This document shows positions 1 through 61,862 of a stretch of 61,862 bases of DNA, piece after piece (the first letter of the stretch is position 1; every line of letters begins with the position of its first letter). The notes below the pieces were generated by a model. The model did not search any database. It was not told the DNA's origin and saw only the letters and a list, made by a program, of their open reading frames with translations. The stretch lies in the IMG/VR virus record IMGVR_UViG_3300033141_002737, positions 1 to 61,862 of that record; one strand, given 5' to 3'. Position numbers and translations under genes: made by a program. The stretch comes from a virus.

Positions 1-114
1 TCTATAGTAATAGTTAATTATAGTAAAAGAAAGCATAAATTATATAAGTTAATCACTAATGCAGAAGCTGAATATATAGGTAAAGTGTATAAGGTAGTGG
101 ATGATTCGGCTTTA
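1..114. repeat. Terminal direct repeat, left copy
   Basis: These 114 bases are identical to positions 61749-61862. The small-terminase reading frame continues perfectly through the join, so the repeat is best read as the overlap of a circular assembly rather than two separate gene copies. True packaging ends cannot be told from this. Confidence 0.95.
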
Positions 115-372
115 AAAGATAAGGATGTAGGCTCAGCAAAATGGATATTAGAACGTAAAGATAGAAAGGCATATGGTAATAATAACCAGATTAATCTAGG
201 GAATGTAGAAGGGGAATCATTTAAAACAGATGTGAATGCTAAACCTATCGTAGAAGAACTATTAGAATTCAGGGAATTAATAAAGAAAGTTACTCTTGGA
301 CAGGATGTTACAGATAAGTATAAAAACACATCCCCAAAGAAAGACACGGAATTAAAAGACACGGAATTATAA
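1..372 (+). CDS. terS: Terminase small subunit, C-terminal part (gene continues from 61542)
   Basis: This is the C-terminal 123 residues of a 192-residue protein that begins at 61542 and crosses the circular join in frame. The small subunit recognises phage DNA and hands it to TerL for packaging. This part has a mixed charged region (DKDVGSAKWILERKD, the typical TerS dimer and oligomer segment 'A-x-W-x-L-E-R') followed by a hydrophilic tail with two short repeats of KDTEL. The helix-turn-helix lies in the other part. TerL is only encoded at 4833, separated by the antisense island. Confidence 0.85.
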   Translation, partial: SIVIVNYSKRKHKLYKLITNAEAEYIGKVYKVVDDSALKDKDVGSAKWILERKDRKAYGNNNQINLGNVEGESFKTDVNAKPIVEELLEFRELIKKVTLGQDVTDKYKNTSPKKDTELKDTEL

Positions 373-425
373 AGAACTTATAAAGCCGGTTTTTTACTAT
401 GGTTGGTATAGAGAAAGGTAGATGA

Positions 426-566
426 ATGAATCATAATTGTAGAATTAAAGATATAGATAAATATGAATTTGTTTTAAATATGGAAAGAGCTTCGGAAATT
501 GTAGAAGATTGGCCGAAGTGGAAAAGGGATGTCTGGAGTTCAAAGGAGGATTTAAATTGGGAGTAA
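426..566 (+). CDS. Small conserved-looking phage protein, 46 aa
   Basis: The protein is hydrophilic and Trp-rich, with DWPKWKRDVWSSKED near its C-terminus. A 'W-x-x-W-K-R' helix of this type occurs in small uncharacterised phage proteins near terminase genes. The start follows GAGAAAGGTAG. Its last 10 bases overlap the TTG start of the next gene, which suggests translational coupling. The function is unknown. Confidence 0.6.
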   Translation: MNHNCRIKDIDKYEFVLNMERASEIVEDWPKWKRDVWSSKEDLNWE

Positions 567-820
567 TAAATTTAAATCAATATAAAGAAAATAAAGATGA
601 AGTGGAAAATTCTTATTTAGAATTCCTACCTATATGGAATAATTATTGGAAGGTTGGTCCTAACATTACAGGGGATATAATATCTAAGCAATTATACACA
701 GCTTTAAGATTAGCAGATGCAGGAATTATGCTTATGAAGATATTAGGCATGTTAGATAATAAAGGAAGAAAAGTTCTTATAGATTGGTTAGAGGGTATGA
801 TTGAGAACTTAAGGAATTAA
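557..820 (+). CDS. Hypothetical protein, 87 aa (TTG start)
   Basis: An in-frame TTG at 557 follows AAGGAGGA with ideal spacing. I therefore prefer it to the upstream TTG at 509, which has no ribosome binding site. The protein is predicted to be mostly helical, with a central amphipathic stretch (TALRLADAGIMLMKI). No family was recognised. It is the last plus-strand gene before the first antisense island, and its 3' end overlaps the convergent gene 809-970 by 12 bases. Confidence 0.65.
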   Translation: MGVINLNQYKENKDEVENSYLEFLPIWNNYWKVGPNITGDIISKQLYTALRLADAGIMLMKILGMLDNKGRKVLIDWLEGMIENLRN

Positions 821-970
821 TTTAGTGAAATTAGTTAATTTACACTGTTCATTTATTAAATCTTTTTTGTAATTATGAAGTTCTTCTTCTGTGCATTTAA
901 TAAGTTGATTTAAATCTATTATACGAGCTCTACAATCATCTGCTAATCCTTTATAGTCAGGTTTATACAT
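809..970 (-). CDS. Small charged protein, 53 aa
   Basis: This is the last gene of the first antisense island. The ORF has GAGGT before the ATG and shares TAATG with the upstream gene, so the two are translationally coupled. The product looks helical and coiled-coil-like (LNQLIKCTEEELHNYKKDL). No homologous family was recognised. Its stop lies inside the convergent plus-strand gene. Confidence 0.6.
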   Translation of the reverse strand: MYKPDYKGLADDCRARIIDLNQLIKCTEEELHNYKKDLINEQCKLTNFTKLIP

Positions 971-1089
971 TATTTATACCTCTTCATTTTGTATCTTAAG
1001 TATCGTTGAGTATGGTGACACATATTTCGTAATGTTGTAACATTTAAACTTAAAACAATTAAAATTAATAAATAGTCTGTTAAATTCAT
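970..1089 (-). CDS. Tiny membrane-anchored protein, 39 aa
   Basis: The N-terminus is hydrophobic (YLLILIVLSLNV, one short membrane segment), followed by a basic C-terminal tail ending in KMKRYK. The ATG is preceded by GAGGT. The TAATG overlap with the next gene supports translation of both. The function is unknown; the topology fits a small cytoplasm-facing inner-membrane protein. Confidence 0.55.
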   Translation of the reverse strand: MNLTDYLLILIVLSLNVTTLRNMCHHTQRYLRYKMKRYK

Positions 1090-1093
1090 TTAT

Positions 1094-1315
1094 TTATACC
1101 TCATTAAAATTAGTTAATCTAACTCTTATTCGATGTAGTTCATTTATCTTATCCTTTTGAACTTTTATAGCAGTCCTTAATTTCTCAATATCCTCATCAA
1201 AGTCATTTAAGTTATCATTTGTATTTAATAAAGTGTTTAAAGATCTTTCTAAAAAAGCTTTAGTGTTTTGAGCTTCTATTGAGTTAAGAGTTAAAGCAGT
1301 TAAATTATATTGCAT
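1094..1315 (-). CDS. Coiled-coil small protein, 73 aa
   Basis: Residues 30-65 carry alternating Leu/Ile and charged residues (DEDIEKLRTAIKVQKDKINEL), as expected for a coiled coil. The ATG overlaps the stop of the next upstream minus-strand gene by one base, and a GAG-type ribosome binding site is present. The protein is acidic at its centre and has no catalytic motif. It was not recognised as any family member. Confidence 0.65.
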   Translation of the reverse strand: MQYNLTALTLNSIEAQNTKAFLERSLNTLLNTNDNLNDFDEDIEKLRTAIKVQKDKINELHRIRVRLTNFNEV

Positions 1316-1530
1316 TATTTATGCTCCTTTATTTTAAATTTAAAAATATACTTATTATTTTCTAATGTTCTATTATTAGTTTTAATACAGTTATGGAATA
1401 TATAGTTATACTTGGATGAGTGAAGAATATCATATAAAAACTTTGTAATATTTAAGGCTTTAAAAGTTATAGTATCTATATGTTTATTCGTAGATCTATT
1501 TTTTATATGTACTTGTATATTCTTTAACAT
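1315..1530 (-). CDS. Hypothetical protein, 71 aa
   Basis: A basic protein rich in Lys, Asn and Ile, with the pattern expected of alternating beta strands (KNIQVHIKNRSTNKHIDTITF) followed by a helix. It is coupled by a one-base overlap to the gene at 1094 and follows GGAGTATAA from the 1531-1686 gene. No motif was recognised. Confidence 0.6.
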   Translation of the reverse strand: MLKNIQVHIKNRSTNKHIDTITFKALNITKFLYDILHSSKYNYIFHNCIKTNNRTLENNKYIFKFKIKEHK

Positions 1531-1686
1531 TTATACTCCATTCTTGTAATCTTGTTTAGCTTTTTCATATCCACGTTTATAAGCCCAGCGTACTACTGCT
1601 CTAAGATTATTCATATTATCCTTAAATTTAAGTTTCATAATAGGGCTTTTGGATAGGTCTTGTAATATTTTATCTAGATGGTTCAT
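1531..1686 (-). CDS. Small basic protein, 51 aa
   Basis: A compact, strongly basic sequence with an aromatic helix (VVRWAYKRGYEKAKQDYK). It could bind nucleic acid, but no defined fold is visible. Its stop is two bases before the ATG of the next gene, and its 3' end contains the GGAGT that serves as that gene's ribosome binding site. Confidence 0.6.
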   Translation of the reverse strand: MNHLDKILQDLSKSPIMKLKFKDNMNNLRAVVRWAYKRGYEKAKQDYKNGV

Positions 1687-1704
1687 CTTGCATTCCTTCT
1701 AATT

Positions 1705-1809
1705 TTAATCCTTGATTTTCATTAATTCATCATATTCGATAGGTTTCATATGAATATTAATAAATGAATGATCTATAAAAAATGTATCTATTTTATACTC
1801 TTTTGACAT
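1705..1809 (-). CDS. Very small protein, 34 aa
   Basis: A short ORF behind a strong AAGGAGG site that overlaps the stop region of the upstream gene 1811-2038. The sequence is hydrophilic (MSKEYKIDTFFIDHSF...). Support rests on the ribosome binding site, tight packing and continuous gene order in the island rather than on homology. Confidence 0.5.
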   Translation of the reverse strand: MSKEYKIDTFFIDHSFINIHMKPIEYDELMKIKD

Positions 1810-1810
1810 A

Positions 1811-2038
1811 TTAAAATTTCCTCCTTGTAATATTACTATTATAAGATTTAGTGTCTTTAATTTCATTTACTACTCTTTCAAATAACATATCAGTTGTTTT
1901 ACAAGGCTTTCCATAATCAAGCTTATGTAATTGGCTGTTAATTTGAATTGTAATTTGGCAAGAATCGCAGCAGGCTATATACTCAACCTTAAGTGGGTCG
2001 AAGAAAGATATTACCTTGCCACAAGATATTCTAATCAT
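1811..2038 (-). CDS. Cysteine-containing small protein, 75 aa
   Basis: There are four cysteines in the N-terminal half, including CCDSC at about residues 23-27, so metal binding is possible. The C-terminus is basic. The gene lies in the antisense island with a purine-rich ribosome binding site and closely packed neighbours. No family was recognised. Confidence 0.6.
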   Translation of the reverse strand: MIRISCGKVISFFDPLKVEYIACCDSCQITIQINSQLHKLDYGKPCKTTDMLFERVVNEIKDTKSYNSNITRRKF

Positions 2039-2039
2039 T

Positions 2040-2192
2040 TTAAATATCCTCCCCTATTTTAAAGTTAAAATAACTTACTAATAGATCCTCTAATATGTTC
2101 ATAACCTGTACTCTTATATAATCTAAATCATCATCATAATTTACCTCTACAGAATCAGCATATTTATCATCTATAGTTATTAGTATTTTCAT
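2040..2192 (-). CDS. Acidic small protein, 50 aa
   Basis: An acidic sequence with DDKYADS and NYDDDLDY. Such Asp-rich small early phage proteins sometimes act as protein-binding inhibitors, but no evidence for that is visible here. An AAGGAG site precedes the ATG. The downstream gene 1811-2038 starts one base beyond its stop. Confidence 0.6.
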   Translation of the reverse strand: MKILITIDDKYADSVEVNYDDDLDYIRVQVMNILEDLLVSYFNFKIGEDI

Positions 2193-2205
2193 TTTAATAC
2201 TCCTT

Positions 2206-2385
2206 TCATTCGGGTGTAGGTATATTATAATGTAACCTACATTTAGCTATATACTCTTTATACCAATATAATCTATGTTCAAGTAATTTAACTAACTTAT
2301 CATAATATACTAAATTACTCGGTTCAACTTCTCCACAGAGGTTATTATAATGAAGTAGAGCTTTTTTTATAGGGTTTAAATACAT
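2206..2385 (-). CDS. Hypothetical protein, 59 aa
   Basis: A helical, Tyr- and Leu-rich protein (YYDKLVKLLEHRLYWYKEYI). The start is separated by only one base from the stop of the upstream gene at 2387, and a CCTCTAATTTAGG-complement purine tract supplies initiation. No motif was recognised. Confidence 0.6.
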   Translation of the reverse strand: MYLNPIKKALLHYNNLCGEVEPSNLVYYDKLVKLLEHRLYWYKEYIAKCRLHYNIPTPE

Positions 2386-2386
2386 A

Positions 2387-2572
2387 TTAGTATTCCTCTA
2401 ATTTAGGTAAGTTGTATAAAGTATTAGTTTGAGGTTCTGGTTTAATAATTATCTGTATAGAATTTTTGTTAATTAACTCTAATGTCTGTATTGAATTATT
2501 AACTAAGTGCATTAATTGACAAATAAATAATATTAATAGTATAGTAATTAAGTTATTAAGTATTTTTTGCAT
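2387..2572 (-). CDS. Single-span membrane protein, 61 aa
   Basis: Residues 6-24 are continuously hydrophobic (LNNLITILLILFICQLM), typical of one transmembrane or signal-anchor helix. They are followed by a polar tail with KPEPQTN and an acidic end. It may be a small inner-membrane early protein. No lysis-specific feature was seen, although a spanin or holin-like role cannot be excluded. Confidence 0.6.
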   Translation of the reverse strand: MQKILNNLITILLILFICQLMHLVNNSIQTLELINKNSIQIIIKPEPQTNTLYNLPKLEEY

Positions 2573-2615
2573 TAGTTAATCCTTTTAATTTATTGTTTAC
2601 GGGCTGCTTTAGTAT

Positions 2616-2783
2616 CTACCGATTTAATTCATTTTCTATATCATTAATAAGACTTCTCCAATTTTTAATTTCTTTATTTATATTTGGAAGATCTTGAGGT
2701 GATGTAGTATTAACAGGGTTATATAATAATTCATAAAGAATTTCATTAAGTTTAGTTGATATAGTTTCATACCCTATTTTCAT
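2616..2783 (-). CDS. Hypothetical protein, 55 aa
   Basis: A helical, mildly acidic protein (TKLNEILYELLYNP...). The ATG follows AAGAAAGGAAT. It lies downstream of the internal island promoter at 2905-2956, so it is probably the first well-supported gene of that transcript. No family was recognised. Confidence 0.55.
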   Translation of the reverse strand: MKIGYETISTKLNEILYELLYNPVNTTSPQDLPNINKEIKNWRSLINDIENELNR

Positions 2784-2801
2784 AAGTTATTCCTTTCTTA
2801 T

Positions 2802-2867
2802 TTACTTATATTTTAATGTTATAATAATATCCTTGAATACAGGAATAGTGTTTAAATTAATTTCCAT
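2802..2867 (-). CDS. Possible leader-size ORF, 21 aa
   Basis: This short open frame lies between the promoter at 2905-2956 and gene 2616-2783. Its nearest purine-rich site (AAGGAA) is about 14 bases upstream, which is too far for good initiation. It may simply be leader sequence. Confidence 0.25.
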   Translation of the reverse strand: MEINLNTIPVFKDIIITLKYK

Positions 2868-2904
2868 AGTATTTCAATTTATTCCTTATATATTCTATAC
2901 TCTA

Positions 2905-2956
2905 ATTATAATTTATGAAATTATATTTTACAAGTGTTTTATTACAAATCATTAAG
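2905..2956 (-). promoter_or_regulatory. Early-type promoter with tandem operator (internal to island 1)
   Basis: On the minus strand, -35 TTGTAA (2933-2928), a 17 bp spacer and -10 TATAAT (2910-2905). Upstream lie AACAC and two 8-mers at 2939-2946 and 2949-2956 that match CTTAATAA imperfectly. The architecture is that of the seven other copies, and this is the most degenerate operator. It would drive 2783 leftward. Confidence 0.75.
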
Positions 2957-3160
2957 TTCAAATTCTGTATCTACAGGATGATTATATACGACAGCGGCTA
3001 AAGCATCACATAAATGTTCTATACTTGTAGAATCATTGTTGTAAGCTTTATACAAAGTTATTATATGACGTAGATATATTACCTCAGACATCTCTGTAAA
3101 GGTTAAGGTTAATTTATCTAATTGAGTAGAGGACGGTTTTATAGTAGATTTAATTTCCAT
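2942..3160 (-). CDS. Hypothetical protein, 72 aa
   Basis: A mixed polar and hydrophobic protein whose middle part (SEVIYLRHIITLYKAYN) is likely helical. Its last codons overlap the operator of the promoter at 2905-2956. Translation presumably depends on the upstream promoter at 3754. No family was recognised. Confidence 0.6.
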   Translation of the reverse strand: MEIKSTIKPSSTQLDKLTLTFTEMSEVIYLRHIITLYKAYNNDSTSIEHLCDALAAVVYNHPVDTEFELNDL

Positions 3161-3163
3161 AAT

Positions 3164-3343
3164 TTATTTCTCACAATTTGTTCTTAAGGTTGTTTGTAAA
3201 TAGCCATATAAATTTATAAGCTCATCTGGAAGTGTATGATATGAAGTAGCTAATACTTTATAAAGCATTTCTGCTTCTTCTCTACTTTCAATATCTATTG
3301 TTATAGATTTAAAAATACATTTAGATTTTGATTTAAAATTCAT
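3164..3343 (-). CDS. Hypothetical protein, 59 aa
   Basis: A basic N-terminus (NFKSKSKCIFKSI), then a helical acidic centre (ESREEAEMLYKVLA). The ATG follows AAAGGAGTAAATT. It is packed directly upstream of 2942-3160. The beta-strand-then-helix pattern might be a small alpha/beta protein, but the function is unknown. Confidence 0.6.
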   Translation of the reverse strand: MNFKSKSKCIFKSITIDIESREEAEMLYKVLATSYHTLPDELINLYGYLQTTLRTNCEK

Positions 3344-3368
3344 AATTTACTCCTTTATATTTCTTTTA

Positions 3369-3545
3369 TTAATTGGCGTTTAATTTACCTAATTCTAAAT
3401 GACATTTTCCTCTATTTGATAAAGCCTCTATACATTCTGGATCATGAAATAAAACTATTGAAAAATCCTCAATAGCTTTTTTGTATTCCCCGGCTTTCAT
3501 ATAACATTCACCTCTCTTTAGGTGTGCCATTAATCCAATTTCCAT
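3369..3545 (-). CDS. Single-TPR miniature protein, 58 aa
   Basis: Nearly the whole protein is a tetratricopeptide-like helical hairpin. GECYMKAGEYKKAIEDFS has the canonical G/A-Y-G-Y-A spacing, a Pro follows (FHDPECIEAL), and the start of a second repeat (SNRGKCHLELGK) comes after. TPR motifs are protein-protein interaction surfaces, so this early protein could bind a host target. A strong AAAGGAGT site precedes the ATG. The inference of binding is from fold only. Confidence 0.65.
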   Translation of the reverse strand: MEIGLMAHLKRGECYMKAGEYKKAIEDFSIVLFHDPECIEALSNRGKCHLELGKLNAN

Positions 3546-3556
3546 AATTTACTCCT

Positions 3557-3721
3557 TTATAATTTTTTACTAAGTTTAGCTATTTTAGTTCTATTACGAT
3601 TAGTAGTTTTTATGTTTTTATTCTTAACTTTTAGATTCTTAGAAATGTGAATAAGTTTAATTGCTTAAGATTCTGTAACATTTTGGTTGTTCATTACTTT
3701 TTGAATAGTTTCTTTAGTCAT
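3557..3721 (-). pseudogene. Small basic ORF interrupted by an in-frame TAA
   Basis: The ATG at 3721, with an AAGGAG-type site, opens a 55-codon frame. Codon 19 is TAA, after which the same frame stays open for 35 codons of Lys/Asn/Thr/Arg-rich sequence ending at 3557. No internal ATG restarts it. It could be a decayed gene, an 18-residue leader peptide, or a single-base error. It is the promoter-proximal gene of island 1. Confidence 0.5.
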
Positions 3722-3753
3722 AATATAAAAACTCCTTATTTACTTATATTTTA

Positions 3754-3805
3754 ATTATATATTATAGAATTAAGTTTTACAAGTGTTTTATTAAGAATTA
3801 TTAAG
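3754..3805 (-). promoter_or_regulatory. Early-type promoter with tandem operator, head of island 1
   Basis: Reading on the minus strand: CTTAATAA at 3805-3798, two bases, CTTAATAA at 3795-3788, AACAC, -35 TTGTAA (3782-3777), a 17 bp spacer and -10 TATAAT (3759-3754). Transcription should start near 3747 and run through the whole antisense island. The operator lies between this promoter and the divergent one at 3822. Confidence 0.85.
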
Positions 3806-3821
3806 TTTAATTTATTCACAC

Positions 3822-3850
3822 TTGTAAAGTAAATAAGTATACTATATAAT
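3822..3850 (+). promoter_or_regulatory. Divergent rightward promoter
   Basis: TTGTAA (3822-3827), exactly 17 bp, TATAAT (3845-3850). It shares CAC before the -35 with the early promoters. The CTTAATAA pair at 3788-3805 is in the opposite orientation and 16 bp upstream, so one operator may serve both directions. Confidence 0.75.
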
Positions 3851-3856
3851 TAAAAG

Positions 3857-3966
3857 TATATAAACATTAGTCATAAAGACTTCCCCCTTGACCTGGTACA
3901 CAGTTCTAGAACAATTTAATAGTTATCTAAGTAATAATCTTAAATTCTCTTAGATAACTTTTTTAT
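3857..3966 (+). ncRNA. Candidate small RNA or attenuated leader, about 105 nt
   Basis: The stretch lies between a consensus promoter (3822-3850) and an intrinsic terminator (3921-3966). It contains no ORF with a ribosome binding site, but a conspicuous C-rich patch (CTTCCCCCTTGACCTGG) at about 3880-3896 that stands out from the AT-rich background and could anneal to purine-rich ribosome binding sites. Either it is a stand-alone small RNA, or it is a leader that needs antitermination before the genes from 3999 are expressed. Confidence 0.5.
3921..3966 (+). terminator. Intrinsic terminator before gene 3999
   Basis: AGTTATCTAAG (3921-3931) pairs perfectly with CTTAGATAACT (3949-3959) across a 17-base loop and is followed by a T run to 3965. 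The 11 bp stem plus U tract is a clear rho-independent terminator on the plus strand. Confidence 0.8.
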
Positions 3967-3998
3967 TTAAATTGAATTTAATAAAGAGGAAATAGAAT

Positions 3999-4394
3999 AT
4001 GGCATTTCTAACGGATGAATTTAATTTCAAATGGCTCCTTGATGGGAAGAAGATGGAGCTATTAAATGAAATGCAATATAAACGTGAAAGTACTGGTAAG
4101 ATATATGTATTAAATAAAGGGTTTAGGACAGATGGATCAAGTATACCAAAATTTTTCTGGAGTTTTACAAATGCTCCATTTGTAGGGAAGCATAAATTTG
4201 CTGCTTTAATTCATGATTGGCTATGTCATACCAAAATTGTAAGCCGTAAAGAAGCGGATGAGATATTTAAAGAGGCTTTAGTAGAATATGGAGTTAAACG
4301 CTTTACAGTTAATTATATGTATCAAGCTGTTAAAGGTTGGAGTAAAGTATTAAAAATATTTAAGAAGATTAGATATAACAATTATGAAATTTAG
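3999..4394 (+). CDS. DUF1353 family protein, 131 aa
   Basis: It matches the DUF1353 phage family: a GFRTDGSSIPKFFW block at about residues 41-54, AALIHDWLC at about 68-76, SRKEADEIF at 82-90 and a C-terminal YMYQAVKGW. DUF1353 proteins are widespread in tailed phages near structural genes, and the conserved His/Asp residues suggest a hydrolase-like site, but the role is unproven. AAAGAGG precedes the ATG. The end overlaps the next gene. Confidence 0.8.
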   Translation: MAFLTDEFNFKWLLDGKKMELLNEMQYKRESTGKIYVLNKGFRTDGSSIPKFFWSFTNAPFVGKHKFAALIHDWLCHTKIVSRKEADEIFKEALVEYGVKRFTVNYMYQAVKGWSKVLKIFKKIRYNNYEI

Positions 4395-4758
4395 TAAAAA
4401 ATTTGAAGAGGATTATCAATTTTATTTAAATAATTTAGATAAACAATTTTTAAGAAATATCTTTAAGTTACCCATTTATTGCAAGGATGGTTTATCCGCT
4501 AAAGAGGTTTTTTATTTATATGATTCGAGAGGTGTTTTAAAATCATGTAAAGATGTGGAATTGTTTAAATCTTTAATTAATATCAAGAAGAATATAAATT
4601 TACAAATAAAGATGTGGGTAGAGGGATATATAGTTTGTGGTATACCAATAAATGAGTATCTAAATTGTTTTAAGGGTCAAATTCCTGTATGGGTGAAAAA
4701 AAGTTTAGTAAATCAAATAAATAAAAAGTATAAGTTAGCTCACTTACCTACTATATAA
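4384..4758 (+). CDS. Hypothetical protein, 124 aa
   Basis: The start overlaps the DUF1353 gene by 11 bases, suggesting coupled translation. The protein is basic and helical with several aromatics (KKFEEDYQFYLNNLDKQF) and has no catalytic signature. Its location just before terL suggests a packaging or morphogenesis context, but no family was recognised. Confidence 0.65.
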   Translation: MKFSKKFEEDYQFYLNNLDKQFLRNIFKLPIYCKDGLSAKEVFYLYDSRGVLKSCKDVELFKSLINIKKNINLQIKMWVEGYIVCGIPINEYLNCFKGQIPVWVKKSLVNQINKKYKLAHLPTI

Positions 4759-4778
4759 ATCGGTAAGAAGAGATCTTG

Positions 4779-4806
4779 GAACCCCCTTAGTAATTAAGCG
4801 GGGTTC
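4779..4806 (+). other. Hairpin upstream of terL
   Basis: GAACCCC (4779-4785) and GGGGTTC (4800-4806) form a 7 bp GC-rich stem with a 14-base loop in an otherwise AT-rich gap of 74 bases. It lacks a T run on either strand, so RNA processing or translational control is more likely than termination. Confidence 0.5.
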
Positions 4807-4832
4807 TTAATATACTTAGAAAGGATTAAAAT

Positions 4833-6170
4833 ATGGATTGGGATTGGAACAATTTAAGTCAAGATGATTCTATTAACGTTTTATTTACTCAAATAATTAG
4901 AAATCCTTTTATCCCTGTAACGCCTACAGAAAAACAATTAGAATTTCTTAGTTGTTTTAATAAAGAGATTCTTTATGGAGGTGCGGCAGGGGGAGGAAAG
5001 TCAGCCGCTTTATTAATGGCTGCTTTAATGTTTGTAACTGTACCTGAATATAGAGCACTATTATTAAGAAGGACTTATGCAGATTTAAGTTTACCTGGAG
5101 CTCTTATAGATTTATCTAAAGAATGGTTAGAGGAAACGGATGCCCATTGGAATGAAATACATAAGCAATGGAAATTTCCATCAGGAGCTACATTAAATTT
5201 TGGATATTTAGATAACGAAAAGGCTAAATATAGGTATTTAGGAGCTCAATTTCATTTTGTAGGATTTGATGAATTAACTCAATTTACAGCATCCCAGTAT
5301 TTATATTTATTTAGTAGGAATAGGAAAATTAAGGGAGTAGATATTCCTTTAAGATTTAGAACAGCCTCTAATCCTGGAGGTATGGGACATGAATGGGTTA
5401 AACAAAGGTTTATAACTGAACGTAAACAAGGACGATTATTTATTCCAGCTAAGTTATTTGATAACCCTCATTTAGATCAAGAATCTTATGAGAAGAATTT
5501 GAATGAATTAGATCCAGTTACTAGGAAGCAATTAAAGGACGGTGATTGGAATGTCGTAGGGGCTGGAAATTTCTTTCAAAGAGATAAATTTAATATGACC
5601 GATGCTTATCCAGTAAAACTTGGAAAGGGTAGAAGTGTTAGGTATTGGGATTTAGCCGCTACAGAATCTAAAGAAGGAACTGATCCTGATTATACAGTAG
5701 GAGTTAAAATAAGAACTATAAAAGGTGAATATTGGGTTGAAGATGTAGTTAGAGGAAGATATAATCCAAGAGATTTAGAGAATGTTATTAGAAGAACTGC
5801 AGAAGAAGATGGAAAGCAGGTTTGTGTCTTTATGGAACAAGAACCTGGAAGTTCTGGAAAGATAACTATTAGTCATTTTGCTAGAAATGTCTTACAAGGA
5901 TTTTCATTTAAAGGATGTAAAACTACAGGAAGTAAAGTAGTAAGAGCTAAACCTTTCAGTGCTGCAGTAGAGAACAGTAATGTTAATATTATAAGAGCAG
6001 CTTGGAACACTAAATTTTTAGAAGAATGTATTGTATTCCCTCAAGAAGGATTTCACGATGATCAGGTAGATGCTGCAAGTGGTGCATTTGAGCAATTAAA
6101 CTTATCTGGAATTGCAGGAGTAGGGACTATTAAAGTTAATAGAGCGAGTAGTATATTAGAAGGATATTAA
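4833..6170 (+). CDS. terL: Terminase large subunit
   Basis: This is the ATPase-nuclease motor that packages DNA into the prohead through the portal. The Walker A loop is GGAAGGGKS at residues 49-57, Walker B is at about 143-148 (FVGFDE), and the coupling SNPGG is at about 178. The C-terminal RNase H-like nuclease has its acidic residues in RYWDLAAT at about 272 and HDDQVDAASGAF near the end. At 445 residues it is the normal length for this family (gp17/Terminase_6 type). The ribosome binding site is AGAAAGGAT. The small subunit lies across the genome join, on the other side of the antisense island. Confidence 0.95.
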   Translation: MDWDWNNLSQDDSINVLFTQIIRNPFIPVTPTEKQLEFLSCFNKEILYGGAAGGGKSAALLMAALMFVTVPEYRALLLRRTYADLSLPGALIDLSKEWLEETDAHWNEIHKQWKFPSGATLNFGYLDNEKAKYRYLGAQFHFVGFDELTQFTASQYLYLFSRNRKIKGVDIPLRFRTASNPGGMGHEWVKQRFITERKQGRLFIPAKLFDNPHLDQESYEKNLNELDPVTRKQLKDGDWNVVGAGNFFQRDKFNMTDAYPVKLGKGRSVRYWDLAATESKEGTDPDYTVGVKIRTIKGEYWVEDVVRGRYNPRDLENVIRRTAEEDGKQVCVFMEQEPGSSGKITISHFARNVLQGFSFKGCKTTGSKVVRAKPFSAAVENSNVNIIRAAWNTKFLEECIVFPQEGFHDDQVDAASGAFEQLNLSGIAGVGTIKVNRASSILEGY

Positions 6171-6175
6171 AAGGT

Positions 6176-6460
6176 ATGGAACAAAATAATTATAAATATG
6201 GCGGTCCAGATAGTTTTAATAATTTAGTTGCCTATGCTGGACCAGATAATGTAAACATACAACCGTCTATAATTCATCAACCTAAATTAAATACACAAAG
6301 GAATCCTTCAGCGTACTTAGGATTAGAAATTATAGAATTATATGAAAATATTTTAATTAAAGCTATGAAAAAATTAACTCCTGATATTGACGTAGAGAAC
6401 AGAGGATTGTTAGTTAACTTATATTTATTTGAACAATGGTTAGATAAAGATAATGAGTGA
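6176..6460 (+). CDS. Hypothetical protein, 94 aa
   Basis: A Gly/Asn/Pro-rich N-terminus (residues 1-45) is probably disordered, followed by a helical C-terminal half (LGLEIIELYENILIKAMKKL). It sits 5 bases after terL. It may be a packaging or head accessory protein by position only. Confidence 0.6.
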   Translation: MEQNNYKYGGPDSFNNLVAYAGPDNVNIQPSIIHQPKLNTQRNPSAYLGLEIIELYENILIKAMKKLTPDIDVENRGLLVNLYLFEQWLDKDNE

Positions 6461-6608
6461 ATTAATTACAAAGAATTATGAAGATAAGTTAAATAATAAG
6501 ACATACGATATTGTAAATGTGAAATGTAGTAAATGCTCAAAAATTTGGATAACAATAACACCTATCGAAGAACCTTATATTTGTTTAGATCATTATATAC
6601 AGGAATAA
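6453..6608 (+). CDS. Small zinc-ribbon-like protein, 51 aa
   Basis: The sequence has CSKCSKIW at about residues 25-32 and a later CLDH, giving a C-x2-C...C-x2-H pattern like that of small phage zinc-binding proteins. The start overlaps the previous gene by 8 bases without its own strong ribosome binding site, so it probably depends on coupling. Confidence 0.55.
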   Translation: MSELITKNYEDKLNNKTYDIVNVKCSKCSKIWITITPIEEPYICLDHYIQE

Positions 6609-6615
6609 TAAAGAT

Positions 6616-6969
6616 ATGAAATTTGCAATAATACAGAAAACAAAGATTGATGGTAAAAACCATTTGCCCTCTAAAGGGATGTCTATACATAATATGAAAA
6701 ATTGTCCTGGAACACTTAAACATTTAAGTATAAGGGAGAGTGTAGGCCTATTGAATAAAAAGAAATATATAGAGAACAAAAAAGGATTTTCTCCAAGAAC
6801 TAGTATTGACGGCTCTAAAATTATTGTTCATTCTGAATTTGTTAATCCTCTTGGTTTAACAGTTATTGCTGAATATGAACAAGATGATCCTATATTTCAT
6901 AATATTTTAGAAAGTTCTGAATGGAAAATTCAAGAAGAGATAGAAATAGATAAAAAGTTTAAATTATGA
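6616..6969 (+). CDS. Hypothetical protein, 117 aa
   Basis: A basic N-terminal half and an acidic C-terminal end (EWKIQEEIEIDKKFKL). No signal peptide, membrane span or catalytic motif is visible. It overlaps the next gene by four bases (ATGA) and lies in a cluster of unknown head-proximal genes. Confidence 0.65.
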   Translation: MKFAIIQKTKIDGKNHLPSKGMSIHNMKNCPGTLKHLSIRESVGLLNKKKYIENKKGFSPRTSIDGSKIIVHSEFVNPLGLTVIAEYEQDDPIFHNILESSEWKIQEEIEIDKKFKL

Positions 6970-7385
6970 GTAATCTATACACAGATACAATAACAAAAAA
7001 GTTTTTTAAAGAAGTAATGGAATTCATGAATTTTTATGATTCTGCTACAACAAGACTACAAACAACAAGTAGAGATCATTATAAATATTATTCTAAAGAA
7101 TTCGTAGAGGAACAAACAGCAACTGAAATAATTACTCCAACCACTGGAAAGCGAATTTTTATAAAAGCAATGAATTGCAGTACGGATTCATCTACAGGAG
7201 AAGCATGGCTACATTATGAAGGTTTACCTGAGGATGAGCCTCTCCAAAAGGGACATTTTTCTAAATATTCAAGTTTATGTAATCCAATGCTGGCAATTAA
7301 ATTACCCGTGGATGAACCCTTACTATTAACGACTACGACTAATACAGATAAATTCTTTATTAGCTTAAATTATATAGAGGTTTAA
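6966..7385 (+). CDS. Hypothetical protein, 139 aa
   Basis: Predicted to be rich in beta strands, with many Thr (TEIITPTTGKRIFIK; LLLTTTTNTDKFFIS). This composition is common in virion surface or neck proteins. It is translationally coupled to the previous gene. No family was recognised. Confidence 0.6.
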   Translation: MSNLYTDTITKKFFKEVMEFMNFYDSATTRLQTTSRDHYKYYSKEFVEEQTATEIITPTTGKRIFIKAMNCSTDSSTGEAWLHYEGLPEDEPLQKGHFSKYSSLCNPMLAIKLPVDEPLLLTTTTNTDKFFISLNYIEV

Positions 7386-7406
7386 TATAATCCAAAGGGA
7401 TGACTT

Positions 7407-8624
7407 ATGAGTAAGAAAGATTTTTATAATTGGTGGGTTAAAAACGGAAGTAAAGGTAGAGATAAAGCTTATAAATTATTTAAAGAACAGAATTACCCAG
7501 TAAAGAATATTAATTATTGTGATGTAGAGAGCTATGTTAGGGAATTTAAAGGAATTCAGGAAGTATCTCCTAAGATATTACAAGAGAAGAAAGAGAAGCC
7601 CAAACCCAAAGAAAGAGCATTTACAGAACCAGAATTACAAATTACTCATCTTAAAAATCAAATAAAAATAAAAGAATCTGAAGTTAGAACATTACAAAAT
7701 ATAGCTGCATCTGATTTAGCTATAGTTAAATTATTTGAAAATGCTATAGATAAATTTAAACCAAATCCTATAATACTATCTCGAAGTAAAAATAAAATAG
7801 ATGATGAGGAAATAGTAAGTTTATTATCAGATATACATTATGGGGAAGTTGTATCATCAGAGGCTATGATGGATTTTAATAGTTATGATACCTCAATAGC
7901 GGAAAAAAGATTAAATATTTGGTATAATAACATAAAAATTATTTTAAATAAATTAAATAGTTGTAATGTTAAGAAGATCAATTTAATGATGTTAGGGGAT
8001 ATGGTTAATGGTAATATTCATGAAGAGCTTAAATCTGGAACGTGTGAAGTAGACCAAGTTATAAATTTAGCAGAAATTATAGCGCAAATAATAATGGATT
8101 TATCAAAAGATTTTGAATTAGTTGTTAGTGGGGTTATTGGTAATCATGGACGTATGACTAAAAAACCATCATTTAAAAAGAAATATAATAATTTTGATTA
8201 TCTTGTTTATAAATTTATTGAAACAAGATGTCAAAATCTAAACAATGTCGAGTTTCTTTTTCCAAAAGCTGGTATGTTATTACAAAAAATACAAAATCAT
8301 AATTTTTTATTAAGACATGGCGATTCAAAAATTCAATCTTATGCTGGAATACCTTTTTATGGTATACAAAGAGCATCAAATAAAATTACACAAACTATGG
8401 CTTATTTTAAGGATGTTTTTATAAATTATGAAGTGTTAGGGCATTTTCATACAACAAATACTCTTGAAAAAGCAGGAGGTTCAATTATTATGAATGGATG
8501 TATTAAGGGAGGGGATGAGTATGCACTAGAGGCAATGATGACAGGTTCAGAGGCTAAGCAAACTATATTTGGAGTGCATAAGGAATATGGTAAGACGTGG
8601 ACTTATGATGTACATTGCATGTAA
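7407..8624 (+). CDS. Calcineurin-like metallophosphoesterase, 405 aa
   Basis: The binuclear-metal phosphoesterase motifs appear in order in the C-terminal two thirds: SDIHYG (D-x-H), LGDMVNG (G-D), IGNHGR (G-N-H), LRHGDS and GHFHT (G-H-x-H). The first 110 residues are a charged, Lys/Glu-rich region with a coiled coil. The enzyme would hydrolyse phosphodiester or phosphomonoester bonds, and the substrate is unknown. It sits among head genes rather than replication genes, which may indicate a virion-associated or packaging-linked nuclease. GGGATGAC precedes the ATG. Confidence 0.85.
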   Translation: MSKKDFYNWWVKNGSKGRDKAYKLFKEQNYPVKNINYCDVESYVREFKGIQEVSPKILQEKKEKPKPKERAFTEPELQITHLKNQIKIKESEVRTLQNIAASDLAIVKLFENAIDKFKPNPIILSRSKNKIDDEEIVSLLSDIHYGEVVSSEAMMDFNSYDTSIAEKRLNIWYNNIKIILNKLNSCNVKKINLMMLGDMVNGNIHEELKSGTCEVDQVINLAEIIAQIIMDLSKDFELVVSGVIGNHGRMTKKPSFKKKYNNFDYLVYKFIETRCQNLNNVEFLFPKAGMLLQKIQNHNFLLRHGDSKIQSYAGIPFYGIQRASNKITQTMAYFKDVFINYEVLGHFHTTNTLEKAGGSIIMNGCIKGGDEYALEAMMTGSEAKQTIFGVHKEYGKTWTYDVHCM

Positions 8625-8677
8625 TCCGTACTATTATATAAAATAAAGAAAATAATCATTATTAAAGGAGGGTAGGA

Positions 8678-8914
8678 ATGCCTATAATCGAACAAGTTCC
8701 AGAATTAGAAGTAACCCAAAGAGATTTAGAAATTTTAACTCTAGTTAAAGCAGGATACTCTAATATAGAGATGACTAAGATATTATTCATATCAGAAAGC
8801 ACTATTAAAACTCATCTAAGTCGTTTATATCTAGACTTTAATGTACATAGTAGATATGAATTAATTATATACCTTTGGAAATATGGAATTCCAAATATAA
8901 GAAGGAAAGGATAA
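8678..8914 (+). CDS. LuxR/GerE-type helix-turn-helix regulator, 78 aa
   Basis: Residues 12-65 form a complete GerE-like tetrahelical HTH: LTLVKAGYSNIEMTKIL, then ISESTIKTHLSRLY, with the conserved T-I-K-T-H-L-S. There is no receiver or autoinducer domain, as in stand-alone GerE-like regulators. AAAGGAGGG provides a very strong ribosome binding site. It is a candidate regulator of the tandem-operator promoters, because NarL/LuxR-type domains can bind adjacent repeated half-sites. That link is inference only. Confidence 0.8.
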   Translation: MPIIEQVPELEVTQRDLEILTLVKAGYSNIEMTKILFISESTIKTHLSRLYLDFNVHSRYELIIYLWKYGIPNIRRKG

Positions 8915-8918
8915 ATAA

Positions 8919-9098
8919 ATGTGCATATATTATGAGACTTTTTATGATATTATAGTTATTCCTTCAGCTACTATGGATAATAGTCCAATGTACACCCTAA
9001 AAGAATATAAAACTATATTAAGACAAAAGGAAGAGAAACTTTTCCAAAAATTATGTGATCAAAATCAATTATATAGAGAGTTTACAAGGAACCATTAA
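8919..9098 (+). CDS. Hypothetical protein, 59 aa
   Basis: The hydrophobic and aromatic N-terminus (CIYYETFYDIIVI) could be a beta hairpin or weak membrane segment. The C-terminus is a charged helix (LRQKEEKLFQKLCDQ). AAGGAAAGG precedes the start. No family was recognised. Confidence 0.55.
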   Translation: MCIYYETFYDIIVIPSATMDNSPMYTLKEYKTILRQKEEKLFQKLCDQNQLYREFTRNH

Positions 9099-9115
9099 AA
9101 TGAGAGGAAAAATTT

Positions 9116-9334
9116 ATGAACAAGGTATTTGAAATTATTATTAACACAATTCAGACAGTAGAAAAAGAAATCGGTTCAGGGCAAGGAGAAACAAAAAAGG
9201 AAAAAGCTGTTAATATAATTAATAACTTGATTGATATTCCCATTATTCCTGAATTTCTTGAAGAAAAGGTTTTTAGTCTAATTATTGATTTAGTTGTATT
9301 CATTTTTAATAAATATGAAATCTTCAAAAAATAA
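9116..9334 (+). CDS. Holin-like or conserved small phage protein, 72 aa
   Basis: The pattern of an N-terminal amphipathic helix, a 'G-x-G-x-x-K-K-E-K-A' linker and a hydrophobic C-terminal helix (SLIIDLVVFIFNKY) resembles small phage proteins annotated as LL-H-type holins, with 'D-I-P-x-I-P-E' in the middle. It is followed by two tiny membrane proteins, which makes this the best candidate lysis cluster. The assignment is tentative. Confidence 0.5.
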   Translation: MNKVFEIIINTIQTVEKEIGSGQGETKKEKAVNIINNLIDIPIIPEFLEEKVFSLIIDLVVFIFNKYEIFKK

Positions 9335-9383
9335 AATTAGCTTATAATCCAATAAGAAAGCATTTTATAAGGAGTCATTAAAT

Positions 9384-9470
9384 ATGGATCCATATTTTGT
9401 AAGTGGATTAATTATTATAAATTTAATTATGTATTATGGGTACAAAAAATTTAATTTAAAGGATTATTAA
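9384..9470 (+). CDS. Tiny membrane protein, 28 aa
   Basis: One hydrophobic helix (SGLIIINLIMYYGY) with a basic tail. ATAAGGAGT lies at good spacing before the ATG. It is the middle member of three consecutive small hydrophobic proteins upstream of the portal gene. Confidence 0.5.
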   Translation: MDPYFVSGLIIINLIMYYGYKKFNLKDY

Positions 9471-9472
9471 AA

Positions 9473-9574
9473 ATGACAGATATTTATATAATAAAACTAG
9501 CTTTTTTATGTATTGCTCTAATAGCTATATTATATTATGTATATAAAGAGTATAAAGAATTTAAGAAATTATAG
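9473..9574 (+). CDS. Tiny membrane protein, 33 aa
   Basis: A single predicted transmembrane helix (LAFLCIALIAILYYV) followed by a Lys/Glu-rich tail (YKEYKEFKKL). AAAGGATTA serves as ribosome binding site. The architecture (short, one span, charged tail) is compatible with a lysis accessory protein, but this is not shown. Confidence 0.5.
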   Translation: MTDIYIIKLAFLCIALIAILYYVYKEYKEFKKL

Positions 9575-9583
9575 AGGATTATA

Positions 9584-11143
9584 ATGTTTAATTTTTTAAA
9601 CAGAAAATCGAATAAGAAATCTAAGGATTTACATAGAAATAATAATAATATATATATTAGTAATGAAATTGCTACAAGAGATAGAGTAGACTTTACCAGT
9701 TTGTTAGGTTATCTTCCAGATCCAGATGAAATATTGCTTAATACTGGAAATACTTTTGATGTATATAGGAAATTAATGGTAGATTCTCAAATTAGAGCTT
9801 GTTCTAATAGTAGAAAGGCTGGTACCAAATCTTTGCTTTGGGATATAGATAAAGGGAAGGAAAATAAATCTAAATATACAAAAATTATAAAAGATTTCTA
9901 TGAACGTGATTTGGATATAGATAGTATGAATGATGCTATACTTAATGCTCCATTATTCGGGTTTCAACCTATTGAAATTATATGGGGTAGAATTGGAGAA
10001 TATATCTTACCTATAGAATTAAAACCAAAGAATCCAGAATGGTTCATGTTTGGCCCTAAAGGAGAATTAAAATTATTAACTCCAGGTAATTTCCTAACTG
10101 GAGAGGATTTACCTCAAAGGAAATTCTTAACGCCTACTTATAACGATATTAATAATAATTATTATAATCCTTATGGAGATAGATTACTTTCTAGTTGTTT
10201 CTGGCCAGCTACATTTAAGAAATCTGGATATAAATGGTGGGTAACATTCACAGAAAAATACGGAATGCCTTATATAATAGGAAAATTACCTGCAGGACAA
10301 GATCAAGAACGTCAAGGAATGTTAGATAATCTAAAAGCTATGGCAATGGATGCGGTAGCAGTTATCTCAGACGACGCTAGTGTAGAAGTCACAGGAATAA
10401 CAGGTTCATCTAATAATGCAGAATTATATAGAACCTTAATTGAATCTTGTGATGCTGCCATAGCTAAGACATTATTAGGACAGACATTAACAACAGAAGG
10501 ATCTGATAAAGGTGTAGGTTCACAAGCTTTAGGAAGAGTTCATTCTGGGATAAGGGATGATATTATACTATCAGATAAGAAATTAGTAGAGAACACACAT
10601 AATAAACTCATTCGTTGGATAGCTGAAATAAATTTCGGAATAGATACAGATCTTCCAAAATTTGAGATGTTTGAAGAAGAAGATGTTGATTTAGATTTAG
10701 CACAAAGAGATAAAATCCTTAAAGATACTGGAGTTAAATTCACAAAATCTTATATAATGAGAACATACGGATTTGAAGAGGATGATATTGAAGAGGTAGA
10801 AAGTGTTCCAGAATCTAAAGATGGGTTTAAACCTGAAGAACCTAATTCAGAGGATAAACTTAAAGAAGATAAAGAGAGTGAATTTGCAGAAAAGGGTGAA
10901 TATTATACAGATCAAATAATTAAGCAATTTTCAGATATTCAATTACAAAGTCAAATAAAAGAAGCCCTTAGTCCTGTGTTTAAGCTAATTAATTCCGCTA
11001 ATGAGTATAATGAAGTGTTAAAAGCATTAGATGGGCTTAATCCGACGATGTCTACTGTAGATATTGAAAAGCACTTAACTAAAGTATTATTTATAGCGGA
11101 ATTACTTGGAAGTAAGGATGCTAGAGATGAGGTAATTAAGTAA
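9584..11143 (+). CDS. Portal protein, DUF935 (Mu gp29-like)
   Basis: The 519-residue protein matches the Mu gp29 portal family: a DSQIRACSNSRKAG block at about residue 64, FGFQPIEIIW at about 124-133, a YGDRLLSSCFW segment, WWVTFTEKYGMP at about 216-227 and a LGQTLTT loop at about 306. The portal is the dodecameric ring at the head vertex through which TerL pumps DNA. The acidic C-terminal 120 residues are Glu/Lys/Asp-rich. The gpF-like gene, normally next to the portal, is displaced by the antisense island that follows. Confidence 0.9.
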   Translation: MFNFLNRKSNKKSKDLHRNNNNIYISNEIATRDRVDFTSLLGYLPDPDEILLNTGNTFDVYRKLMVDSQIRACSNSRKAGTKSLLWDIDKGKENKSKYTKIIKDFYERDLDIDSMNDAILNAPLFGFQPIEIIWGRIGEYILPIELKPKNPEWFMFGPKGELKLLTPGNFLTGEDLPQRKFLTPTYNDINNNYYNPYGDRLLSSCFWPATFKKSGYKWWVTFTEKYGMPYIIGKLPAGQDQERQGMLDNLKAMAMDAVAVISDDASVEVTGITGSSNNAELYRTLIESCDAAIAKTLLGQTLTTEGSDKGVGSQALGRVHSGIRDDIILSDKKLVENTHNKLIRWIAEINFGIDTDLPKFEMFEEEDVDLDLAQRDKILKDTGVKFTKSYIMRTYGFEEDDIEEVESVPESKDGFKPEEPNSEDKLKEDKESEFAEKGEYYTDQIIKQFSDIQLQSQIKEALSPVFKLINSANEYNEVLKALDGLNPTMSTVDIEKHLTKVLFIAELLGSKDARDEVIK

Positions 11144-11144
11144 T

Positions 11145-11342
11145 TTATATATTTATTTTTAATAATTTAATTTGATCTAATAACATCTTTACCTGACCGG
11201 CTTTATATAATAAAGCTTCTACATATACAGTAGACTTTCTATTACTATCTATAAATTCAGTTCGTGTTCTTTCATCGACTTGAATTAATTCTTGTTGTAC
11301 AGCTATTAAAAGTTCTTTACAGGCTTCTCGAATTTTATCCAT
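11145..11342 (-). CDS. Hypothetical helical protein, 65 aa
   Basis: Last gene of antisense island 2. Mostly helical, with IREACKELLIAVQQELI and a Lys/Leu-rich end. Its stop abuts the portal stop on the other strand with one base between. AAAGGAGT precedes the ATG. No family was recognised. Confidence 0.6.
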   Translation of the reverse strand: MDKIREACKELLIAVQQELIQVDERTRTEFIDSNRKSTVYVEALLYKAGQVKMLLDQIKLLKINI

Positions 11343-11355
11343 TTTAAATACTCCT

Positions 11356-11547
11356 TTAATTTAATTCTTGAGAATCAAATTCATATTCTTTGCCCTCTAC
11401 AGGGATAGTACCTGCTTGTACATTTTTTAGAGCTATAGTTTGAGCCAATTGCTTATTGTATCCAGCTACTGTAATTATTTGTTCCTTATAGTAAATATCG
11501 GCTATTACTTTTATTTTGTATTTTTGAGGTTTAGCTAATTTATTCAT
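11356..11547 (-). CDS. Hypothetical beta-rich protein, 63 aa
   Basis: Beta-strand pattern (YKIKVIADIYYKEQIITV) followed by a helix (KQLAQTIALKNVQ) and a further strand. It could be a small ferredoxin-like alpha/beta fold. AAGGAGTAA lies before the ATG. No homologue was recognised. Confidence 0.6.
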   Translation of the reverse strand: MNKLAKPQKYKIKVIADIYYKEQIITVAGYNKQLAQTIALKNVQAGTIPVEGKEYEFDSQELN

Positions 11548-11560
11548 TTAAAATTACTCC

Positions 11561-11704
11561 TTAAAGTATTGAACATAGAACTACTATACAACCTATGAAT
11601 ATTGTATATACTAAAATTAAAAACATTATAAAACCCATATTGCATGCAGCATCTTTTAAATCATCAAAAAATTCTATAAGTTTAATGTTTAAGGGTTTAT
11701 TCAT
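11561..11704 (-). CDS. Small membrane protein, 47 aa
   Basis: The N-terminal half is amphipathic (IKLIEFFDDLKDAA). The C-terminal half is one transmembrane helix (FIMFLILVYTIFIGCIVV) ending at the C-terminus, so it looks tail-anchored. AAAGGAGT precedes the start. Function unknown. Confidence 0.6.
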   Translation of the reverse strand: MNKPLNIKLIEFFDDLKDAACNMGFIMFLILVYTIFIGCIVVLCSIL

Positions 11705-11716
11705 ATATTACTCCTT

Positions 11717-11908
11717 TCAATTATTTAATCCAATAATTTTTTCATAATATTTACAAATTTGTTTTCTTTGGGTTACTTTCTTTCCTGTTAATTTACATTC
11801 AGATTTATTATAAGGTTGAGTGTATACAAGAAAAAAATATGGATCATAATATTTACAATCTTTGCATATAGGTTCTTTATTAGTTATCCTATCATTTATT
11901 TTCATAAA
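11717..11908 (-). CDS. Cysteine-rich small protein, 63 aa
   Basis: ICKDCKYYDP, then SECKLTG and QICKYYEK give four cysteines in the C-x2-C...C...C layout seen in many small phage proteins, probably a zinc site. I chose the ATG at 11908 because AAGGAATGG stands before it. A longer frame from 11956 lacks a ribosome binding site and lies mostly inside the upstream gene. A second ATG two codons on is possible. Confidence 0.55.
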   Translation of the reverse strand, partial: FMKINDRITNKEPICKDCKYYDPYFFLVYTQPYNKSECKLTGKKVTQRKQICKYYEKIIGLNN

Positions 11909-12020
11909 CATTCCATTCCTTCCAATATGGACATTCAGTATTATTACATAGTTCACAATTCCAAGTAGCTGAATGATATTTAGATTCGGCTTCTATAGGT
12001 TTAGGGATACAATCATTCAT
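11892..12020 (-). CDS. Cysteine-containing small protein, 42 aa
   Basis: CELCNNTECPYWKEW gives C-x2-C-x4-C, and there is one earlier Cys, so this is a possible minimal zinc knuckle. Its 3' end overlaps the next gene's start region by 17 bases, and it also overlaps the upstream gene 12013-12507 by 8 bases. The dense overlap supports a translated operon. Confidence 0.5.
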   Translation of the reverse strand: MNDCIPKPIEAESKYHSATWNCELCNNTECPYWKEWNVYENK

Positions 12021-12507
12021 TATTCAACCACCTTATATTTCGTATTCGCTGCTCATTATCTATATAAGATTCTCGATTAGGTATTTTAATTCCTTCATTT
12101 AATTTACGTATTACAATTATAGATAACTTACACTTATCCTTTAAGGCACTAAATTCGTTATTATAACAACCTTCACATTTATAATTTCTTTGATAACAAT
12201 GTAATTCAGATTCCAAAAGATAATCCCGCTTAAATGAGGTGATATTTCCAAATCTTGAATCCAGTCTAGTATTCCAATCCTTTACAAATTCATCTGGATT
12301 ATTAATTACTATACAAGTTCTTATATAATACTTTTGGCGTAATTTATCATAACAGGGTAATTTAATTAAGCTCTTATATTTAGCGTATAAAGCTTTATTT
12401 AATATGGTGCGCATATAACTAGGAGCATTTCGAATTAAAGTTTTGAAATACATTTTTTCAAAATATCCTTGAGATATAAAATCATTTACAGTTAAATTTT
12501 CAATCAT
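12013..12507 (-). CDS. Hypothetical protein with Cys cluster, 164 aa
   Basis: The largest protein of the antisense islands. It is basic, with a C-terminal cluster CYQRNYKCEGCYNNEF and a later Cys (KDKCKLS), suggesting a structural zinc. The N-terminal half is helical. No catalytic motif was recognised. TAAAAGGAT lies before the ATG. Confidence 0.65.
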   Translation of the reverse strand: MIENLTVNDFISQGYFEKMYFKTLIRNAPSYMRTILNKALYAKYKSLIKLPCYDKLRQKYYIRTCIVINNPDEFVKDWNTRLDSRFGNITSFKRDYLLESELHCYQRNYKCEGCYNNEFSALKDKCKLSIIVIRKLNEGIKIPNRESYIDNEQRIRNIRWLNNE

Positions 12508-12524
12508 AATTAAAATTAATCCTT

Positions 12525-12779
12525 TTATAGTACAAGAGAAGAATAATCAAAATCCTTATGTAAAATATTATTTATTAATATGCGTTCTAATGAATGGGAT
12601 GATCTATCTAAAGAGAACATAGGTAAGTGTCTAATATAGTCCATATTAAAATCATTATTTCTAAGAATCATTAATGCTTGTCGTCTTTTACAATTTAAGT
12701 AAGAATTTGATTTTAATTTCTTACAATTTGAATTACAATAAGTATTGCAAAAATGTTTACCTTCTATATCAATACTCAT
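12525..12779 (-). CDS. Cysteine-rich basic protein, 84 aa
   Basis: CNTYCNSNCKKLKS and a following LNCKRRQAL place four Cys within about 20 residues near the N-terminus, a likely zinc-binding segment. A helical basic C-terminal part follows. AAGGAAAATT precedes the ATG. Function unknown. Confidence 0.6.
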   Translation of the reverse strand: MSIDIEGKHFCNTYCNSNCKKLKSNSYLNCKRRQALMILRNNDFNMDYIRHLPMFSLDRSSHSLERILINNILHKDFDYSSLVL

Positions 12780-12803
12780 AAATAGAATTTTCCTTTAATT
12801 TAT

Positions 12804-12950
12804 TTAATCTTGAGCGAAGTGTATATCATTCTCTAGCATAAGAATATAATTTTTTATTAATCCTTTTTGTATTTTATTATCTTCACTAAGAAGACTTAAT
12901 TTTTGCTCTTCAATCATTGCTCTTAATGTTGATTTTTTTAATTTATACAT
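12804..12950 (-). CDS. Small helical protein, 48 aa
   Basis: First gene after the island 2 promoter. Charged and helical throughout (LRAMIEEQKLSLLSEDNK). GGAAACAT lies before the ATG. No family was recognised. Confidence 0.55.
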   Translation of the reverse strand: MYKLKKSTLRAMIEEQKLSLLSEDNKIQKGLIKNYILMLENDIHFAQD

Positions 12951-12982
12951 TTTTATGTTTCCTTTGTTTAACTTATATTTTA

Positions 12983-13034
12983 ATTATAAATTATAAAATT
13001 GTATTTTACAAGTGTTTTATTACGAGTTATTAAG
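12983..13034 (-). promoter_or_regulatory. Early-type promoter with tandem operator, head of island 2
   Basis: Minus strand: CTTAATAA (13034-13027), CT, then CGTAATAA (13024-13017), AACAC, -35 TTGTAA (13011-13006), 17 bp, -10 TATAAT (12988-12983). The right flank continues into TTTATAAAGGTA, which is the ribosome binding site of gpF at 13058, so one cassette serves both strands. Confidence 0.85.
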
Positions 13035-13057
13035 TTTAATTTATAAAGGTATAATAA

Positions 13058-13750
13058 ATGCCAAGTAAAGTAGAAATAGCAGCCTTATTTAAACTCCCTC
13101 CAGAGAAGATTATAGAATACCTAAAAGACAAGGATTATATAGTAACTCAAAATTGGCAAGAGTTATTAGAACGTTCAGAAAATAGAGCCTTCACTATTGC
13201 AGGAGTAATGAAAAAGGATATTCTTAAGGATGCTAAAGGAATTATAGATAAATCCATAGAAGAAGGTAAATCCTTTCATGCGTTTCAAAAAGAATTTAAA
13301 CCTAGAATGCAAGTTAAGGGTTGGGAAGTATCTACACATAGACTTAAAACTATATATAGAGTTAATACCGATATAGCTTATTCTACTGGAAGATACAGAG
13401 AACAAGAAGCCGTCAAAGAGTATGCGCCTTATTGGCAATATATAGCTGTAATGGATAGTAATACTAGACCCACTCATGCTGATTGGAATGGTTTAGTTTT
13501 TAAGGCCGATGATCCATTTTGGGATTATGCCTACCCTCCTAATGGATTTAATTGTAGATGTACGGTAAGAACATATACAGAAAGACGATTTGAAAGAGTA
13601 AATTTACCTATAGAGGATTCTAAAGGTAAAATTAAGACTGAAACTGTAGAGATAGCTGGAAAATCAATTAAAACTAAATCTTATAAAGGTAAGGTTATAG
13701 ATCCAGGATGGGACTATAATCCAGGAAAAGAATATTTAAAGGTTAAATAA
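13058..13750 (+). CDS. Mu gpF-like minor head (head morphogenesis) protein
   Basis: The family core is clear: YRVNTDIAYSTGRY at about residues 100-113, then MDSNTRPTHADWNG at about 135-148, and PPNGFNCRCTVR at about 164-175. The T-R-x-x-H and N-C-R-C signatures define the SPP1 gp7/Mu gpF minor head family, which helps load the portal and initiate assembly. At 230 residues it is a short version. It follows the portal functionally but is separated from it by antisense island 2. Confidence 0.88.
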   Translation: MPSKVEIAALFKLPPEKIIEYLKDKDYIVTQNWQELLERSENRAFTIAGVMKKDILKDAKGIIDKSIEEGKSFHAFQKEFKPRMQVKGWEVSTHRLKTIYRVNTDIAYSTGRYREQEAVKEYAPYWQYIAVMDSNTRPTHADWNGLVFKADDPFWDYAYPPNGFNCRCTVRTYTERRFERVNLPIEDSKGKIKTETVEIAGKSIKTKSYKGKVIDPGWDYNPGKEYLKVK

Positions 13751-13754
13751 AGTT

Positions 13755-14285
13755 ATGGTAGATAAATTTACTACATTAATAGAAGATGCTAAATTAAGAG
13801 CATATTTTAGTCAGATAAAACAAAAGGGGTTAAATCCTAAACCCTTAATGGAAAAATTAGGTACGATTGTTTTTCAAGCAGTGGAGGAAAATTTTAGTCA
13901 ACAAGGAAGACCAAAATGGGCATCCTTAACTTCTAAAACTTTAGAATCTAGAGCTGAAAAGGGTTACACAGGACCAATATTGCAAAGAACTGGAACTTTA
14001 AAACGATCTATTACAAAGAAAATAACGGATACATCCGCAATAGTAGGAACTACATTAGACTATGCGGCTATACATCATTTTGGAGGAAAGATTAATCATC
14101 CTGGTGGAACAAAATATGGATATTACAAAGGAGGAGGTTTTGGATGGAAAAAGAAAAGCAATCCAAAATATATTGGAATAACAAAACCACATAATATAGA
14201 TATGAAAGCAAGACCTTTTGTTCATGTAATGGCTGAGGATATAAATGAAATGGTAGAAGAAACAGGAAAATTTTTAATAGATTAA
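13755..14285 (+). CDS. Phage virion morphogenesis protein (Mu gpG-like)
   Basis: The length (176 aa) and features match Mu gpG/P2 gpS tail-completion proteins: EENFSQQGRPKWASL at about residues 40-54, LQRTGTLKRSI at about 76-86, and DYAAIHHFGGKI at about 97-108. A Gly-rich loop and a C-terminal RPFVHVMAEDINEM segment follow. These proteins act at head-tail joining. It is 4 bases after gpF. Confidence 0.85.
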   Translation: MVDKFTTLIEDAKLRAYFSQIKQKGLNPKPLMEKLGTIVFQAVEENFSQQGRPKWASLTSKTLESRAEKGYTGPILQRTGTLKRSITKKITDTSAIVGTTLDYAAIHHFGGKINHPGGTKYGYYKGGGFGWKKKSNPKYIGITKPHNIDMKARPFVHVMAEDINEMVEETGKFLID

Positions 14286-14320
14286 TAAATATAGTAAATA
14301 CGAAAAGGAGGAACTAATTA

Positions 14321-15655
14321 ATGCCATACACAATAACTAATTTACCCTCTCAAGCTAAAGGGTTAACAGAGGATCAAAAGAAAAAATTTGTAGATATAGT
14401 TAACGCCTTATTAAAGGAGGATATGGAAGAAGGAAAAGCAATAGCTGTAGCACTTTCTAGGGCTAAACAACCTAGAGCTTATCGTAATCAGAGAACGAAT
14501 ATGTCAGAATTCTTTGAAAATCAGTGGGTTGAGGTTTTTAGTGTAGGAGAACAAACTGATGCTAATGGAAATACTCGAGAATGGACAGATGCTGATTTAA
14601 ATAAGATTGTATCTAATTATAAAACAAATAAGCACGAGGCGCCTTTAGTTGTAGGGCATCCAAAAGAAAATGCGCCTGCATTTGGCTGGGTGGAAGAACT
14701 TAAAACCGATGGAAAATTATTATTTGCTAAATTTAGGCAATTAGTTCCTGAGTTTGTAGATGCAGTTAAACAAGGAATGTATAAAAAGCGTTCAATAAGT
14801 TTATATCCTGATTTAACATTAAGGCATATAGGCTTTTTAGGCGCAGTTCCACCGGCTGTTAAGGGGTTGGCTGATATAAAGTTTAAAGAACAAATAGAAT
14901 CTATAATAATAGAGTTTAATGAATTAAATAATGAAAAAGGAGACATTGACATGACAGAAGAACAAATCAAAGAATTATTAAAAGAGGCTCTTAAAGTGCA
15001 AAAAGAAACTTTAGATAGTGAATTTGCAGAGCAGTTTAAAAAATTAGAGGAGGCTAATACTAAACTTTCCGATGAGTTAGATACATTTAAAGAAAAGAAA
15101 GCCAATACACCTAATTTAAAACCCGAAGACAAAAAACCTGAAGATAAAGATTTTGAAAATTTAAAACTTAATCAAGATGAGTTCAAAGAAGCTTCAGTTA
15201 AGGTAGCTATAGAATTAGCGGAATTAAAGAAAGATAACACTTTTCTTATTGCTCAAAACAAGGCCACTGAATTAAAGAATAGAGTTAGCGAATATAAAGA
15301 GTTTGTGAATGAATTACATTCTAATGGTAAAATTGTTTCAGATACTCAATCTGAAATTGTAGATTTGATGGAAGCTTTGCATCAACTTGGAGAAGTTAAT
15401 TTTGCAGAAGGAAAAGAAAATGCTTTGACTAAATTTAAGGAATATCTTAATAAGCAACCTAAATTAGTGGAATTTGAGGAAAAGGCAAATAAACCAAAAG
15501 TTTTAGATACTAAATCCGCTGATTTTCAACTTAATAAATTAGCCGAAGAGAAGGTTAAAGCTAATGAGGGTATGAGTTTCACAGAAGCTTTAGGACAAGT
15601 GCAGGAAGAAAATCCAGAACTTGCTCAAAGATTAGTAGTTGAAATTGACAGTTAA
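14321..15655 (+). CDS. Capsid protease/scaffold (Mu gpI-like) with ChaB-like N-terminus
   Basis: Residues 1-50 (LPSQAKGLTEDQKKKF, then ALSRAK) look like the short ChaB-like domain found at the start of some phage proteins. Residues 60-200 resemble Mu gpI protease: WVEVFSVGEQT, HEAPLVVGHPK at about 106-116, and YKKRSISLYPD at about 152-162, where Ser is the likely nucleophile. From 200 on, a long Lys/Glu coiled coil is the scaffold, with an internal ATG at about 14951 preceded by AAAAAGGAGA that could yield the separate scaffold, as in Mu Z. Confidence 0.85.
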   Translation: MPYTITNLPSQAKGLTEDQKKKFVDIVNALLKEDMEEGKAIAVALSRAKQPRAYRNQRTNMSEFFENQWVEVFSVGEQTDANGNTREWTDADLNKIVSNYKTNKHEAPLVVGHPKENAPAFGWVEELKTDGKLLFAKFRQLVPEFVDAVKQGMYKKRSISLYPDLTLRHIGFLGAVPPAVKGLADIKFKEQIESIIIEFNELNNEKGDIDMTEEQIKELLKEALKVQKETLDSEFAEQFKKLEEANTKLSDELDTFKEKKANTPNLKPEDKKPEDKDFENLKLNQDEFKEASVKVAIELAELKKDNTFLIAQNKATELKNRVSEYKEFVNELHSNGKIVSDTQSEIVDLMEALHQLGEVNFAEGKENALTKFKEYLNKQPKLVEFEEKANKPKVLDTKSADFQLNKLAEEKVKANEGMSFTEALGQVQEENPELAQRLVVEIDS

Positions 15656-15718
15656 ATTCTTAATAGTTTAATTACGGATAGTGTATATTAGTTATAAAAA
15701 ATAAGGAGATTAAAAATT

Positions 15719-16462
15719 ATGGCATATCAAAGTTCACCAGTATTAGATTTTAGTTTCGAAGCTGCTGAAGATTTAAGTAGCTATCAATATCAGTTTGTAA
15801 AAATTGATACATCTGGGAAAGTTAGACTACTCAATTCAGCTGTTGAGTTACCTGATGGGATATTACAAAATGATCCAGCTTCTGGAGAAGAAGCAACGGT
15901 AAGAATGTTAGGAATTTCAAAAGTAGCTGCTAATGGTGCTCTTGACGAGGGAACGTTTATTAAACCTGAATATGTTAGCGGCACGGACTGTGGAAAAGCA
16001 GCTGATGCGGTTGCGGAAAAGGGAATGATTTGCGGGCGGATTGTTGATGCTTCATCAGCAGAAGACGACCTTGCAAGTGTCTTTCTTACTCCTTACATCG
16101 GAGTCTCAAAGAATAAATTAGTTGTTACTACAGATGACACCGCTGGAGTATCAACCTATACAGCAGCTCAGGTTCTGGGCGGGTTAATCTTAAGAGATCC
16201 TGCAGGCGGCGCCCGTTCTGATGTTACTCCGACAGCTGTTTTATTATTAGCTGCAATGGAAAATCCTCAAGTTGAAGATTCTTTTGAATTTACTATAAGA
16301 AATACAGCGGATGCGGCTGAAACTATTACAGTCACAGCAGGTGTAGGTGTAACTTTAGAGGGAACAATGACTATTGCACAAAATAATACAAAACGTTTCT
16401 TATGTGTAGTCACAGCCTCAACCACAGTCACTATATATAGTTTAGGAACAGTAGTTCATTAA
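15719..16462 (+). CDS. Head decoration protein, two-part, 247 aa
   Basis: The N-terminal half resembles DUF2190-type capsid stabilisation proteins (LSSYQYQFVKID, then LPDGILQNDPASGEEATVRMLG). The C-terminal 110 residues, from about 135, form a Thr/Ala-rich beta domain (TAAQVLGG, DPAGGARSDVTPTA, TVTAGVGVTLEG) found in other phage capsid-associated proteins. Position directly before the capsid gene supports the role. The segment 15970-16215 is noticeably richer in G and C than its surroundings. Confidence 0.75.
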   Translation: MAYQSSPVLDFSFEAAEDLSSYQYQFVKIDTSGKVRLLNSAVELPDGILQNDPASGEEATVRMLGISKVAANGALDEGTFIKPEYVSGTDCGKAADAVAEKGMICGRIVDASSAEDDLASVFLTPYIGVSKNKLVVTTDDTAGVSTYTAAQVLGGLILRDPAGGARSDVTPTAVLLLAAMENPQVEDSFEFTIRNTADAAETITVTAGVGVTLEGTMTIAQNNTKRFLCVVTASTTVTIYSLGTVVH

Positions 16463-16520
16463 TTTTAAAATAGGAATATAAAATATTTTAAATTAAATGC
16501 AAAATTAAGGAGATTATATT

Positions 16521-17522
16521 ATGCCAACAGCAAAATCAATTGTCACAGCAAGTTCTTTAAAGAACGCATCAATTCATTACTCTAGTCCTGAGTTTATAGC
16601 AGGACAAGTATTTCCAATTCTTAAGGCTAATGACCCTACAATGAAAATCACTAAATACTTAGCAGCTGATTATTTTAGAAATGACGCTGGAGTAAGGGGT
16701 GAGGGTGGTGAAGCTAGAAGAGGCGGATTTAAAACCACCGAACAAACCTATAAATGCTTAGAAACTGCTTATGCGGTTCCTATTACAGATGAATTAAGAC
16801 GAAATGCTAGAAAGCAGTCATCTCAACCTTTGCAGCCTGATATTGAAGCTATAGAATTAGCTAAACGGAAGGTGCTTTTAAAAAGAGAATCAGAAGTATC
16901 TTCATTAGTAACTACAGGAATTTGGGCAGACGGTGCTGCAGGTGGATCAGATGCCGCAGGTGCGTGGTTAGCTTCCGCTGGAACTAATACATTTAAAATA
17001 GACATCAAAGCGGGTTTACAAGCTTTAAGAGCTAGAGGTATTGTATCTGGAGGAAATTTAGAAATAAGATTGCTTCTTGATGATTTAACTTTTGATGAAA
17101 TTATTGAAATTGCAGCTATAAGGGATCAAATTAAATATACTTCGGATAAATCAGTTACTCCAGAAATACTTGCTAGAATTTTAAAAATAGACAAAGTTAT
17201 CGTTCCATCTATTATTGAAAATACAGCCAAAGAAACTAAAGCAGGAACGGAATTTACAGCTAGTCGACTCTGGAGAATTAACGCCGATAAAGGAATGGCT
17301 TTATTATATGCTTATCCAAAACGTTTGGGGCTAAAAATGATGACAGCGGGCCTCATTGTTAATGATAAATTTGATTCTAGCGAAGGCGGTGGCTATGATA
17401 GATTAATGAAATTTAGAGAACCTGGTAATCATCAAGATGTTTATGAAGCTGCTGAAATGCGTGATCAACTTCAAATCTGCGCAGAAGCCGCTTATATGTG
17501 GAAAGATACTATTGCAACTTAA
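16521..17522 (+). CDS. Major capsid protein
   Basis: The 333-residue protein lies after the decoration gene and before DUF1320, the standard Mu-like position. Features match the HK97-fold capsid of that lineage: an N-terminal arm, EGGEARRGGFKTT at about 57-69 in the E-loop region, and a C-terminal EPGNHQDVYEAAEMRD. The ribosome binding site is AAGGAGA. It probably builds the icosahedral shell. Confidence 0.88.
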   Translation: MPTAKSIVTASSLKNASIHYSSPEFIAGQVFPILKANDPTMKITKYLAADYFRNDAGVRGEGGEARRGGFKTTEQTYKCLETAYAVPITDELRRNARKQSSQPLQPDIEAIELAKRKVLLKRESEVSSLVTTGIWADGAAGGSDAAGAWLASAGTNTFKIDIKAGLQALRARGIVSGGNLEIRLLLDDLTFDEIIEIAAIRDQIKYTSDKSVTPEILARILKIDKVIVPSIIENTAKETKAGTEFTASRLWRINADKGMALLYAYPKRLGLKMMTAGLIVNDKFDSSEGGGYDRLMKFREPGNHQDVYEAAEMRDQLQICAEAAYMWKDTIAT

Positions 17523-17540
17523 TTTTAAAAGGAGTTAATT

Positions 17541-17996
17541 ATGGGTTATTGTAGTGTAGAAGATATAGAAGCCGTCATATATAGTGAGGATTTGGTTCAA
17601 TTGACTAATGATTTAGGCGGCGATACTGTTGATGATACTAAAATAACTGATGCTATATTATATGTAGATTGCATAATTGATGGATATTTAAGGGGTAGAT
17701 ATACTCTACCCCTCTCATCTATCCCGAACGAGTTAAAATATATAGCTATTGATTTTGTAGTTTATAGATTATATAGCCGAAGATTAGTAACTGAAGTTCC
17801 TGCGAGTGTAGAGCATAAGTATAAAGAAGTTATTAAATTACTTACAAATATTCAAAATGGTAAATTTAGTCTTGGAGTAGAAGATACAGATGGATATGAT
17901 GATCCTATTTTAGATACAAATAAATCTACAGCAGTTTCCTCTGTGAATAAATATTATAATGAAGATAAATGGGATGAATACGACGCATGGCTTTAA
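17541..17996 (+). CDS. DUF1320 head-tail connector (Mu gp36-like)
   Basis: The 151-residue protein begins with the typical YCSVEDIEAVI and has DAILYVDCIIDGYLRGRY at about residues 38-55 and KYIAIDFVVYRLY at about 67-79. DUF1320 proteins form part of the neck between portal and tail. It overlaps the next gene by 10 bases. Confidence 0.88.
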   Translation: MGYCSVEDIEAVIYSEDLVQLTNDLGGDTVDDTKITDAILYVDCIIDGYLRGRYTLPLSSIPNELKYIAIDFVVYRLYSRRLVTEVPASVEHKYKEVIKLLTNIQNGKFSLGVEDTDGYDDPILDTNKSTAVSSVNKYYNEDKWDEYDAWL

Positions 17997-18391
17997 ATAC
18001 TATAATAGATGATATTATAACTCAATTAAATGATGCCTTAAGGTTAAAAGTAGAAGGATTTCCGGATAATCCAAACGAGTATAAATTATTACATCCTAAA
18101 GGAGCTGTTTTAGTTTCTTTTAATAATTCTTCTTATACTCCTCCAGAATCCTTTGAATTTATCCAGCAAGTTAGAACCTTAGAAATTGGAATAACTCTAA
18201 TTATTAAAGGATTGCGAGATAAAAATGGGGCTTATGTTTATTTAGATTTAATAAATACTACTCTAACAGGATTTAAACCTACAGGATGCACTCAAATGTA
18301 TCCAGTTAGTGATTCATTCTTAACCGAAAATAATGGATTATGGCAATATGCATTAAATTATAAAATGACAACAGAGAATTACTCAAGTTAA
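17987..18391 (+). CDS. DUF1834 (Mu gp37-like) neck protein
   Basis: The 134-residue protein follows DUF1320 exactly as in Mu-like phages. HPKGAVLVSFNNSSY and the strand FEFIQQVRTLEIGITLI are typical of DUF1834, thought to be a tail terminator or neck protein. Its start overlaps the previous gene (ATGG within the end codons), giving coupled translation. Confidence 0.82.
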   Translation: MALNTIIDDIITQLNDALRLKVEGFPDNPNEYKLLHPKGAVLVSFNNSSYTPPESFEFIQQVRTLEIGITLIIKGLRDKNGAYVYLDLINTTLTGFKPTGCTQMYPVSDSFLTENNGLWQYALNYKMTTENYSS

Positions 18392-18408
18392 TAAGGAGAA
18401 TAAATATT

Positions 18409-18963
18409 ATGGCAGGACCAAAGGTTGTTGCTTTTAGAGGCATACAAGATTGTAAGATAGCTAAATTACTTACAGATACTGATAGTGAAACTACTTATAA
18501 TACTATTTTAGACGTTCCAATTAAAAATTTATCTTTTAAACCTATCATTGAAACTTATACATTAAAGCATGATGATAATGATCAAGAAATTGATCAAGTA
18601 TTACAAGGATATGAAATCACTGGAGCTATGGCAAGAGTTCCTTTAGATGTTTTAGCCGTGATGGAAGGTGGAGAAGTAGCAGCCACTGGTACCGGAGATG
18701 CTGAAATACAAACATATACTAATCTATATACAGATATTCCAAATTATTTTAAATTAGAGACTCAATCAACAAGAGTATTTGGTTCAGACGGCACTCCAGG
18801 AGATTTACATAATTTATTCCATAAGTGTAAAATTACGGATATGAATCATTCTATAGAAGATGATTTCGCTACTATTGAATTTACTGCAAGGGTTGTTAGA
18901 ACAGTATATGAAGGTAAACTTAAAACCACTATTATTAATGAAACTGCAGCTGGAATTTCTTAG
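18409..18963 (+). CDS. Major tail (tube) protein
   Basis: At 184 residues, this beta-rich protein precedes the tail chaperone and tape measure genes. AGPKVVAFRGIQDCKIAKLL starts the domain, and the C-terminal part has a YTDIPNYFKLETQSTRVFG strand and FATIEFTARVVRT. The ribosome binding site is AAGGAGA. The order fits the polymerising tube subunit of a long non-contractile tail. The identification is mainly from context and strand pattern. Confidence 0.75.
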   Translation: MAGPKVVAFRGIQDCKIAKLLTDTDSETTYNTILDVPIKNLSFKPIIETYTLKHDDNDQEIDQVLQGYEITGAMARVPLDVLAVMEGGEVAATGTGDAEIQTYTNLYTDIPNYFKLETQSTRVFGSDGTPGDLHNLFHKCKITDMNHSIEDDFATIEFTARVVRTVYEGKLKTTIINETAAGIS

Positions 18964-18971
18964 GTAAAATT

Positions 18972-19511
18972 ATGAGTAGAATAAATACATTTGGAAGTTC
19001 CGAAAAATTAAAAGGAAAGGAGAAAGAGATAAGACGTATTTTATCTCTTAAATCTCTTTCTATAGGTATTAATCAATTTCCTATATATTATCCTAATGTA
19101 GACTATTGGATTTTTTCAGATGAGAATACAATTAAAGATATTATAAAACTTAATGCCTATAAAGAGCAACGTATAATAACTAATAGACATATATACAATA
19201 AATATTCTAAAATATTAAATTGGAAATTTGAAGATCCATTTGAACCTAATCATATTCCTAATCATATAAGTAATTCCGGATGGTTCGCCATATGGTGGGC
19301 TATATCCAGAGGATATACTGATATGCATCTGTATGGAATTTTAGATGGAAATTATACTCGTAAACCTAATGGTGATGTAATCTTTAAAAATATATTTAAA
19401 GGAAACCATATTATGAAAAGTAAGGATTATGATAGATTTATGAGACAGATTGAAAGGGACTTCAATAAGAAGATTAAAATCTGTCAACCATTAAAATCTA
19501 TGGATGTTTAG
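18972..19511 (+). CDS. MptE/sialyltransferase-like (DUF115-type) protein in the tail cluster, 179 aa
   Basis: It resembles the GT42 sialyltransferase/6-hydroxymethylpterin pyrophosphokinase MptE-like fold: SIGINQFPIYYPNVDYWIF at about residues 33-51 (the 'N...p.vDy.v..D' motif), SNSGWFAIWWAISRGY at about 97-112 ('SG..A...A...Gy') and DMHLYGILDGN at about 114-124. The usual N-terminal G-S-G-P-S nucleotide loop is absent or reduced to FGSSEKLKG. The substrate is unknown; glycosylation of virion protein is a guess from its position between the tail tube and chaperone. Confidence 0.55.
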   Translation: MSRINTFGSSEKLKGKEKEIRRILSLKSLSIGINQFPIYYPNVDYWIFSDENTIKDIIKLNAYKEQRIITNRHIYNKYSKILNWKFEDPFEPNHIPNHISNSGWFAIWWAISRGYTDMHLYGILDGNYTRKPNGDVIFKNIFKGNHIMKSKDYDRFMRQIERDFNKKIKICQPLKSMDV

Positions 19512-19575
19512 ATAAAATAAATATAGTAATTTCTCATTTATAAATTAGAAAATTAGTTTAAGAAAGGAGCACACG

Positions 19576-19947
19576 ATGAGTGATTTAAAGGTGATTAAGG
19601 ATGTAAAAATTCCTATAGAAGTTAATGGAGAAGTTAAGCATATAAATTATGACCTTAATGCTTTTGCAGAATTAGAAGACATTTATGGAACTATGGAAGA
19701 TATGCAAGCAGCTCTTGATACAGGAAGTATTAAGGCAATTAGAAAATTTTTATGGGCTGGATTAATACACGAAAACAAAGATCTAACAGAGGAAGAGGTA
19801 GGTAAATGGTTTAATGTAATTAGTATGCCTATAGTATCGGAAAAAATTAATGAAGCTCTTGGATTAGCTTTACCTGTAAGTAAAGAAACTAAAAAGGAGA
19901 CTCCTCCGGCAAAAAAAGCTCGGAACCAAGTTCGGAAGAATTCTTAG
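19576..19947 (+). CDS. Tail assembly chaperone, short form (lambda G analogue)
   Basis: The 123-residue protein precedes the tape measure gene. It has the small acidic alpha/beta layout of tail chaperones (HINYDLNAFAELEDIYG, then IRKFLWAGLIHENKDLT). It ends soon after a run of seven A residues at which a minority of ribosomes probably shift. AAGAAAGGAGC precedes the ATG. Confidence 0.8.
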   Translation: MSDLKVIKDVKIPIEVNGEVKHINYDLNAFAELEDIYGTMEDMQAALDTGSIKAIRKFLWAGLIHENKDLTEEEVGKWFNVISMPIVSEKINEALGLALPVSKETKKETPPAKKARNQVRKNS

Positions 19948-20159
19948 ATTGGGCTTGGTTCTATTATATAGCTACAGTTATACTCGGTATAGCTAAAGAA
20001 GATTTCTGGATAATAACTCCAAGAAAATTAATATTATTATTGGATCAACATATTAAATATCAAATTGCTATATCTGGGGGTGAATCTTCTTCATCTGATG
20101 CTTGTATGTCGGATGAGGAATATAACCATAAACAATCTTTAACATTATCTAAAATATAA
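19576..20159 (+). CDS. Tail assembly chaperone, frameshifted long form (lambda GT analogue)
   Basis: A -1 shift at A AAA AAA (19911-19917) moves ribosomes into a frame open from 19917 to a TAA at 20157. It encodes 80 more residues with the typical GT domain: LDWAWFYYIATVILG, then DFWIITPRKLILLLDQH. The W-x-x-T-P-R-K-L signature is characteristic of this extension. The resulting protein would be 193-194 residues. It coats and recruits the tape measure during tail assembly. Confidence 0.8.
19911..19917 (+). promoter_or_regulatory. -1 programmed frameshift site
   Basis: Seven consecutive A residues read as A AAA AAA in the G frame, a perfect X XXY YYZ heptamer. The -1 frame lacks a start or ribosome binding site of its own but encodes a recognisable chaperone domain. 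Only a weak 4 bp hairpin (GAAC...GTTC) was seen immediately downstream. Confidence 0.78.
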
Positions 20160-20181
20160 TATAAGAGTTGAAAAAATTATT

Positions 20182-22428
20182 ATGGTAAACAAAGATGTAA
20201 ATATAAAAATTCTGTTTGATGGTAAGCAATTTACAGACGGAATTGGCAAGGCTCAAAAATCTCTAAAGGCCTTTAAAGACGTAGGGAAAAGGATGGCAAT
20301 TGCAGGAGCTGCAATGGGAGTAGCTCTTGGTGGAGTTGTTAAGATTGCAGGAGATTTTGAAAAAAGTATGTCGAGAGTCCGAGCACTTTCTGGGGCTAAT
20401 ACCACAGAATTTAATTCCTTAAGTCAAGCTGCTAGAGATCTTGGAAAATCTACTGTATTTAGTGCATCAGAAGCTGCTGAAGGTATGTCTTATTTAGCTA
20501 TGGCAGGTTATAATACTTCAGAAATTATAGCAGCTATGCCTGGATTATTAGATGGCGCTGCAGCCGGACAACTTGAATTAGGTAGAACTGCGGATATAAC
20601 TTCTAATATTTTATCAGGTTTTGGAATAGAAGCTAATAAAACTAATGAAGTCATGGATGTTTTAACTGCTACATTTACATCTAGTAATACAACTATGGAA
20701 GAATTAGGAGATACAATGAAATTTGTAGCTCCTGTTGCAAAGGCTGCTGGAATCTCTTTAGAACAAACCGCAGCTGCAGCTGGAATTATGGCAAATGCGG
20801 GTATCAAAGGAGGTATGGCTGGGAGACAATTAAGAAGTATGATAGTTAGATTAATTGCTCCTCCTAAAGATGCTGCGGATGCAATTAATGAATTAGGATT
20901 ATCTATAACAGATGAAGCTGGTAAAATGAGACCTTTAGCTGATATTATAACTCAAACTAAGGTTGCAATGGAAGGTATGAGTGATTCACAAAAAACAGCT
21001 ATGGCGGCTTCTATAGCTGGGAGGGAGGCTGTAAGTGGATTCTTATCTTTATTAGGGGCAGGTGGTCCAGCTATTGCTAACTATACCAAAGAGTTAGAAA
21101 ATAGTGCAGGAGTTGCTAAAAAAATTGCAGCTGTTCAAACGGATAATTTAGGAGGTTCATTCGTAAAATTAAAAAGTGCTTTAATGGAAGCTGCTATTGC
21201 AATAGGTACGGCTTTAATTCCTGCAATTAGATCATTAGTAGATTTAGTTAAAGGCTGGGTTGATTGGTTTAATAAATTATCAGAACCCACAAAAGCCATA
21301 ATAGCTAAAATAGCGGCTTTGACAGCTGTCCTATTATTAGTAGTTGGTCCCTTATTATTTATTATTGGAAGTATTCCCGTTATATTAGCAGGAATAGGAG
21401 CTGTAACTGCTGTAATAGGTGCTATTATAGCTGTAGCTTCTGGAATTGGTCCGTTAATATGGCTTATTATAGCTGCAGGAATAGCTCTTGTAGCAAATTG
21501 GGATAAAATTAAAGCAGCAGCTATAGCTGTATGGGAGAAGGGTATTGCCCAATCAATAGCAGATTTATTAAAGAAATTTCCTGAATGGATAAATCAAATA
21601 AAAGGTAAAGCAATTGAAATAGGAAAAGCCTTAGTTCAAGGTATTATAACAGGTATTAAAAATATGGCTTCTTGGCTTAAGAATAATTTAAAAGATTGGG
21701 CTGGTGGAGTTATAACGGAAATTAAACGACAGTTTCAAATCAAATCTCCTTCTAAAATTACAGAAAAAATTGGAAAAAATTTAGTTGAAGGGCTAAATGT
21801 AGGAATATCTAATACAGCCGTTAATTATTCATTTCTCACAGATTTAGTAAACATTACTAATGAAGCTACTAATCAATTATCAGATACTATAACAAGTAAT
21901 TTAAGTGGTAGCATTGCAGGTGTATTAGATGGCTCAAAGTCTGTAGGTGAAGGTATAAAAGGATTTTTCAGGGGCGTTCAGCAATCTATAATTAAAATGG
22001 TGGCTGATATGATAGCAGAAATGATGAAATTATATGTTATTAAACCAATGCTTCAAAGTATATTTTCAGGCTTATCTGGATTTGGCGGAGGTACGGGCGG
22101 AGGTTTAATGCAGGGTATAGGAGGAATAGCTAAGGCGTTTGGTGGATTCTTTGCCGAGGGTGGAAGTCCTCCACTTGGAAAAGCTTCTATTGTAGGAGAA
22201 CGAGGACCAGAATTATTTGTCCCTAAACAATCTGGAACTATAATTCCAAATGGAGCTACAGGAGGACAATCTAATCCTACCTATGTATATGCACCTAATA
22301 TTCAAACTTCCGCTTCAAAAGAAGAAGTATTCGGAATTTTAGATAAACATAGTAGAGAATTTTTTAATCGGATACAAATTGGATTTCAAAATAATCATGG
22401 TTTACGATCTACACTTAAGAGTACATAA
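20182..22428 (+). CDS. Tape measure protein
   Basis: The 748-residue protein sets tail length and becomes the DNA and protein channel content. It has the TP901-type tape measure domain (LGKSTVFSASEAAEGMSYLAMAG at about 93-115, then ANAGIKGGMAGRQLRSM at about 208). Several hydrophobic segments follow at 375-440, then a C-terminal Gly-rich region (GERGPELFVPKQSG), as in lambda gpH-like proteins. At roughly 0.15 nm per residue the tail would be about 110 nm. It follows the chaperone pair directly. Confidence 0.93.
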   Translation: MVNKDVNIKILFDGKQFTDGIGKAQKSLKAFKDVGKRMAIAGAAMGVALGGVVKIAGDFEKSMSRVRALSGANTTEFNSLSQAARDLGKSTVFSASEAAEGMSYLAMAGYNTSEIIAAMPGLLDGAAAGQLELGRTADITSNILSGFGIEANKTNEVMDVLTATFTSSNTTMEELGDTMKFVAPVAKAAGISLEQTAAAAGIMANAGIKGGMAGRQLRSMIVRLIAPPKDAADAINELGLSITDEAGKMRPLADIITQTKVAMEGMSDSQKTAMAASIAGREAVSGFLSLLGAGGPAIANYTKELENSAGVAKKIAAVQTDNLGGSFVKLKSALMEAAIAIGTALIPAIRSLVDLVKGWVDWFNKLSEPTKAIIAKIAALTAVLLLVVGPLLFIIGSIPVILAGIGAVTAVIGAIIAVASGIGPLIWLIIAAGIALVANWDKIKAAAIAVWEKGIAQSIADLLKKFPEWINQIKGKAIEIGKALVQGIITGIKNMASWLKNNLKDWAGGVITEIKRQFQIKSPSKITEKIGKNLVEGLNVGISNTAVNYSFLTDLVNITNEATNQLSDTITSNLSGSIAGVLDGSKSVGEGIKGFFRGVQQSIIKMVADMIAEMMKLYVIKPMLQSIFSGLSGFGGGTGGGLMQGIGGIAKAFGGFFAEGGSPPLGKASIVGERGPELFVPKQSGTIIPNGATGGQSNPTYVYAPNIQTSASKEEVFGILDKHSREFFNRIQIGFQNNHGLRSTLKST

Positions 22429-22430
22429 GT

Positions 22431-22805
22431 ATGACAGCCACATTCATATATCAGCATAAAAAAGCATATAAAGTTAGCTCAACTTGGAAAACTATAGTTG
22501 ATGATATAGTATCCGGAGGAGAGCAAAGACGTAATATCTGGAGTACTTCTAAGAAAAAGTGGGTATTAGAATTTGATAAAGATTCGACAGATGTTGATGC
22601 TATACTTACATTTTTTGATGCTCGAAAAGGACGATTTGAAGCTTTTTATTGGGAGTGGCAAGCTACTCATCCCGATACTGGAAAGAATATAGGAGGGGAT
22701 GGAAATACTTATTTAGTAAGATTTGAGGATGATGAATTAAATATGAAACATTTATCTATAGGATATAAACATTTTCAAATAACTCTTGTTGAAGTATTAA
22801 CATAA
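22431..22805 (+). CDS. Minor tail protein, gpM/DUF2460-like
   Basis: The 124-residue protein has the pattern of distal tail components after the tape measure: VSGGEQRRNIWSTSKKKW at about residues 28-45, then LTFFDARKGRFEAFYWEW at about 58-75, and ISIG/ITLVEVLT strands. 'S-G-x-E-Q-R' and 'F-F-x-x-R-x-G' are family hallmarks. It ends where antisense island 3 begins. Confidence 0.78.
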   Translation: MTATFIYQHKKAYKVSSTWKTIVDDIVSGGEQRRNIWSTSKKKWVLEFDKDSTDVDAILTFFDARKGRFEAFYWEWQATHPDTGKNIGGDGNTYLVRFEDDELNMKHLSIGYKHFQITLVEVLT

Positions 22806-22831
22806 AAAAGCTAGGAATTTAATCCTAGCTT
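22804..22831 (-). terminator. Minus-strand terminator of island 3
   Basis: AAGCTAGGA (22808-22816) and TCCTAGCTT (22823-22831) form a perfect 9 bp stem with a 6-base loop. On the minus strand it is followed by a run of T (complement of 22804-22809). It is oriented to end transcription from the promoter at 23063-23114. Confidence 0.85.
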
Positions 22832-22851
22832 ACTTAATTACATAGTTAGTA

Positions 22852-23031
22852 TTAATTATTTAATTTTTTAAGTTCTGCATTTATAAATATATTAATTCTT
22901 CTATTTAGCTCTATAAATTTTTTACTATTTTCATCCTTCTTTTTTATATTTTGTATAATAAAATCCAATGCTTCTAAACTTTGGTTCATTCTTGCAGCGG
23001 GGTGTAATGCGTCTACTGTTTCTTTATTCAT
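22852..23031 (-). CDS. Small helical protein, 59 aa (one-gene island 3)
   Basis: A charged helical protein (QSLEALDFIIQNIKKKDENS). AAAGGAGAC precedes the ATG. It has its own promoter and terminator and is antisense to the flanking tail genes, the layout of a moron. No family was recognised. Confidence 0.7.
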   Translation of the reverse strand: MNKETVDALHPAARMNQSLEALDFIIQNIKKKDENSKKFIELNRRINIFINAELKKLNN

Positions 23032-23062
23032 CTTGTGTCTCCTTTATTTAACTTATATATTT

Positions 23063-23114
23063 ATTATACAGTATAAAATTCAATTTTACAAGTGTTTTAT
23101 TAAGAATTATTAAA
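23063..23114 (-). promoter_or_regulatory. Early-type promoter with tandem operator, island 3
   Basis: Minus strand: TTTAATAA (23114-23107), TT, CTTAATAA (23104-23097), AACAC, -35 TTGTAA (23091-23086), 17 bp, -10 TATAAT (23068-23063). The right flank runs into TTTATAAAGGTA, the ribosome binding site of gene 23137. Confidence 0.85.
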
Positions 23115-23136
23115 TTTAATTTATAAAGGTAAGATT

Positions 23137-23913
23137 ATGTCTAAAGGGTTATCAACAGGGCAATTAGCTTTAATTCAAGCCGCTGAAGTTAAAACTCGAA
23201 TATTATTAACAATCACATTTAATAATTATATAGTGGGTATACAACTTGAAGATGGATCTGGAAATTTAGTTCTTGAGACTAAGGATGATTTAGAACTTGA
23301 AACGGAAGTAATCGAATTACTTGAGAATGATACTTTAGGATCTCTCACAGTAGCAGATAAATTATATTTAGCCGCTGCTGTAAAAAGAGGTTCAATTGAA
23401 AGTCAAATAGAAGGAGGAAAACAAAAAGTTGCAATTACTTTAAGTAATATTGATAAAATTTATAGTAATATTATAGCAGATAAAGGAGATATCTTAACAA
23501 ATGCCCGATGCAAAATAGAAGAAGTAATATTCATACCTCCCCTTTTAGATGTAATTTATTTAGAGGATGAAAGCGGAAATTTAATTTTAGAAAATGGGGA
23601 TAATTTCTCCCAAGAAAATAATTCTATTTTTGGAGATAGAGTTAATATATTCGAAGGATTTGTTAATAATGTAACGGTTACTCCAAAAGTATTTAGCTTC
23701 GATGTCGAAAGAATACTTGGAGGATATTCAACTCAAAGTCCTAATACCACTTATGATGTAAGTTGTCAATGGGTGTTTAAGGATAGTCGTTGTCAATATT
23801 CAGGTAATGAATCTACTTGTGATAAAACACTCACAGCTTGTCAAGCTCGTAACAATTCTAATAGATTTGGTGGATATCCAAGTATTCCTAGAGAATTAGT
23901 TATTAGGAGCTAA
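23137..23913 (+). CDS. Minor tail protein, lambda gpL-like
   Basis: The C-terminal region has four cysteines in the gpL arrangement: SCQWVFKDSRCQYSG, then STCDKTLTACQARNN and FGGYPSIP. Lambda gpL binds an iron-sulphur cluster with this set. The N-terminal half is beta-rich (DUF2163-like) and carries two 'LED-x-SGNL-x-LE' inserts at about residues 37-47 and 142-152. It belongs to the tail tip and connects to gpJ-like protein. Confidence 0.8.
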   Translation: MSKGLSTGQLALIQAAEVKTRILLTITFNNYIVGIQLEDGSGNLVLETKDDLELETEVIELLENDTLGSLTVADKLYLAAAVKRGSIESQIEGGKQKVAITLSNIDKIYSNIIADKGDILTNARCKIEEVIFIPPLLDVIYLEDESGNLILENGDNFSQENNSIFGDRVNIFEGFVNNVTVTPKVFSFDVERILGGYSTQSPNTTYDVSCQWVFKDSRCQYSGNESTCDKTLTACQARNNSNRFGGYPSIPRELVIRS

Positions 23914-23938
23914 AAGGCTAGAAATTTAATTTTAGCTT
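23914..23938 (-). terminator. Probable minus-strand terminator of island 4
   Basis: AAGGCTAGAAA (23914-23924) and TTTTAGCTT (23930-23938) form an imperfect stem that resembles the island 3 terminator. The minus strand ends with TTTT. It is weaker than 22804-22831. Confidence 0.5.
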
Positions 23939-23989
23939 TAGTAATAAGATTTCAGTGGTTATTATTTAATTTTATTAAGTTTTTCAAAT

Positions 23990-24151
23990 TTAAAGGTTAT
24001 CTCCTTCTTCATATGATATAATTTCAAATTTATTACATATATTAGCATCGTAATGGAATTTCATTATTTTTTTAGCTTCTTTATAAGTTTTACAAACTTT
24101 AGATAAATTACAAATATTTTCGCCTTCATAGTGACCTAAAACCATTAACAT
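23990..24151 (-). CDS. Small alpha/beta protein, 53 aa (one-gene island 4)
   Basis: The protein has a beta-helix-beta pattern (MVLGHYEGENICNLSKV, KTYKEAKKIMKF, NKFEIISYE) and three Cys. AAAAGGAGT lies before the ATG. It has its own promoter (24184-24235), sits antisense between two tail genes, and is probably an early gene. No family was recognised. Confidence 0.65.
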   Translation of the reverse strand: MLMVLGHYEGENICNLSKVCKTYKEAKKIMKFHYDANICNKFEIISYEEGDNL

Positions 24152-24183
24152 TTGTAGACTCCTTTTGTTTATCCTATATTTTA

Positions 24184-24235
24184 AGTATACAGTATAGAAT
24201 TTAGTTTTACAAGTGTTTTATTAAGAATTATTAAG
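24184..24235 (-). promoter_or_regulatory. Early-type promoter with tandem operator, island 4
   Basis: Minus strand: CTTAATAA (24235-24228), TT, CTTAATAA (24225-24218), AACAC, -35 TTGTAA (24212-24207), 17 bp, -10 TATACT (24189-24184). The right flank ATTAAGATGAGTTTT is shared with the promoter at 61220-61271. Confidence 0.85.
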
Positions 24236-24247
24236 ATGAGTTTTTAA

Positions 24248-24577
24248 ATGAATTTAGATATTTTACATAAACATATAGGAAAATCTAATAAAGAATTAGA
24301 TTGCTTATTTCCAATTTATTTACTTTATCCTGAATTACCTAAATATGATATAAATCAAGATAAAACTTATGTATATGAATCTATCTTAAAACATTGCAAT
24401 AAAGTAGATAATTTAAGATTAGGGGATTTAATTCTATTTAAGTTTTTAAATGGATATCATTTTGGAATTTATGCAGGAAAAGGTAATTTTTTCCACTATT
24501 TAAGACACGGTAATTTAAGATTAACTAATTTAAGAAGATATATAAAATATATAGAAGGGTACTTTAGAAAATGGTAA
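24248..24577 (+). CDS. NlpC/P60-type tail peptidase, 109 aa
   Basis: A short NlpC/P60 fold: catalytic Cys in ELDCLFPIYLLYPE at about residue 18, and catalytic His in GYHFGIYAGKGNFFH at about residue 75. LRLGDLILFKF precedes it in the usual G-D-hydrophobic form. It corresponds to lambda gpK, a tail-tip component that may cut peptidoglycan peptides during entry. It overlaps the gpJ-like gene by 7 bases. No other endolysin candidate was found. Confidence 0.8.
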   Translation: MNLDILHKHIGKSNKELDCLFPIYLLYPELPKYDINQDKTYVYESILKHCNKVDNLRLGDLILFKFLNGYHFGIYAGKGNFFHYLRHGNLRLTNLRRYIKYIEGYFRKW

Positions 24578-27396
24578 CTGCAACAATAGCCGTATTAGCA
24601 GCTGCTGCTTCATTTGCTGCTGCTGCAATGCCTTATATAATGTTAGGATTATCTATTTACTCAATGGTAGATGGATTAACTAATAAAGGTAAATCTTCTT
24701 TGAATAATAGTATGTATGGAGGAACTGGAAGTCCTACTTATGGATTCGGACCTTTACAGACTCAAACTTCAAACTTGTTAGCTCGTCCTATAGTATATGG
24801 AAAAGTAAAGTGCGCTGGTAACAAGATATGGCAAAGTGGAGAAAATACTTCTACAGTCAAACAACTTATATTATTTTCAGATGGAGAAATTTATGGTTAT
24901 GAGGATATTAAATTTAATAATGAAGATTATTCAAGCCTTTCTGGATGTAGTGTAAGCAGATATTATGGAGATGGGGTTCAAGTTATTGATAGCCGAGTAA
25001 GTGGAGATACTGAAGAAGATCAAGCAGAAATTGTTGGAGGACTTAAATATGATGCCTATTTAGCTATAACTGCCCAGGCTTCGGATAAAATAACTAATTC
25101 AGGTTTTAATGTTACTGCTATAGTAAGTGGGCGTAAAATATTATATTATGATTATTATACCGAAGAAGAAGATCCAAGTTTGCCTTTTAATATCCTTTCA
25201 GGAGAAATAATAGATTTAGAAAAGGAAATAACTTTATACAATGGGCGTACTGGTGCCAAATATGTAGAATATTTTTGGAGTCCTGAATTTGAATATACTA
25301 CAGTATATGGACAGAAATTTGATATTACAAAATTATTTTCAGTGTGGAAGGAGGCTTCCGAATATAGTATTAAAGAATTTATGGTAGTTAACCCTAATGA
25401 TATAAGCTCTTTAATAGAATTAGGAGAATTTAATCCATCTGAATTAAAATATATTCATGGTGTTAGTATAAGAGAGGACAATTTATATTTAACTGGAGTT
25501 GATGCTAGCTATAATAGAAAAATCATTCAATATTCATTATCTAATCCATATGATTTACTTAAAATAAGTCCACTTTTTATTAGAGAAGCTCCTATAAGTT
25601 ATAGTGCAAGTTTATATATATCTAAAGACAGAGTACATGCATTCGCAATAGAAAATAGTGGGAATAGGACTCTATACCACTACAAAATGACTACTCCAGG
25701 AGATATTTCAACATTATATCAATATCAAACAAAAAATTTACCTACTACAGGTAATTCAAATGTAACTTCGAATTTTACATTTAGTGATGATGGTAAAATA
25801 TTCATATGCACGGATAATAATACAGGAGCTTCTCCTGTATTATCTCAATTTAGTATGGAAACTGGTTGGGATATAGCTAATTGGGTAGAAGATGATTATG
25901 CATCGTTTGAGGAATATTTTGACCCAAGTGTTGATGATTTTCAATCTGTAGTATTTAATGATGAAGGTCGTTCTTTTATTCCAGTTATTAATACTAGAAC
26001 AGCTGAATACGATGAACAACTTCTTCATCAATTTATCACCGGAGCTACAACCTTATCAAGTGTAGGTTATAATAGTAATCCTGCTTGGTGCATTTATGAT
26101 TTTCTTACTTATTATAATGGAATTAATCTAAGTATTAATGAATTAGATCTGCAAAGTTTTTATGATGCTGCCGCTTATTGTGATGTAGATGTAGAGGGAC
26201 AAGTAAGATTCTCTCTTAATCTTATTTTAGATACTAAAAAATCAAGACATGATTGGCTTAGTGCTATGTTATTGGTGTGTCGAGGATATTTAGTATATAT
26301 AGATGGAAAACTTCATCTTAAGATAGATCAAGCTGGAAGTAGTGAACAAAGTTTCACTACCTCAAATATAATTACAGATTCTGAAAAATTATGGACTACT
26401 CCTAGAGAAAATAAATATGATATAGTTAAGGTTCAATTTATTGATCCTGATAATGAATGGGCTAGAATTTATGCTGTAGCTGAATTAACTACTTATAATA
26501 ATGAACAACCTATTATTAAGGAAGTGGAAGCTTTTGGAATCACTAATTTTAAACAAGCCTCTCGTTTAGCTTGGTTTTATCTCAATGAGGCTACTATTAC
26601 AAATAAATTCATATCTTTCGATACTACTAAAGAAGGATTGGATAGAACAGTAGGAGATTTGATTGATATAACTTTAGATACTTTCGGATATACTTCAAAA
26701 ATATTTAGAATCACTAGTTTATCTGAAGAAGAAGAGGGTCAAATAAAAATAATAGCTAAAGAATATAATGAGATTTTATATAATGACACCCAAGGTAGTA
26801 TAACTCCTACATATACCCCTATTGTAGAAGAAGATGATGAAGATTTTGGGCAGGTAAGTGCTGGAAGTGGTAGTTATATTGAAACTATTAATTCTAATAT
26901 TGTAGAAGAAGCTGGATTAGAAATAACTTCAGTTATCCCATTTGACGGAACTACGCCTCAAATAGGAGAGGGTACTGAAATATTATCATTTCTGTATACT
27001 CCAAATAATTCAGAATCTACTATTAAATTTGAATGTGTAGTTCCTTCTATATATACAGATGCCGCTACCACAGTTAGTTTAGCATTATTTAAAGATTCAG
27101 TTTGTATAGGAGCTACAAGCATAAATCTTTCACAAACCGGGTCTACGGAAGGATATTCTATAACATTAGATAAAACTATTACATTATCAACTATGGATTT
27201 ATTTTCATTGTCTTTACGAATAGGAGTAGATAGTGCAGGACCTACTATCATGATAGGGAATAAATTTGGACCTTCTGGAATTCCTTATATAACTATTATA
27301 GAAACTAAGTACATTGAAAATCCTGATTATTTATATATAGAAGATCTTTCAGGACGTATAATATTAGAAACAGATAATTTATTAAGATTGGAGTAA
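24571..27396 (+). CDS. Central tail tip / host specificity protein (lambda gpJ-like), 941 aa
   Basis: The N-terminal 40 residues are hydrophobic and Ala-rich, recalling lambda gpI, which here may be fused. The gpJ signatures follow: LARPIVYGKVKCAGN at about residues 67-81 and, further on, FLTYYNGINLS and DWLSAMLLVCRGYLVY at about 566-581. A region at 250-490 looks like a repeated beta propeller-like insertion with S-x-D-G-K. The C-terminal end has a beta domain and an 'IED-SGRIILE' motif. It is probably the receptor-binding hub. Confidence 0.82.
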   Translation: MVTATIAVLAAAASFAAAAMPYIMLGLSIYSMVDGLTNKGKSSLNNSMYGGTGSPTYGFGPLQTQTSNLLARPIVYGKVKCAGNKIWQSGENTSTVKQLILFSDGEIYGYEDIKFNNEDYSSLSGCSVSRYYGDGVQVIDSRVSGDTEEDQAEIVGGLKYDAYLAITAQASDKITNSGFNVTAIVSGRKILYYDYYTEEEDPSLPFNILSGEIIDLEKEITLYNGRTGAKYVEYFWSPEFEYTTVYGQKFDITKLFSVWKEASEYSIKEFMVVNPNDISSLIELGEFNPSELKYIHGVSIREDNLYLTGVDASYNRKIIQYSLSNPYDLLKISPLFIREAPISYSASLYISKDRVHAFAIENSGNRTLYHYKMTTPGDISTLYQYQTKNLPTTGNSNVTSNFTFSDDGKIFICTDNNTGASPVLSQFSMETGWDIANWVEDDYASFEEYFDPSVDDFQSVVFNDEGRSFIPVINTRTAEYDEQLLHQFITGATTLSSVGYNSNPAWCIYDFLTYYNGINLSINELDLQSFYDAAAYCDVDVEGQVRFSLNLILDTKKSRHDWLSAMLLVCRGYLVYIDGKLHLKIDQAGSSEQSFTTSNIITDSEKLWTTPRENKYDIVKVQFIDPDNEWARIYAVAELTTYNNEQPIIKEVEAFGITNFKQASRLAWFYLNEATITNKFISFDTTKEGLDRTVGDLIDITLDTFGYTSKIFRITSLSEEEEGQIKIIAKEYNEILYNDTQGSITPTYTPIVEEDDEDFGQVSAGSGSYIETINSNIVEEAGLEITSVIPFDGTTPQIGEGTEILSFLYTPNNSESTIKFECVVPSIYTDAATTVSLALFKDSVCIGATSINLSQTGSTEGYSITLDKTITLSTMDLFSLSLRIGVDSAGPTIMIGNKFGPSGIPYITIIETKYIENPDYLYIEDLSGRIILETDNLLRLE

Positions 27397-27400
27397 AAAT

Positions 27401-28054
27401 ATGGCAGATTTAAAAGCTACTCAATTAACCGCTTTAACAAGTGTAGATAAAGATGATCTATTATATATAATAGATGATGTGGTAGGTACCCCTATAAGTA
27501 AGAAATCTACTGTTGAGCACGTTCTTCAAGGTACAAATACTTTAGATGCCCTAACTACAGTAGATAAGGCCGATATAATATTAGCTATAGATGATCCAAG
27601 TGGAACGCCTACAAGTAAAAAATCTACTGTAGAGGATGTATTACAAGCAACTAATACTCTAGATGTAAATAATACAGTTCTTAAAACAGATAAGATACTT
27701 ATTATAGATGACCCTGCAGAAACCCCTAAGGCCGAACATACTACTATTCAGAATTTATTTGAGGGGATGGATATTGAAGTAAACGAAGATTTAGATTCTG
27801 ATACGGATGATGCGTTCTTAACAGGAATTGCCTCAGGAATAGGAATTTTAATTGTCGGAGTTGGAACAGATACTATAGCAGCTACTTATTTAATTGAAGG
27901 GAGCACTTTAACTGCAATATCAGCTAATGTCTTATTTTCAACGGTAAAGGATAATGCCGCTACATATAATGTATACTATGAAACTGATCAATATAAGGTC
28001 CAAAATAAAGTCGGAGATAACAAAGTAATTAAAGTTAAGTTTATTGGAGTTTAA
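27401..28054 (+). CDS. Tail fibre-associated repeat protein, 217 aa
   Basis: Residues 1-125 contain three copies of a ~42-residue unit: L-x-x-x-x-x-V-D/L-K-x-D-x-I/L-x-I-I/A-I-D-D, followed by G/E-T-P-x-S-K-K-S-T and a hydrophobic V-L-Q. The rest is an Asp-rich linker and beta strands. Such repeats occur in phage tail fibre and head-fibre proteins. The gene sits between gpJ-like and LamG-like proteins. Confidence 0.7.
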   Translation: MADLKATQLTALTSVDKDDLLYIIDDVVGTPISKKSTVEHVLQGTNTLDALTTVDKADIILAIDDPSGTPTSKKSTVEDVLQATNTLDVNNTVLKTDKILIIDDPAETPKAEHTTIQNLFEGMDIEVNEDLDSDTDDAFLTGIASGIGILIVGVGTDTIAATYLIEGSTLTAISANVLFSTVKDNAATYNVYYETDQYKVQNKVGDNKVIKVKFIGV

Positions 28055-28074
28055 TTTTTTAAAGGAGACATATT

Positions 28075-28368
28075 ATGGTAGATGCTTTAGCTTATCAAAC
28101 ACCGGAAAGTTTTAAAGAAGGGATGGCGGTAAAAGCAAAAACTTTTTTATTAGTTACAAATAATGTAAATATTTTACAAACAAATACTGCAGGATATTCA
28201 ATTGCTGGGATAATGGTTACAACTTCAGGAGATTTAACATTAATTGATAATAATGATTTAGAACTTCCTGCTATTACAGTAACTGCCGGATTAACAGTAT
28301 ACCCCATTACACCTAAAAAAGTTAAAACAGGGTCTACAGCAGTAATTTACGCTGCTTATGGAGGATAA
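28075..28368 (+). CDS. Small virion beta protein, 97 aa
   Basis: A hydrophobic/Thr-rich beta pattern (AKTFLLVTNNVNILQT, TVTAGLTVYPITP) typical of small trimeric virion or fibre-base proteins. A strong AAAGGAGAC site precedes the start. It overlaps the next gene by 11 bases. No specific family was recognised. Confidence 0.6.
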   Translation: MVDALAYQTPESFKEGMAVKAKTFLLVTNNVNILQTNTAGYSIAGIMVTTSGDLTLIDNNDLELPAITVTAGLTVYPITPKKVKTGSTAVIYAAYGG

Positions 28369-29167
28369 TTCAATGACAATGATAGTTATAGGATGCGGAA
28401 TAGGATTATCAGAGATATTAGATGAAGTAGATTCTATAGCCCAAAATGGATTTGTAAATAATGAGGATTTATGGGGATTTTACCATATGGGAAATTATGA
28501 TGGTAATAATAATTTTATTATAAATACTCCATCATTTCCAGATACTATCATAGATCTTAGTGGTAATACTAATAATATAGCACTTAATAATTTTGCCGGT
28601 ACTATAGATAGTGGAGCAAGGGGGGATAATACTACAGGAAACGAAAGCTGCATAAGATTTGAAGGTACAGATGATTTTGGTCAAATTCCTATAGGAACAC
28701 TATCTGGATCTACACTTTTTACAGTTCAACTAGGTATTAAACCTGTTGCAACGCCTTCTTGGGCTACTTATTGTGGAAGTGGAGGGTATGCAGTAGGAAG
28801 AGGATTTGAATTTTTACAAAATGGAGTTACTAATGATATTGTACATCGTACATGGTCTTCTGGAGGATCAGGGGATACTGCTACTTATTATGGAGGAGAT
28901 GTAGGAAATAATATTTTTAGTGCAGCTTATACTTTTGACGGATCCAGAGTTACAGAAGAAACTGAATGTTTTGTAGAGGGTGATCCAAAAACTACACTTA
29001 ATAAACTCATGTCAGGACTTCTATATGATATATTTTTAGGTGTAAGAAATAAAACTACAAAAGATAATTGGTGTAATTTTGATTTACATTGGTTAGCTAT
29101 ATATAAAAAAGTTCTTACAGATGCCGAAATTCAACAAAATGCAAATGCTAATCTTGTGTGGATATAA
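28358..29167 (+). CDS. LamG/concanavalin-like tail fibre protein, 269 aa
   Basis: From about residue 45 the protein follows the LamG jelly-roll pattern: ALNNFAGTIDSG, CIRFEGTDDFGQIP, STLFTVQLGIKP, IVHRTWSS, and a final NFDLHWLAIYKKVLTDAEIQQ. Such domains bind cell-surface sugars. The first 30 residues look like an attachment helix. This is probably the adhesin at the tail tip. Confidence 0.75.
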   Translation: MEDNSMTMIVIGCGIGLSEILDEVDSIAQNGFVNNEDLWGFYHMGNYDGNNNFIINTPSFPDTIIDLSGNTNNIALNNFAGTIDSGARGDNTTGNESCIRFEGTDDFGQIPIGTLSGSTLFTVQLGIKPVATPSWATYCGSGGYAVGRGFEFLQNGVTNDIVHRTWSSGGSGDTATYYGGDVGNNIFSAAYTFDGSRVTEETECFVEGDPKTTLNKLMSGLLYDIFLGVRNKTTKDNWCNFDLHWLAIYKKVLTDAEIQQNANANLVWI

Positions 29168-29183
29168 AAAAGGAGAATAATTT

Positions 29184-29369
29184 ATGGAATGGTTTGATTT
29201 AGTACCTTTTCCAATAGCGGCTGGAATTATAATGTATGTAAGGGCTCAAATTCAGACACATGCTAAAAATTGCCCTACAATGACGGTACTTAATATAGTT
29301 AAAGATAGGCAAGCAGAAATTGATAAAAAAATTAATAAAATTTTGTTTTATATGATGGAAAATAAATAA
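29184..29369 (+). CDS. Small possibly membrane-associated protein, 61 aa
   Basis: A short hydrophobic N-terminus (LVPFPIAAGIIMYV) is followed by a charged helical tail (DRQAEIDKKINKI). This is the last gene of the structural module, a common place for lysis proteins, but the hydrophobic stretch is short. AAAAAGGAG precedes the start. Confidence 0.6.
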   Translation: MEWFDLVPFPIAAGIIMYVRAQIQTHAKNCPTMTVLNIVKDRQAEIDKKINKILFYMMENK

Positions 29370-29414
29370 TCATAATTTTAATCTAAATTTTAAAATGATT
29401 TTTATTTCCTATCC

Positions 29415-29440
29415 AAAGCAGGCTTCGGTCTGCTTTTTTT
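29415..29440 (+). terminator. Intrinsic terminator ending the virion module
   Basis: AAAGCAG (29415-29421) and CTGCTTT (29430-29436) form a 7 bp stem around GCTTCGGT and are followed by T residues to 29440. It closes the plus-strand structural operon just before the replication promoter. Confidence 0.9.
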
Positions 29441-29452
29441 ATTGAAATTAAA

Positions 29453-29504
29453 CTTAATAATTCTTAATAAAACACTTGTAAAATACAGTTTTATAATATA
29501 TAAT
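29453..29504 (+). promoter_or_regulatory. Early-type promoter of the replication operon
   Basis: CTTAATAA (29453-29460), TT, CTTAATAA (29463-29470), AACAC, -35 TTGTAA (29476-29481), 17 bp, -10 TATAAT (29499-29504). It is the only rightward copy with both operator 8-mers perfect. It would start transcription near 29511. Confidence 0.88.
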
Positions 29505-29537
29505 TAAAATTATTAATACAAAACTAAAGGAGTTTAT

Positions 29538-29900
29538 ATGACCTATACAAAAGAAACTTGGACAGTGGGACAAAAGGTTACAATTTTTAGAAATAATAAA
29601 CCTTTTATAATTAGACAGGTTTTAAAAATTAATAAAACATCCATAACAGTAGGGAATAAAGAATTTAACTATAATTTTAAATTTGATGGAATTTTAAGAT
29701 TAACAGACAGATGGAATTTTACGCAAATAAAGTTATATCAAATAGAACACTCAAAGTATATAAAAAAAATAAATACATTAGCTAAACTTAGACAATTTGA
29801 TTTTTCAGTATTAAAAGATGAAGAACTTTATAAAGTATATGAAATTGTTAAAAAAGCTAATATAAATAAGGAAATAAAAATTGCGAATAATAAGATATAA
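29538..29900 (+). CDS. Hypothetical protein, 120 aa
   Basis: First gene of the replication operon, with AAAGGAGTTT before the ATG. The N-terminal half is beta-rich, with KTSITVGNKEFNYNFKFDG, and resembles the small beta-barrel proteins that phages encode next to helicases. The C-terminal half is a basic helix. It overlaps the SNF2 gene by 20 bases. Function unknown. Confidence 0.65.
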   Translation: MTYTKETWTVGQKVTIFRNNKPFIIRQVLKINKTSITVGNKEFNYNFKFDGILRLTDRWNFTQIKLYQIEHSKYIKKINTLAKLRQFDFSVLKDEELYKVYEIVKKANINKEIKIANNKI

Positions 29901-31491
29901 TAATAAATTATTAATAACTTTTGATTATAATCTTAAATTTTTAGAGATCATTCAAAGTTTTCCAAATAGATATTGGCATAAAAAAGTCCTTACCTGGGAG
30001 TTGTCTATAGAAGATTTTCAATCTCTTATAAATAAATTAGATGAGAGTGAATATCCTTACGAAATAATAGATAAAACTATTGAATTTAAACCCTTTCATT
30101 CCTATGAATTTAAAACTGAACCTATGAGTCACCAACAAGAGGGATTTGAATTTGGATCAATTAACTTAAATTGGTTTTTAGGAGATGAGCAGGGGTTAGG
30201 AAAGACTAAACAAGTATTAGACCTAGCTGTAGCTAAAAAAGAAAATTATAGGTATAAACATTGTTTAATAGTTACAGGAGTTCGAAATATAAGAATAAAT
30301 TGGCTTAGAGAGATTAAAAAGCATACTAAAGAGCCTGCTTGTATTATAGGGGGTAAAAAAGATTCTAATCAATCTAAATTAATACATTTACAACAAATTC
30401 CTGAAGAATATTTTTGGATTATTAATGGAGAGGCATTAAGAAATTCAAAAATTTCGGATTTATTAAAAATTTACACTAAGAAAGGAATTATTTCAATATT
30501 GTTAGTAGATGAAATTCATAGGCTTAAAAATCCAGTAACTCAACAAGGAAAAGGACTTTTAAAATTAAAAGAATGTAAAGAAAAAATATTATTAAGTGGA
30601 ACTCCTATTGAGAACAGCCCATTAGATGGATTTATGATTTTAAAATTATTAGGATTTGAGAAAAGAACTTGGACAAATTTTAAAGGATATTACTGTGAAT
30701 ATGGAGGATTCGGAGGATTTCAAGTCTTAGGCTATAATAATATGAAAGAATATAGAAATAGATTTAAATCTATTATGCTTAGGCGTTTAAAAGAAGATGT
30801 ATTAGATTTACCTGAGAAGATACGAACCACTGAATATTTAAAAATGAACCCTTTACAAAGATTAGTATACGAACAAGTTAGGATTAATATATTAAATAAC
30901 TTAAATAAAATAAAAAAAAGTAAAAACCCTTTAGTGCATTTATTAAGATTACGTCAGGCTACTTTACATACTGCATTATTATCCTCTGAATATAATGAAT
31001 CAATTAAATTTGAAAGGGTATTAGATTTAATAGAAAATTCTAATAGTAATAATAGGAAATGTGTAGTGTTTAGTCAGTCACGAGTAATTATTGAATTATT
31101 ATATAAAGAATTAGCTTTGTATAATCCAGCAATAATCACCGGAGCAGTTAAAAATACGCAACAAGAGATAGATAAGTTTCAGTTAAGTGATAAATGTAGG
31201 GTAATATTAGGAACAAGTAAAGCTCTTGGAACTGGATATAATTTAACGGCCGGGACTCATATGATTAGATTAGATAGAGCCTGGACTCCATCTACTTGTA
31301 ATCAGGAAGAAGATAGATTACATAGAATAGGCACTACACAGACTATTAATATTACCACATTAGTTTGTATAGATACTATAGATGAAAAAATTGAACAATT
31401 AATTGAGCGGAAAGGATCAATGTCGGATTACCTAATTGATGGACGTATAATGAAGGATAAAGAAAAATTATTAGATTGGATATTAAGTTAA
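29881..31491 (+). CDS. SNF2-family DNA helicase/translocase
   Basis: All main SF2/SNF2 motifs are visible: GLGKT at residues 105-109 (motif I), LLVDEIHRLKN at about 206-216 (II, DEIH), LLSGTPIENSPLDG at about 238-251 (III), VVFSQSRVI at about 395, and EEDRLHRIGTTQ at about 480-491 (VI). At 536 residues it is a compact single-domain protein with a short N-terminal HARP-like region. It could remodel forks or branched DNA. The start is TTG within the preceding gene. Confidence 0.9.
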   Translation: MRIIRYNNKLLITFDYNLKFLEIIQSFPNRYWHKKVLTWELSIEDFQSLINKLDESEYPYEIIDKTIEFKPFHSYEFKTEPMSHQQEGFEFGSINLNWFLGDEQGLGKTKQVLDLAVAKKENYRYKHCLIVTGVRNIRINWLREIKKHTKEPACIIGGKKDSNQSKLIHLQQIPEEYFWIINGEALRNSKISDLLKIYTKKGIISILLVDEIHRLKNPVTQQGKGLLKLKECKEKILLSGTPIENSPLDGFMILKLLGFEKRTWTNFKGYYCEYGGFGGFQVLGYNNMKEYRNRFKSIMLRRLKEDVLDLPEKIRTTEYLKMNPLQRLVYEQVRINILNNLNKIKKSKNPLVHLLRLRQATLHTALLSSEYNESIKFERVLDLIENSNSNNRKCVVFSQSRVIIELLYKELALYNPAIITGAVKNTQQEIDKFQLSDKCRVILGTSKALGTGYNLTAGTHMIRLDRAWTPSTCNQEEDRLHRIGTTQTINITTLVCIDTIDEKIEQLIERKGSMSDYLIDGRIMKDKEKLLDWILS

Positions 31492-31506
31492 AAAGGAGAA
31501 ATTAAT

Positions 31507-32016
31507 ATGACAATAATTAAACGAAATAAACAAAACAAAAAAGAATCATTTATTAATTCATTTGAAGGTGAATTAATTAAAGAATCTTCTATTAATTCAA
31601 AATTATCGGAGTTAGTTAAAGAATATTATAAACATAATGAAACTAAAAAAGATTTAGATAAATCACTTAAAATTATTAATGCAGAAATTAAGAAATTAAT
31701 GAAAGGAAATAATTTTGAAGTAGATGATCTTATAGCTACTAAAACTATACAAGAAAGAAAATCTTTAAATGAGGAAAAATTAATAGAATGTCTTAAGGAA
31801 TCAGAAAAAAAATATAAAATACAAAATAATTGTAGAGAGTGCTCAATTATAAATCGAGTAATTAAAACTAGAGAATATGTAGATACAGATGAATTAGAAA
31901 CAATAATTCACGAGGAATTAGTAGATCCTAAGGATTTAAAAGAAGCTCAAGAAATTCAAGAAATAGTAGTTTTAAAAGTAACAAAAAAGAATGTTAAGAA
32001 TCCATTCAAAATTTAA
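31507..32016 (+). CDS. Coiled-coil hypothetical protein, 169 aa
   Basis: A Lys/Glu-rich helical protein (NETKKDLDKSLKIINAEIKKL), with possible strands after residue 80 and two Cys (CRECSI). The layout recalls phage-encoded accessory proteins in recombination modules but no family was recognised. AAAGGAG precedes the start. Confidence 0.65.
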   Translation: MTIIKRNKQNKKESFINSFEGELIKESSINSKLSELVKEYYKHNETKKDLDKSLKIINAEIKKLMKGNNFEVDDLIATKTIQERKSLNEEKLIECLKESEKKYKIQNNCRECSIINRVIKTREYVDTDELETIIHEELVDPKDLKEAQEIQEIVVLKVTKKNVKNPFKI

Positions 32017-32042
32017 TTTTTTATTAATATAAAGGAGAAAAT

Positions 32043-32222
32043 ATGAACATAACTAAAATTAAAGTGAATTATGGTATTTCATTTGAAGAGGGTGGTATAT
32101 GGCACAAACCTGAATTTGGAATAGAAGTAGAATTAGATTTAAAAGAAGATATTCAAGATGTAATAAAAAAATCTTGGATATTAGTTAAAGCGGAATTACA
32201 GAAACAATTAGAAGATGACTAA
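32043..32222 (+). CDS. Hypothetical protein, 59 aa
   Basis: The N-terminal half is beta-rich and ends in an acidic helix. The IWHKPEFGIEVELDLKED segment matches the small phage proteins that have a 'G-x-x-x-x-x-G-x-E-V/I' strand pair, but none is characterised. AAAGGAG precedes the ATG. Confidence 0.55.
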   Translation: MNITKIKVNYGISFEEGGIWHKPEFGIEVELDLKEDIQDVIKKSWILVKAELQKQLEDD

Positions 32223-32228
32223 ACTTAT

Positions 32229-32280
32229 CTTAATATATCTTAATAAAACACTTTAAATTTTACTAAATATATTATATAAT
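32229..32280 (+). promoter_or_regulatory. Early-type internal promoter with tandem operator
   Basis: CTTAATAT (32229-32236), AT, CTTAATAA (32239-32246), AACAC, -35 TTTAAA (32252-32257), 17 bp, -10 TATAAT (32275-32280). The spacing equals that of the other copies, while the -35 is the most divergent. It would boost the replication initiator and later genes. Confidence 0.75.
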
Positions 32281-32309
32281 AATAGTTAAACCCTATAAGA
32301 GAGTATAAT

Positions 32310-33113
32310 ATGGAACAAAAAGATAAGAAAAATGCTAAAGGAATTTGGCTTCCAATTGAAATATATTTAGATAATAATCTAAATTGGACGGAGAGAATTC
32401 TATTAATTGAGATAAATAGTTTGGATAAAGATAAAGGATGTTTCGCTTCTAATTCCTATTTTGCTCAATTACTTAATACCTCTGAAACTACAATAAGTAT
32501 ATCTATATCTAAATTAAAGAGATTAGGATATATTATATTAGACTCTTTTGATGGGAGGGCTAGAACCTTAAAAACAGTCTTTAAGTTTCCTAAAAGTCTG
32601 CCTTTAAGTTCTCTTAAAAGCTGCCCTAAAGAGAACTTAAAACATAGTAATATATATAATAATATATATATTAATAAGAGTTTAGTTAATAAAAATTTAA
32701 ATAATAATTTAGATATTAACTTAAATAAATCAATTAGAGAGGAAATTAAAAATTCTACTCAAGAGGTGAAATCACCTAAAGTTAAAAAAGATTTAAAATT
32801 TAATATTAGAGAGTATACGAAGAATAAAGAATTAATTAATAGTTTAGATGAATTTATAAAACATTATCATCAGACATTTAATTATAGAATTAGTTATAAA
32901 AGTTTTGAATTAAAATTAAAGAAATTAGATGAATTAACTAAAGAGGATGAAAATAAAATTAAAATAGTAAATTTAGCTATTGAAAAGGGATGGAAAAATT
33001 TTTATTTAGAATCAAAGTTTGTAAACAATAAGCAAGAAAATTTTCTTCAGAATACTCGTGAAGAGCATGAAAAGAAAAAAGAAGAGGATGAAATATTAGA
33101 TGTTGAATTTTAA
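32310..33113 (+). CDS. Replication initiator with winged-helix domain, 267 aa
   Basis: Residues 12-90 form a helix-turn-helix_36-type winged helix: LNWTERILLIEINSLD, then CFASNSYFAQLLN, TSETTISISISKLKRLGYI. The rest is an Asn/Lys/Ile-rich linker and a charged C-terminal region. Proteins of this layout (DnaD-like or phage replisome organiser) precede a DnaC-type loader and a DnaB-type helicase, as here. It probably binds an origin, perhaps in its own coding sequence. Confidence 0.75.
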   Translation: MEQKDKKNAKGIWLPIEIYLDNNLNWTERILLIEINSLDKDKGCFASNSYFAQLLNTSETTISISISKLKRLGYIILDSFDGRARTLKTVFKFPKSLPLSSLKSCPKENLKHSNIYNNIYINKSLVNKNLNNNLDINLNKSIREEIKNSTQEVKSPKVKKDLKFNIREYTKNKELINSLDEFIKHYHQTFNYRISYKSFELKLKKLDELTKEDENKIKIVNLAIEKGWKNFYLESKFVNNKQENFLQNTREEHEKKKEEDEILDVEF

Positions 33114-33792
33114 TAAAGAAGATTGTTGGTATAGAAATGTATGTAATAAATATAATACTAAAGAATGTTATTCTGGATGTGTTAGACACCTAGAAATGAA
33201 TTATTTAATACAGAGTAGTAATATTCCCCCAATTTTACAGTATCCTGTTATATTAAAACCCAGTAAATTAGATTTAAAGGTATTTCAACAATTAAGTAGT
33301 AAAAAAGATAATATATTTAGTTTTGTAAATGGAGGAAGAGATTTATATATTTATTCTAAAAATAGTGGAAACGGAAAAACTACTTGGGCAGTTAAATTAA
33401 TGTTAAAATATTTTGATGAAATCTGGTCTGGAAATGGTTTTGAGTGTAAAGGTTTATTTATTCATACACCTAGTTTTTTGCTTAGAATTAAAACCGCTTT
33501 TAATAAGGTAGATGTAGAATTAAATAAGTTAATGATACTTTTAAATACCGTTCCTTTAGTGATATGGGATGATATTATTGTTACAGATATTAAGAATTAT
33601 GATTATTCGGTTTTATTAAGTTTTATAAATATTCGGAATAATTATAATCTTTCTAATATATATACAAGTAATTTAAATGGAGATGAGTTAATGGAAAAAT
33701 TAGGCGAACGATTATTTAGTAGAATTTATGAAAAATCTCAAAAAATTGAATTTAAAGGAGCAGATAGAAGAGGAGATTTTTACTATGATTAA
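33100..33792 (+). CDS. DnaC-like helicase loader ATPase
   Basis: AAA+ motifs: Walker A in YSKNSGNGKTTW at about residues 85-96, Walker B in VPLVIWDDI at about 150. Residues 9-27 have four Cys (CWYRNVC, KECYSGC) that may bind zinc. The length and position between initiator and helicase fit a loader of the DnaB hexamer. It overlaps the neighbours at both ends. Confidence 0.85.
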   Translation: MLNFNKEDCWYRNVCNKYNTKECYSGCVRHLEMNYLIQSSNIPPILQYPVILKPSKLDLKVFQQLSSKKDNIFSFVNGGRDLYIYSKNSGNGKTTWAVKLMLKYFDEIWSGNGFECKGLFIHTPSFLLRIKTAFNKVDVELNKLMILLNTVPLVIWDDIIVTDIKNYDYSVLLSFINIRNNYNLSNIYTSNLNGDELMEKLGERLFSRIYEKSQKIEFKGADRRGDFYYD

Positions 33793-33955
33793 ATTATTAA
33801 AAGATAATAGAGTATACTTAGCTATACCATTTAATGAAGATGGATATGAAATTATTAGAGAAGATAAAAGTGAAGATTCTAATTGTGGTTTCATAGGTAT
33901 AGAAGGATTAGATTATCAAATAAATCAAGCATTATGGGTAAAATTAAGAAGGTAA
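33785..33955 (+). CDS. Hypothetical protein, 56 aa
   Basis: The ATG at 33785 overlaps the end of the loader gene and follows GAGGAGATTT. A longer frame from 33728 is mostly inside the loader gene and lacks a ribosome binding site. Acidic alpha/beta protein. No family was recognised. Confidence 0.55.
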   Translation: MIKLLKDNRVYLAIPFNEDGYEIIREDKSEDSNCGFIGIEGLDYQINQALWVKLRR

Positions 33956-33958
33956 ATA

Positions 33959-35236
33959 ATGATTCAATTTCAAATTTTAAATAAAATTTTATCAGATAAG
34001 AGTTTTGATTTAGTAATTATTAATGGACTAACTGAAGATCATTTTAGTAATTATAAAGATGAATTTAATTTCATAAAAAATCATTATGAAGTTTATAAGA
34101 ATGTACCGGATAAAATTACATTTGTAGATAAATTTGATTACTGGGATATAATAGAATGCACAGAATCGGATCAATATCTATTACAAACACTTCAAGAAGA
34201 TATTCAATTTAAGGTAGGAGCCGATATAATTAATAATGTAGTTCCAATACTTGAAAAGGATGCTAACGAAGGAACTGAATATCTTATAAAAAGATTACCC
34301 GAACTAAATATTAATTTAAGTATTGGAGGAGTGGATTTAACTAAAAGCGCGGAAATAAGGTATAATGCATACTTAGATAATAAAAACTTTACTCAAGATA
34401 AATTAATTAAAACAGGATTTCCAGAAATGGATGAAATTTTATATGGATGGTTACCAGGAGAGGATTTAATTACAGTTTTAGGTAGAATTAATGAGGGTAA
34501 ATCTTGGATAATGACTCAATTAGCGGTAGCCGCTTGGTTACAAGGAAAACGAGTTGCTATGTATAATAGTGAGATGTCATCTAATATTGCTGGATATAGA
34601 GTAGATACATTATTATCTAACATTTCTAATACAGCATTATTCACAAAGAATAAAATTATTCACGAAGAGTATAAGAATCATATTGAAGAATTTAAAAAGA
34701 AGAATAATTGTTTTTTAGTTGCAACTAAGAAGGAATTAAATGGAAATCTTACTATATCTAAAATTAAAACACTAATAGAGAAGAATAAATTAGATGTGTT
34801 CTTTATTGATCAATATTCAGGAATGGTAGATGAAAATGCTACAAAGTGGGAGGATCGAAAAGCTAAATATGCTAGAATAGCTGAGGAATTAATGGATATT
34901 AGTATGCAATATAAAATTCCTATCATAGGAGCTGTACAAGCGAATAGGAAATCAATTGAAAATAAGGATAAAGAAGATAGTGTACCCGAATTAGATAATA
35001 TTAGTGATGCGGATGAAATAGGAGCTTTATCTACTAGAGTTATATCTTTAAGAAATATAGGAGCAGGATTAAAATTTAAGATAATTAAAAATAGGTATGG
35101 AAATAAAGGAGATTCTTTTTTATATTATTGGGATATTGATAAGGGTACATTTACACTTATACCGAGTAATTCCAGTTCAGATAAAAAGAAAATAGAAAAT
35201 AGAAAGAAATATAATGATAAGACTGATGCGTTTTAG
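33959..35236 (+). CDS. dnaB: Replicative helicase, DnaB-like
   Basis: The C-terminal RecA-like ATPase is clear: LIKTGFPEMDEILYGWLPGE at about 137-156, Walker A GRINEGKSW at about 164-172, and Walker B LDVFFIDQYSGM at about 278-289. The arginine-finger and DNA loop regions follow. The N-terminal domain of about 130 residues is divergent. The 5' to 3' hexameric helicase unwinds phage DNA and is loaded by the preceding DnaC-like protein. Confidence 0.88.
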   Translation: MIQFQILNKILSDKSFDLVIINGLTEDHFSNYKDEFNFIKNHYEVYKNVPDKITFVDKFDYWDIIECTESDQYLLQTLQEDIQFKVGADIINNVVPILEKDANEGTEYLIKRLPELNINLSIGGVDLTKSAEIRYNAYLDNKNFTQDKLIKTGFPEMDEILYGWLPGEDLITVLGRINEGKSWIMTQLAVAAWLQGKRVAMYNSEMSSNIAGYRVDTLLSNISNTALFTKNKIIHEEYKNHIEEFKKKNNCFLVATKKELNGNLTISKIKTLIEKNKLDVFFIDQYSGMVDENATKWEDRKAKYARIAEELMDISMQYKIPIIGAVQANRKSIENKDKEDSVPELDNISDADEIGALSTRVISLRNIGAGLKFKIIKNRYGNKGDSFLYYWDIDKGTFTLIPSNSSSDKKKIENRKKYNDKTDAF

Positions 35237-35248
35237 AAAGGATAAATT

Positions 35249-35500
35249 ATGAAAGATGAATTTAAGAAAGATAAATTAAAGTGTGGAGCATTACGAAAAT
35301 TTTGTGTACTTAAATTGGAAGATGTGGATTTTTTAAGTTATATGAAACAAGAGCAATTAGAACATATTTGTAAGATGATAGATTTTAATAGACGTCAGAT
35401 AAACAAAAAAACAGATAATGAATATTTGGTTATAAATATGGATGAGCCATACGCTGAAAAGGTAAAAGCAATTTTAATTGAAAATAATCACTGGGGTTAA
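35249..35500 (+). CDS. Hypothetical protein, 83 aa
   Basis: A basic N-terminus and helical body, with two Cys (KLKCGALRKFCVLKLED). Possibly a small ATPase- or helicase-associated protein by position only. AGAAAGGAT precedes the ATG. Confidence 0.6.
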   Translation: MKDEFKKDKLKCGALRKFCVLKLEDVDFLSYMKQEQLEHICKMIDFNRRQINKKTDNEYLVINMDEPYAEKVKAILIENNHWG

Positions 35501-35502
35501 TA

Positions 35503-35844
35503 ATGGGATATTTAAGTAAAATTTCAAATACAGATATAAAAATTCTACAAAAGCAGGAATATATTAAAATGTCTATTATAGAAGTTAGTGTTATTAAATA
35601 TCAGTCGATTGTACCCAGTTATGATAATTTAAGGAAGGGCAAGGAAGATAAACCTAGATATGAACATAGAATAGAGTTTGCAATACAATATCCAAACGGT
35701 AAATTAAAAGCTTATAAATTAATTAGAAATAAAGATAAAAAGATGGAAAATTATTATAAAATATATAAAGAGGTTTTAATATATTTAAAAAAAGAGTGTA
35801 AAATATTAACAGGTATAAATAAGATAGATATAAAAAGGGATTAA
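35503..35844 (+). CDS. Hypothetical basic protein, 113 aa
   Basis: Strongly basic throughout, with NGKLKAYKLIRNKDKK in the second half. Nucleic-acid binding is plausible but no motif is visible. A start at 35569 (MSIIEV) is also possible. Position between helicase and aminotransferase-like genes. Confidence 0.5.
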   Translation: MGYLSKISNTDIKILQKQEYIKMSIIEVSVIKYQSIVPSYDNLRKGKEDKPRYEHRIEFAIQYPNGKLKAYKLIRNKDKKMENYYKIYKEVLIYLKKECKILTGINKIDIKRD

Positions 35845-35847
35845 ATA

Positions 35848-36714
35848 ATGTTTGGACCAAATACTCATTTTATAAATGTGGCTGTAATTAGTTATTCACA
35901 TAGGGATAAAGAATTTTTAAATTTATATGAAAAATTTATTAATAATTTTAAGGATGTATTTAAATTACATGATTACGATATTATGCTTATTCCAGGTAGT
36001 GGAACGGTGGGAATAGAGGCTTTAATGTTTTCATCTAAATGGGGAATGAATGTATCACCTATTATAGGGAAATTTCATCAAAGATGGTATGAGATGGCTA
36101 GGCAATATAATAAGAATAACGATTACTTTTTTAAACTATATTGCCAATTAGAGACGAGTATCTCTAAATATTATGAAGAAGGAGGGTGCATAGTAGATTG
36201 TATAAGTTCCTTCCCTTATTATAACATTCCAAAAGATACAAAGGCATTCGTATTAAGTTCTAATAAGCAATTAGGTAGCTATACTGGTATCTCTATAGTA
36301 GGGATTAAGAAGGATCATTGGATGCATTTTATAGGCGCAGATACTATGTCTTATTTAAATTTAGCTCGATATAAAAGATATGCAAAATCATCTCAAACTC
36401 CTTCAACTTTTCCAAGTCATATATTAGAACACTTAAATTCAAATTTAATTCATTTTAGTACAGATGCATTAAGAGAACGTATAAATAGGATTTCAGATAG
36501 AATTGTAGAAGAAGTAGGAGAAGATAATATTATAGGAGAGGGGCGATGTCCAGTAATTACAATCAAGAAATCTGCTATACCTAATGAGATAGCGGCGGAG
36601 TATAATTTATATGGATTAAATACAAATTCAGCCTATTATCAAATTTTTACATACTCTTGTTATGAAGTGGACTATAATGAATTCTTAATAAAATTAAGGT
36701 GGGTTAGAAAATGA
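35848..36714 (+). CDS. Compact class V aminotransferase-like PLP protein, 288 aa
   Basis: It follows the fold-type I class V pattern: N-terminal VISYSHRDKEF at about residues 13-23, IPGSGTVGIEAL at about 48-59 (phosphate-binding loop), GKFHQRWYEMA at about 74-84, VDCISSFPYY at about 116-125 with Asp117 where the PLP ring nitrogen partner should be, and SSNKQLGSYTG at about 137-147 with Lys140 as the Schiff-base lysine. About 60 residues between the R-W and Asp elements are missing relative to 2-aminoethylphosphonate or alanine-glyoxylate aminotransferases. Substrate unknown. Confidence 0.65.
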   Translation: MFGPNTHFINVAVISYSHRDKEFLNLYEKFINNFKDVFKLHDYDIMLIPGSGTVGIEALMFSSKWGMNVSPIIGKFHQRWYEMARQYNKNNDYFFKLYCQLETSISKYYEEGGCIVDCISSFPYYNIPKDTKAFVLSSNKQLGSYTGISIVGIKKDHWMHFIGADTMSYLNLARYKRYAKSSQTPSTFPSHILEHLNSNLIHFSTDALRERINRISDRIVEEVGEDNIIGEGRCPVITIKKSAIPNEIAAEYNLYGLNTNSAYYQIFTYSCYEVDYNEFLIKLRWVRK

Positions 36715-36926
36715 AATGTTCGTATTGTGGGAATCAATTTAAGCAGGTTAAATTTACAGAGATTAAACTTAAATTTATTAGTATGCATTTGTGCAATAGA
36801 TGTTTTAGAAATATATTTAAGCGTGTATTTAAAACTTCAGATAGATATGTATATTTAAAATTAAAGCAAGAGTTTTGTAAAACATACAAAAAATTATTTA
36901 GGATATTAAGATTAATAAGGGATTGA
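36711..36926 (+). CDS. Zinc-finger small protein, 71 aa
   Basis: Two C-x2-C pairs (KCSYCGNQF at residues 2-10 and LCNRCFRNI at about 27-35) form a zinc ribbon. The remainder is very basic (KRVFKTSD, CKTYKKLFRILR). It overlaps the aminotransferase-like gene by 4 bases. Role unknown, possibly nucleic-acid binding. Confidence 0.65.
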   Translation: MKCSYCGNQFKQVKFTEIKLKFISMHLCNRCFRNIFKRVFKTSDRYVYLKLKQEFCKTYKKLFRILRLIRD

Positions 36927-36929
36927 GAG

Positions 36930-37265
36930 ATGAATAAATTTGGAATTAAATTACGAGAGTTAAGATTAAGTAAAGGTTTATCACAGAAGGATATAACGGA
37001 TTTAACTCAATTACCAAGGCCCGTGATTTCAATGTATGAGACAGGTGCTAGGTATCCTTCAAAAAAGAATTATAAACTATTATGTAGAAGTTTAGAAGTT
37101 ACAGAAGTAGAGCTTTCTTGGGAGTATAGAACTAAAAAATTATTATTAATTAGACTTAATAAGTTAGAAAAAGAAAATTTTAAATTACAGCAGGTAATTA
37201 TAAGATGTCCTATGTGTCAAGTTAGAAAAAGATTAGATAGGGTGGATAATGTTACAGGTAGGTAA
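36930..37265 (+). CDS. XRE-family helix-turn-helix regulator, 111 aa
   Basis: Residues 6-62 are a Cro/CI-type HTH: LRELRLSKGLSQKDIT, then LPRPVISMYETGARYPSKKN. Residues 75-100 are a short coil, and RCPMCQVRKR gives a C-x2-C near the end. It lies in the middle of the replication operon and may regulate its promoters or the virion genes. It overlaps the primase gene by 17 bases. Confidence 0.8.
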   Translation: MNKFGIKLRELRLSKGLSQKDITDLTQLPRPVISMYETGARYPSKKNYKLLCRSLEVTEVELSWEYRTKKLLLIRLNKLEKENFKLQQVIIRCPMCQVRKRLDRVDNVTGR

Positions 37266-38202
37266 TAAATTTATATTAAATCCTATAGAAGAGATATTAG
37301 AGGTATTAAGAATTCAATTACATCAAGCTGGAATTGATAAATTAAATTCCATTAAAGTATCAGGAAATAATATACAAATATCTTGTCCAATTCATAAAGA
37401 GGGTAAAGAAAGAAAACCTTCTTGTGGTATAAGTATCGTAGAAAATCCTAAAACTCCGATGGGAACTGTCCATTGCTTTACTTGTAGTTATAGAGCTAAT
37501 TTTCAAGAATTTGTTAGTAATTGCTTTAATTATAATGATCATGGAAGATTTGGATCTAACTGGTTAATACAGAATTTTATAGTAGGTGTGAATACTCAAA
37601 GAACTATAAATAGAGTAGGGAATAGGAAAGAAATTAAATTAAATACTTATATAGAAGAGGAGGAATTAGATTCTTATAGATATATTCATAGCTATATGTA
37701 TAAGAGAAAGTTAACAGATGAAATTATTGAAAAATTTGATGTGGGTTATGATAAAGAAACTAAATGTTTAACTTTTCCAGTATGGGATAAGGAAGGTAAT
37801 TGTTTATTTATAGCGAGAAGAAGTGTGAATACTAAATATTTTAAATATCCGGAAAAAGTTAAGAAGCCTTTATATGGACGACATTTTATAACAGATACCA
37901 TTAAGACTATAATTATATGTGAATCCATAATAAATACATTAACTTGCTGGGTGTATGGGAAACCCTCTATAGCTTTGATAGGATTAGGTAATAAGCAACA
38001 AATAAGTGAATTAAGGAGATTAAATGTTAGAAAATATATCTTAGCTTTAGATCCGGATGAAGAGGGTCAGAATGCCGCTATGAGAATAAGAAAGTATTTA
38101 AAAGACTCTGGAAAAATTATTAGTGAGTTTAAACTTCCATTAGGATGTGATATTAATGATCTATCTAAAGAGGAATTTTTAAATTTAGAGGAAGTGTATT
38201 AA
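37249..38202 (+). CDS. dnaG: DnaG-type primase, small
   Basis: N-terminal CHC2-type zinc site: SCPIHKEG at about residues 44-51 and VHCFTCSY at about 74-81. The Toprim core is at about 215-300: TIIICESIINTLT, then LALDPDEEGQNAAM, with the D-x-D. At 317 residues it lacks the helicase-binding C-terminus of bacterial DnaG. It makes RNA primers for the phage replisome beside the DnaB-like helicase. Confidence 0.85.
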   Translation: MLQVGNKFILNPIEEILEVLRIQLHQAGIDKLNSIKVSGNNIQISCPIHKEGKERKPSCGISIVENPKTPMGTVHCFTCSYRANFQEFVSNCFNYNDHGRFGSNWLIQNFIVGVNTQRTINRVGNRKEIKLNTYIEEEELDSYRYIHSYMYKRKLTDEIIEKFDVGYDKETKCLTFPVWDKEGNCLFIARRSVNTKYFKYPEKVKKPLYGRHFITDTIKTIIICESIINTLTCWVYGKPSIALIGLGNKQQISELRRLNVRKYILALDPDEEGQNAAMRIRKYLKDSGKIISEFKLPLGCDINDLSKEEFLNLEEVY

Positions 38203-38230
38203 GAAATATTAATTTTTAAGTATAAAAGGA

Positions 38231-38259
38231 TTGTATTTTTTATATAACATATATATAAT
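38231..38259 (+). promoter_or_regulatory. Internal promoter without tandem operator
   Basis: TTGTAT (38231-38236), 17 bp, TATAAT (38254-38259) in the 115-base gap before gene 38318. The CTTAATAA pair is absent, so this may be a constitutive or middle promoter. Confidence 0.65.
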
Positions 38260-38317
38260 ATAAATATAAATAAAAAAAAATGTCATGTAGTAAATTATTA
38301 AAAGGAGCTTAAAAAAA

Positions 38318-39007
38318 ATGTCGAAACTAAAAGGTAAAAAATTTGTTTATGTAGGTACCAGTAGACCTGAATGGGTGGATGAGCAGGTTGAAGTAATTAG
38401 GGCAACTCTACAAAGTGTGACCGTGAAGTTTTCAGATGATAGTGAAGCTAAAGTTGCTTTGGCAGCATTTAAAAGAGATTTTGAAGAAGATCTTGCAGAA
38501 GAAGAGGATAACCAAGAAGAACAAGAACAAGAAGAAGAAGGACAAGAAGAAGAACAAGAAGAAGAAGAAGATAAACAAGAAGATAAACAAGAAGAAGAAG
38601 TTAAGTCGTCTAAGAAAGTTACTAAAAAAGAACCGAAACCTAAAAAAGAATCTAAATCTAAAAAAGAACCGAAACCCAAAAAAGATTACTCTAAAATAAG
38701 AGAAGAACTTATAAAATACTGTGAAAAGCAAAAATTTAGCTTAACAGAAAATCAACAATATGTAGGTATAAAGGATGAACAAAATTATGGCGCAATTGTA
38801 TTAACTAAATTCGGAGCTATTAGGGTAAAAAATATAGCTTTAGAGGGGTCTAGCTATGAAGCAGATAAATGGATTACGGGGACATACGATGCACAATTTT
38901 CTATGGATCGAGATATTAAAGAACTTATAGAAATTATTGAATTAGGTATAAAATTTTCTAATAAGTGTGTTGTTAAAACAGTTTCTAATAAGGATAAAAC
39001 TAAATAG
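38318..39007 (+). CDS. Low-complexity acidic/basic linker protein, 229 aa
   Basis: Residues 1-58 form a small beta domain (KFVYVGTSRPEWVDEQVEV). Residues 58-95 are almost entirely Glu and Gln, and residues 95-125 repeat K-K-E-P-K-P-K-K. A folded C-terminal domain (from 125) has TGTYDAQFSMDRD. At DNA level the acidic block is a GAA/CAA triplet repeat that is prone to expansion. It resembles phage DNA-binding tail-linked proteins but the role is unknown. A strong AAAGGAGC site and an upstream promoter suggest high expression. Confidence 0.6.
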   Translation: MSKLKGKKFVYVGTSRPEWVDEQVEVIRATLQSVTVKFSDDSEAKVALAAFKRDFEEDLAEEEDNQEEQEQEEEGQEEEQEEEEDKQEDKQEEEVKSSKKVTKKEPKPKKESKSKKEPKPKKDYSKIREELIKYCEKQKFSLTENQQYVGIKDEQNYGAIVLTKFGAIRVKNIALEGSSYEADKWITGTYDAQFSMDRDIKELIEIIELGIKFSNKCVVKTVSNKDKTK

Positions 39008-39027
39008 GGGAAAAGGAGGTGTTCGTT

Positions 39028-39081
39028 ATGTTAGGGTTACAATACTTAAAGGACTTAATGGATGTATTGTGTAAAATTTAA
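39028..39081 (+). CDS. Possible leader peptide, 17 aa
   Basis: A very strong AAAAGGAGGTG site precedes a 17-codon ORF that ends well before the SSB gene. No family could be assigned. It may be a regulatory upstream ORF for gene 39191. Confidence 0.4.
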   Translation: MLGLQYLKDLMDVLCKI

Positions 39082-39118
39082 TACCCTATATAGTATAAAA
39101 AGAAATCATGTATATAAA

Positions 39119-39143
39119 GGGAGTGTTAATAAAATACACTCCC
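39119..39143 (+). promoter_or_regulatory. Hairpin in the SSB leader
   Basis: GGGAGTGT (39119-39126) and ACACTCCC (39136-39143) form a perfect 8 bp stem with a 9-base loop, ending 48 bases before the SSB ATG. A C-rich tract (ACCCCGTCCCC) follows. No T run, so it is not a terminator. Translational or transcript-stability control is possible. Confidence 0.55.
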
Positions 39144-39190
39144 ACCCCGTCCCCTTAAGGTAGTTTAAAATAATAAAAAAAGGAGTTATA

Positions 39191-39907
39191 ATGGTAAGAG
39201 TTAATAGAGAAGTAGCTAAGGATTATATATCTTCGGGAGTTTATTTTGGATTAAAAAATGATGGAAATAAAGTAGAGGTTAGATTTCCATATAATAGTTT
39301 AGATGAACTATTTACTTATGATATAGTACATGATATAGGAGAACCTCAAAAATCTAAATATATAGATTGTTTAAGAGAACCCGAAGATTCTATAGATATG
39401 TGTCCATTCTGTGCTGCAGGTATGAATCCTAAAGCTAAATTATTTTTACAAGTATACGATGTGAAAGAAAAAGTTATGAAAATTTGGGATAGAGGAATTA
39501 CTTTAGAAGCTGGAATGATGAAGGACTTAAGAGATATTAGAAAAGATCCTATAATTGGAGCTATAATTCAAGTAGAAAGATTTGGAGCTAAAGGGGCCTC
39601 GGATACTACTTATGCATTTGATGTAATACCTGCGGATGAGGATGGAAAAGTATTAATAGATGATACTACTATGGAAGATCTACCCGATTTCGTAGATATA
39701 TATGAATTAAATATTGTAACCAAATTAAATAGTGAAGAGATGGAAATATATTTAGAGACAGATCAATTACCTAATAAAGATAATAAAAACAATAAAGAAG
39801 AAGTTAAACGAAGATTAAGTAATAGAGGCGAAGATACTAGAGGAGAAAAAACTAAAGCTAATAAGACTGGAGAAGGATCACGCAGAATAAGAAGTAAAAG
39901 ATTTTAA
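39191..39907 (+). CDS. ssb: Single-stranded DNA-binding protein (T4 gp32-like)
   Basis: The OB-fold core carries a zinc-site-like MCPFCAAGMNPKAK at about residues 73-86, then LFLQVYDVKEKVMKIWDRG at about 87-105, typical of gp32-like phage SSBs. The C-terminal tail is Lys/Asn/Arg-rich (residues 195-238), unlike the acidic tail of T4 gp32. It coats single strands for the family A polymerase that follows. Confidence 0.75.
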   Translation: MVRVNREVAKDYISSGVYFGLKNDGNKVEVRFPYNSLDELFTYDIVHDIGEPQKSKYIDCLREPEDSIDMCPFCAAGMNPKAKLFLQVYDVKEKVMKIWDRGITLEAGMMKDLRDIRKDPIIGAIIQVERFGAKGASDTTYAFDVIPADEDGKVLIDDTTMEDLPDFVDIYELNIVTKLNSEEMEIYLETDQLPNKDNKNNKEEVKRRLSNRGEDTRGEKTKANKTGEGSRRIRSKRF

Positions 39908-39942
39908 AAATATTAGAAATCATTTAGAAAGGATTTAATTTT

Positions 39943-42333
39943 TTGAATTTATTTAGTGGACGTAAAACTAAATCTGATGATAAGAGATTAATAAAGAAAG
40001 TTAATTCTCGTAAGAATATTGTAAATACTGATAATTTTAAAATTACAGGGGATACTTTATTAAATAAACTTCGGTCTATTAATGCCATAGTTGCTAAGGA
40101 ATATGTAGGACAAGAAGATAAATATACAATAATATACACAGAAGATCAATTAATTTTGTATATAGATCGAATAAATAAGATTGGAGAATTTGCTTTAGAT
40201 ACGGAGACCACTTCATTAGATCCAATTACCTGCACTCTGGCTGGTATAGGTATATATGTTGAAGGTTTAAATCCTGCATATATACCTATTAATCATGTGA
40301 GTTATGTGACCGGAATTAAAATCAAAGGGCAGTTAGATAGTAATAATATAAGAACTCAATTATTAAGATTAAATGAAGAAGTTAAAATAATTTTCCATAA
40401 TGCTAAATTTGATATTAGAGTTTTATTAAATCAATTAGATATAAATTTATCTAAATTTTTATGGAGGGATACAATGTTAGCTGCTCCTCTTTTAAATGAA
40501 AATGAAGCTAAAGGGTTAAAATATCTTCATAATACTTATTGTAGTGAGGGAGGTAATAATAAACAATATACAGAATTATTTAAAGATGTTCCATTCACGT
40601 ATATACCAATAGATTCAGCTTATTTTTATGGAGCTAAGGATGCATTATTAACTTATGAATTATATAAATACCAAAGTCAATTCTTAGATTATAATAATCC
40701 AATATGCCAAGAATACGGACTTGTAGATATAGCTCATTATTATGAAGATGTAGAAATTCCAGTAGTGTTGGCTTTAATAGAAATGGAAGAAACTGGTATA
40801 GAAATTGATAAACAGTATGCAGAGAATTTATTAGAGGAGTTTAAGGAAGAGTTAAAAAAATGTGAGAGTGTATTTTACAATATATGTGAGAAGTACAAGA
40901 CAGAGATTAAGAGGTATAGATTACAGAAGGGACTTCAATGTAAATTAAATGATCCTATTTTATTATCCAGTCCGGATCAAATATCTATATTATTATATGA
41001 AATTATGGAGATAGAACCAATAGATAAACGAGATTCTAAAGGAACTGGAAAAGAGATATTAAATAAATTACTTGAATATGAAGATACAAAGGATATTGCC
41101 GAAGCTATCTTAAATTATAGAACTGTAGCTAAATTAATATCTACTTATGTTAAGAAATTACCCAAAGACGTTAAAACTAAGACAGGATGTTTACATACCA
41201 GCTTTAATCAGCATATTCCAGTTACAGGTAGATTATCTAGTAGTGGACCCTGCTTACAAAATATTCCAGTTCGGGGTAGATTAGGAAAATTGATACGAAG
41301 TATGTTCAAAGCGTTTAAGGACCATTATATGATTTTTGGGGATTATTCTCAGCAAGAACCTTTGTTATTAGCAGATATAAGTGGGGATGATAAATTAAAG
41401 CAGATTGCTGGAGAAGATGTTTATGCATTTATGGGTTCATTTACTTTTAGTATACCGTATGAGGAATGTCTTGAAAAATATCTAGATGGAACACTTAATC
41501 TTGAAGGTAAGAGACGGCGAGAAGAGATGAAAACAGTTATTTTAGGTATAATGTACGAGAGACAAGCTAATACTATAGCGGATCAACTTAAAATTACTAA
41601 GAAAAAGGCTCAAGGTATAATAGATAAGTTCTATAAAACCTTCCCCAAAATTAAGATATTTAGAGATGAAGCCATTCAACATGCTATAGATTATGGATAT
41701 GTCACAATGTTATTAGGAAGAAAAAGAAGATTACCAGATATGCAATTACCTAAATATTCATTTAAATATATTAGTGAAGGAAGTAATTTCGATCCATTAG
41801 CAGGATTAGATGAAGAATTTATAGAAGATTCTTCTAAAGAGGTAGATGAAGATACGATAGATTCTTATTATACTATTTTAAATAAAGCGTGGGGATATAA
41901 TCAGAGAAGGGCTATCATTGAGAAAGCTAGAGAAGAGGGTATTGAAATTATTGATAATAGTATAAAAATATCAGAAGCAATTAGACAAGTTGTTAATAGT
42001 ATAATTCAAGGAAGTGCTGGAGTGATGACTAAAAATGCTATGGCAAAATATAAAGCTCATGAAGCGTATCAGCTTTTAGGGCGTAGACCAGATTATTATA
42101 AAAAATTAAAACCTTATATAGAAGAAAGTGAAGAGTTGAAAAATAAAGGGGCTAAATTAATATTACAAGTTCATGACGAACTGGCGTTACAAGGTTTAAA
42201 GAAATATGCAAAGCGATTTAAGGAAATATTGAAAAATATTATGATTAAGTCAGCTTCTGATTTAATATCTATCCCTATGAAAGTTGATATAGATGTAGTG
42301 GAAAGATGGAATGGGGAGAAAATTAATGTTTAA
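39943..42333 (+). CDS. polA: DNA polymerase, family A
   Basis: The 3'-5' exonuclease has FALDTETTSLD at residues 83-93 (D-x-E), FHNAKFDIRVLL at about 145-156, and YGAKDALLTYEL at about 228-239. The polymerase has motif A DYSQQEPLLLA at about 467, motif B around MKTVILGIMYERQA at about 530, and motif C LILQVHDELALQ at about 740. At 796 residues it lacks the 5'-nuclease domain. TTG start after AAAGGATTT. It is expected to work with the clamp encoded at 45556. Confidence 0.93.
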   Translation: MNLFSGRKTKSDDKRLIKKVNSRKNIVNTDNFKITGDTLLNKLRSINAIVAKEYVGQEDKYTIIYTEDQLILYIDRINKIGEFALDTETTSLDPITCTLAGIGIYVEGLNPAYIPINHVSYVTGIKIKGQLDSNNIRTQLLRLNEEVKIIFHNAKFDIRVLLNQLDINLSKFLWRDTMLAAPLLNENEAKGLKYLHNTYCSEGGNNKQYTELFKDVPFTYIPIDSAYFYGAKDALLTYELYKYQSQFLDYNNPICQEYGLVDIAHYYEDVEIPVVLALIEMEETGIEIDKQYAENLLEEFKEELKKCESVFYNICEKYKTEIKRYRLQKGLQCKLNDPILLSSPDQISILLYEIMEIEPIDKRDSKGTGKEILNKLLEYEDTKDIAEAILNYRTVAKLISTYVKKLPKDVKTKTGCLHTSFNQHIPVTGRLSSSGPCLQNIPVRGRLGKLIRSMFKAFKDHYMIFGDYSQQEPLLLADISGDDKLKQIAGEDVYAFMGSFTFSIPYEECLEKYLDGTLNLEGKRRREEMKTVILGIMYERQANTIADQLKITKKKAQGIIDKFYKTFPKIKIFRDEAIQHAIDYGYVTMLLGRKRRLPDMQLPKYSFKYISEGSNFDPLAGLDEEFIEDSSKEVDEDTIDSYYTILNKAWGYNQRRAIIEKAREEGIEIIDNSIKISEAIRQVVNSIIQGSAGVMTKNAMAKYKAHEAYQLLGRRPDYYKKLKPYIEESEELKNKGAKLILQVHDELALQGLKKYAKRFKEILKNIMIKSASDLISIPMKVDIDVVERWNGEKINV

Positions 42334-43243
42334 TTTATATTTTGCTGGGATTCAGCATAAAAATAGTACTCAATTAATGATTAATCTTAATTGTAATATC
42401 CTCTTAAGTTGGATATTAAATAGAAAAGAGATTAATTTATTAGTAGATTTAAAAAGAAATAATAAATATTTAGGTAAATTATTTATAGATAGTGGAGCAT
42501 TTACAGCACATAGAAAAGATGTTAAAATAGATGTAGATGAATATATTAAATTTATAAATGATAGAGATGATGTATTAGATTTATATGCCCAGATAGATGC
42601 GATTCCGGGAAGATTTGGTGAGCCACGAACTCATCAGCATATTTTGGATGCTGAGAGGTTATCTCAAGAGAATTATATATATATGGCGGATAAAGTAAAT
42701 AGTCCGGAGAAATTATTACCTATATTTCACCAAGATGAATCATTTAATCATTTAAATTGGATGTTAAATTTAAGGGTAAATGATAATTTAATTCCATATA
42801 TTGGAATAAGTTCGGCTAAGGATAAGGCAATTAATAGAAGATTTAATTGGTATTATGATGTTTATAATCATATTCAGCATAGTAATAATCCACACGTCAA
42901 TACACATGCATTTGGAACTTCTAGCACTAATCATCTTGTTCAATACCCATTTACAAGTTCGGATGCTACTTCTTGGTTACAAACAGCTGCGAATGGTGGA
43001 ATAGTTTGTAAGTACGGAGTTATAAAAATTAGTGATCAATCCTTGCAAGATTCGGCTAATATATCAAATTCAATTGGATTGGATATATTTAAAAAACATA
43101 TAGAAAAAGAGGGGTTTAAATTAGAAGAATTACAGCAGAATTATTGGATGAGAGCTAACTTTAATATTAAATATTTACAAAAATGGGCGGAAAATTATAA
43201 GTATGAAGGATTAGCTCAATTTAAAACAAGGAGATTATTTTAA
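42326..43243 (+). CDS. dpdA: DpdA-like DNA guanine transglycosylase, 305 aa
   Basis: The protein has the TGT-related phage DpdA signature: FIDSGAFTAHRK at residues 53-64, DLYAQIDAIPG at about 85-95, HAFGTSSTNHL at 194-204 and FTSSDATSWLQ at 209-219. The Asp in SSDATSW is the likely nucleophile. No zinc Cys/His set is seen. DpdA enzymes exchange guanine in DNA for a 7-deazaguanine base. I chose 42326 because GGGGAG precedes it. It overlaps the polymerase end and leads a run of queuosine-pathway genes. Confidence 0.82.
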   Translation: MFNLYFAGIQHKNSTQLMINLNCNILLSWILNRKEINLLVDLKRNNKYLGKLFIDSGAFTAHRKDVKIDVDEYIKFINDRDDVLDLYAQIDAIPGRFGEPRTHQHILDAERLSQENYIYMADKVNSPEKLLPIFHQDESFNHLNWMLNLRVNDNLIPYIGISSAKDKAINRRFNWYYDVYNHIQHSNNPHVNTHAFGTSSTNHLVQYPFTSSDATSWLQTAANGGIVCKYGVIKISDQSLQDSANISNSIGLDIFKKHIEKEGFKLEELQQNYWMRANFNIKYLQKWAENYKYEGLAQFKTRRLF

Positions 43244-43245
43244 AG

Positions 43246-43938
43246 ATGACTAAAGTATTATTATATAGTGGTGGTATGGATAGCTGGTTAATAGCTCAAT
43301 TATGGAAACCAGATATAAAATTATATGTGAATATGAGTACTAAGTATTCTCAGGCAGAGATAAACAGATTACCTAAGGATGTAATTATAGAAAAATTAGA
43401 TTTAGGTGGATTCGAGAGGGAAGATAGTGTAATTCCATTAAGAAATATGTATTTAGCGGCTCTAGGTAGTTATTATGGAGATGAATTATGTTTAGGATTC
43501 ACAGCTGGAGATAGAATTTTAGATCAATCGGCGCATTTTGGAGTTTTAATGGAGGGTTTATTACATTATTTATATTCTCCTCAATGGTGGAATCCAAAGC
43601 AAAGGGAAATAAAGATTAATCTAGATTATAAGAAATATACGAAAGAGGAGTTATTATGTTTGTATTATGAGAATGGAGGTCATTTAGATAAAGCGTTTGA
43701 GGAATCTTTTAGTTGTTACAACCCAGATATAAATGGAAATGAATGCTGGGACTGTAAGCCTTGCTTTAGAAAATTTGTGACATTTGCTAGATTTAATAAG
43801 ATTTTTGATGAGAAGATTAGAGAGAGGAGTATTAATCATATAGAGCATAATATTTTACCCTTAATTAAGTCGAATACGTATGGGAGAGGAAAGAAAGAAG
43901 AAGATTTAATAATGAAAGTTTATAATAGGTATAAATAG
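43246..43938 (+). CDS. queC: QueC-like 7-cyano-7-deazaguanine synthase
   Basis: The ATP pyrophosphatase loop YSGGMDSWL is at residues 7-15. The zinc set is SCYNPDINGNECWDCKPCFRKF at about 157-178 (C-x9-C-x2-C-x2-C). The enzyme makes preQ0 from 7-carboxy-7-deazaguanine. At 230 residues it is the expected length. The middle is divergent from bacterial QueC, so conversion to another amide cannot be excluded. Second gene of the DNA-modification set. Confidence 0.85.
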   Translation: MTKVLLYSGGMDSWLIAQLWKPDIKLYVNMSTKYSQAEINRLPKDVIIEKLDLGGFEREDSVIPLRNMYLAALGSYYGDELCLGFTAGDRILDQSAHFGVLMEGLLHYLYSPQWWNPKQREIKINLDYKKYTKEELLCLYYENGGHLDKAFEESFSCYNPDINGNECWDCKPCFRKFVTFARFNKIFDEKIRERSINHIEHNILPLIKSNTYGRGKKEEDLIMKVYNRYK

Positions 43939-43953
43939 AAAGGAAATTTTATT

Positions 43954-44328
43954 ATGTACAAGATAAGAAAGACATTTGAAATAGCCGGAGCTCATCAATT
44001 AAAATTAGGATATGATAGTCCTTGCTGTAGATTGCATGGGCATAATTGGGTAATAACTGTAGAAATAACTTCTAAAAATTTAGATAGGGACGGTATGATA
44101 TTAGATTTTAAGGCGTTTAAACAATTATTAACCCAAAGAATTCATGCAAAGTTAGATCATCAAAATTTAAATAAGATATTAAGTATTAATCCAACCGCTG
44201 AAAATATATCTAAATTTATATTCGATAATGTGAATTTTGCACTATCTAATGCGTATCCTGAACCGATTCGATGTACCAGAGTTATAGTAAAAGAATCGTT
44301 AAATAATGAAGCGGAGTATTCAGAATGA
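43954..44328 (+). CDS. queD: QueD-like 6-carboxytetrahydropterin synthase
   Basis: At 124 residues it is the standard length. Zinc-binding FEIAGAHQL (His) and the CRLHGHNW motif with catalytic Cys24 and two His at about residues 24-31 are in place, as are LDHQNLN at about 68-74 and the C-terminal Glu in RVIVKES. It converts dihydroneopterin triphosphate to 6-carboxytetrahydropterin. The end overlaps queE by 4 bases. Confidence 0.92.
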   Translation: MYKIRKTFEIAGAHQLKLGYDSPCCRLHGHNWVITVEITSKNLDRDGMILDFKAFKQLLTQRIHAKLDHQNLNKILSINPTAENISKFIFDNVNFALSNAYPEPIRCTRVIVKESLNNEAEYSE

Positions 44329-44975
44329 AAATAGTTGAAATATTTGATTCTATTGAAGGTGAGGGTAAGAGAGCTGGAGAATTAGCTACATTTATTAGAA
44401 CTGCTGGATGCAATTTAAGATGCAGTTATTGTGATACTCCTTATGCTCAATCAATTTGTGCACCATCTAAAGAAATGTCAATAGATGAAATTATAGCTAG
44501 AGTAAACTATAATAATGTAACTATAACAGGAGGAGAACCCCTTATTCAAGAGGATATAAAAGCTTTAATAAGCCAATTATGCGAAAAGGGATTTTATGTG
44601 AATATAGAAACTAATGGTAGTGTTATTTTAGAAAAGTTTAGGAAAGTAAGGTATAAACGAAGTATATGTAATAATCCGTTCTTCACAATGGATTATAAAT
44701 GTTATTCTAGTGGTATGAATAAAGAAATGAAGAATGAAAATTTAGCTGATTTAACTCCAAAGGATGTGATTAAATTTGTGGTACAGGATGAGACAGATTT
44801 AGCGCAAGCCTACGAGCTAAAAAAAGTAAGGGCTATTAAATATTTAAGTCCTGTATTTGGAGAAATAGAACCAAAAAGAATTGTAAATTTTATGAAAAAA
44901 TTTGATATGATAGATTTTAAAATACAGTTACAACTGCATAAATATATTTGGAATCCAGAGATGAAAGGAGTATAG
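44325..44975 (+). CDS. queE: QueE-like 7-carboxy-7-deazaguanine synthase (radical SAM)
   Basis: The radical SAM cluster is GCNLRCSYCDTPYA at about residues 29-42 (C-x3-C-x2-C). VTITGGEPLIQ is at about 65-75, and YVNIETNGS at about 91-99. The N-terminal IFDSIEGEGKRAGELATFIRT binds substrate. It rearranges 6-carboxytetrahydropterin to 7-carboxy-7-deazaguanine. Third of four pathway genes. Confidence 0.92.
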   Translation: MKIVEIFDSIEGEGKRAGELATFIRTAGCNLRCSYCDTPYAQSICAPSKEMSIDEIIARVNYNNVTITGGEPLIQEDIKALISQLCEKGFYVNIETNGSVILEKFRKVRYKRSICNNPFFTMDYKCYSSGMNKEMKNENLADLTPKDVIKFVVQDETDLAQAYELKKVRAIKYLSPVFGEIEPKRIVNFMKKFDMIDFKIQLQLHKYIWNPEMKGV

Positions 44976-44977
44976 AA

Positions 44978-45553
44978 ATGGAAAAAACAATTTCAGATCA
45001 ATTAATAGAAAATACTATAAAGGATGTATTAAAATTAATAGGTGAGAATCCAGATAGAGAAGGATTATTAGAAACTCCAGAAAGAGTTAGAAGATCTTTT
45101 CAAAAGTTATTTGAAGGGTACCTTAAGAAAGCCGAAGATGTTTTAAAAACAGATTTTAAAGAATTTGGAGCATATGATGGAATAGTTATACTTAAAGATA
45201 TAGATTTTTATTCTACCTGTGAGCATCATATATTACCCTTTTTCGGTAAAGTCCATTTAGGATATATTCCAGATAAGAAAGTGGTGGGTGTTTCGAAGAT
45301 AGCCAGACTTATTGATATACACGCTAGAAGATTACAAATACAGGAAAGAATGACAGCGGATATAGCAGCCGATTTTAATAGAGTAGTGCAACCTACAGGT
45401 ATTGGAATTGTTATAGAAGCTCAGCATTTTTGTATGAAAGCTCGAGGAGTAGAGCGGCAAAATAGTATGATGGTTACTTCAACCATGTTAGGTAAATTTA
45501 GAGAAGATTTAAATGTTAGGCAAGAGTTTTTACAATTAATAAAGGAGAATTAA
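44978..45553 (+). CDS. folE: GTP cyclohydrolase I
   Basis: Standard FolE motifs: ETPERVRRSF at about residues 37-46, FYSTCEHHILPFFG at about 74-87 (Cys/His zinc set), VGVSKIARLIDIHARRLQIQE at about 101-121 (split), and AQHFCMKARGV at about 149-159. The start at 44978 follows AAAGGAGT; a start at 44948 lies in queE. It supplies dihydroneopterin triphosphate for QueD, so the phage carries the complete GTP-to-preQ0 route. Confidence 0.93.
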   Translation: MEKTISDQLIENTIKDVLKLIGENPDREGLLETPERVRRSFQKLFEGYLKKAEDVLKTDFKEFGAYDGIVILKDIDFYSTCEHHILPFFGKVHLGYIPDKKVVGVSKIARLIDIHARRLQIQERMTADIAADFNRVVQPTGIGIVIEAQHFCMKARGVERQNSMMVTSTMLGKFREDLNVRQEFLQLIKEN

Positions 45554-45555
45554 AA

Positions 45556-46686
45556 ATGGAAGTTAAAACTAAAATTTTACAAAAAATGTTAGACAAGGTC
45601 ATGAAAGGAGTAGTAGATAATAAGATAGTTCCAATAACCTCTTTAATCGGTATTGACTTAGAAGATGGAGTTTTAAGCATCACAGCCACAGATAGAATAA
45701 ATTTTATTAGAGTCCTTGAAGATGAAATTAAAGGAGCGAATTTTAAGGCTACAATTTTGGCTCAACAATTTAATAAATTAATTCAAAGAATTACAGTAGA
45801 TAATATTTCAATAGTGCTTAAAGATAATTATTTAGAGGTGAAGGCAGGCACAGGTAAATATAAGATAGAATTACCTTTAGAAGGAGAGGATTTAATTGTA
45901 TATCCAGATATTCCAGATATTAAAGCATCCTCTAAAGGTACATTATCTATGAAAGATGTTAAATCATTATTAGAAACTAATAAGGTATGTCTAGCTAAAA
46001 ATAATAGTGAATATAGATGGTTAGAAGGTTATCATATATCTAAAGATTGTGCAATTACAGGAGATAGTCGAATAGCCGCTATTAATTCTGTTAAATTATT
46101 TGAAACATCTTTTCTACTTTGTAAGGAGTGCGTTGAACTATTAGATGTCATTCAAGAAGACGAGGTATATTATACTAGAGATGGAGATCAATTATTATTT
46201 GAATCTAATAATGTTAGTATTTATACTATTGAATTAGAAGATGAGGAGAATTATCCTTATGACAGTATTAAAGATTTTTTTAAGGGTATAGAAAAAAGTA
46301 GTTATTGTCAATTACCTAAGGATGAACTATTAAGTGTATTAGATAGAATTTCACTATTTGTAGGGGAATATGATCAAAATGATATTCAACTTAACTTTAG
46401 TAAAGGGGGATTAAGTGTAAAAAGTAAGAAAGTTACTGGAGCTGAAATAATTAAATATGTAAAACACCAGAATATTAAAGCGTTTGAATGTGAGATAGAT
46501 TTAGAATTATTTAAATCTATTGTTTCAGTTCAGCCTAAAGGAGTATTTGATTTATATTTTGGGAATGAGAATTGTTTAAGAATTCTTGGATTAAATACTA
46601 AGCATTTAATTGCATTAAGTGAAAATAAAGATAGTTCAGGAGTGGCAATTAAAGTTGATTTAGATGATGAAAATATTCCATTTTAA
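45556..46686 (+). CDS. dnaN: DNA polymerase sliding clamp, bacterial beta type
   Basis: The 376-residue length and three-domain pattern match DnaN: LQKMLDKVMKGVVDNKIVPITSL at the N-terminus, ITATDRINFIRV at about 37-48, a central YHISKDCAITGDSRIAAI, and a C-terminal FDLYFGNENCLRILG. The C-terminal residues end DDENIPF, near the usual protein-binding pocket. The clamp tethers the polymerase to DNA. It is loaded by the gene products at 51710-54530. Confidence 0.88.
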   Translation: MEVKTKILQKMLDKVMKGVVDNKIVPITSLIGIDLEDGVLSITATDRINFIRVLEDEIKGANFKATILAQQFNKLIQRITVDNISIVLKDNYLEVKAGTGKYKIELPLEGEDLIVYPDIPDIKASSKGTLSMKDVKSLLETNKVCLAKNNSEYRWLEGYHISKDCAITGDSRIAAINSVKLFETSFLLCKECVELLDVIQEDEVYYTRDGDQLLFESNNVSIYTIELEDEENYPYDSIKDFFKGIEKSSYCQLPKDELLSVLDRISLFVGEYDQNDIQLNFSKGGLSVKSKKVTGAEIIKYVKHQNIKAFECEIDLELFKSIVSVQPKGVFDLYFGNENCLRILGLNTKHLIALSENKDSSGVAIKVDLDDENIPF

Positions 46687-46706
46687 ATAGGAAAGGTGAA
46701 TAAAAG

Positions 46707-47495
46707 ATGGTTAAAATTATTAGAAAAGATTTAAATAAGTTAATTGGTAACTCAACTAAAGAGTCTTCAATAGAGCAGAAATTTCTAGTTGATTTATGCT
46801 TTAGTATTCAAGAGGGAGATTATTGTGATCGAAAAATTAGTAAGACATATAAACCCTCTTCATTAAATTGTATAAGAAATATGTATTATCAAATGATAGG
46901 AGAACCTATAGAGAAATCAAAAGAGAGCCCTGAATTAATTGGGATTTGTGAATCTGGGATAGATAGACACGAAAGACTTCAAAAAGCCATTAATCATTTA
47001 TGCAAGACTTATCATAAAAAGGATAAATATATTTGGATAAGTGTTAGAGATTATATCAAAGAGCATAAATTAGATCAAATTGAGATAGTTAAAGAAAGGG
47101 GCTTTGAAACTAAATGTAGACATAAAGGATTAAATTTATCTTTTATGTGCGACGGGATTTTAAAGATAAATGGTATATATTATGTGTTAGAGATAAAGAC
47201 AGAAACATTGTTTAAGTTTCAGAATAGGAAAGAAATAGATAAAGATCATTTAAATCAAGCTGGTTGCTATGCTTTAGCCTTTGAGATAGATAGAGTTTTA
47301 TTTTTATACGAGAATCGTGATAATTGTAGTAAGAAATTATTTAGACATAGAGTTTTACATTCTGATAAAGAAAAAGTAAAAAATAAAATATTAAAATGTG
47401 ATGGGCATGTGAAAGAAGTAAGCGTGCCCCCTAAAGAAAAATATAAAGGATGTCAATATTGTAGGTATAGAAAAAATTGTGGAAAGGATAGATGA
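46707..47495 (+). CDS. Cas4/RecB-like PD-(D/E)XK exonuclease with Fe-S cysteines
   Basis: The nuclease core is FMCDGILKING at about 146-156 and YYVLEIKTETLF at about 157-168 (D...E-x-K). Cys55 (LNCIRNMYY) and three C-terminal Cys (KGCQYCRYRKNC) make the AddB/Cas4-type Fe-S site. Such enzymes make 3' tails for recombination. RecA lies downstream. The 3' end overlaps the next small gene. Confidence 0.85.
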   Translation: MVKIIRKDLNKLIGNSTKESSIEQKFLVDLCFSIQEGDYCDRKISKTYKPSSLNCIRNMYYQMIGEPIEKSKESPELIGICESGIDRHERLQKAINHLCKTYHKKDKYIWISVRDYIKEHKLDQIEIVKERGFETKCRHKGLNLSFMCDGILKINGIYYVLEIKTETLFKFQNRKEIDKDHLNQAGCYALAFEIDRVLFLYENRDNCSKKLFRHRVLHSDKEKVKNKILKCDGHVKEVSVPPKEKYKGCQYCRYRKNCGKDR

Positions 47496-47502
47496 AATTA
47501 AA

Positions 47503-47772
47503 ATGGAAATTACAGTTATAATAATACTTTTATGCCTTGTAAGCATGTTAGGTGTATATGTTGTATTATATGTTAAGGAGTTTCGTAAGAATTTAAAATT
47601 AAACAGACAAATTAAACAGCAGAAATATAATAATGAACGAATAATATTTAAATTAGATAATTTTATAGAGTATTTAAGTGATAAACAGATTAGTGAATTA
47701 TTGGGTTCAATAAGAGTTATAGATAAATTAAATAGTATTAAAAGTGCAGTTAGTATGAAAGTATTTAAATAA
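47503..47772 (+). CDS. Single-span membrane protein, 89 aa
   Basis: Residues 3-23 are one transmembrane helix (TVIIILLCLVSMLGVYVVLYV), followed by a basic coil and helical domain. A GTG at 47479 is an alternative start with GGAAAGGAT inside. Its role between two nucleases is unknown. It might anchor a complex to the membrane. Confidence 0.55.
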   Translation: MEITVIIILLCLVSMLGVYVVLYVKEFRKNLKLNRQIKQQKYNNERIIFKLDNFIEYLSDKQISELLGSIRVIDKLNSIKSAVSMKVFK

Positions 47773-47782
47773 AGGATAGAAA

Positions 47783-48250
47783 ATGACAATAGGGAAAGAA
47801 TTTGAAAATAAGGTAAAACAGATATTAATAGATACTTCTGGAGTATCTATAGATAGATTACCAGATCAAGTTTCTGGGTTTCGTGGATCTACTAATATTT
47901 GTGATTTTATGGTATTTAAATATCCTTATTTACATTATTTAGAATGTAAGAGTATAAAGAAGGATTATTTCCCTTTAAGTAATATCAGTGAAATTCAATT
48001 TGAGGGTATGCTAGAGAAAAGTAAAATATTTGAAGTTAGGGGAGGAGTATTAATATGGTTCGTAGATTATAAAAAATTATATTATGCAGATATAAGAGTT
48101 ATAGATAAATTAAAATTAGAAGGGGAAAAGAGTATAAAATTTAAAACTATACATAATTATGATGTAACTGAAATAAAATGTATAGGTAGAGGTTTATATC
48201 CAAAATTTAATGGAGAGCAATTTATGGTAGATATGAGGTATAGAAAATGA
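47783..48250 (+). CDS. recU: RecU-like Holliday junction resolvase
   Basis: The 155-residue protein has the RecU nuclease core: GKEFENKVKQIL at residues 3-14, NICDFMVFKYPYLHYLECKSIK at about 37-58 (D...E-x-K), and SEIQFEGMLEK at about 67-77. It would resolve recombination intermediates so that DNA can be packaged. It overlaps the next gene by 4 bases. Lacks a long N-terminal extension found in Bacillus RecU. Confidence 0.82.
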   Translation: MTIGKEFENKVKQILIDTSGVSIDRLPDQVSGFRGSTNICDFMVFKYPYLHYLECKSIKKDYFPLSNISEIQFEGMLEKSKIFEVRGGVLIWFVDYKKLYYADIRVIDKLKLEGEKSIKFKTIHNYDVTEIKCIGRGLYPKFNGEQFMVDMRYRK

Positions 48251-48792
48251 GTAAGGATAGTAATTTAGCTGGAAAATTATCTAATGAGAGCTCTAAAAAA
48301 CTGCTAAATAGGGTGGACGATAATTATATTATTATAGAAGAGATAGTGAATAGAGTAATAAAGCCTTATTGCTCAGAATTAGACAATTTAATGGAGGACT
48401 GGAGAAGAATTATTAGAGATAGTGCAAACCCACCTTTGGATGAGGAACTGCATGAAGCCATTATAGAACTTCCTACAATTTTATACTTTGCTAGTGAAGG
48501 GGTGGAAAAGTTAGGTATTAAGGAAGATATTGCTACTGCTATAAGAAATGAATTATATAATAAGACTCATCTCGTCGCGGGAGGAACAGTAGCTGTTAAA
48601 GAATCTCAGGCAGAATTAGCTTCACAAGAAGAGTTTATAGTTCAATCTGCTTATAAGCGAGCTTATAAAATTATGAAATTAAAATTAGAGGCTGGATATG
48701 AATTACTAAATTCAACTAAAAAAGTTATTGGGGCTAGATGTACCTTAATGGAATTAACTAAAGTAGATGCTGGACGAAGTAAGAATAGATAA
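48247..48792 (+). CDS. Hypothetical helical protein in recombination cluster, 181 aa
   Basis: Predicted all-helical (EIVNRVIKPYCSELDNLMEDWRR, YASEG..., LEAGYELLNSTKKVIGARC). It lies between a resolvase and an HD protein, upstream of RecA, in the position where phages encode recombination mediators. No homologous family was recognised, so a mediator role is only a suggestion. Confidence 0.6.
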   Translation: MSKDSNLAGKLSNESSKKLLNRVDDNYIIIEEIVNRVIKPYCSELDNLMEDWRRIIRDSANPPLDEELHEAIIELPTILYFASEGVEKLGIKEDIATAIRNELYNKTHLVAGGTVAVKESQAELASQEEFIVQSAYKRAYKIMKLKLEAGYELLNSTKKVIGARCTLMELTKVDAGRSKNR

Positions 48793-48806
48793 GTAAAGGA
48801 GATAAA

Positions 48807-49385
48807 ATGAAAAAAAATGAAAGATTAGAGATATTTAAATTAGAATTAAGTTTTATTAAGGATGCAGATGTAAGAAAATTCACAGAATTATGTCTAAGTC
48901 AATTACCAGATTATTTTTTTCAAGTTCCTGCTAGTTCAACAGGAAAGTATCATCCAAAATTTTCTTTAGGTGATGGAGGTCTTGTAAGACATACACAATG
49001 CGCAGTAAGATTGGCTAATGAATTACTTAATATAGATATGTTTATCCCCTTAGTTTCCGACAGATCTTATATAATAGCTTCTCTTATTTTACATGATGGA
49101 CTTAAACACGGAAATCCAATGAAACCTTATACTACACATGAACATCCTATAGAAGTCAGTGAGTTTATAATGAATTTAGCTAAAACTAAAGATGAAAAAT
49201 CTATTGCAATTATGCTAGGAGAATTAATAAAATCTCATATGGGACAATGGACTACTAATAAGAGAAGTAAAGTAGTTTTACCTAAACCTACAAATAAAAG
49301 ACAAAATTTAGTTCATTTATGTGATTTAATAGTATCAAGAAAATTATGGGATGACTTTTATCCTAATATACAGAGAGGTGTATAA
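48807..49385 (+). CDS. HD-domain phosphohydrolase, 192 aa
   Basis: The metal ligands are in GGLVRHTQCAVRLA at about residues 54-67 (H), LILHDGLKHG at about 93-102 (HD), and THEHPIEVSEFI at about 111-122. LIKSHMGQWTT follows with another His. HD proteins in phages hydrolyse dNTPs or cyclic nucleotides; the substrate is not visible. AAAGGAG precedes the ATG. Confidence 0.82.
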   Translation: MKKNERLEIFKLELSFIKDADVRKFTELCLSQLPDYFFQVPASSTGKYHPKFSLGDGGLVRHTQCAVRLANELLNIDMFIPLVSDRSYIIASLILHDGLKHGNPMKPYTTHEHPIEVSEFIMNLAKTKDEKSIAIMLGELIKSHMGQWTTNKRSKVVLPKPTNKRQNLVHLCDLIVSRKLWDDFYPNIQRGV

Positions 49386-49483
49386 TGACTATAAATAATA
49401 GAATTTTAGAATTAAAAAATGAATTAAATCAGTGTCCAAATATAGGAAAACTTATTGATATATTAGAAGGAACGGAATTATAA
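49385..49483 (+). CDS. Tiny hydrophilic protein, 32 aa
   Basis: The ATG overlaps the stop of the HD gene (TAATG) and the ORF fills the 101-base gap to recA. Helical (NNRILELKNELNQ). AGAGAGGTG lies before it. Support is from position and coupling only. Confidence 0.45.
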   Translation: MTINNRILELKNELNQCPNIGKLIDILEGTEL

Positions 49484-49486
49484 ATT

Positions 49487-50488
49487 ATGAGTATAGATGA
49501 TATTATAAATAAAGTAAGTAAAAAACATAAATCTAATCTAATACGTCGTGGAATGGAGTATACAGAAATGTCGCGTATTAATTTTAGTAGCCCTCGAGCT
49601 AATTGGATGTTATATGGAGGAATACCTAGAGGAAGAATGATAGAATTTGCTGGTCCTTATGCTAGCGGAAAAACTACTACAGCTTTAGATATAATATTTA
49701 ATGCTCAAACAATATTTAAAGAAGAATCTAATCAGCAAATATTATTTGTAGATGTAGAAAATACTTTAGATTATAACTGGGCTCAAACTTTAGGAGTAGA
49801 TACGGATAGTATTTTATACTTTAGACCTGAATATCAATCAGCGGAAGAAATATTACAAATAACCCGAGAATTTGCAGAAACAGGAGAATTTGGTTTAATA
49901 GTTTTAGATAGTATACCCGCTTTAGTTACAAAAGCTAAATTAGATAAATCTATAGATGAGAAGACATTCTGTGGTATAGCTGGACCATTTACAGATTTTG
50001 TAACGGTATTACAAAGAAGTATTTCTAAATATAATACAACTTTTATTGGACTAAATCATATAAAACCTGTTATAGGGTCTCTTTATCCAGCTTTTAGTTA
50101 TAAAGGAGGAGAAGCTTGGAAATATTATGCTTCAGTTAGATTACTATTTAAAAAGGGAAAATTATTAGATGAAAAGGGTAATGAGACGGCTAATTCAAGT
50201 GAAACCGCATTTGGACATAAGGTTAATATACATCTAAATAAATCTAAGATATGTTCTCCAGATAGATTATTAACTTTTTATACATTAGATTATAAAGAAG
50301 GAATTGATGTTATAAGTGATACTATTGATATCGGGTTGTTAACTAAGCATATAACAAGAAGAGATTCTTGGTATTATTTTAATGATAAGAAGTTTCAAGG
50401 TAGACGAAATTTAAAAGAATATTTCCAGGATAAGTTTGAATTATTTACAGTATTAAAAGATGAAATTACAGGATTAATAGTGAAATGA
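49487..50488 (+). CDS. recA: RecA/UvsX-like recombinase
   Basis: Walker A GPYASGKTT is at residues 56-64, Walker B GLIVLDSIPAL at about 136-146, and the L1/L2 region FIGLNHIKPVIG at about 185-196. At 333 residues it matches the RecA core. It promotes strand exchange for phage recombination and repair, with the SSB, exonuclease and resolvases encoded nearby. Confidence 0.92.
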   Translation: MSIDDIINKVSKKHKSNLIRRGMEYTEMSRINFSSPRANWMLYGGIPRGRMIEFAGPYASGKTTTALDIIFNAQTIFKEESNQQILFVDVENTLDYNWAQTLGVDTDSILYFRPEYQSAEEILQITREFAETGEFGLIVLDSIPALVTKAKLDKSIDEKTFCGIAGPFTDFVTVLQRSISKYNTTFIGLNHIKPVIGSLYPAFSYKGGEAWKYYASVRLLFKKGKLLDEKGNETANSSETAFGHKVNIHLNKSKICSPDRLLTFYTLDYKEGIDVISDTIDIGLLTKHITRRDSWYYFNDKKFQGRRNLKEYFQDKFELFTVLKDEITGLIVK

Positions 50489-50832
50489 GCTTATTTACTA
50501 AAAATACAACTAATCAAACTTCTAAAAAAGATTTAAAAATTTTAGAGCTTATAAGGAGAAGGCGCCTTCAGATATTAGTTCATAGTTGTATTTATTATAG
50601 GTTTAATAGTTCTTTAATAGATGACGCTACTTTTGATAAGTTTGCTAAAGAATTAGTAAGTCTTCAAAAAAAATATCCAAAGTATGCTAAGAAAGTTAGA
50701 TATTCAGAAGCTTTTGAAGGTTTTGAAGGTAGTACAGGATATAGACTTCCAATGGGGGATATAAATATAGTATCAAAGGCTGAACAATTATTACGATATG
50801 CAAATAATAAGGAATTTGTTAATAATGTATGA
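50485..50832 (+). CDS. DNA-ligase-like N-terminal domain protein (LigA Ia-like), 115 aa
   Basis: Residues 20-65 (ILVHSCIYYRFNSSLIDDATFDKFAKELVSL) follow the NAD-binding Ia domain of LigA: Y-Y-x-x-x-x-x-I-D-D-x-x-F/Y-D-x-L-x-x-E-L. No adenylation or OB domains are present, so ligation is impossible by itself. Such stand-alone Ia-like proteins are found in other phages but their role is unproven. Confidence 0.65.
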   Translation: MSLFTKNTTNQTSKKDLKILELIRRRRLQILVHSCIYYRFNSSLIDDATFDKFAKELVSLQKKYPKYAKKVRYSEAFEGFEGSTGYRLPMGDINIVSKAEQLLRYANNKEFVNNV

Positions 50833-51007
50833 ATTAGATATTTTAAAGATAACGCAAGTTACAATACAATTTATGGTATATAGTTTTGGGTTTGCTATAT
50901 TTATTATTTTAGGGGTTAAATTGTCTCTATGGATATGCGAAATTATTGAGAATTTTGTTATAGGCTTAAAGGGTATGATTATAGAATGGTATGAAGATAA
51001 GGATTAG
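50825..51007 (+). CDS. Membrane protein, 60 aa
   Basis: Residues 10-35 form a hydrophobic segment (FMVYSFGFAIFIILGVKLSLWI) and a second amphipathic helix follows. I chose 50825 because it overlaps the end of the ligase-like gene (GTATGA) and the frame upstream is inside it. Function unknown. Confidence 0.55.
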   Translation: MYELDILKITQVTIQFMVYSFGFAIFIILGVKLSLWICEIIENFVIGLKGMIIEWYEDKD

Positions 51008-51011
51008 ATAT

Positions 51012-51338
51012 ATGAATACTAAAAAATATAGTAACAAACAAGAAAAAGATATAGCTAAGAAATTTAATGGAAATAAGCAATTTAACAGTGGTGCAACTCC
51101 ATTTCATAAAGGAGATGTTATATCTAATGATTTTTTATTTGAATGTAAAACATCAATAACGAATAAAAAATCATACTCAATTAAACAAGAAGATTTAGAA
51201 AAATTAAAAAAAGAGAAATTCTCTATGGGGAGGTTATATGAAGCTCTTGTTTTTAATTTTGGACCAGAAACTGAAAATTATTATGTAATAACAGAACAAA
51301 CTATATTAGATTTTATAGAATTATTAAAAGAGGAATAA
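51012..51338 (+). CDS. Small PD-(D/E)XK nuclease (Hjc-like), 108 aa
   Basis: The core is KQEKDIAKKFNGNKQFNSGAT at about residues 8-28, GDVISNDFLFECKTS at about 33-47 (D...E-x-K) and a helical end. This is the archaeal-type Hjc/VRR pattern, distinct from the RecU-like gene. The start at 51012 gives a clean overlap-free gene. It may cut branched DNA. Confidence 0.72.
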   Translation: MNTKKYSNKQEKDIAKKFNGNKQFNSGATPFHKGDVISNDFLFECKTSITNKKSYSIKQEDLEKLKKEKFSMGRLYEALVFNFGPETENYYVITEQTILDFIELLKEE

Positions 51339-51353
51339 AGGAGATAGTTATTT

Positions 51354-51698
51354 ATGAATTTTATTAAATATCAAAAAGATGTGAAACGAACAATGAATTC
51401 TGACCCTAAATATACAGAACTTGAGCTTACTGGTAATTTCAGCTTGGGTATAATGGAGGAACTTGGTGAATTTTGTGGAGCTTTAAAGAAATTCTTATAT
51501 CACGAGCATAAATTTAATAGAGAAAAATTAATTGAAGAGGCTGGAGATTTTCTGTGGTATTTTACAGCAATGCTTGAAAAATATGGTTTAACGCTTGAGG
51601 AAGTGGCTAAATATAATGTGAAAAAATTAAGAAAACGATATCCTAATGGGTTTGACACGGAAAGAAGTAAAAATAGAAATACATCATTTGAAGAATAA
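51354..51698 (+). CDS. mazG: MazG-like nucleotide pyrophosphohydrolase, 114 aa
   Basis: The metal helix pair is IMEELGEFCGALKKF at about residues 30-44 (E-x-x-E) and LIEEAGDFLWYFTAML at about 58-73 (E-x-x-D). MazG enzymes cut NTPs to NMPs and can degrade ppGpp or damaged dNTPs. AAAGGAGAT precedes the ATG. It fits the nucleotide-metabolism end of the operon. Confidence 0.85.
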   Translation: MNFIKYQKDVKRTMNSDPKYTELELTGNFSLGIMEELGEFCGALKKFLYHEHKFNREKLIEEAGDFLWYFTAMLEKYGLTLEEVAKYNVKKLRKRYPNGFDTERSKNRNTSFEE

Positions 51699-51709
51699 AG
51701 GAGATAAAA

Positions 51710-52735
51710 ATGTCAAAATTATCATTAGCACTAAAATATAGACCAAAAAATTTCAATGAAGTTGTAGGTCAGGATAATCAAATACAGATATTGCAATATC
51801 AAATTAAAACAGATACAACTAAAAATGCTTATTTATTCGTAGGTCCGGCTGGAACGGGTAAGACTACTTGCGCTAGAATATTTGCAAACGAATTAAATGA
51901 AGGGAAGGGTAGTCCTATAGAAGTAGATGCGGCTAGAAATAATGGAGTAGATGATGTAAGAAATATAATAGATAATTCAAGTTTTAGATCTATTGATAGT
52001 AAATATAAGGTGTATATTATAGATGAATGTCATATGTTTTCTATTGGAGCGTGGAATGCGATGCTAAAACTTTTAGAAGAATCCCCTGAGTTAACTGTAT
52101 TTATATTATGCACCACAGATCCACGAAAAATTCCAGCAACTATATTAAGTAGAGTGCAAAGATATGATTTTAGAAAGATTTTGTATAAGGTTGTAGTAGA
52201 TAGATTAAAATATATTATTGCAAATGAGGATACAGATGATAAAGATAATAAAATAATAGTTAGTGAGGAGGCTATTGAATACATAGCTAGATTAGCTGAA
52301 GGAGGGATGAGAGATGCTATATCTATGTTAGACAAGTGCTTAAGTTTAGATATTAATTTAGATATAAAGAAGGTGGTTAAAGCTTTAGGTATTTCAAATT
52401 ATGATAATATGTTTGATTTATTAGGCGCCTTAAATAGAAAAGATAAAAAAGCTTTAATAGAGATAATAGAAGATTTGGATAATATTGGAATAGATTTAAA
52501 GCAATTTGTAAAACAATTTTATATATTTTTAATAGATATGAATAAATATTATGAATTAGAAGATTTTATATGGGTTAAAATTCCTCCCACTTTTAAAGAA
52601 GATATAGAAGGATTTGAAGCCAACTTTTGCATAGAGTTAATGGAAGAATTTATGCAGTTTTATAATCAAATTAAATGGGAGGATAATATTAAGCAGTTAT
52701 TAATAGGAAAGGGGTTATTATTATGCAAATCATAG
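51710..52735 (+). CDS. dnaX: Clamp loader ATPase, gamma/tau (DnaX-like)
   Basis: Residues 1-20 match the DnaX start (LALKYRPKNFNEVVGQ). Walker A GPAGTGKTT is at 45-53, VYIIDECHMFS at about 101-111 (DECH), and FILCTTDPRKIPATILSR at about 128-145 (sensor 1 and SRC-like). The three- or four-Cys zinc module between Walker A and DECH in bacterial DnaX is deleted. At 341 residues it is gamma-like. It overlaps the delta' gene by 13 bases. Confidence 0.9.
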   Translation: MSKLSLALKYRPKNFNEVVGQDNQIQILQYQIKTDTTKNAYLFVGPAGTGKTTCARIFANELNEGKGSPIEVDAARNNGVDDVRNIIDNSSFRSIDSKYKVYIIDECHMFSIGAWNAMLKLLEESPELTVFILCTTDPRKIPATILSRVQRYDFRKILYKVVVDRLKYIIANEDTDDKDNKIIVSEEAIEYIARLAEGGMRDAISMLDKCLSLDINLDIKKVVKALGISNYDNMFDLLGALNRKDKKALIEIIEDLDNIGIDLKQFVKQFYIFLIDMNKYYELEDFIWVKIPPTFKEDIEGFEANFCIELMEEFMQFYNQIKWEDNIKQLLIGKGLLLCKS

Positions 52736-53550
52736 GACAAAAGGATTTATTTAATGAGGTAAATAGATGGATAGAGAAGGATAATATACCTAGATTTATA
52801 TTACTTTCTGGATCTAAATATTCAGGTAAAACATATTTGGCAAAAGAAATCGCTAAACTAATATCTAAAGAAATAATAGAAGTAGATCATAAAGCAGACA
52901 CTATAAGAGATATGATTAATACAGCGTATACGATATCAGATAAAGTTATATATATAGTAGATAATGCTCAATTAATGTCAGAGAGTGCTAAAAATGCTTT
53001 ATTAAAAGTAACTGAAGAGCCACCTAGAAAAGCTTATATAGTTTTAGTAGTAGAGGATTTTAAATATATTCCAGATACTTTAATAAGTCGGGCTAATGTT
53101 TTACAAATTAAAAAATACAGTAAGGATGAAATTCAGAATTATATTAAAGGTTTAGATGTGTTTAAGTCTTCAGATTTGGATATGTTATTAGATATTTGTG
53201 TAAGCCCAGCAGAAGTTAATTATTTTTTAGATAATAATTTAAAGAGTTTTTATGATTTAGTTAATACTATTGTATTAAAATTAGATATATTATCTGGAGT
53301 TGAGGCATTTAAATTAAGTAAAAAGATTAAATTAAAGAAGGATGAAGTTGGGTTTGATTTAAGATTTGTAATGAATAAGGTAAAAACATTAACCTTAAAA
53401 TATGAATTAGAGGATAGTTTACCTTCAGGTTTTGGATATTTATTAACCGCAATTACAAATAAAGGAATAAAAGATTTAGATATAACAGGTATAAACCAAA
53501 TATCTGTATTTGATAAGTGGATATTAGATATAAAAAATATAGAAATTTAA
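52723..53550 (+). CDS. holB: Clamp loader subunit delta' (HolB-like)
   Basis: An AAA+ fold with a degenerate site: LSGSKYSGKTYLA at about 28-40 and VIYIVDNAQLMS at about 79-90, where DECH is replaced by DNAQ. SAKNALLKVTEEPPRKAYIVL is the typical loader segment, with LISRANVLQ at about 125. It is the stator partner of DnaX and delta. It ends just before delta. Confidence 0.85.
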   Translation: MQIIGQKDLFNEVNRWIEKDNIPRFILLSGSKYSGKTYLAKEIAKLISKEIIEVDHKADTIRDMINTAYTISDKVIYIVDNAQLMSESAKNALLKVTEEPPRKAYIVLVVEDFKYIPDTLISRANVLQIKKYSKDEIQNYIKGLDVFKSSDLDMLLDICVSPAEVNYFLDNNLKSFYDLVNTIVLKLDILSGVEAFKLSKKIKLKKDEVGFDLRFVMNKVKTLTLKYELEDSLPSGFGYLLTAITNKGIKDLDITGINQISVFDKWILDIKNIEI

Positions 53551-53564
53551 AGAAGGATTTAAGA

Positions 53565-54530
53565 ATGAATTTAGCAGAATTAAAGCAAAAATTAATAAAT
53601 AATAATTTAGATTCATTATATATATTTTTTGGAGAAGAAATTGGAATAATGGATAAATATATAGAAAGTATTAAGAAAAAATCTAATAAGCATATAATAA
53701 GAATAGAGTCTTTGAAAGAATTATTATTAAAATTAAATATGAAATCTCTATTAAATTCTGAAAATATATATATATTAAAAGAAGATAAAAATCTACTTAA
53801 AAATGAGGAATTGATAAATAAATTACAGGATTTAATATTAAAATCCTCAGGTGCGCATATTGTTATTTTAGTTTATTCTAAATTAGATAAGCGTGGAAAG
53901 TTCTATAGGAAAACTAAGGATTTTAGTATAGAATTTGAAAAATTAAATACAAATCAATTGATAAATTATGTTTTGAAGGAATTAGGGCTAAGACGTGAAT
54001 ATTCAGAGGAATTAATTGAATATTGTGATAATAATTATAATAGATTAATGTTTGAAATAGATAAATTAAAATGTTTAGCTAAGGCGTATAAAATTAAAAA
54101 TGAAGAAGCTTTTTTAGAAGGAATGAAAAGTGGATTAATTTCTAAAAGTCCTAAATCATTAATCTTTAATTTCATAGATGCAGTATTAAAGCGGGATATG
54201 GAATTAAGTTTTAAATTATTTCAAGACTTAAAAAATTTAAAAACAAGTGAGATGTTAATCTTAAGTTTATTATATACTAATTTTCGTAATGTTTTATTAA
54301 TACAAGGAAGTGAAAAACCTACTCAGGAATTTACAGGACTTACAAACTCTCAAATATATATGATAAAAGAAAAGGTAGGTTATTATTATATAGAGGAGCT
54401 GATTAAAATTTTAGGAATAATTCAAAAAGTAGAATCCGGGATTAAGACGGGTAAAATAGATTCTGAGATTGCTATCGAATATAGTTTATTAAAGATAATA
54501 AGAGAAGAGGATAAAAATGGAGATAATTAA
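53565..54530 (+). CDS. holA: Clamp loader subunit delta (HolA-like)
   Basis: The 321-residue protein has the HolA pattern: NLDSLYIFFGEEIGIMDKYI at about residues 11-30, MKSLLNSENIYIL at about 58-70, HIVILVYSKLDKRGKFYRK at about 95-113, and a C-terminal helical collar (SEMLILSLLYTNFRNVLLIQ). Delta opens the clamp. The ATG at 53565 follows AAGGAT. It overlaps the next gene by one base (TAATG). Confidence 0.82.
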   Translation: MNLAELKQKLINNNLDSLYIFFGEEIGIMDKYIESIKKKSNKHIIRIESLKELLLKLNMKSLLNSENIYILKEDKNLLKNEELINKLQDLILKSSGAHIVILVYSKLDKRGKFYRKTKDFSIEFEKLNTNQLINYVLKELGLRREYSEELIEYCDNNYNRLMFEIDKLKCLAKAYKIKNEEAFLEGMKSGLISKSPKSLIFNFIDAVLKRDMELSFKLFQDLKNLKTSEMLILSLLYTNFRNVLLIQGSEKPTQEFTGLTNSQIYMIKEKVGYYYIEELIKILGIIQKVESGIKTGKIDSEIAIEYSLLKIIREEDKNGDN

Positions 54531-54682
54531 TGTTTGAGAGGTGCAGAAGATGTAATAGAGTATTAAAAAATCCTATTTATCGAAATTTAGGATATGGAAA
54601 GGTTTGCTTTAATAAATTAAATAAAATTAAAAAACCTATCTTATTTAGTATAAGAAAAGGAGTTAAAAATGAAAGAGTGTAA
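54530..54682 (+). CDS. DUF6011-like zinc protein, 50 aa
   Basis: CRRCNRVLKNP at residues 5-15 and GYGKVCFNKL at about 22-31 give the C-x2-C...C pattern with 'R-x-L-x-x-P' and 'G-x-V-C' of small phage DUF6011 proteins. Start overlaps delta. Its end overlaps the dUTPase gene by 14 bases. Function unknown. Confidence 0.6.
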   Translation: MFERCRRCNRVLKNPIYRNLGYGKVCFNKLNKIKKPILFSIRKGVKNERV

Positions 54683-55097
54683 AATTAAAATTTTAAAAGG
54701 CTTAGATAATATAAAGCAAAGTTATGAAGATCCTGCTTGTTTTGATATATTAGCTAATCTAGATATTCCTTATGTAATACCGCCAAAGAGTAGGCTCGTA
54801 ATTCCCACAGGAATTTACACTAAAATAGAATTCGGGTATTATGTAGAAATATTAAGTAAGAGTGGATTAAGTATTAAATATGGAATTGAGAAAGGAGCAG
54901 GTGTTATAGATAGTGATTATATAGGAGAATGGAAAGTTATATTGTATAATCATGGAGATGTTTTTATGACGGTATTAGATAAAACTAAAATTGCTCAGGC
55001 TACTATAAGAGAAAAAATTAAGCCTATATTTATTCAAGTAAATGAATTAGAGAAAACTAAACGAGGAAATAAAGGATTTGGAAGTAGTGGACAATAG
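54669..55097 (+). CDS. dut: dUTPase (trimeric)
   Basis: The five Dut motifs are present: motif 1 DPACFDILAN at about 18-27, motif 2 LSKSGLSIKYGI at about 62-73, motif 3 GVIDSDYIGEW at about 78-88, motif 4 DKTKIAQATI at about 103-112 and motif 5 RGNKGFGSSG at about 132-141. At 142 residues it is full length. It removes dUTP and provides dUMP for ThyX. AAAAGGAGT precedes the start. Confidence 0.92.
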   Translation: MKECKIKILKGLDNIKQSYEDPACFDILANLDIPYVIPPKSRLVIPTGIYTKIEFGYYVEILSKSGLSIKYGIEKGAGVIDSDYIGEWKVILYNHGDVFMTVLDKTKIAQATIREKIKPIFIQVNELEKTKRGNKGFGSSGQ

Positions 55098-55113
55098 ATT
55101 AGAGGATTAAATT

Positions 55114-57111
55114 ATGAATTTGGAAAATAATAATATACCCATTATGTATTTAAAATCTCAATCATATAATGTAGATTTTGTAAATTTAATGGAGCAGCTA
55201 TATACACGTTATGGAAAGACTTTATTTGATCTTAGCGGTATTGGATGGCAGCTTGATTTTAATAAAATGTCTAAAGAGTTTTTTACGGATAAATCAATAG
55301 ATAGTAGTGTAGATTCTAATGCTAATGCTATAGATGAATCAGTTATAGCCCACAGAATTGAAGTAACTAAACCAGCTCAACTTTTAAATTCTTATTATAG
55401 ATTATGGAAGGAATTAAAGAAATTAAGTAGTTTAGAGTTAGCTAATCATATAATCACAGATCAATTAACCGGACGGATATATGTAAATGATCTTGTAGGA
55501 TTTTCTAGTTCGATGCCCTATTGTTTTAATTATTCTGCTTATGATACAGCTTTGATGGGAATTCCTCCTATATTAGATGGAAGAGGTGGAAGTAAACCTC
55601 CTAAACATTTAGAAGCATTTTTAGGACAAATATTATTGTTCTCTTTAATAGCTGGAAATTCTACTTTAGGTGCTACAGGATTAGCAGATTTATTAATTGT
55701 GGCATCTATTTATATGGATAAGATATTGCAGACTGGTATGGATACTAAGGTTAAACTAATAGAAGATGAAGATAATTATTGGCAATATTTTGAATCAAAA
55801 TTCACAAGATTTATTTATGAGTTGAATCAACCTTATAGAGGTTCTCAAAGTTTATTTACTAATATTTCAGTTTATGATGATAATTTTTTAGATGAGATGA
55901 TAGATAATTATAAATTAATAATAGATGATAAAGAATATAAAGCTAAGAAACATATAGTTAAGAAAGTTCAAGAAATTTATTTAAAAATAATGGAGGAGGA
56001 ATTAAAGAGAAAACCTCTAACATTTCCAATCCCTTCAGCTTGTTTTAGTATAGATGATGAAAATAATATATTAGATAATCGATTTTTAGATGTAATAGCT
56101 AAATTTAATTTAAAGTTTGGATTTATTAATATATATGCTGGAAAGAGTAGCACTTTATCTTCTTGCTGTAGATTAAGGAGTGACACTACTAATGAATATT
56201 TCAATAGTTTTGGAGCGGGTAAAACTAAGATAGGTTCTTTAGGAGTATGCACCGGAAATTTACCTCAATTAGTTAAGAAAAGCCGAGTGATAACTTTATT
56301 AGATAATGATGTACCATTTAAGGATTTAGAGGCAAAATCTCAAGATACATTTTTAGTTGAATTAAAGCAGCTTGTTAAAGATTGTCAAGAGGTTAATAGA
56401 GCTAAAAGAAATATTATTGAACGAACTATAAATAATGGAAATCATCCTTTGTATTCTTTAGGGTATATGAGTTTAAAGCATCAATATTCTACCTTTGGTA
56501 TTGTAGGTCTATATGAGGCTTTAGAGCTCTTAGGATTGGATATACTAACTACTAAAGGTCAAACTTATGTATTAAGTATGTTAAGGGTTATTAATAACGT
56601 TAATAAAGAGCTTGAGGGGATGTATAAAGTTCCGCATAATTGTGAGCAAATACCTGCGGAAAATACTGCAATTAAATTAGCTCAAAAAGATAAATATTTA
56701 GGATATAATAATGAATATGAATTATACTCTAATCAATTCGTTCCTCTAACAAAAAATATAGATATGTTAGATAGAATTAAAATACAAGGATTATTGGATA
56801 AGTATTTCTCTGGAGGATCTATATGTCATATAAATATGGATCAAGAAATCACAGAAATAGATAAGATGAAAAAATTAATAAAACATAGTATTAAGAAGGG
56901 TGTAATATATTCAGCAATTAATTATGTAATACAGGAATGTGAGAAAGGACACTTTACTGTGGGTAATGTAAATGAATGCAATATATGTGGAAGTAAAATA
57001 GTGGAAAAATTTACGAGAGTAGTAGGATTTTTAACTAAAATTAGTAAATGGAATAAGGTAAGAAAGAATTATGAATTTAAAAATCGACAATTTTATAAGG
57101 AGTTGAAATGA
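55114..57111 (+). CDS. nrdD: Anaerobic ribonucleoside-triphosphate reductase, class III
   Basis: At 665 residues it has the NrdD core: AGNSTLGATGLAD at about 188-200, TFPIPSACFSIDDE at about 304-317, and TLSSCCRLRSD at about 344-354 with the catalytic Cys. The C-terminal glycyl radical site is FTRVVGFLTK at about 640-649, with V in place of the usual Cys and F for Tyr. Only one full C-x2-C pair (NECNICGSK) is visible before it; the other is CEKGH. It makes dNTPs without oxygen and overlaps nrdG. Confidence 0.9.
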   Translation: MNLENNNIPIMYLKSQSYNVDFVNLMEQLYTRYGKTLFDLSGIGWQLDFNKMSKEFFTDKSIDSSVDSNANAIDESVIAHRIEVTKPAQLLNSYYRLWKELKKLSSLELANHIITDQLTGRIYVNDLVGFSSSMPYCFNYSAYDTALMGIPPILDGRGGSKPPKHLEAFLGQILLFSLIAGNSTLGATGLADLLIVASIYMDKILQTGMDTKVKLIEDEDNYWQYFESKFTRFIYELNQPYRGSQSLFTNISVYDDNFLDEMIDNYKLIIDDKEYKAKKHIVKKVQEIYLKIMEEELKRKPLTFPIPSACFSIDDENNILDNRFLDVIAKFNLKFGFINIYAGKSSTLSSCCRLRSDTTNEYFNSFGAGKTKIGSLGVCTGNLPQLVKKSRVITLLDNDVPFKDLEAKSQDTFLVELKQLVKDCQEVNRAKRNIIERTINNGNHPLYSLGYMSLKHQYSTFGIVGLYEALELLGLDILTTKGQTYVLSMLRVINNVNKELEGMYKVPHNCEQIPAENTAIKLAQKDKYLGYNNEYELYSNQFVPLTKNIDMLDRIKIQGLLDKYFSGGSICHINMDQEITEIDKMKKLIKHSIKKGVIYSAINYVIQECEKGHFTVGNVNECNICGSKIVEKFTRVVGFLTKISKWNKVRKNYEFKNRQFYKELK

Positions 57112-57569
57112 GAATTACGAAATTAGATTATTCAATTGAAACTCTCTCTTTAGATATATATATATCAGGATGTAAAGAGCCTCATTGTGAAGGATGCCAT
57201 AATCCAGAATTATGGGACTTTAGTGTAGGAGAATTATATACTCAGGATTATTGTGATAATATAATTAAAAAAATTAAAGAACATCCTTTATTAATCGATA
57301 GAATTTTAATTATGGGTGGTGAACCCTTAGATCAGGATAATATAAAGTTAAGGCATTTATTAAGAAGTCTTAGCTTAAATACAGAGCCGGATATTTATTT
57401 ATTTACAAGATACGAATTAAAGGATATCCAGCCAAATATAAGTATCTACACAGATTTTATAAAATGTAGTAAATACAGTATAAAAGAAAAAACAGATAAT
57501 AATATTCAATTTAGAATTAAATTAGCAAGTATGAACCAGACTATATATAGAAAAGGAGTTGACTATTGA
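57108..57569 (+). CDS. nrdG: NrdG, activase of class III reductase
   Basis: The radical SAM cluster is GCKEPHCEGCHNPELWDF at about residues 22-39. The Cys spacing is C-x4-C-x2-C rather than the usual C-x3-C-x2-C. RILIMGGEPLDQDN is at about 66-79. At 153 residues it has the normal length. It makes the glycyl radical on NrdD, whose gene ends 4 bases inside it. The pair indicates anaerobic dNTP synthesis. Confidence 0.9.
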   Translation: MRITKLDYSIETLSLDIYISGCKEPHCEGCHNPELWDFSVGELYTQDYCDNIIKKIKEHPLLIDRILIMGGEPLDQDNIKLRHLLRSLSLNTEPDIYLFTRYELKDIQPNISIYTDFIKCSKYSIKEKTDNNIQFRIKLASMNQTIYRKGVDY

Positions 57570-57736
57570 GTTATAAATATAATAATACTTTATTAAAAGG
57601 TGCATTCGAGGAAAGAACTAATAAATATATTAGATATCTTGAACATATGATTGCTAAATTAAGTAGAGAAAAGACAGAATCTAAAATGGAATTAATTAAT
57701 TTAAAATTAAAATTAAGGAGTTTAAGTAATGGTTAA
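57566..57736 (+). CDS. Small helical protein, 56 aa (TTG start)
   Basis: TTG at 57566 overlaps the nrdG stop (TTGA) and follows AAAAGGAG. The protein is basic and helical (YIRYLEHMIAKLSREKTESKMEL). It overlaps the kinase gene by 8 bases, which supports translation in series. No family was recognised. Confidence 0.5.
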   Translation: MSYKYNNTLLKGAFEERTNKYIRYLEHMIAKLSREKTESKMELINLKLKLRSLSNG

Positions 57737-58451
57737 ATTAATATGTTTATTAGGAGTTATAGGAAGCGGTAAAACATATAGAGCAGAAAAATTAGTTAAA
57801 GAGGAAGGATTTATTCATATTAATTTTGCGGATGAACTTAGAGAAATATCTTGGGAGATTTTAAAATGGAGACCCAAAAATGAGCAAGAATATGAGGACT
57901 TTAAGAATGGTTTAATATATATTTCTTCAATGGATGGTCGTGTAAATGGAAGGCAATTCCTTCAAAATTTAGGTATGAGTATAAGAAAGAGATATCCTAA
58001 TTTTTTTACTGAGTGTTGGAGGGCTAAAGCTATTCATATACTGGAAACAGATACAAGCGTAGTATGTTCAGATTTGAGGTTTATTAATGAATTAGAGTAT
58101 GTATTAGATATACAATGTTCAAATATAAATTATTGTAGTTTAAATAAGGAATTTATTTTTTGTGATTATAGAAGTAATAGATATAAAGCTAATGATAACC
58201 ATGAATCGGAAAGATTAGCTCAAGGAATTTTAATCGATGGATATAAAGATGGGGATAGATTATATTATAATTATTTTAAAAACTATAAGAAAGAAAGGAG
58301 ATTAAATAAAATGGCAAGAGTATTGATTAGTTTACCTGAGGTGTTATTAAAAAAGATTGATGAAATAGTTAAAAAGGATTATGGAATTAGATCTGAATTT
58401 ATTAGACAAGCATGTCGAGAATTTATCGCGAGATATAAGAAAGAGAGTTAG
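57729..58451 (+). CDS. dNMP kinase-like protein with C-terminal ribbon-helix-helix, 240 aa
   Basis: Residues 1-190 resemble phage deoxynucleoside monophosphate kinases: Walker A LLGVIGSGKTYRAE at 7-20, FADELREI at about 35-42 and VVCSDLRFINELE at about 112-124. From residue 195 a CopG/Arc ribbon-helix-helix follows (RVLISLPEVLLKKIDEIV, GIRSEFIRQACREFI). An AAAGGAG site plus ATG at 58311 lies in frame just before it, so the second domain can also be made alone. AAGGAG precedes the first start. Confidence 0.75.
   Translation: MVKLICLLGVIGSGKTYRAEKLVKEEGFIHINFADELREISWEILKWRPKNEQEYEDFKNGLIYISSMDGRVNGRQFLQNLGMSIRKRYPNFFTECWRAKAIHILETDTSVVCSDLRFINELEYVLDIQCSNINYCSLNKEFIFCDYRSNRYKANDNHESERLAQGILIDGYKDGDRLYYNYFKNYKKERRLNKMARVLISLPEVLLKKIDEIVKKDYGIRSEFIRQACREFIARYKKES
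58311..58451 (+). CDS. Ribbon-helix-helix regulator, internal start, 46 aa
   Basis: The ATG at 58311 follows AAAGGAG with good spacing and is in frame with the upstream kinase. The 46-residue product is a full RHH domain on its own: MARVLISLPEVLLKK strand, helix A and GIRSEFIRQACREF helix B. Such tiny DNA binders repress promoters. It may be expressed alone in addition to the fusion. Confidence 0.65.
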   Translation: MARVLISLPEVLLKKIDEIVKKDYGIRSEFIRQACREFIARYKKES

Positions 58452-58464
58452 AAAGAGGTAATAA

Positions 58465-58728
58465 GTGATCTTAAGGTACAAAGTTAATGAAAGTACGGTC
58501 GAAGCGGCATGGTTAAAAACTATTTATGATTTAATTGATGAGTTAAATTGTAAGTGTGATACTTTTCTTGAAGAAACACATAATGTCTCTTTTAAAATAT
58601 ATTGTAGAACCAGAATTATAGAAATTAGTGGATCTGATACAATAGTTAGTTATTTGTGGTTAAGAATGGTAAGATATGAATATCAAATTAATAAAATGAG
58701 AGCATTAATAGTGGATAAAGGAGTATAA
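58465..58728 (+). CDS. Hypothetical protein, 87 aa (GTG start)
   Basis: Alpha/beta pattern with two Cys (LNCKCDTFLEE) and a helical end (YLWLRMVRYEY). GTG at 58465 follows AAAGAGGTA. No known motif. It is one base from thyX. Confidence 0.55.
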   Translation: MILRYKVNESTVEAAWLKTIYDLIDELNCKCDTFLEETHNVSFKIYCRTRIIEISGSDTIVSYLWLRMVRYEYQINKMRALIVDKGV

Positions 58729-58729
58729 A

Positions 58730-59341
58730 ATGAGGATAATTAAGCCTAATATTGAAATATTGACTGTAATAGATAGAGAACAAATTTTAAAGCATATTGA
58801 AAGATGTGGAAGAGTTTGTTATAAGTCGGAAGATAAAATAACGGAAAATTCAGCTTCTAAATTCGTAACAGGGATAATTAAAAGAGGACATGAGTCAGTT
58901 ATTGAACATTACTCTATAACTGTTAGGGTTATATGCGATAGAGGAGTATCCCACGAAATAGTAAGACATCGAATAGCAAGTTACAGTCAAGAATCAACGC
59001 GTTATTGTAATTATTCTCAAGATAAATTTGGAAATGAATTAACTTTTATAAGACCTTCTAATTTAAGTACTCAAGAATATATAGCTTGGACCATAGCTAT
59101 AGAGACTTGTGAAGATCAATACCTTAAATTAATTAATTTAGGTACTTCTCCTCAAATTGCTAGATCTGTTCTTCCTAATTCTTTAAAAACTGAAATTGTA
59201 ATGACTATGAATTTACGTGAATGGAGGCATTTCTTTAAATTAAGATGTGCAGAAGCAGCTCATCCACAAATGAGAGAAATAGCTAATATAATTCGTAAAG
59301 AGTTTTTTATAGTATTACCCGAAATATTTAATAAAAATTGA
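58730..59341 (+). CDS. thyX: Flavin-dependent thymidylate synthase
   Basis: The ThyX motif RHRIASYSQESTRY is at about residues 80-93 (R-H-R-x5-S-x2-S-x-R). HESVIEHYSITVRV lies at about 54-67, and SVLPNSLKTEIVMT at about 146-159. At 203 residues it is typical. It makes dTMP from dUMP with folate and FAD, using dUMP from the dUTPase. AAAGGAGTA precedes the ATG. Confidence 0.95.
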   Translation: MRIIKPNIEILTVIDREQILKHIERCGRVCYKSEDKITENSASKFVTGIIKRGHESVIEHYSITVRVICDRGVSHEIVRHRIASYSQESTRYCNYSQDKFGNELTFIRPSNLSTQEYIAWTIAIETCEDQYLKLINLGTSPQIARSVLPNSLKTEIVMTMNLREWRHFFKLRCAEAAHPQMREIANIIRKEFFIVLPEIFNKN

Positions 59342-59365
59342 TAAAAGGAGTGAATTATAATTAAA

Positions 59366-59599
59366 GTGCGCATATATGGAATATACGAAATAGAAGGATG
59401 TAAAGACAAATTTGGTTTAGTTACCCAAATAGAAGGTGATTTTAAAACCAATCGTTTAATTACAGGTTTATTATTTTATGAAGATACTAATGAAATGGAC
59501 TGCATGTTTACCATGAGGGAAAATTATATTACTAAAGATATTGACTATTCTTATACACCTAACACGCATGTTTTAAAATTATATAAAAAGGAGATATAG
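59366..59599 (+). CDS. Hypothetical protein, 77 aa
   Basis: GTG at 59366 starts a beta-rich protein (VRIYGIYEIEG, FGLVTQIEGDF). AAAAGGAG lies 15 bases upstream, which is long for this GTG; an ATT at 59360 is better placed but a rare start. No family was recognised. Confidence 0.5.
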   Translation: MRIYGIYEIEGCKDKFGLVTQIEGDFKTNRLITGLLFYEDTNEMDCMFTMRENYITKDIDYSYTPNTHVLKLYKKEI

Positions 59600-59779
59600 A
59601 TGGAAATTAAATTAGATTTAGAAAGCGCATTTGTGCCTGTAATTATTAGGTTGGAATCACAGGCAGAGGTATATCAGTTAAAGCATTGCCTAAACCATTA
59701 TAAACCTAATGCTGGTAATCAGGAGCGTCCTGTAGAGGAATTTAGACAAAATTTTATCATGAAGTTGAAAAAATTTTAA
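59600..59779 (+). CDS. Hypothetical protein, 59 aa
   Basis: Acidic N-terminus (KLDLESAFVPVIIRLES) and basic end. A strong AAAAAGGAGAT site precedes the ATG. It is the last gene of the replication operon. No family was recognised. Confidence 0.6.
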   Translation: MEIKLDLESAFVPVIIRLESQAEVYQLKHCLNHYKPNAGNQERPVEEFRQNFIMKLKKF

Positions 59780-59798
59780 TAATATAACAAATTAAGGG

Positions 59799-59854
59799 TT
59801 GTTTTATTTATGTTAATACTGTATAATAAATATAATACCTCTAATAACAGTATT
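59799..59854 (+). promoter_or_regulatory. Candidate promoter and inverted repeat before gene 59898
   Basis: TTGTTT (59799-59804), 17 bp, TATAAT (59822-59827). The inverted repeat AATACTGT (59815-59822) / ACAGTATT (59847-59854) overlaps the -10 box, so it could be an operator. The CTTAATAA pair is absent. Confidence 0.6.
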
Positions 59855-59897
59855 CGCGTTTTTACAAGTAAGTCGATATTGCGAGGGAGGATAAATA

Positions 59898-60356
59898 TTG
59901 GGGATTAGATGTAGCCATAAAAGACGAATATATAAAATTGAAAAATTATATCCTACAAAGGAATTCGAGGAGCGATTAGTTTTTCAAAGTAAGTGTGAAT
60001 ATTGCGATGAATATGTATTAAAATTAGTTTTTTATAGAGAAGATGATAGTAAGTGGACTCAAAAATATATTAAGGATAAAGCTAAAGAAAAATATTTAGC
60101 TCTAAAGCCTGAGATAATGTGTATCTATAATGCTGATTTACATCCTGAATTAGATATAGGTGTAAATTATTTTGATGGAGCTAATTATACAGTAAGGAAA
60201 TTACATAATTCAGCAATAGTTGAACATTATATATCACCAGATATGATATATAATATTCAACTTATGCTAATGATAAAATTAATAAGTAAGAAATTTAAAC
60301 AAGCTAAACAATTTATTGAAATAGCTTATTTAGTTCTATTTTTAAAGTTTCAATAG
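59898..60356 (+). CDS. Hypothetical protein with Cys motif, 152 aa (TTG start)
   Basis: TTG at 59898 follows GAGGGAGG with good spacing. CSHKRRI at residue 5 and KCEYCDEYV at about 33-41 form a likely zinc site of the C-x-H...C-x2-C type. The C-terminal 40 residues are hydrophobic and helical. The gene overlaps the convergent antisense gene by 44 bases. Unknown function. Confidence 0.6.
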   Translation: MGIRCSHKRRIYKIEKLYPTKEFEERLVFQSKCEYCDEYVLKLVFYREDDSKWTQKYIKDKAKEKYLALKPEIMCIYNADLHPELDIGVNYFDGANYTVRKLHNSAIVEHYISPDMIYNIQLMLMIKLISKKFKQAKQFIEIAYLVLFLKFQ

Positions 60357-60537
60357 TATTTAAAGCATTTTCATATAATGTTTTGTAATTAACCGTAGAT
60401 TTAGAGAGTTCTATTTGGTATCTAATCCAAGCAGAACCACCTAATGTACTAAATAATTTTCTTTGATCTTTAAATATGTTAATAGTTACTTGGACTGTTT
60501 CTTTTAATTTAGGTCTACCGATTTTATTATTTTCCAT
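60313..60537 (-). CDS. Ribbon-helix-helix-like DNA-binding protein, 74 aa
   Basis: IGRPKLKETVQVTINIFKDQRKLF followed by GGSAWIRYQIEL fits the 'G-R-P' arm plus a ribbon-helix-helix of Arc/MetJ type. The C-terminal half is a coil. AAGGAGTT lies before the ATG, overlapping the stop of 60541. It is the last gene of antisense island 5 and a candidate regulator. Confidence 0.65.
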   Translation of the reverse strand: MENNKIGRPKLKETVQVTINIFKDQRKLFSTLGGSAWIRYQIELSKSTVNYKTLYENALNTIETLKIELNKLFQ

Positions 60538-60540
60538 TAA

Positions 60541-60717
60541 TTAACTCCTTAATTTATTAAGTAATTCAGTAAATTCAGGACTTTTGTGCAATCCTAATCT
60601 TGAGGCTTCTTTAGCTACAAGAGCACAAAGTAGCATATCTTTAGTGGTTTGAGAATGTATAATAGCTTCTTCATTTATTATATCTCTACATTGATCAATT
60701 AAATTATTTAATTTCAT
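60541..60717 (-). CDS. Hypothetical protein, 58 aa
   Basis: Helical protein (LIDQCRDIINEEAIIHSQTTKD). AAAGGAGTAT precedes the ATG. Overlaps the previous gene's end (60704) by 14 bases. No family was recognised. Confidence 0.6.
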   Translation of the reverse strand: MKLNNLIDQCRDIINEEAIIHSQTTKDMLLCALVAKEASRLGLHKSPEFTELLNKLRS

Positions 60718-60955
60718 CCATATACTCCTTTATTAATTTATTGTATAAATAGACTACAAATTTTAGATGATTTTCGGAAGAACTTGAGATAGTTATATTT
60801 AGCTTAGTATATTCTGTATATGTTCGATCTATTATAGTACATTTATTATCTAATATAATTGCTGTAAATTCCGCTATAAGAGGGCTAGGAACACTAAAAA
60901 ATGTTTTATCTTTATTAAGCATTGTCGATATACATCTACAATTAAAATCTTGCAT
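60704..60955 (-). CDS. Hypothetical protein, 83 aa
   Basis: The ATG at 60955 follows AAGGAGCAT. A longer frame from 60997 is inside the upstream gene and has no ribosome binding site. The sequence is mainly beta-strand with CRCISTML and an amphipathic end. Unknown function. Confidence 0.55.
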   Translation of the reverse strand: MQDFNCRCISTMLNKDKTFFSVPSPLIAEFTAIILDNKCTIIDRTYTEYTKLNITISSSSENHLKFVVYLYNKLIKEYMDEIK

Positions 60956-60968
60956 ATTTTTATGCTCC

Positions 60969-61190
60969 TTAACTATAATTTTCTTGTAGAGCTTCATAAC
61001 TCATTTGATTAGCGTGTTTATTATAGTGTTGAATTTTTTCTTCAAGATTTATCATTTGAGATTGTTGTTTTAAAGTGTAAGTATAAGATCCTAATATAAG
61101 AGAATCTTTAAATTCAGGATGTTCAATTTTCCAATCTTTATCTAGTTTCCTTAATTTACTTAATTTAGATCTCATTGAAGAAATTTTCAT
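60969..61190 (-). CDS. Coiled-coil basic protein, 73 aa
   Basis: Basic N-terminus (SSMRSKLSKLRKLDKDWKI) and a helical, Gln-rich middle (LKQQSQMINLEEKIQ). AAAGGAACC lies before the ATG. It is the promoter-proximal gene of antisense island 5. No family was recognised. Confidence 0.6.
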   Translation of the reverse strand: MKISSMRSKLSKLRKLDKDWKIEHPEFKDSLILGSYTYTLKQQSQMINLEEKIQHYNKHANQMSYEALQENYS

Positions 61191-61219
61191 TTGGGTTCCT
61201 TTATTTAAATTATACTTTA

Positions 61220-61271
61220 ATTATATATTATAAAACTATATTTTACAAGTGTTTTATTAAGATTTATTAAG
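61220..61271 (-). promoter_or_regulatory. Early-type promoter with tandem operator, head of island 5
   Basis: Minus strand: CTTAATAA (61271-61264), AT, CTTAATAA (61261-61254), AACAC, -35 TTGTAA (61248-61243), 17 bp, -10 TATAAT (61225-61220). It drives the 60313-61190 group leftward, against the virion operon. Confidence 0.85.
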
Positions 61272-61302
61272 ATGAGTTTTAAAAAATTCGCGAGGAATAG
61301 AA

Positions 61303-61542
61303 TTGAACTTAAAGTTTATAGATAGATTTAAAAAATTATTGCTATGTATATTAGGATTACATAAATGGATTTTAGTATATTCTAATAAGTATAAAGAATC
61401 TAGATATTGTGTTAATTGTAAGATTATTGAATCTAGTATGTACGATATGGCTTATGGGGGTACTTATTGGACTAGAGGAAATTTATGGATAAATAAGATA
61501 AAAAATTTCGTGGATGAAATAGAAAGGATATTGTTAATATAA
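61303..61542 (+). CDS. DUF1660-like zinc protein, 79 aa (TTG start)
   Basis: LLCILGLHKWILV at about residues 13-25 and RYCVNCKII at about 34-42 give the 'C-x-x-x-G-H-K-W...C-x2-C' layout of small DUF1660-type phage proteins. TTG follows CGAGGAATA. Its stop overlaps the TerS ATG by one base, so the two are probably translationally coupled. A small virion-operon accessory by position. Confidence 0.65.
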   Translation: MNLKFIDRFKKLLLCILGLHKWILVYSNKYKESRYCVNCKIIESSMYDMAYGGTYWTRGNLWINKIKNFVDEIERILLI

Positions 61543-61862
61543 TGGCATCAAATACTAAACTAACATATACATTAATAACAAAGTTTGTAAATCTAATCAA
61601 GAAAGGTATCAATAAGAAAGAAGCTTGTAAAGCCTGTGGTATAAGTGAATTTATCTTTTATGAGTGGTTAAAGGATGCTAAACTGATAGAATCCTATCTA
61701 GAAAAGGGTAATAAGTTAGAAGAGTATCTTGAAATAGATGTTTCAGGTTCTATAGTAATAGTTAATTATAGTAAAAGAAAGCATAAATTATATAAGTTAA
61801 TCACTAATGCAGAAGCTGAATATATAGGTAAAGTGTATAAGGTAGTGGATGATTCGGCTTTA
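61542..61862 (+). CDS. terS: Terminase small subunit, N-terminal part (continues at 1-372)
   Basis: The gene starts at 61542 and passes the circular join in frame, giving 192 residues in all. Residues 10-50 form the DNA-binding helix-turn-helix: LITKFVNLIKKGINKKEACKA, CGISEFIFYEWLKD. Homologous HTH domains recognise the packaging site. The repeated 114 bases at the window end encode the middle of the protein and are not a second copy. Confidence 0.88.
   Translation, partial: MASNTKLTYTLITKFVNLIKKGINKKEACKACGISEFIFYEWLKDAKLIESYLEKGNKLEEYLEIDVSGSIVIVNYSKRKHKLYKLITNAEAEYIGKVYKVVDDSAL
61749..61862. repeat. Terminal direct repeat, right copy
   Basis: Exact copy of positions 1-114. It lies in the middle of the terS frame, so the genome can be closed to a circle of 61748 bases. 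Confidence 0.95.

Follow-up and report, generated by a model that had tools for sequence, protein, structure and literature searches.

Early promoters of the lytic phage T4 are built from an UP element, a -35 element, a TGn motif and a -10 element, and they occur as many copies of one extended consensus with upstream UP elements for the alpha domain, which the host polymerase recognises immediately after infection (PMC2988021). The Bacillus phage SPP1, a lytic siphophage, uses several host sigma-A promoters (PE1-PE5) for its early and replication units, and no shared upstream repeat is described for them in the part of PMC6316719 available. In phi29, the early and late promoters A2c and A2b-A3 are close neighbours, and p4 and p6 control them as a single region. 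Promoter families are also present in Streptococcus phage Dp-1 (for example at 44523+, 4788+, 16785-, 17958- and 20727- in HQ268735) and in Streptococcus phage MS1, the latter with three leftward copies and one before the helicase unit.

The window, that is, the whole stretch of 61,862 nucleotides analysed here, is a complete bacterial-virus genome with 28% GC, and it belongs to a siphophage with a Dp-1-like replication module. The gene order of this module (SNF2-DnaC-DnaB-primase-SSB-PolI-Que-clamp-Cas4-RecU-RecA-DnaX-HolA) is that of Dp-1-like phages, with 37-38% (PolI) and 35-36% (DnaB) identity to Dp-1/MS1. The structural module is not Dp-1-like, having a terminase nearest to that of psiM2, a Mu-type portal and MuF, and a lambda J-like tail; its proteins gave weak or no matches in the relatives searched, and a portal-based search found no relatives. 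An archaeal host, considered because of the psiM2-like terminase, is disfavoured by a ribosome-site distance that fits bacterial starts and by replication genes of bacterial type.

Eight sites in this genome share one layout, consisting of an 8-mer, 2 bp, a second 8-mer, AACAC, a -35 element, 17 bp and a -10 element. The two boxes (together CTTAATAA) lie at -58..-51 and -48..-41, one helical turn apart. AACAC was identical in 8/8 sites, the -35 element was TTGTAA in seven and TTTAAA in one (32229), and the -10 element was TATAAT in seven and TATACT in one (24184). The 17-bp spacer, found in all eight, falls within the 16-18 bp that separate the hexamers of sigma-A/sigma-70 promoters, at which transcription starts about 7 nt past the -10 element. 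ATA at -18..-16 was also invariant across the family, a feature beyond those described before, and none of the sites has the TG at -15/-14 of a TGn extended -10, carrying the conserved ATA instead. The earlier note had reported these eight arrays, six leftward and two rightward, with one TTTAAA -35, and all of this was reproduced with identical spacings in 8/8; its count of two copies with imperfect operators, however, has to be raised to four (2905, 12983, 23063 and 32229).

Chance does not account for the family. Leave-one-out matrices, each built from the other seven sites, scored the sites at 18.6-66.1 bits, and 60 genomes simulated by a first-order Markov model at equal composition reached 10.3 bits at most. 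TTAATAANNNTTAATAAAACAC with at most 2 mismatches occurred 8 times against 0.025 expected. The matrix scan of the genome, suggested in the earlier note, returned the eight sites and no ninth copy, and linking promoter-like sites by upstream similarity recovered exactly these eight as a family and no second promoter family in the genome. In comparison, the generic -35/-10 part alone was not enriched (116 vs 124 +/- 11 per 20 kb by chance); since this core occurs at chance frequency in an A/T-rich genome, it is the upstream element that sets the family apart. Most core promoters match at 10/12 positions and are optimally spaced at 17 bp; their -10 is usually perfect and their -35 only 4/6, and at most family promoters ribosome sites follow downstream at a fitting distance.

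The six leftward sites precede 27 of 27 credible leftward gene calls, a count that leaves out one further call, a 31-aa ORF whose ribosome site is weak. The main leftward cluster (809..3721, minus strand) comprises about 14 small genes of 18-75 aa, one of which (3369-3545) encodes TPR repeats, and is headed by a promoter with two perfect boxes at 3754..3805 (boxes 3798-3805 and 3788-3795, -35 TTGTAA 3777-3782, -10 TATAAT 3754-3759; minus strand). The promoter at 2905..2956 (minus strand), with both boxes imperfect (CTTAATGA and TGTAATAA), lies within the 3′ end of a leftward ORF and is predicted to be a second start point of this cluster. Between the portal and MuF-like genes, the promoter at 12983..13034 (minus strand; second box imperfect, CGTAATAA) precedes eight small genes (11145..12950, minus strand) that run head-on to the structural operon; the structural halves of the relatives are too different to be compared for insertion of such leftward modules. 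Single genes stand behind the promoters at 23063..23114 (minus strand; first box imperfect, TTTAATAA) and 24184..24235 (minus strand), namely a 59-aa gene (22852..23031, minus strand) with an intrinsic terminator behind it (22831, minus strand) and a 53-aa gene (23990..24151, minus strand). The last leftward promoter, at 61220..61271 (minus strand) with both boxes perfect, is followed by four small genes (60313..61190, minus strand).

The two rightward sites head the SNF2-helicase unit and the replication unit. The promoter at 29453..29504 (plus strand) has perfect boxes (29453-29460 and 29463-29470), AACAC at 29471-29475, a -35 at 29476-29481 and a -10 at 29499-29504; it directly follows the intrinsic terminator (29415, plus strand) of the preceding operon and is followed by a 120-aa gene and then the SNF2-type helicase gene (29538..31491, plus strand). 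The promoter at 32229..32280 (plus strand), with an imperfect first box, the TTTAAA -35, a diverged spacer and a kept upstream block, precedes genes for an O-like/DnaD-like initiator, a DnaC-like loader and the DnaB helicase (32310..35236, plus strand). No family site precedes the terminase/structural operon. That operon is faced by a divergent promoter at 3822..3850 (plus strand; ACACTTGTAAA, 17 bp, TATAAT), which has the core in common with the family and no double box. The extended consensus thus stands on the leftward genes and the helicase and replication units, which we infer to be the early ones, and not on 3822+. The regulon proposed earlier is well supported by the 27/27 leftward calls, the two rightward units and the same layout in relatives, although "phage-wide" was too strong a term for it, given the terminase/structural operon.

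The eight promoters probably switch on the first genes of the phage through the host RNA polymerase. Our preferred reading, with a probability of about 0.5, is that they are immediate-early promoters for the host sigma factor that carry an UP-like element, comparable to the early promoters of T4; what we infer in it is the early timing, the use of host sigma and the docking of alpha. The host's RNA polymerase, bearing its main sigma factor, would read the -35, the 17-bp spacing and the -10, and the double box with AACAC would be an UP-like element on which two alpha C-terminal domains dock, letting the family outcompete the many chance -35/-10 matches of a 28% GC genome. The promoters would fire immediately upon DNA entry and drive both the helicase and replication units and the small leftward accessory genes, some of which form modules head-on in the structural operon; the divergent terminase promoter, which has no such element, would fire later.

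UP element subsites bound by RNA polymerase alpha lie at -58..-45 and -45..-37 (PMC2613000), and the two boxes coincide with them. An UP element is A/T-rich from about -60 to -40, with two subsites about one turn apart; here the A/T fraction at -59..-40 was 0.90 against 0.72 for the genome, as calculated for ten sites, two of which are weak additional matches. Other observations count against the UP-like reading. The match to the UP consensus of Escherichia coli was only moderate, at 8-10 of 15 positions, where intergenic DNA has a mean of 6.8 and a 95th percentile of 10; and the letter-for-letter conservation, including the C residues and AACAC, exceeds what a degenerate alpha domain should demand.

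The same geometry had been explained before by an activator that binds the boxes as tandem monomers and is needed for the weak -35. The 10-bp same-face spacing directly upstream of the -35 agrees with this, as does a -35 that is only 4/6 and drifts freely at 32229. However, cores that mostly match 10/12 at optimal spacing with a usually perfect -10 do not require such dependence, the alpha subsites explain the identical positions, and a phage protein made early would not be there in time for the first genes, so that the activator would have to be injected or host-derived. The mechanism, with the boxes on UP subsites and no DNA-binding protein linked to them, is possible but improbable.

How the sites differ from one another shows that the upstream block is under selection. 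Identity to the other sites at 32229 was 95-100% for the proximal box and AACAC and 84% for the distal box, in comparison to 67% for the -35 and only 38-39% for spacer and leader (random 32%). An element kept better than the -35 suggests a sequence-specific reader and counts against the UP-like reading. Recent duplication of one promoter module, with likeness owed to descent rather than box function, would fit the resemblance of the seven other copies in the spacer (73%) and the initial transcribed region (65%) and the position of several copies within small gene-plus-promoter modules. Yet identity falls sharply once the functional blocks are left, to 0.41 before -59 and 0.33 past +15, and 32229 is near random except for the boxes, AACAC and -10, which stay; we regard this explanation as quite unlikely. 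Tandem direct repeats such as these boxes are typical of iterons, but a role as replication iterons or a packaging signal is very improbable, because every copy is tied to a -35/-10 pair at one and the same distance and orientation and precedes a gene start, and the copies are scattered rather than clustered.

A sequence-specific reader could also be a phage protein made early that uses the double box as its operator and later represses, or tunes, all early promoters, which we hold to be possible though less likely than the UP-like reading. TTAATAAAACACTT is exactly conserved and is kept at 32229 despite the changed -35, and the near-palindrome TTAnTAA would allow each box to hold one dimer, two dimers lying side by side. 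MS1 has an operator-like palindrome, ATATTACCCGGTAATAT, in the spacer between -35 and -10, a feature that the present family lacks, and the relative G001 has CATATCGGAATATG, so operators at such promoters do occur in the Dp-1-like group. Switching of early and late promoters by p4 and p6 in phi29 (PMC3100819) offers a precedent, and the neighbouring 3754- and 3822+ resemble the phi29 region in arrangement, but no homologue of p4 or p6 was seen in the annotation here. Candidates are the XRE protein at 36930 and the LuxR-type HTH protein at 8678, both of DNA-binding families, and the protein at 57729, whose C-terminus matches RHH_1 weakly. On the other hand, the boxes lie upstream of the -35 and leave the core free, a less usual place for a repressor to bind, and no regulator was linked to the double box. 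The protein at 60313, named before as RHH, was not recognised as ribbon-helix-helix: neither Pfam (none up to E=1) nor PDB sequence search gave a match, its PHROGs matches were only of unknown function, no viral relatives were found, and its single-sequence model had helices only, without a strand, at a low pTM of 0.32. A phage sigma factor was considered at the position of Dp-1 Gp69 and rejected, as the window protein there (38318) had no sigma domain match.

Comparison with Dp-1-like phages shows the same layout in other words. In Dp-1, MS1, G001, G008, G015 and others, promoter families of their own, worded differently, occupy the same places: chiefly the position ahead of the SNF2 helicase, and also the replication/accessory half. 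Like the present family, that of Dp-1 has a promoter before the SNF2 helicase unit and after a terminator, leftward copies in a small-gene cluster, A/T tracts at -60..-40 and a 17-bp spacer, but its upstream part consists of A and T tracts with a conserved spacer TTCACTCATTATCG and no tandem box. T4 differs further: it relies on the sigma-70 polymerase of E. coli, its -10 is extended by TGn, and it injects Alt, whereas the upstream part here is a direct repeat of one 8-mer, TGn is lacking and no Alt-like protein was noted in this genome. In every family A/T at -59..-40 exceeded the genome average, by 0.08-0.28, an excess partly selected for because members in relatives were gathered with matrices that include the upstream part; mean UP scores were above background by 1.3-4.3 in all families but one. 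The motif of this genome was absent from the 24 related records searched, which leaves no co-inheritance with a regulator to compare and so weakens the operator reading. Elsewhere it was found in one viral contig, L009, which is near-identical (99.9%), and two isolated matches in bacterial genome contigs look like chance.

Judging from this comparison, Dp-1-like phages seem to preserve how the regulon is laid out and to rewrite the upstream promoter code genome by genome, which raises the question of whether the polymerase or a private regulator reads it. We tentatively consider that the double box may have its own sequence-specific protein reader, either encoded by the phage or hijacked from the host, each Dp-1-like phage having evolved a private code. 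If true, promoter-plus-small-gene modules could be inserted anywhere, even head-on in a late operon, and still be under one early control. With such a family, the early gene programme of an uncultured phage could be read from its sequence alone, and the small leftward genes are candidate host-takeover genes. A dyad over the -10, TTATAnnnTATAA, was also considered as an operator and set aside; several relatives carry ATG(T) at the same -18 positions, and the dyad more likely reflects a core-promoter preference.

Eight promoter arrays, each composed of a distal 8-mer box, 2 bp, a proximal 8-mer box, AACAC, a -35 hexamer, 17 bp and a -10 hexamer, were found where an earlier note made from the sequence alone had placed them (2905, 3754, 12983, 23063, 24184 and 61220, leftward; 29453 and 32229, rightward), with all spacings the same in each, and that observation is sound. 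Scored by a matrix built from the other seven, the sites reached 18.6 to 66.1 bits, whereas 60 simulated genomes gave at most 10.3. A loosened upstream pattern occurred 8 times against 0.025 expected, no ninth copy was found in the genome, and linking promoter-like sites by upstream similarity returned only the same eight. At least one imperfect 8-mer was counted in 4 of 8 sites, rather than in the two copies reported earlier, and ATA at -18 to -16 (numbered with the -10 hexamer at -12 to -7), beyond the earlier description, is likewise invariant.

Gene calling, which used ribosome sites, gave 28 leftward calls, one of them doubtful (a 31-aa ORF at 6466-6561 with a weak ribosome site). The other 27 form five clusters, each starting just behind a leftward family promoter: 809-3545, with two such promoters, and 11145-12950, 22852-23031, 23990-24151 and 60313-61190, with one each. 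Among credible calls, no leftward cluster without a family promoter was found. Rightward site 29453, directly 3′ of an intrinsic terminator, heads a 120-aa gene and an SNF2 helicase, and 32229 heads the initiator-DnaC-DnaB unit. The 3822+ promoter, back-to-back with 3754- and facing the terminase operon, has ACACTTGTAAA-17-TATAAT in common with the family, with the double box missing. Given this core without boxes and the regulon membership, the double box marks a single unit class, made up of replication and the small leftward genes, and can be separated from the core promoter. The regulon reading, previously called phage-wide, is right for leftward and replication units, but the set does not cover the structural operon. 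Within a leftward cluster, 3369-3545 (-) encodes a 58-aa protein consisting nearly entirely of TPR repeats.

Among seven sites, the boxes, AACAC and -35 had pairwise identities of 0.90-1.00 and the spacer 0.73, compared with 0.41 farther upstream and 0.33 farther downstream. Site 32229 compared with the others was near random (expectation 0.32) in spacer (0.38) and leader (0.39), and its -35 is altered (0.67), while the proximal box and AACAC (0.95-1.00), distal box (0.84) and -10 (0.98) were kept. Because of this divergence around retained elements, recent copying by itself does not explain the site.

The boxes lie at -58 to -51 and -48 to -41, and by position correspond to the distal (-58 to -45) and proximal (-45 to -37) UP subsites contacted by two alpha C-terminal domains of RNA polymerase (PMC2613000). 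In engineered Bacillus promoters, activation was strongest with two repeats of a subsite (PMC9655642), and T4 early promoters join UP, -35, TGn and -10 elements, so UP promoters are known in lytic phages (PMC2988021). Host polymerase alone may fire these as immediate-early promoters, its alpha domains docking on the double box, since an immediate-early promoter cannot await an activator made by the phage. We consider an UP-like element the likeliest reading, with a probability of roughly one half. Ranked second, and tentatively kept, is a sequence-specific regulator reading the double box, because box conservation is tighter than alpha domains usually require and agreement with the E. coli UP consensus is only moderate. 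The activator model of the note is unproven. A stand-alone LuxR-type HTH protein (78 aa, 8678-8914) is encoded amid structural genes, and a dNMP kinase-like protein (57729-58451) shows at its C-terminus a ribbon-helix-helix/HicB-like match, though a weak one; such a fusion is unusual.

The exact motif was not found in 24 related records searched. Repeated promoter families, a separate one in each phage, occur in Dp-1, MS1 and several uncultured relatives. In Dp-1 and MS1, one member lies between the late terminator and a small gene preceding the SNF2 helicase, like 29453, and further members lie within the leftward cluster. Four uncultured relatives (G001, G008, G015 and G021) have a member upstream of the SNF2 helicase, the remaining members in G008 and G015 being located in the replication/accessory half. 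Families of Dp-1, G008 and another relative, G004, have A and T tracts worded unlike the present family, whereas those of MS1 and G001 have palindromes between -35 and -10. The palindrome of the MS1 family (members at 16569-, 16944-, 19623- and 43735+), ATATTACCCGGTAATAT, is an apparent operator; the MS1 paper mentions promoters solely as software predictions. Across families, A/T content at -59 to -40 was above the genome average, falling just upstream of -35, and UP-consensus scores were clearly above background in all but one, although members were gathered with matrices covering -59 to -40. In G008 (GC 44%), one family recurs about 18-20 times; it has A/T tracts, CC(C/T)GTTG and TGT before -10, and nearly all copies are on the same strand and in the non-structural part.

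The record (61,862 bp, GC 28%) is circularly closed and the phage genome probably complete, since an exact 114-bp direct repeat is common to both ends (1-114 and 61749-61862). In its replication half, gene order and sequence show a relationship to Streptococcus phages Dp-1 and MS1, and the structural half is of different origin. In contrast to the Dp-1-like replication genes, the structural module (4833-11143 and 13058-13750) is mosaic; the terminase best matches methanogen phage psiM2 (51%), and portal and MuF are Mu-type. An NrdD/NrdG pair (anaerobic ribonucleotide reductase, 55114-57569) would be compatible with an anaerobic host. A 10-kb contig from another metagenome matches 27215-37412, including both rightward sites, at 99.9% identity.
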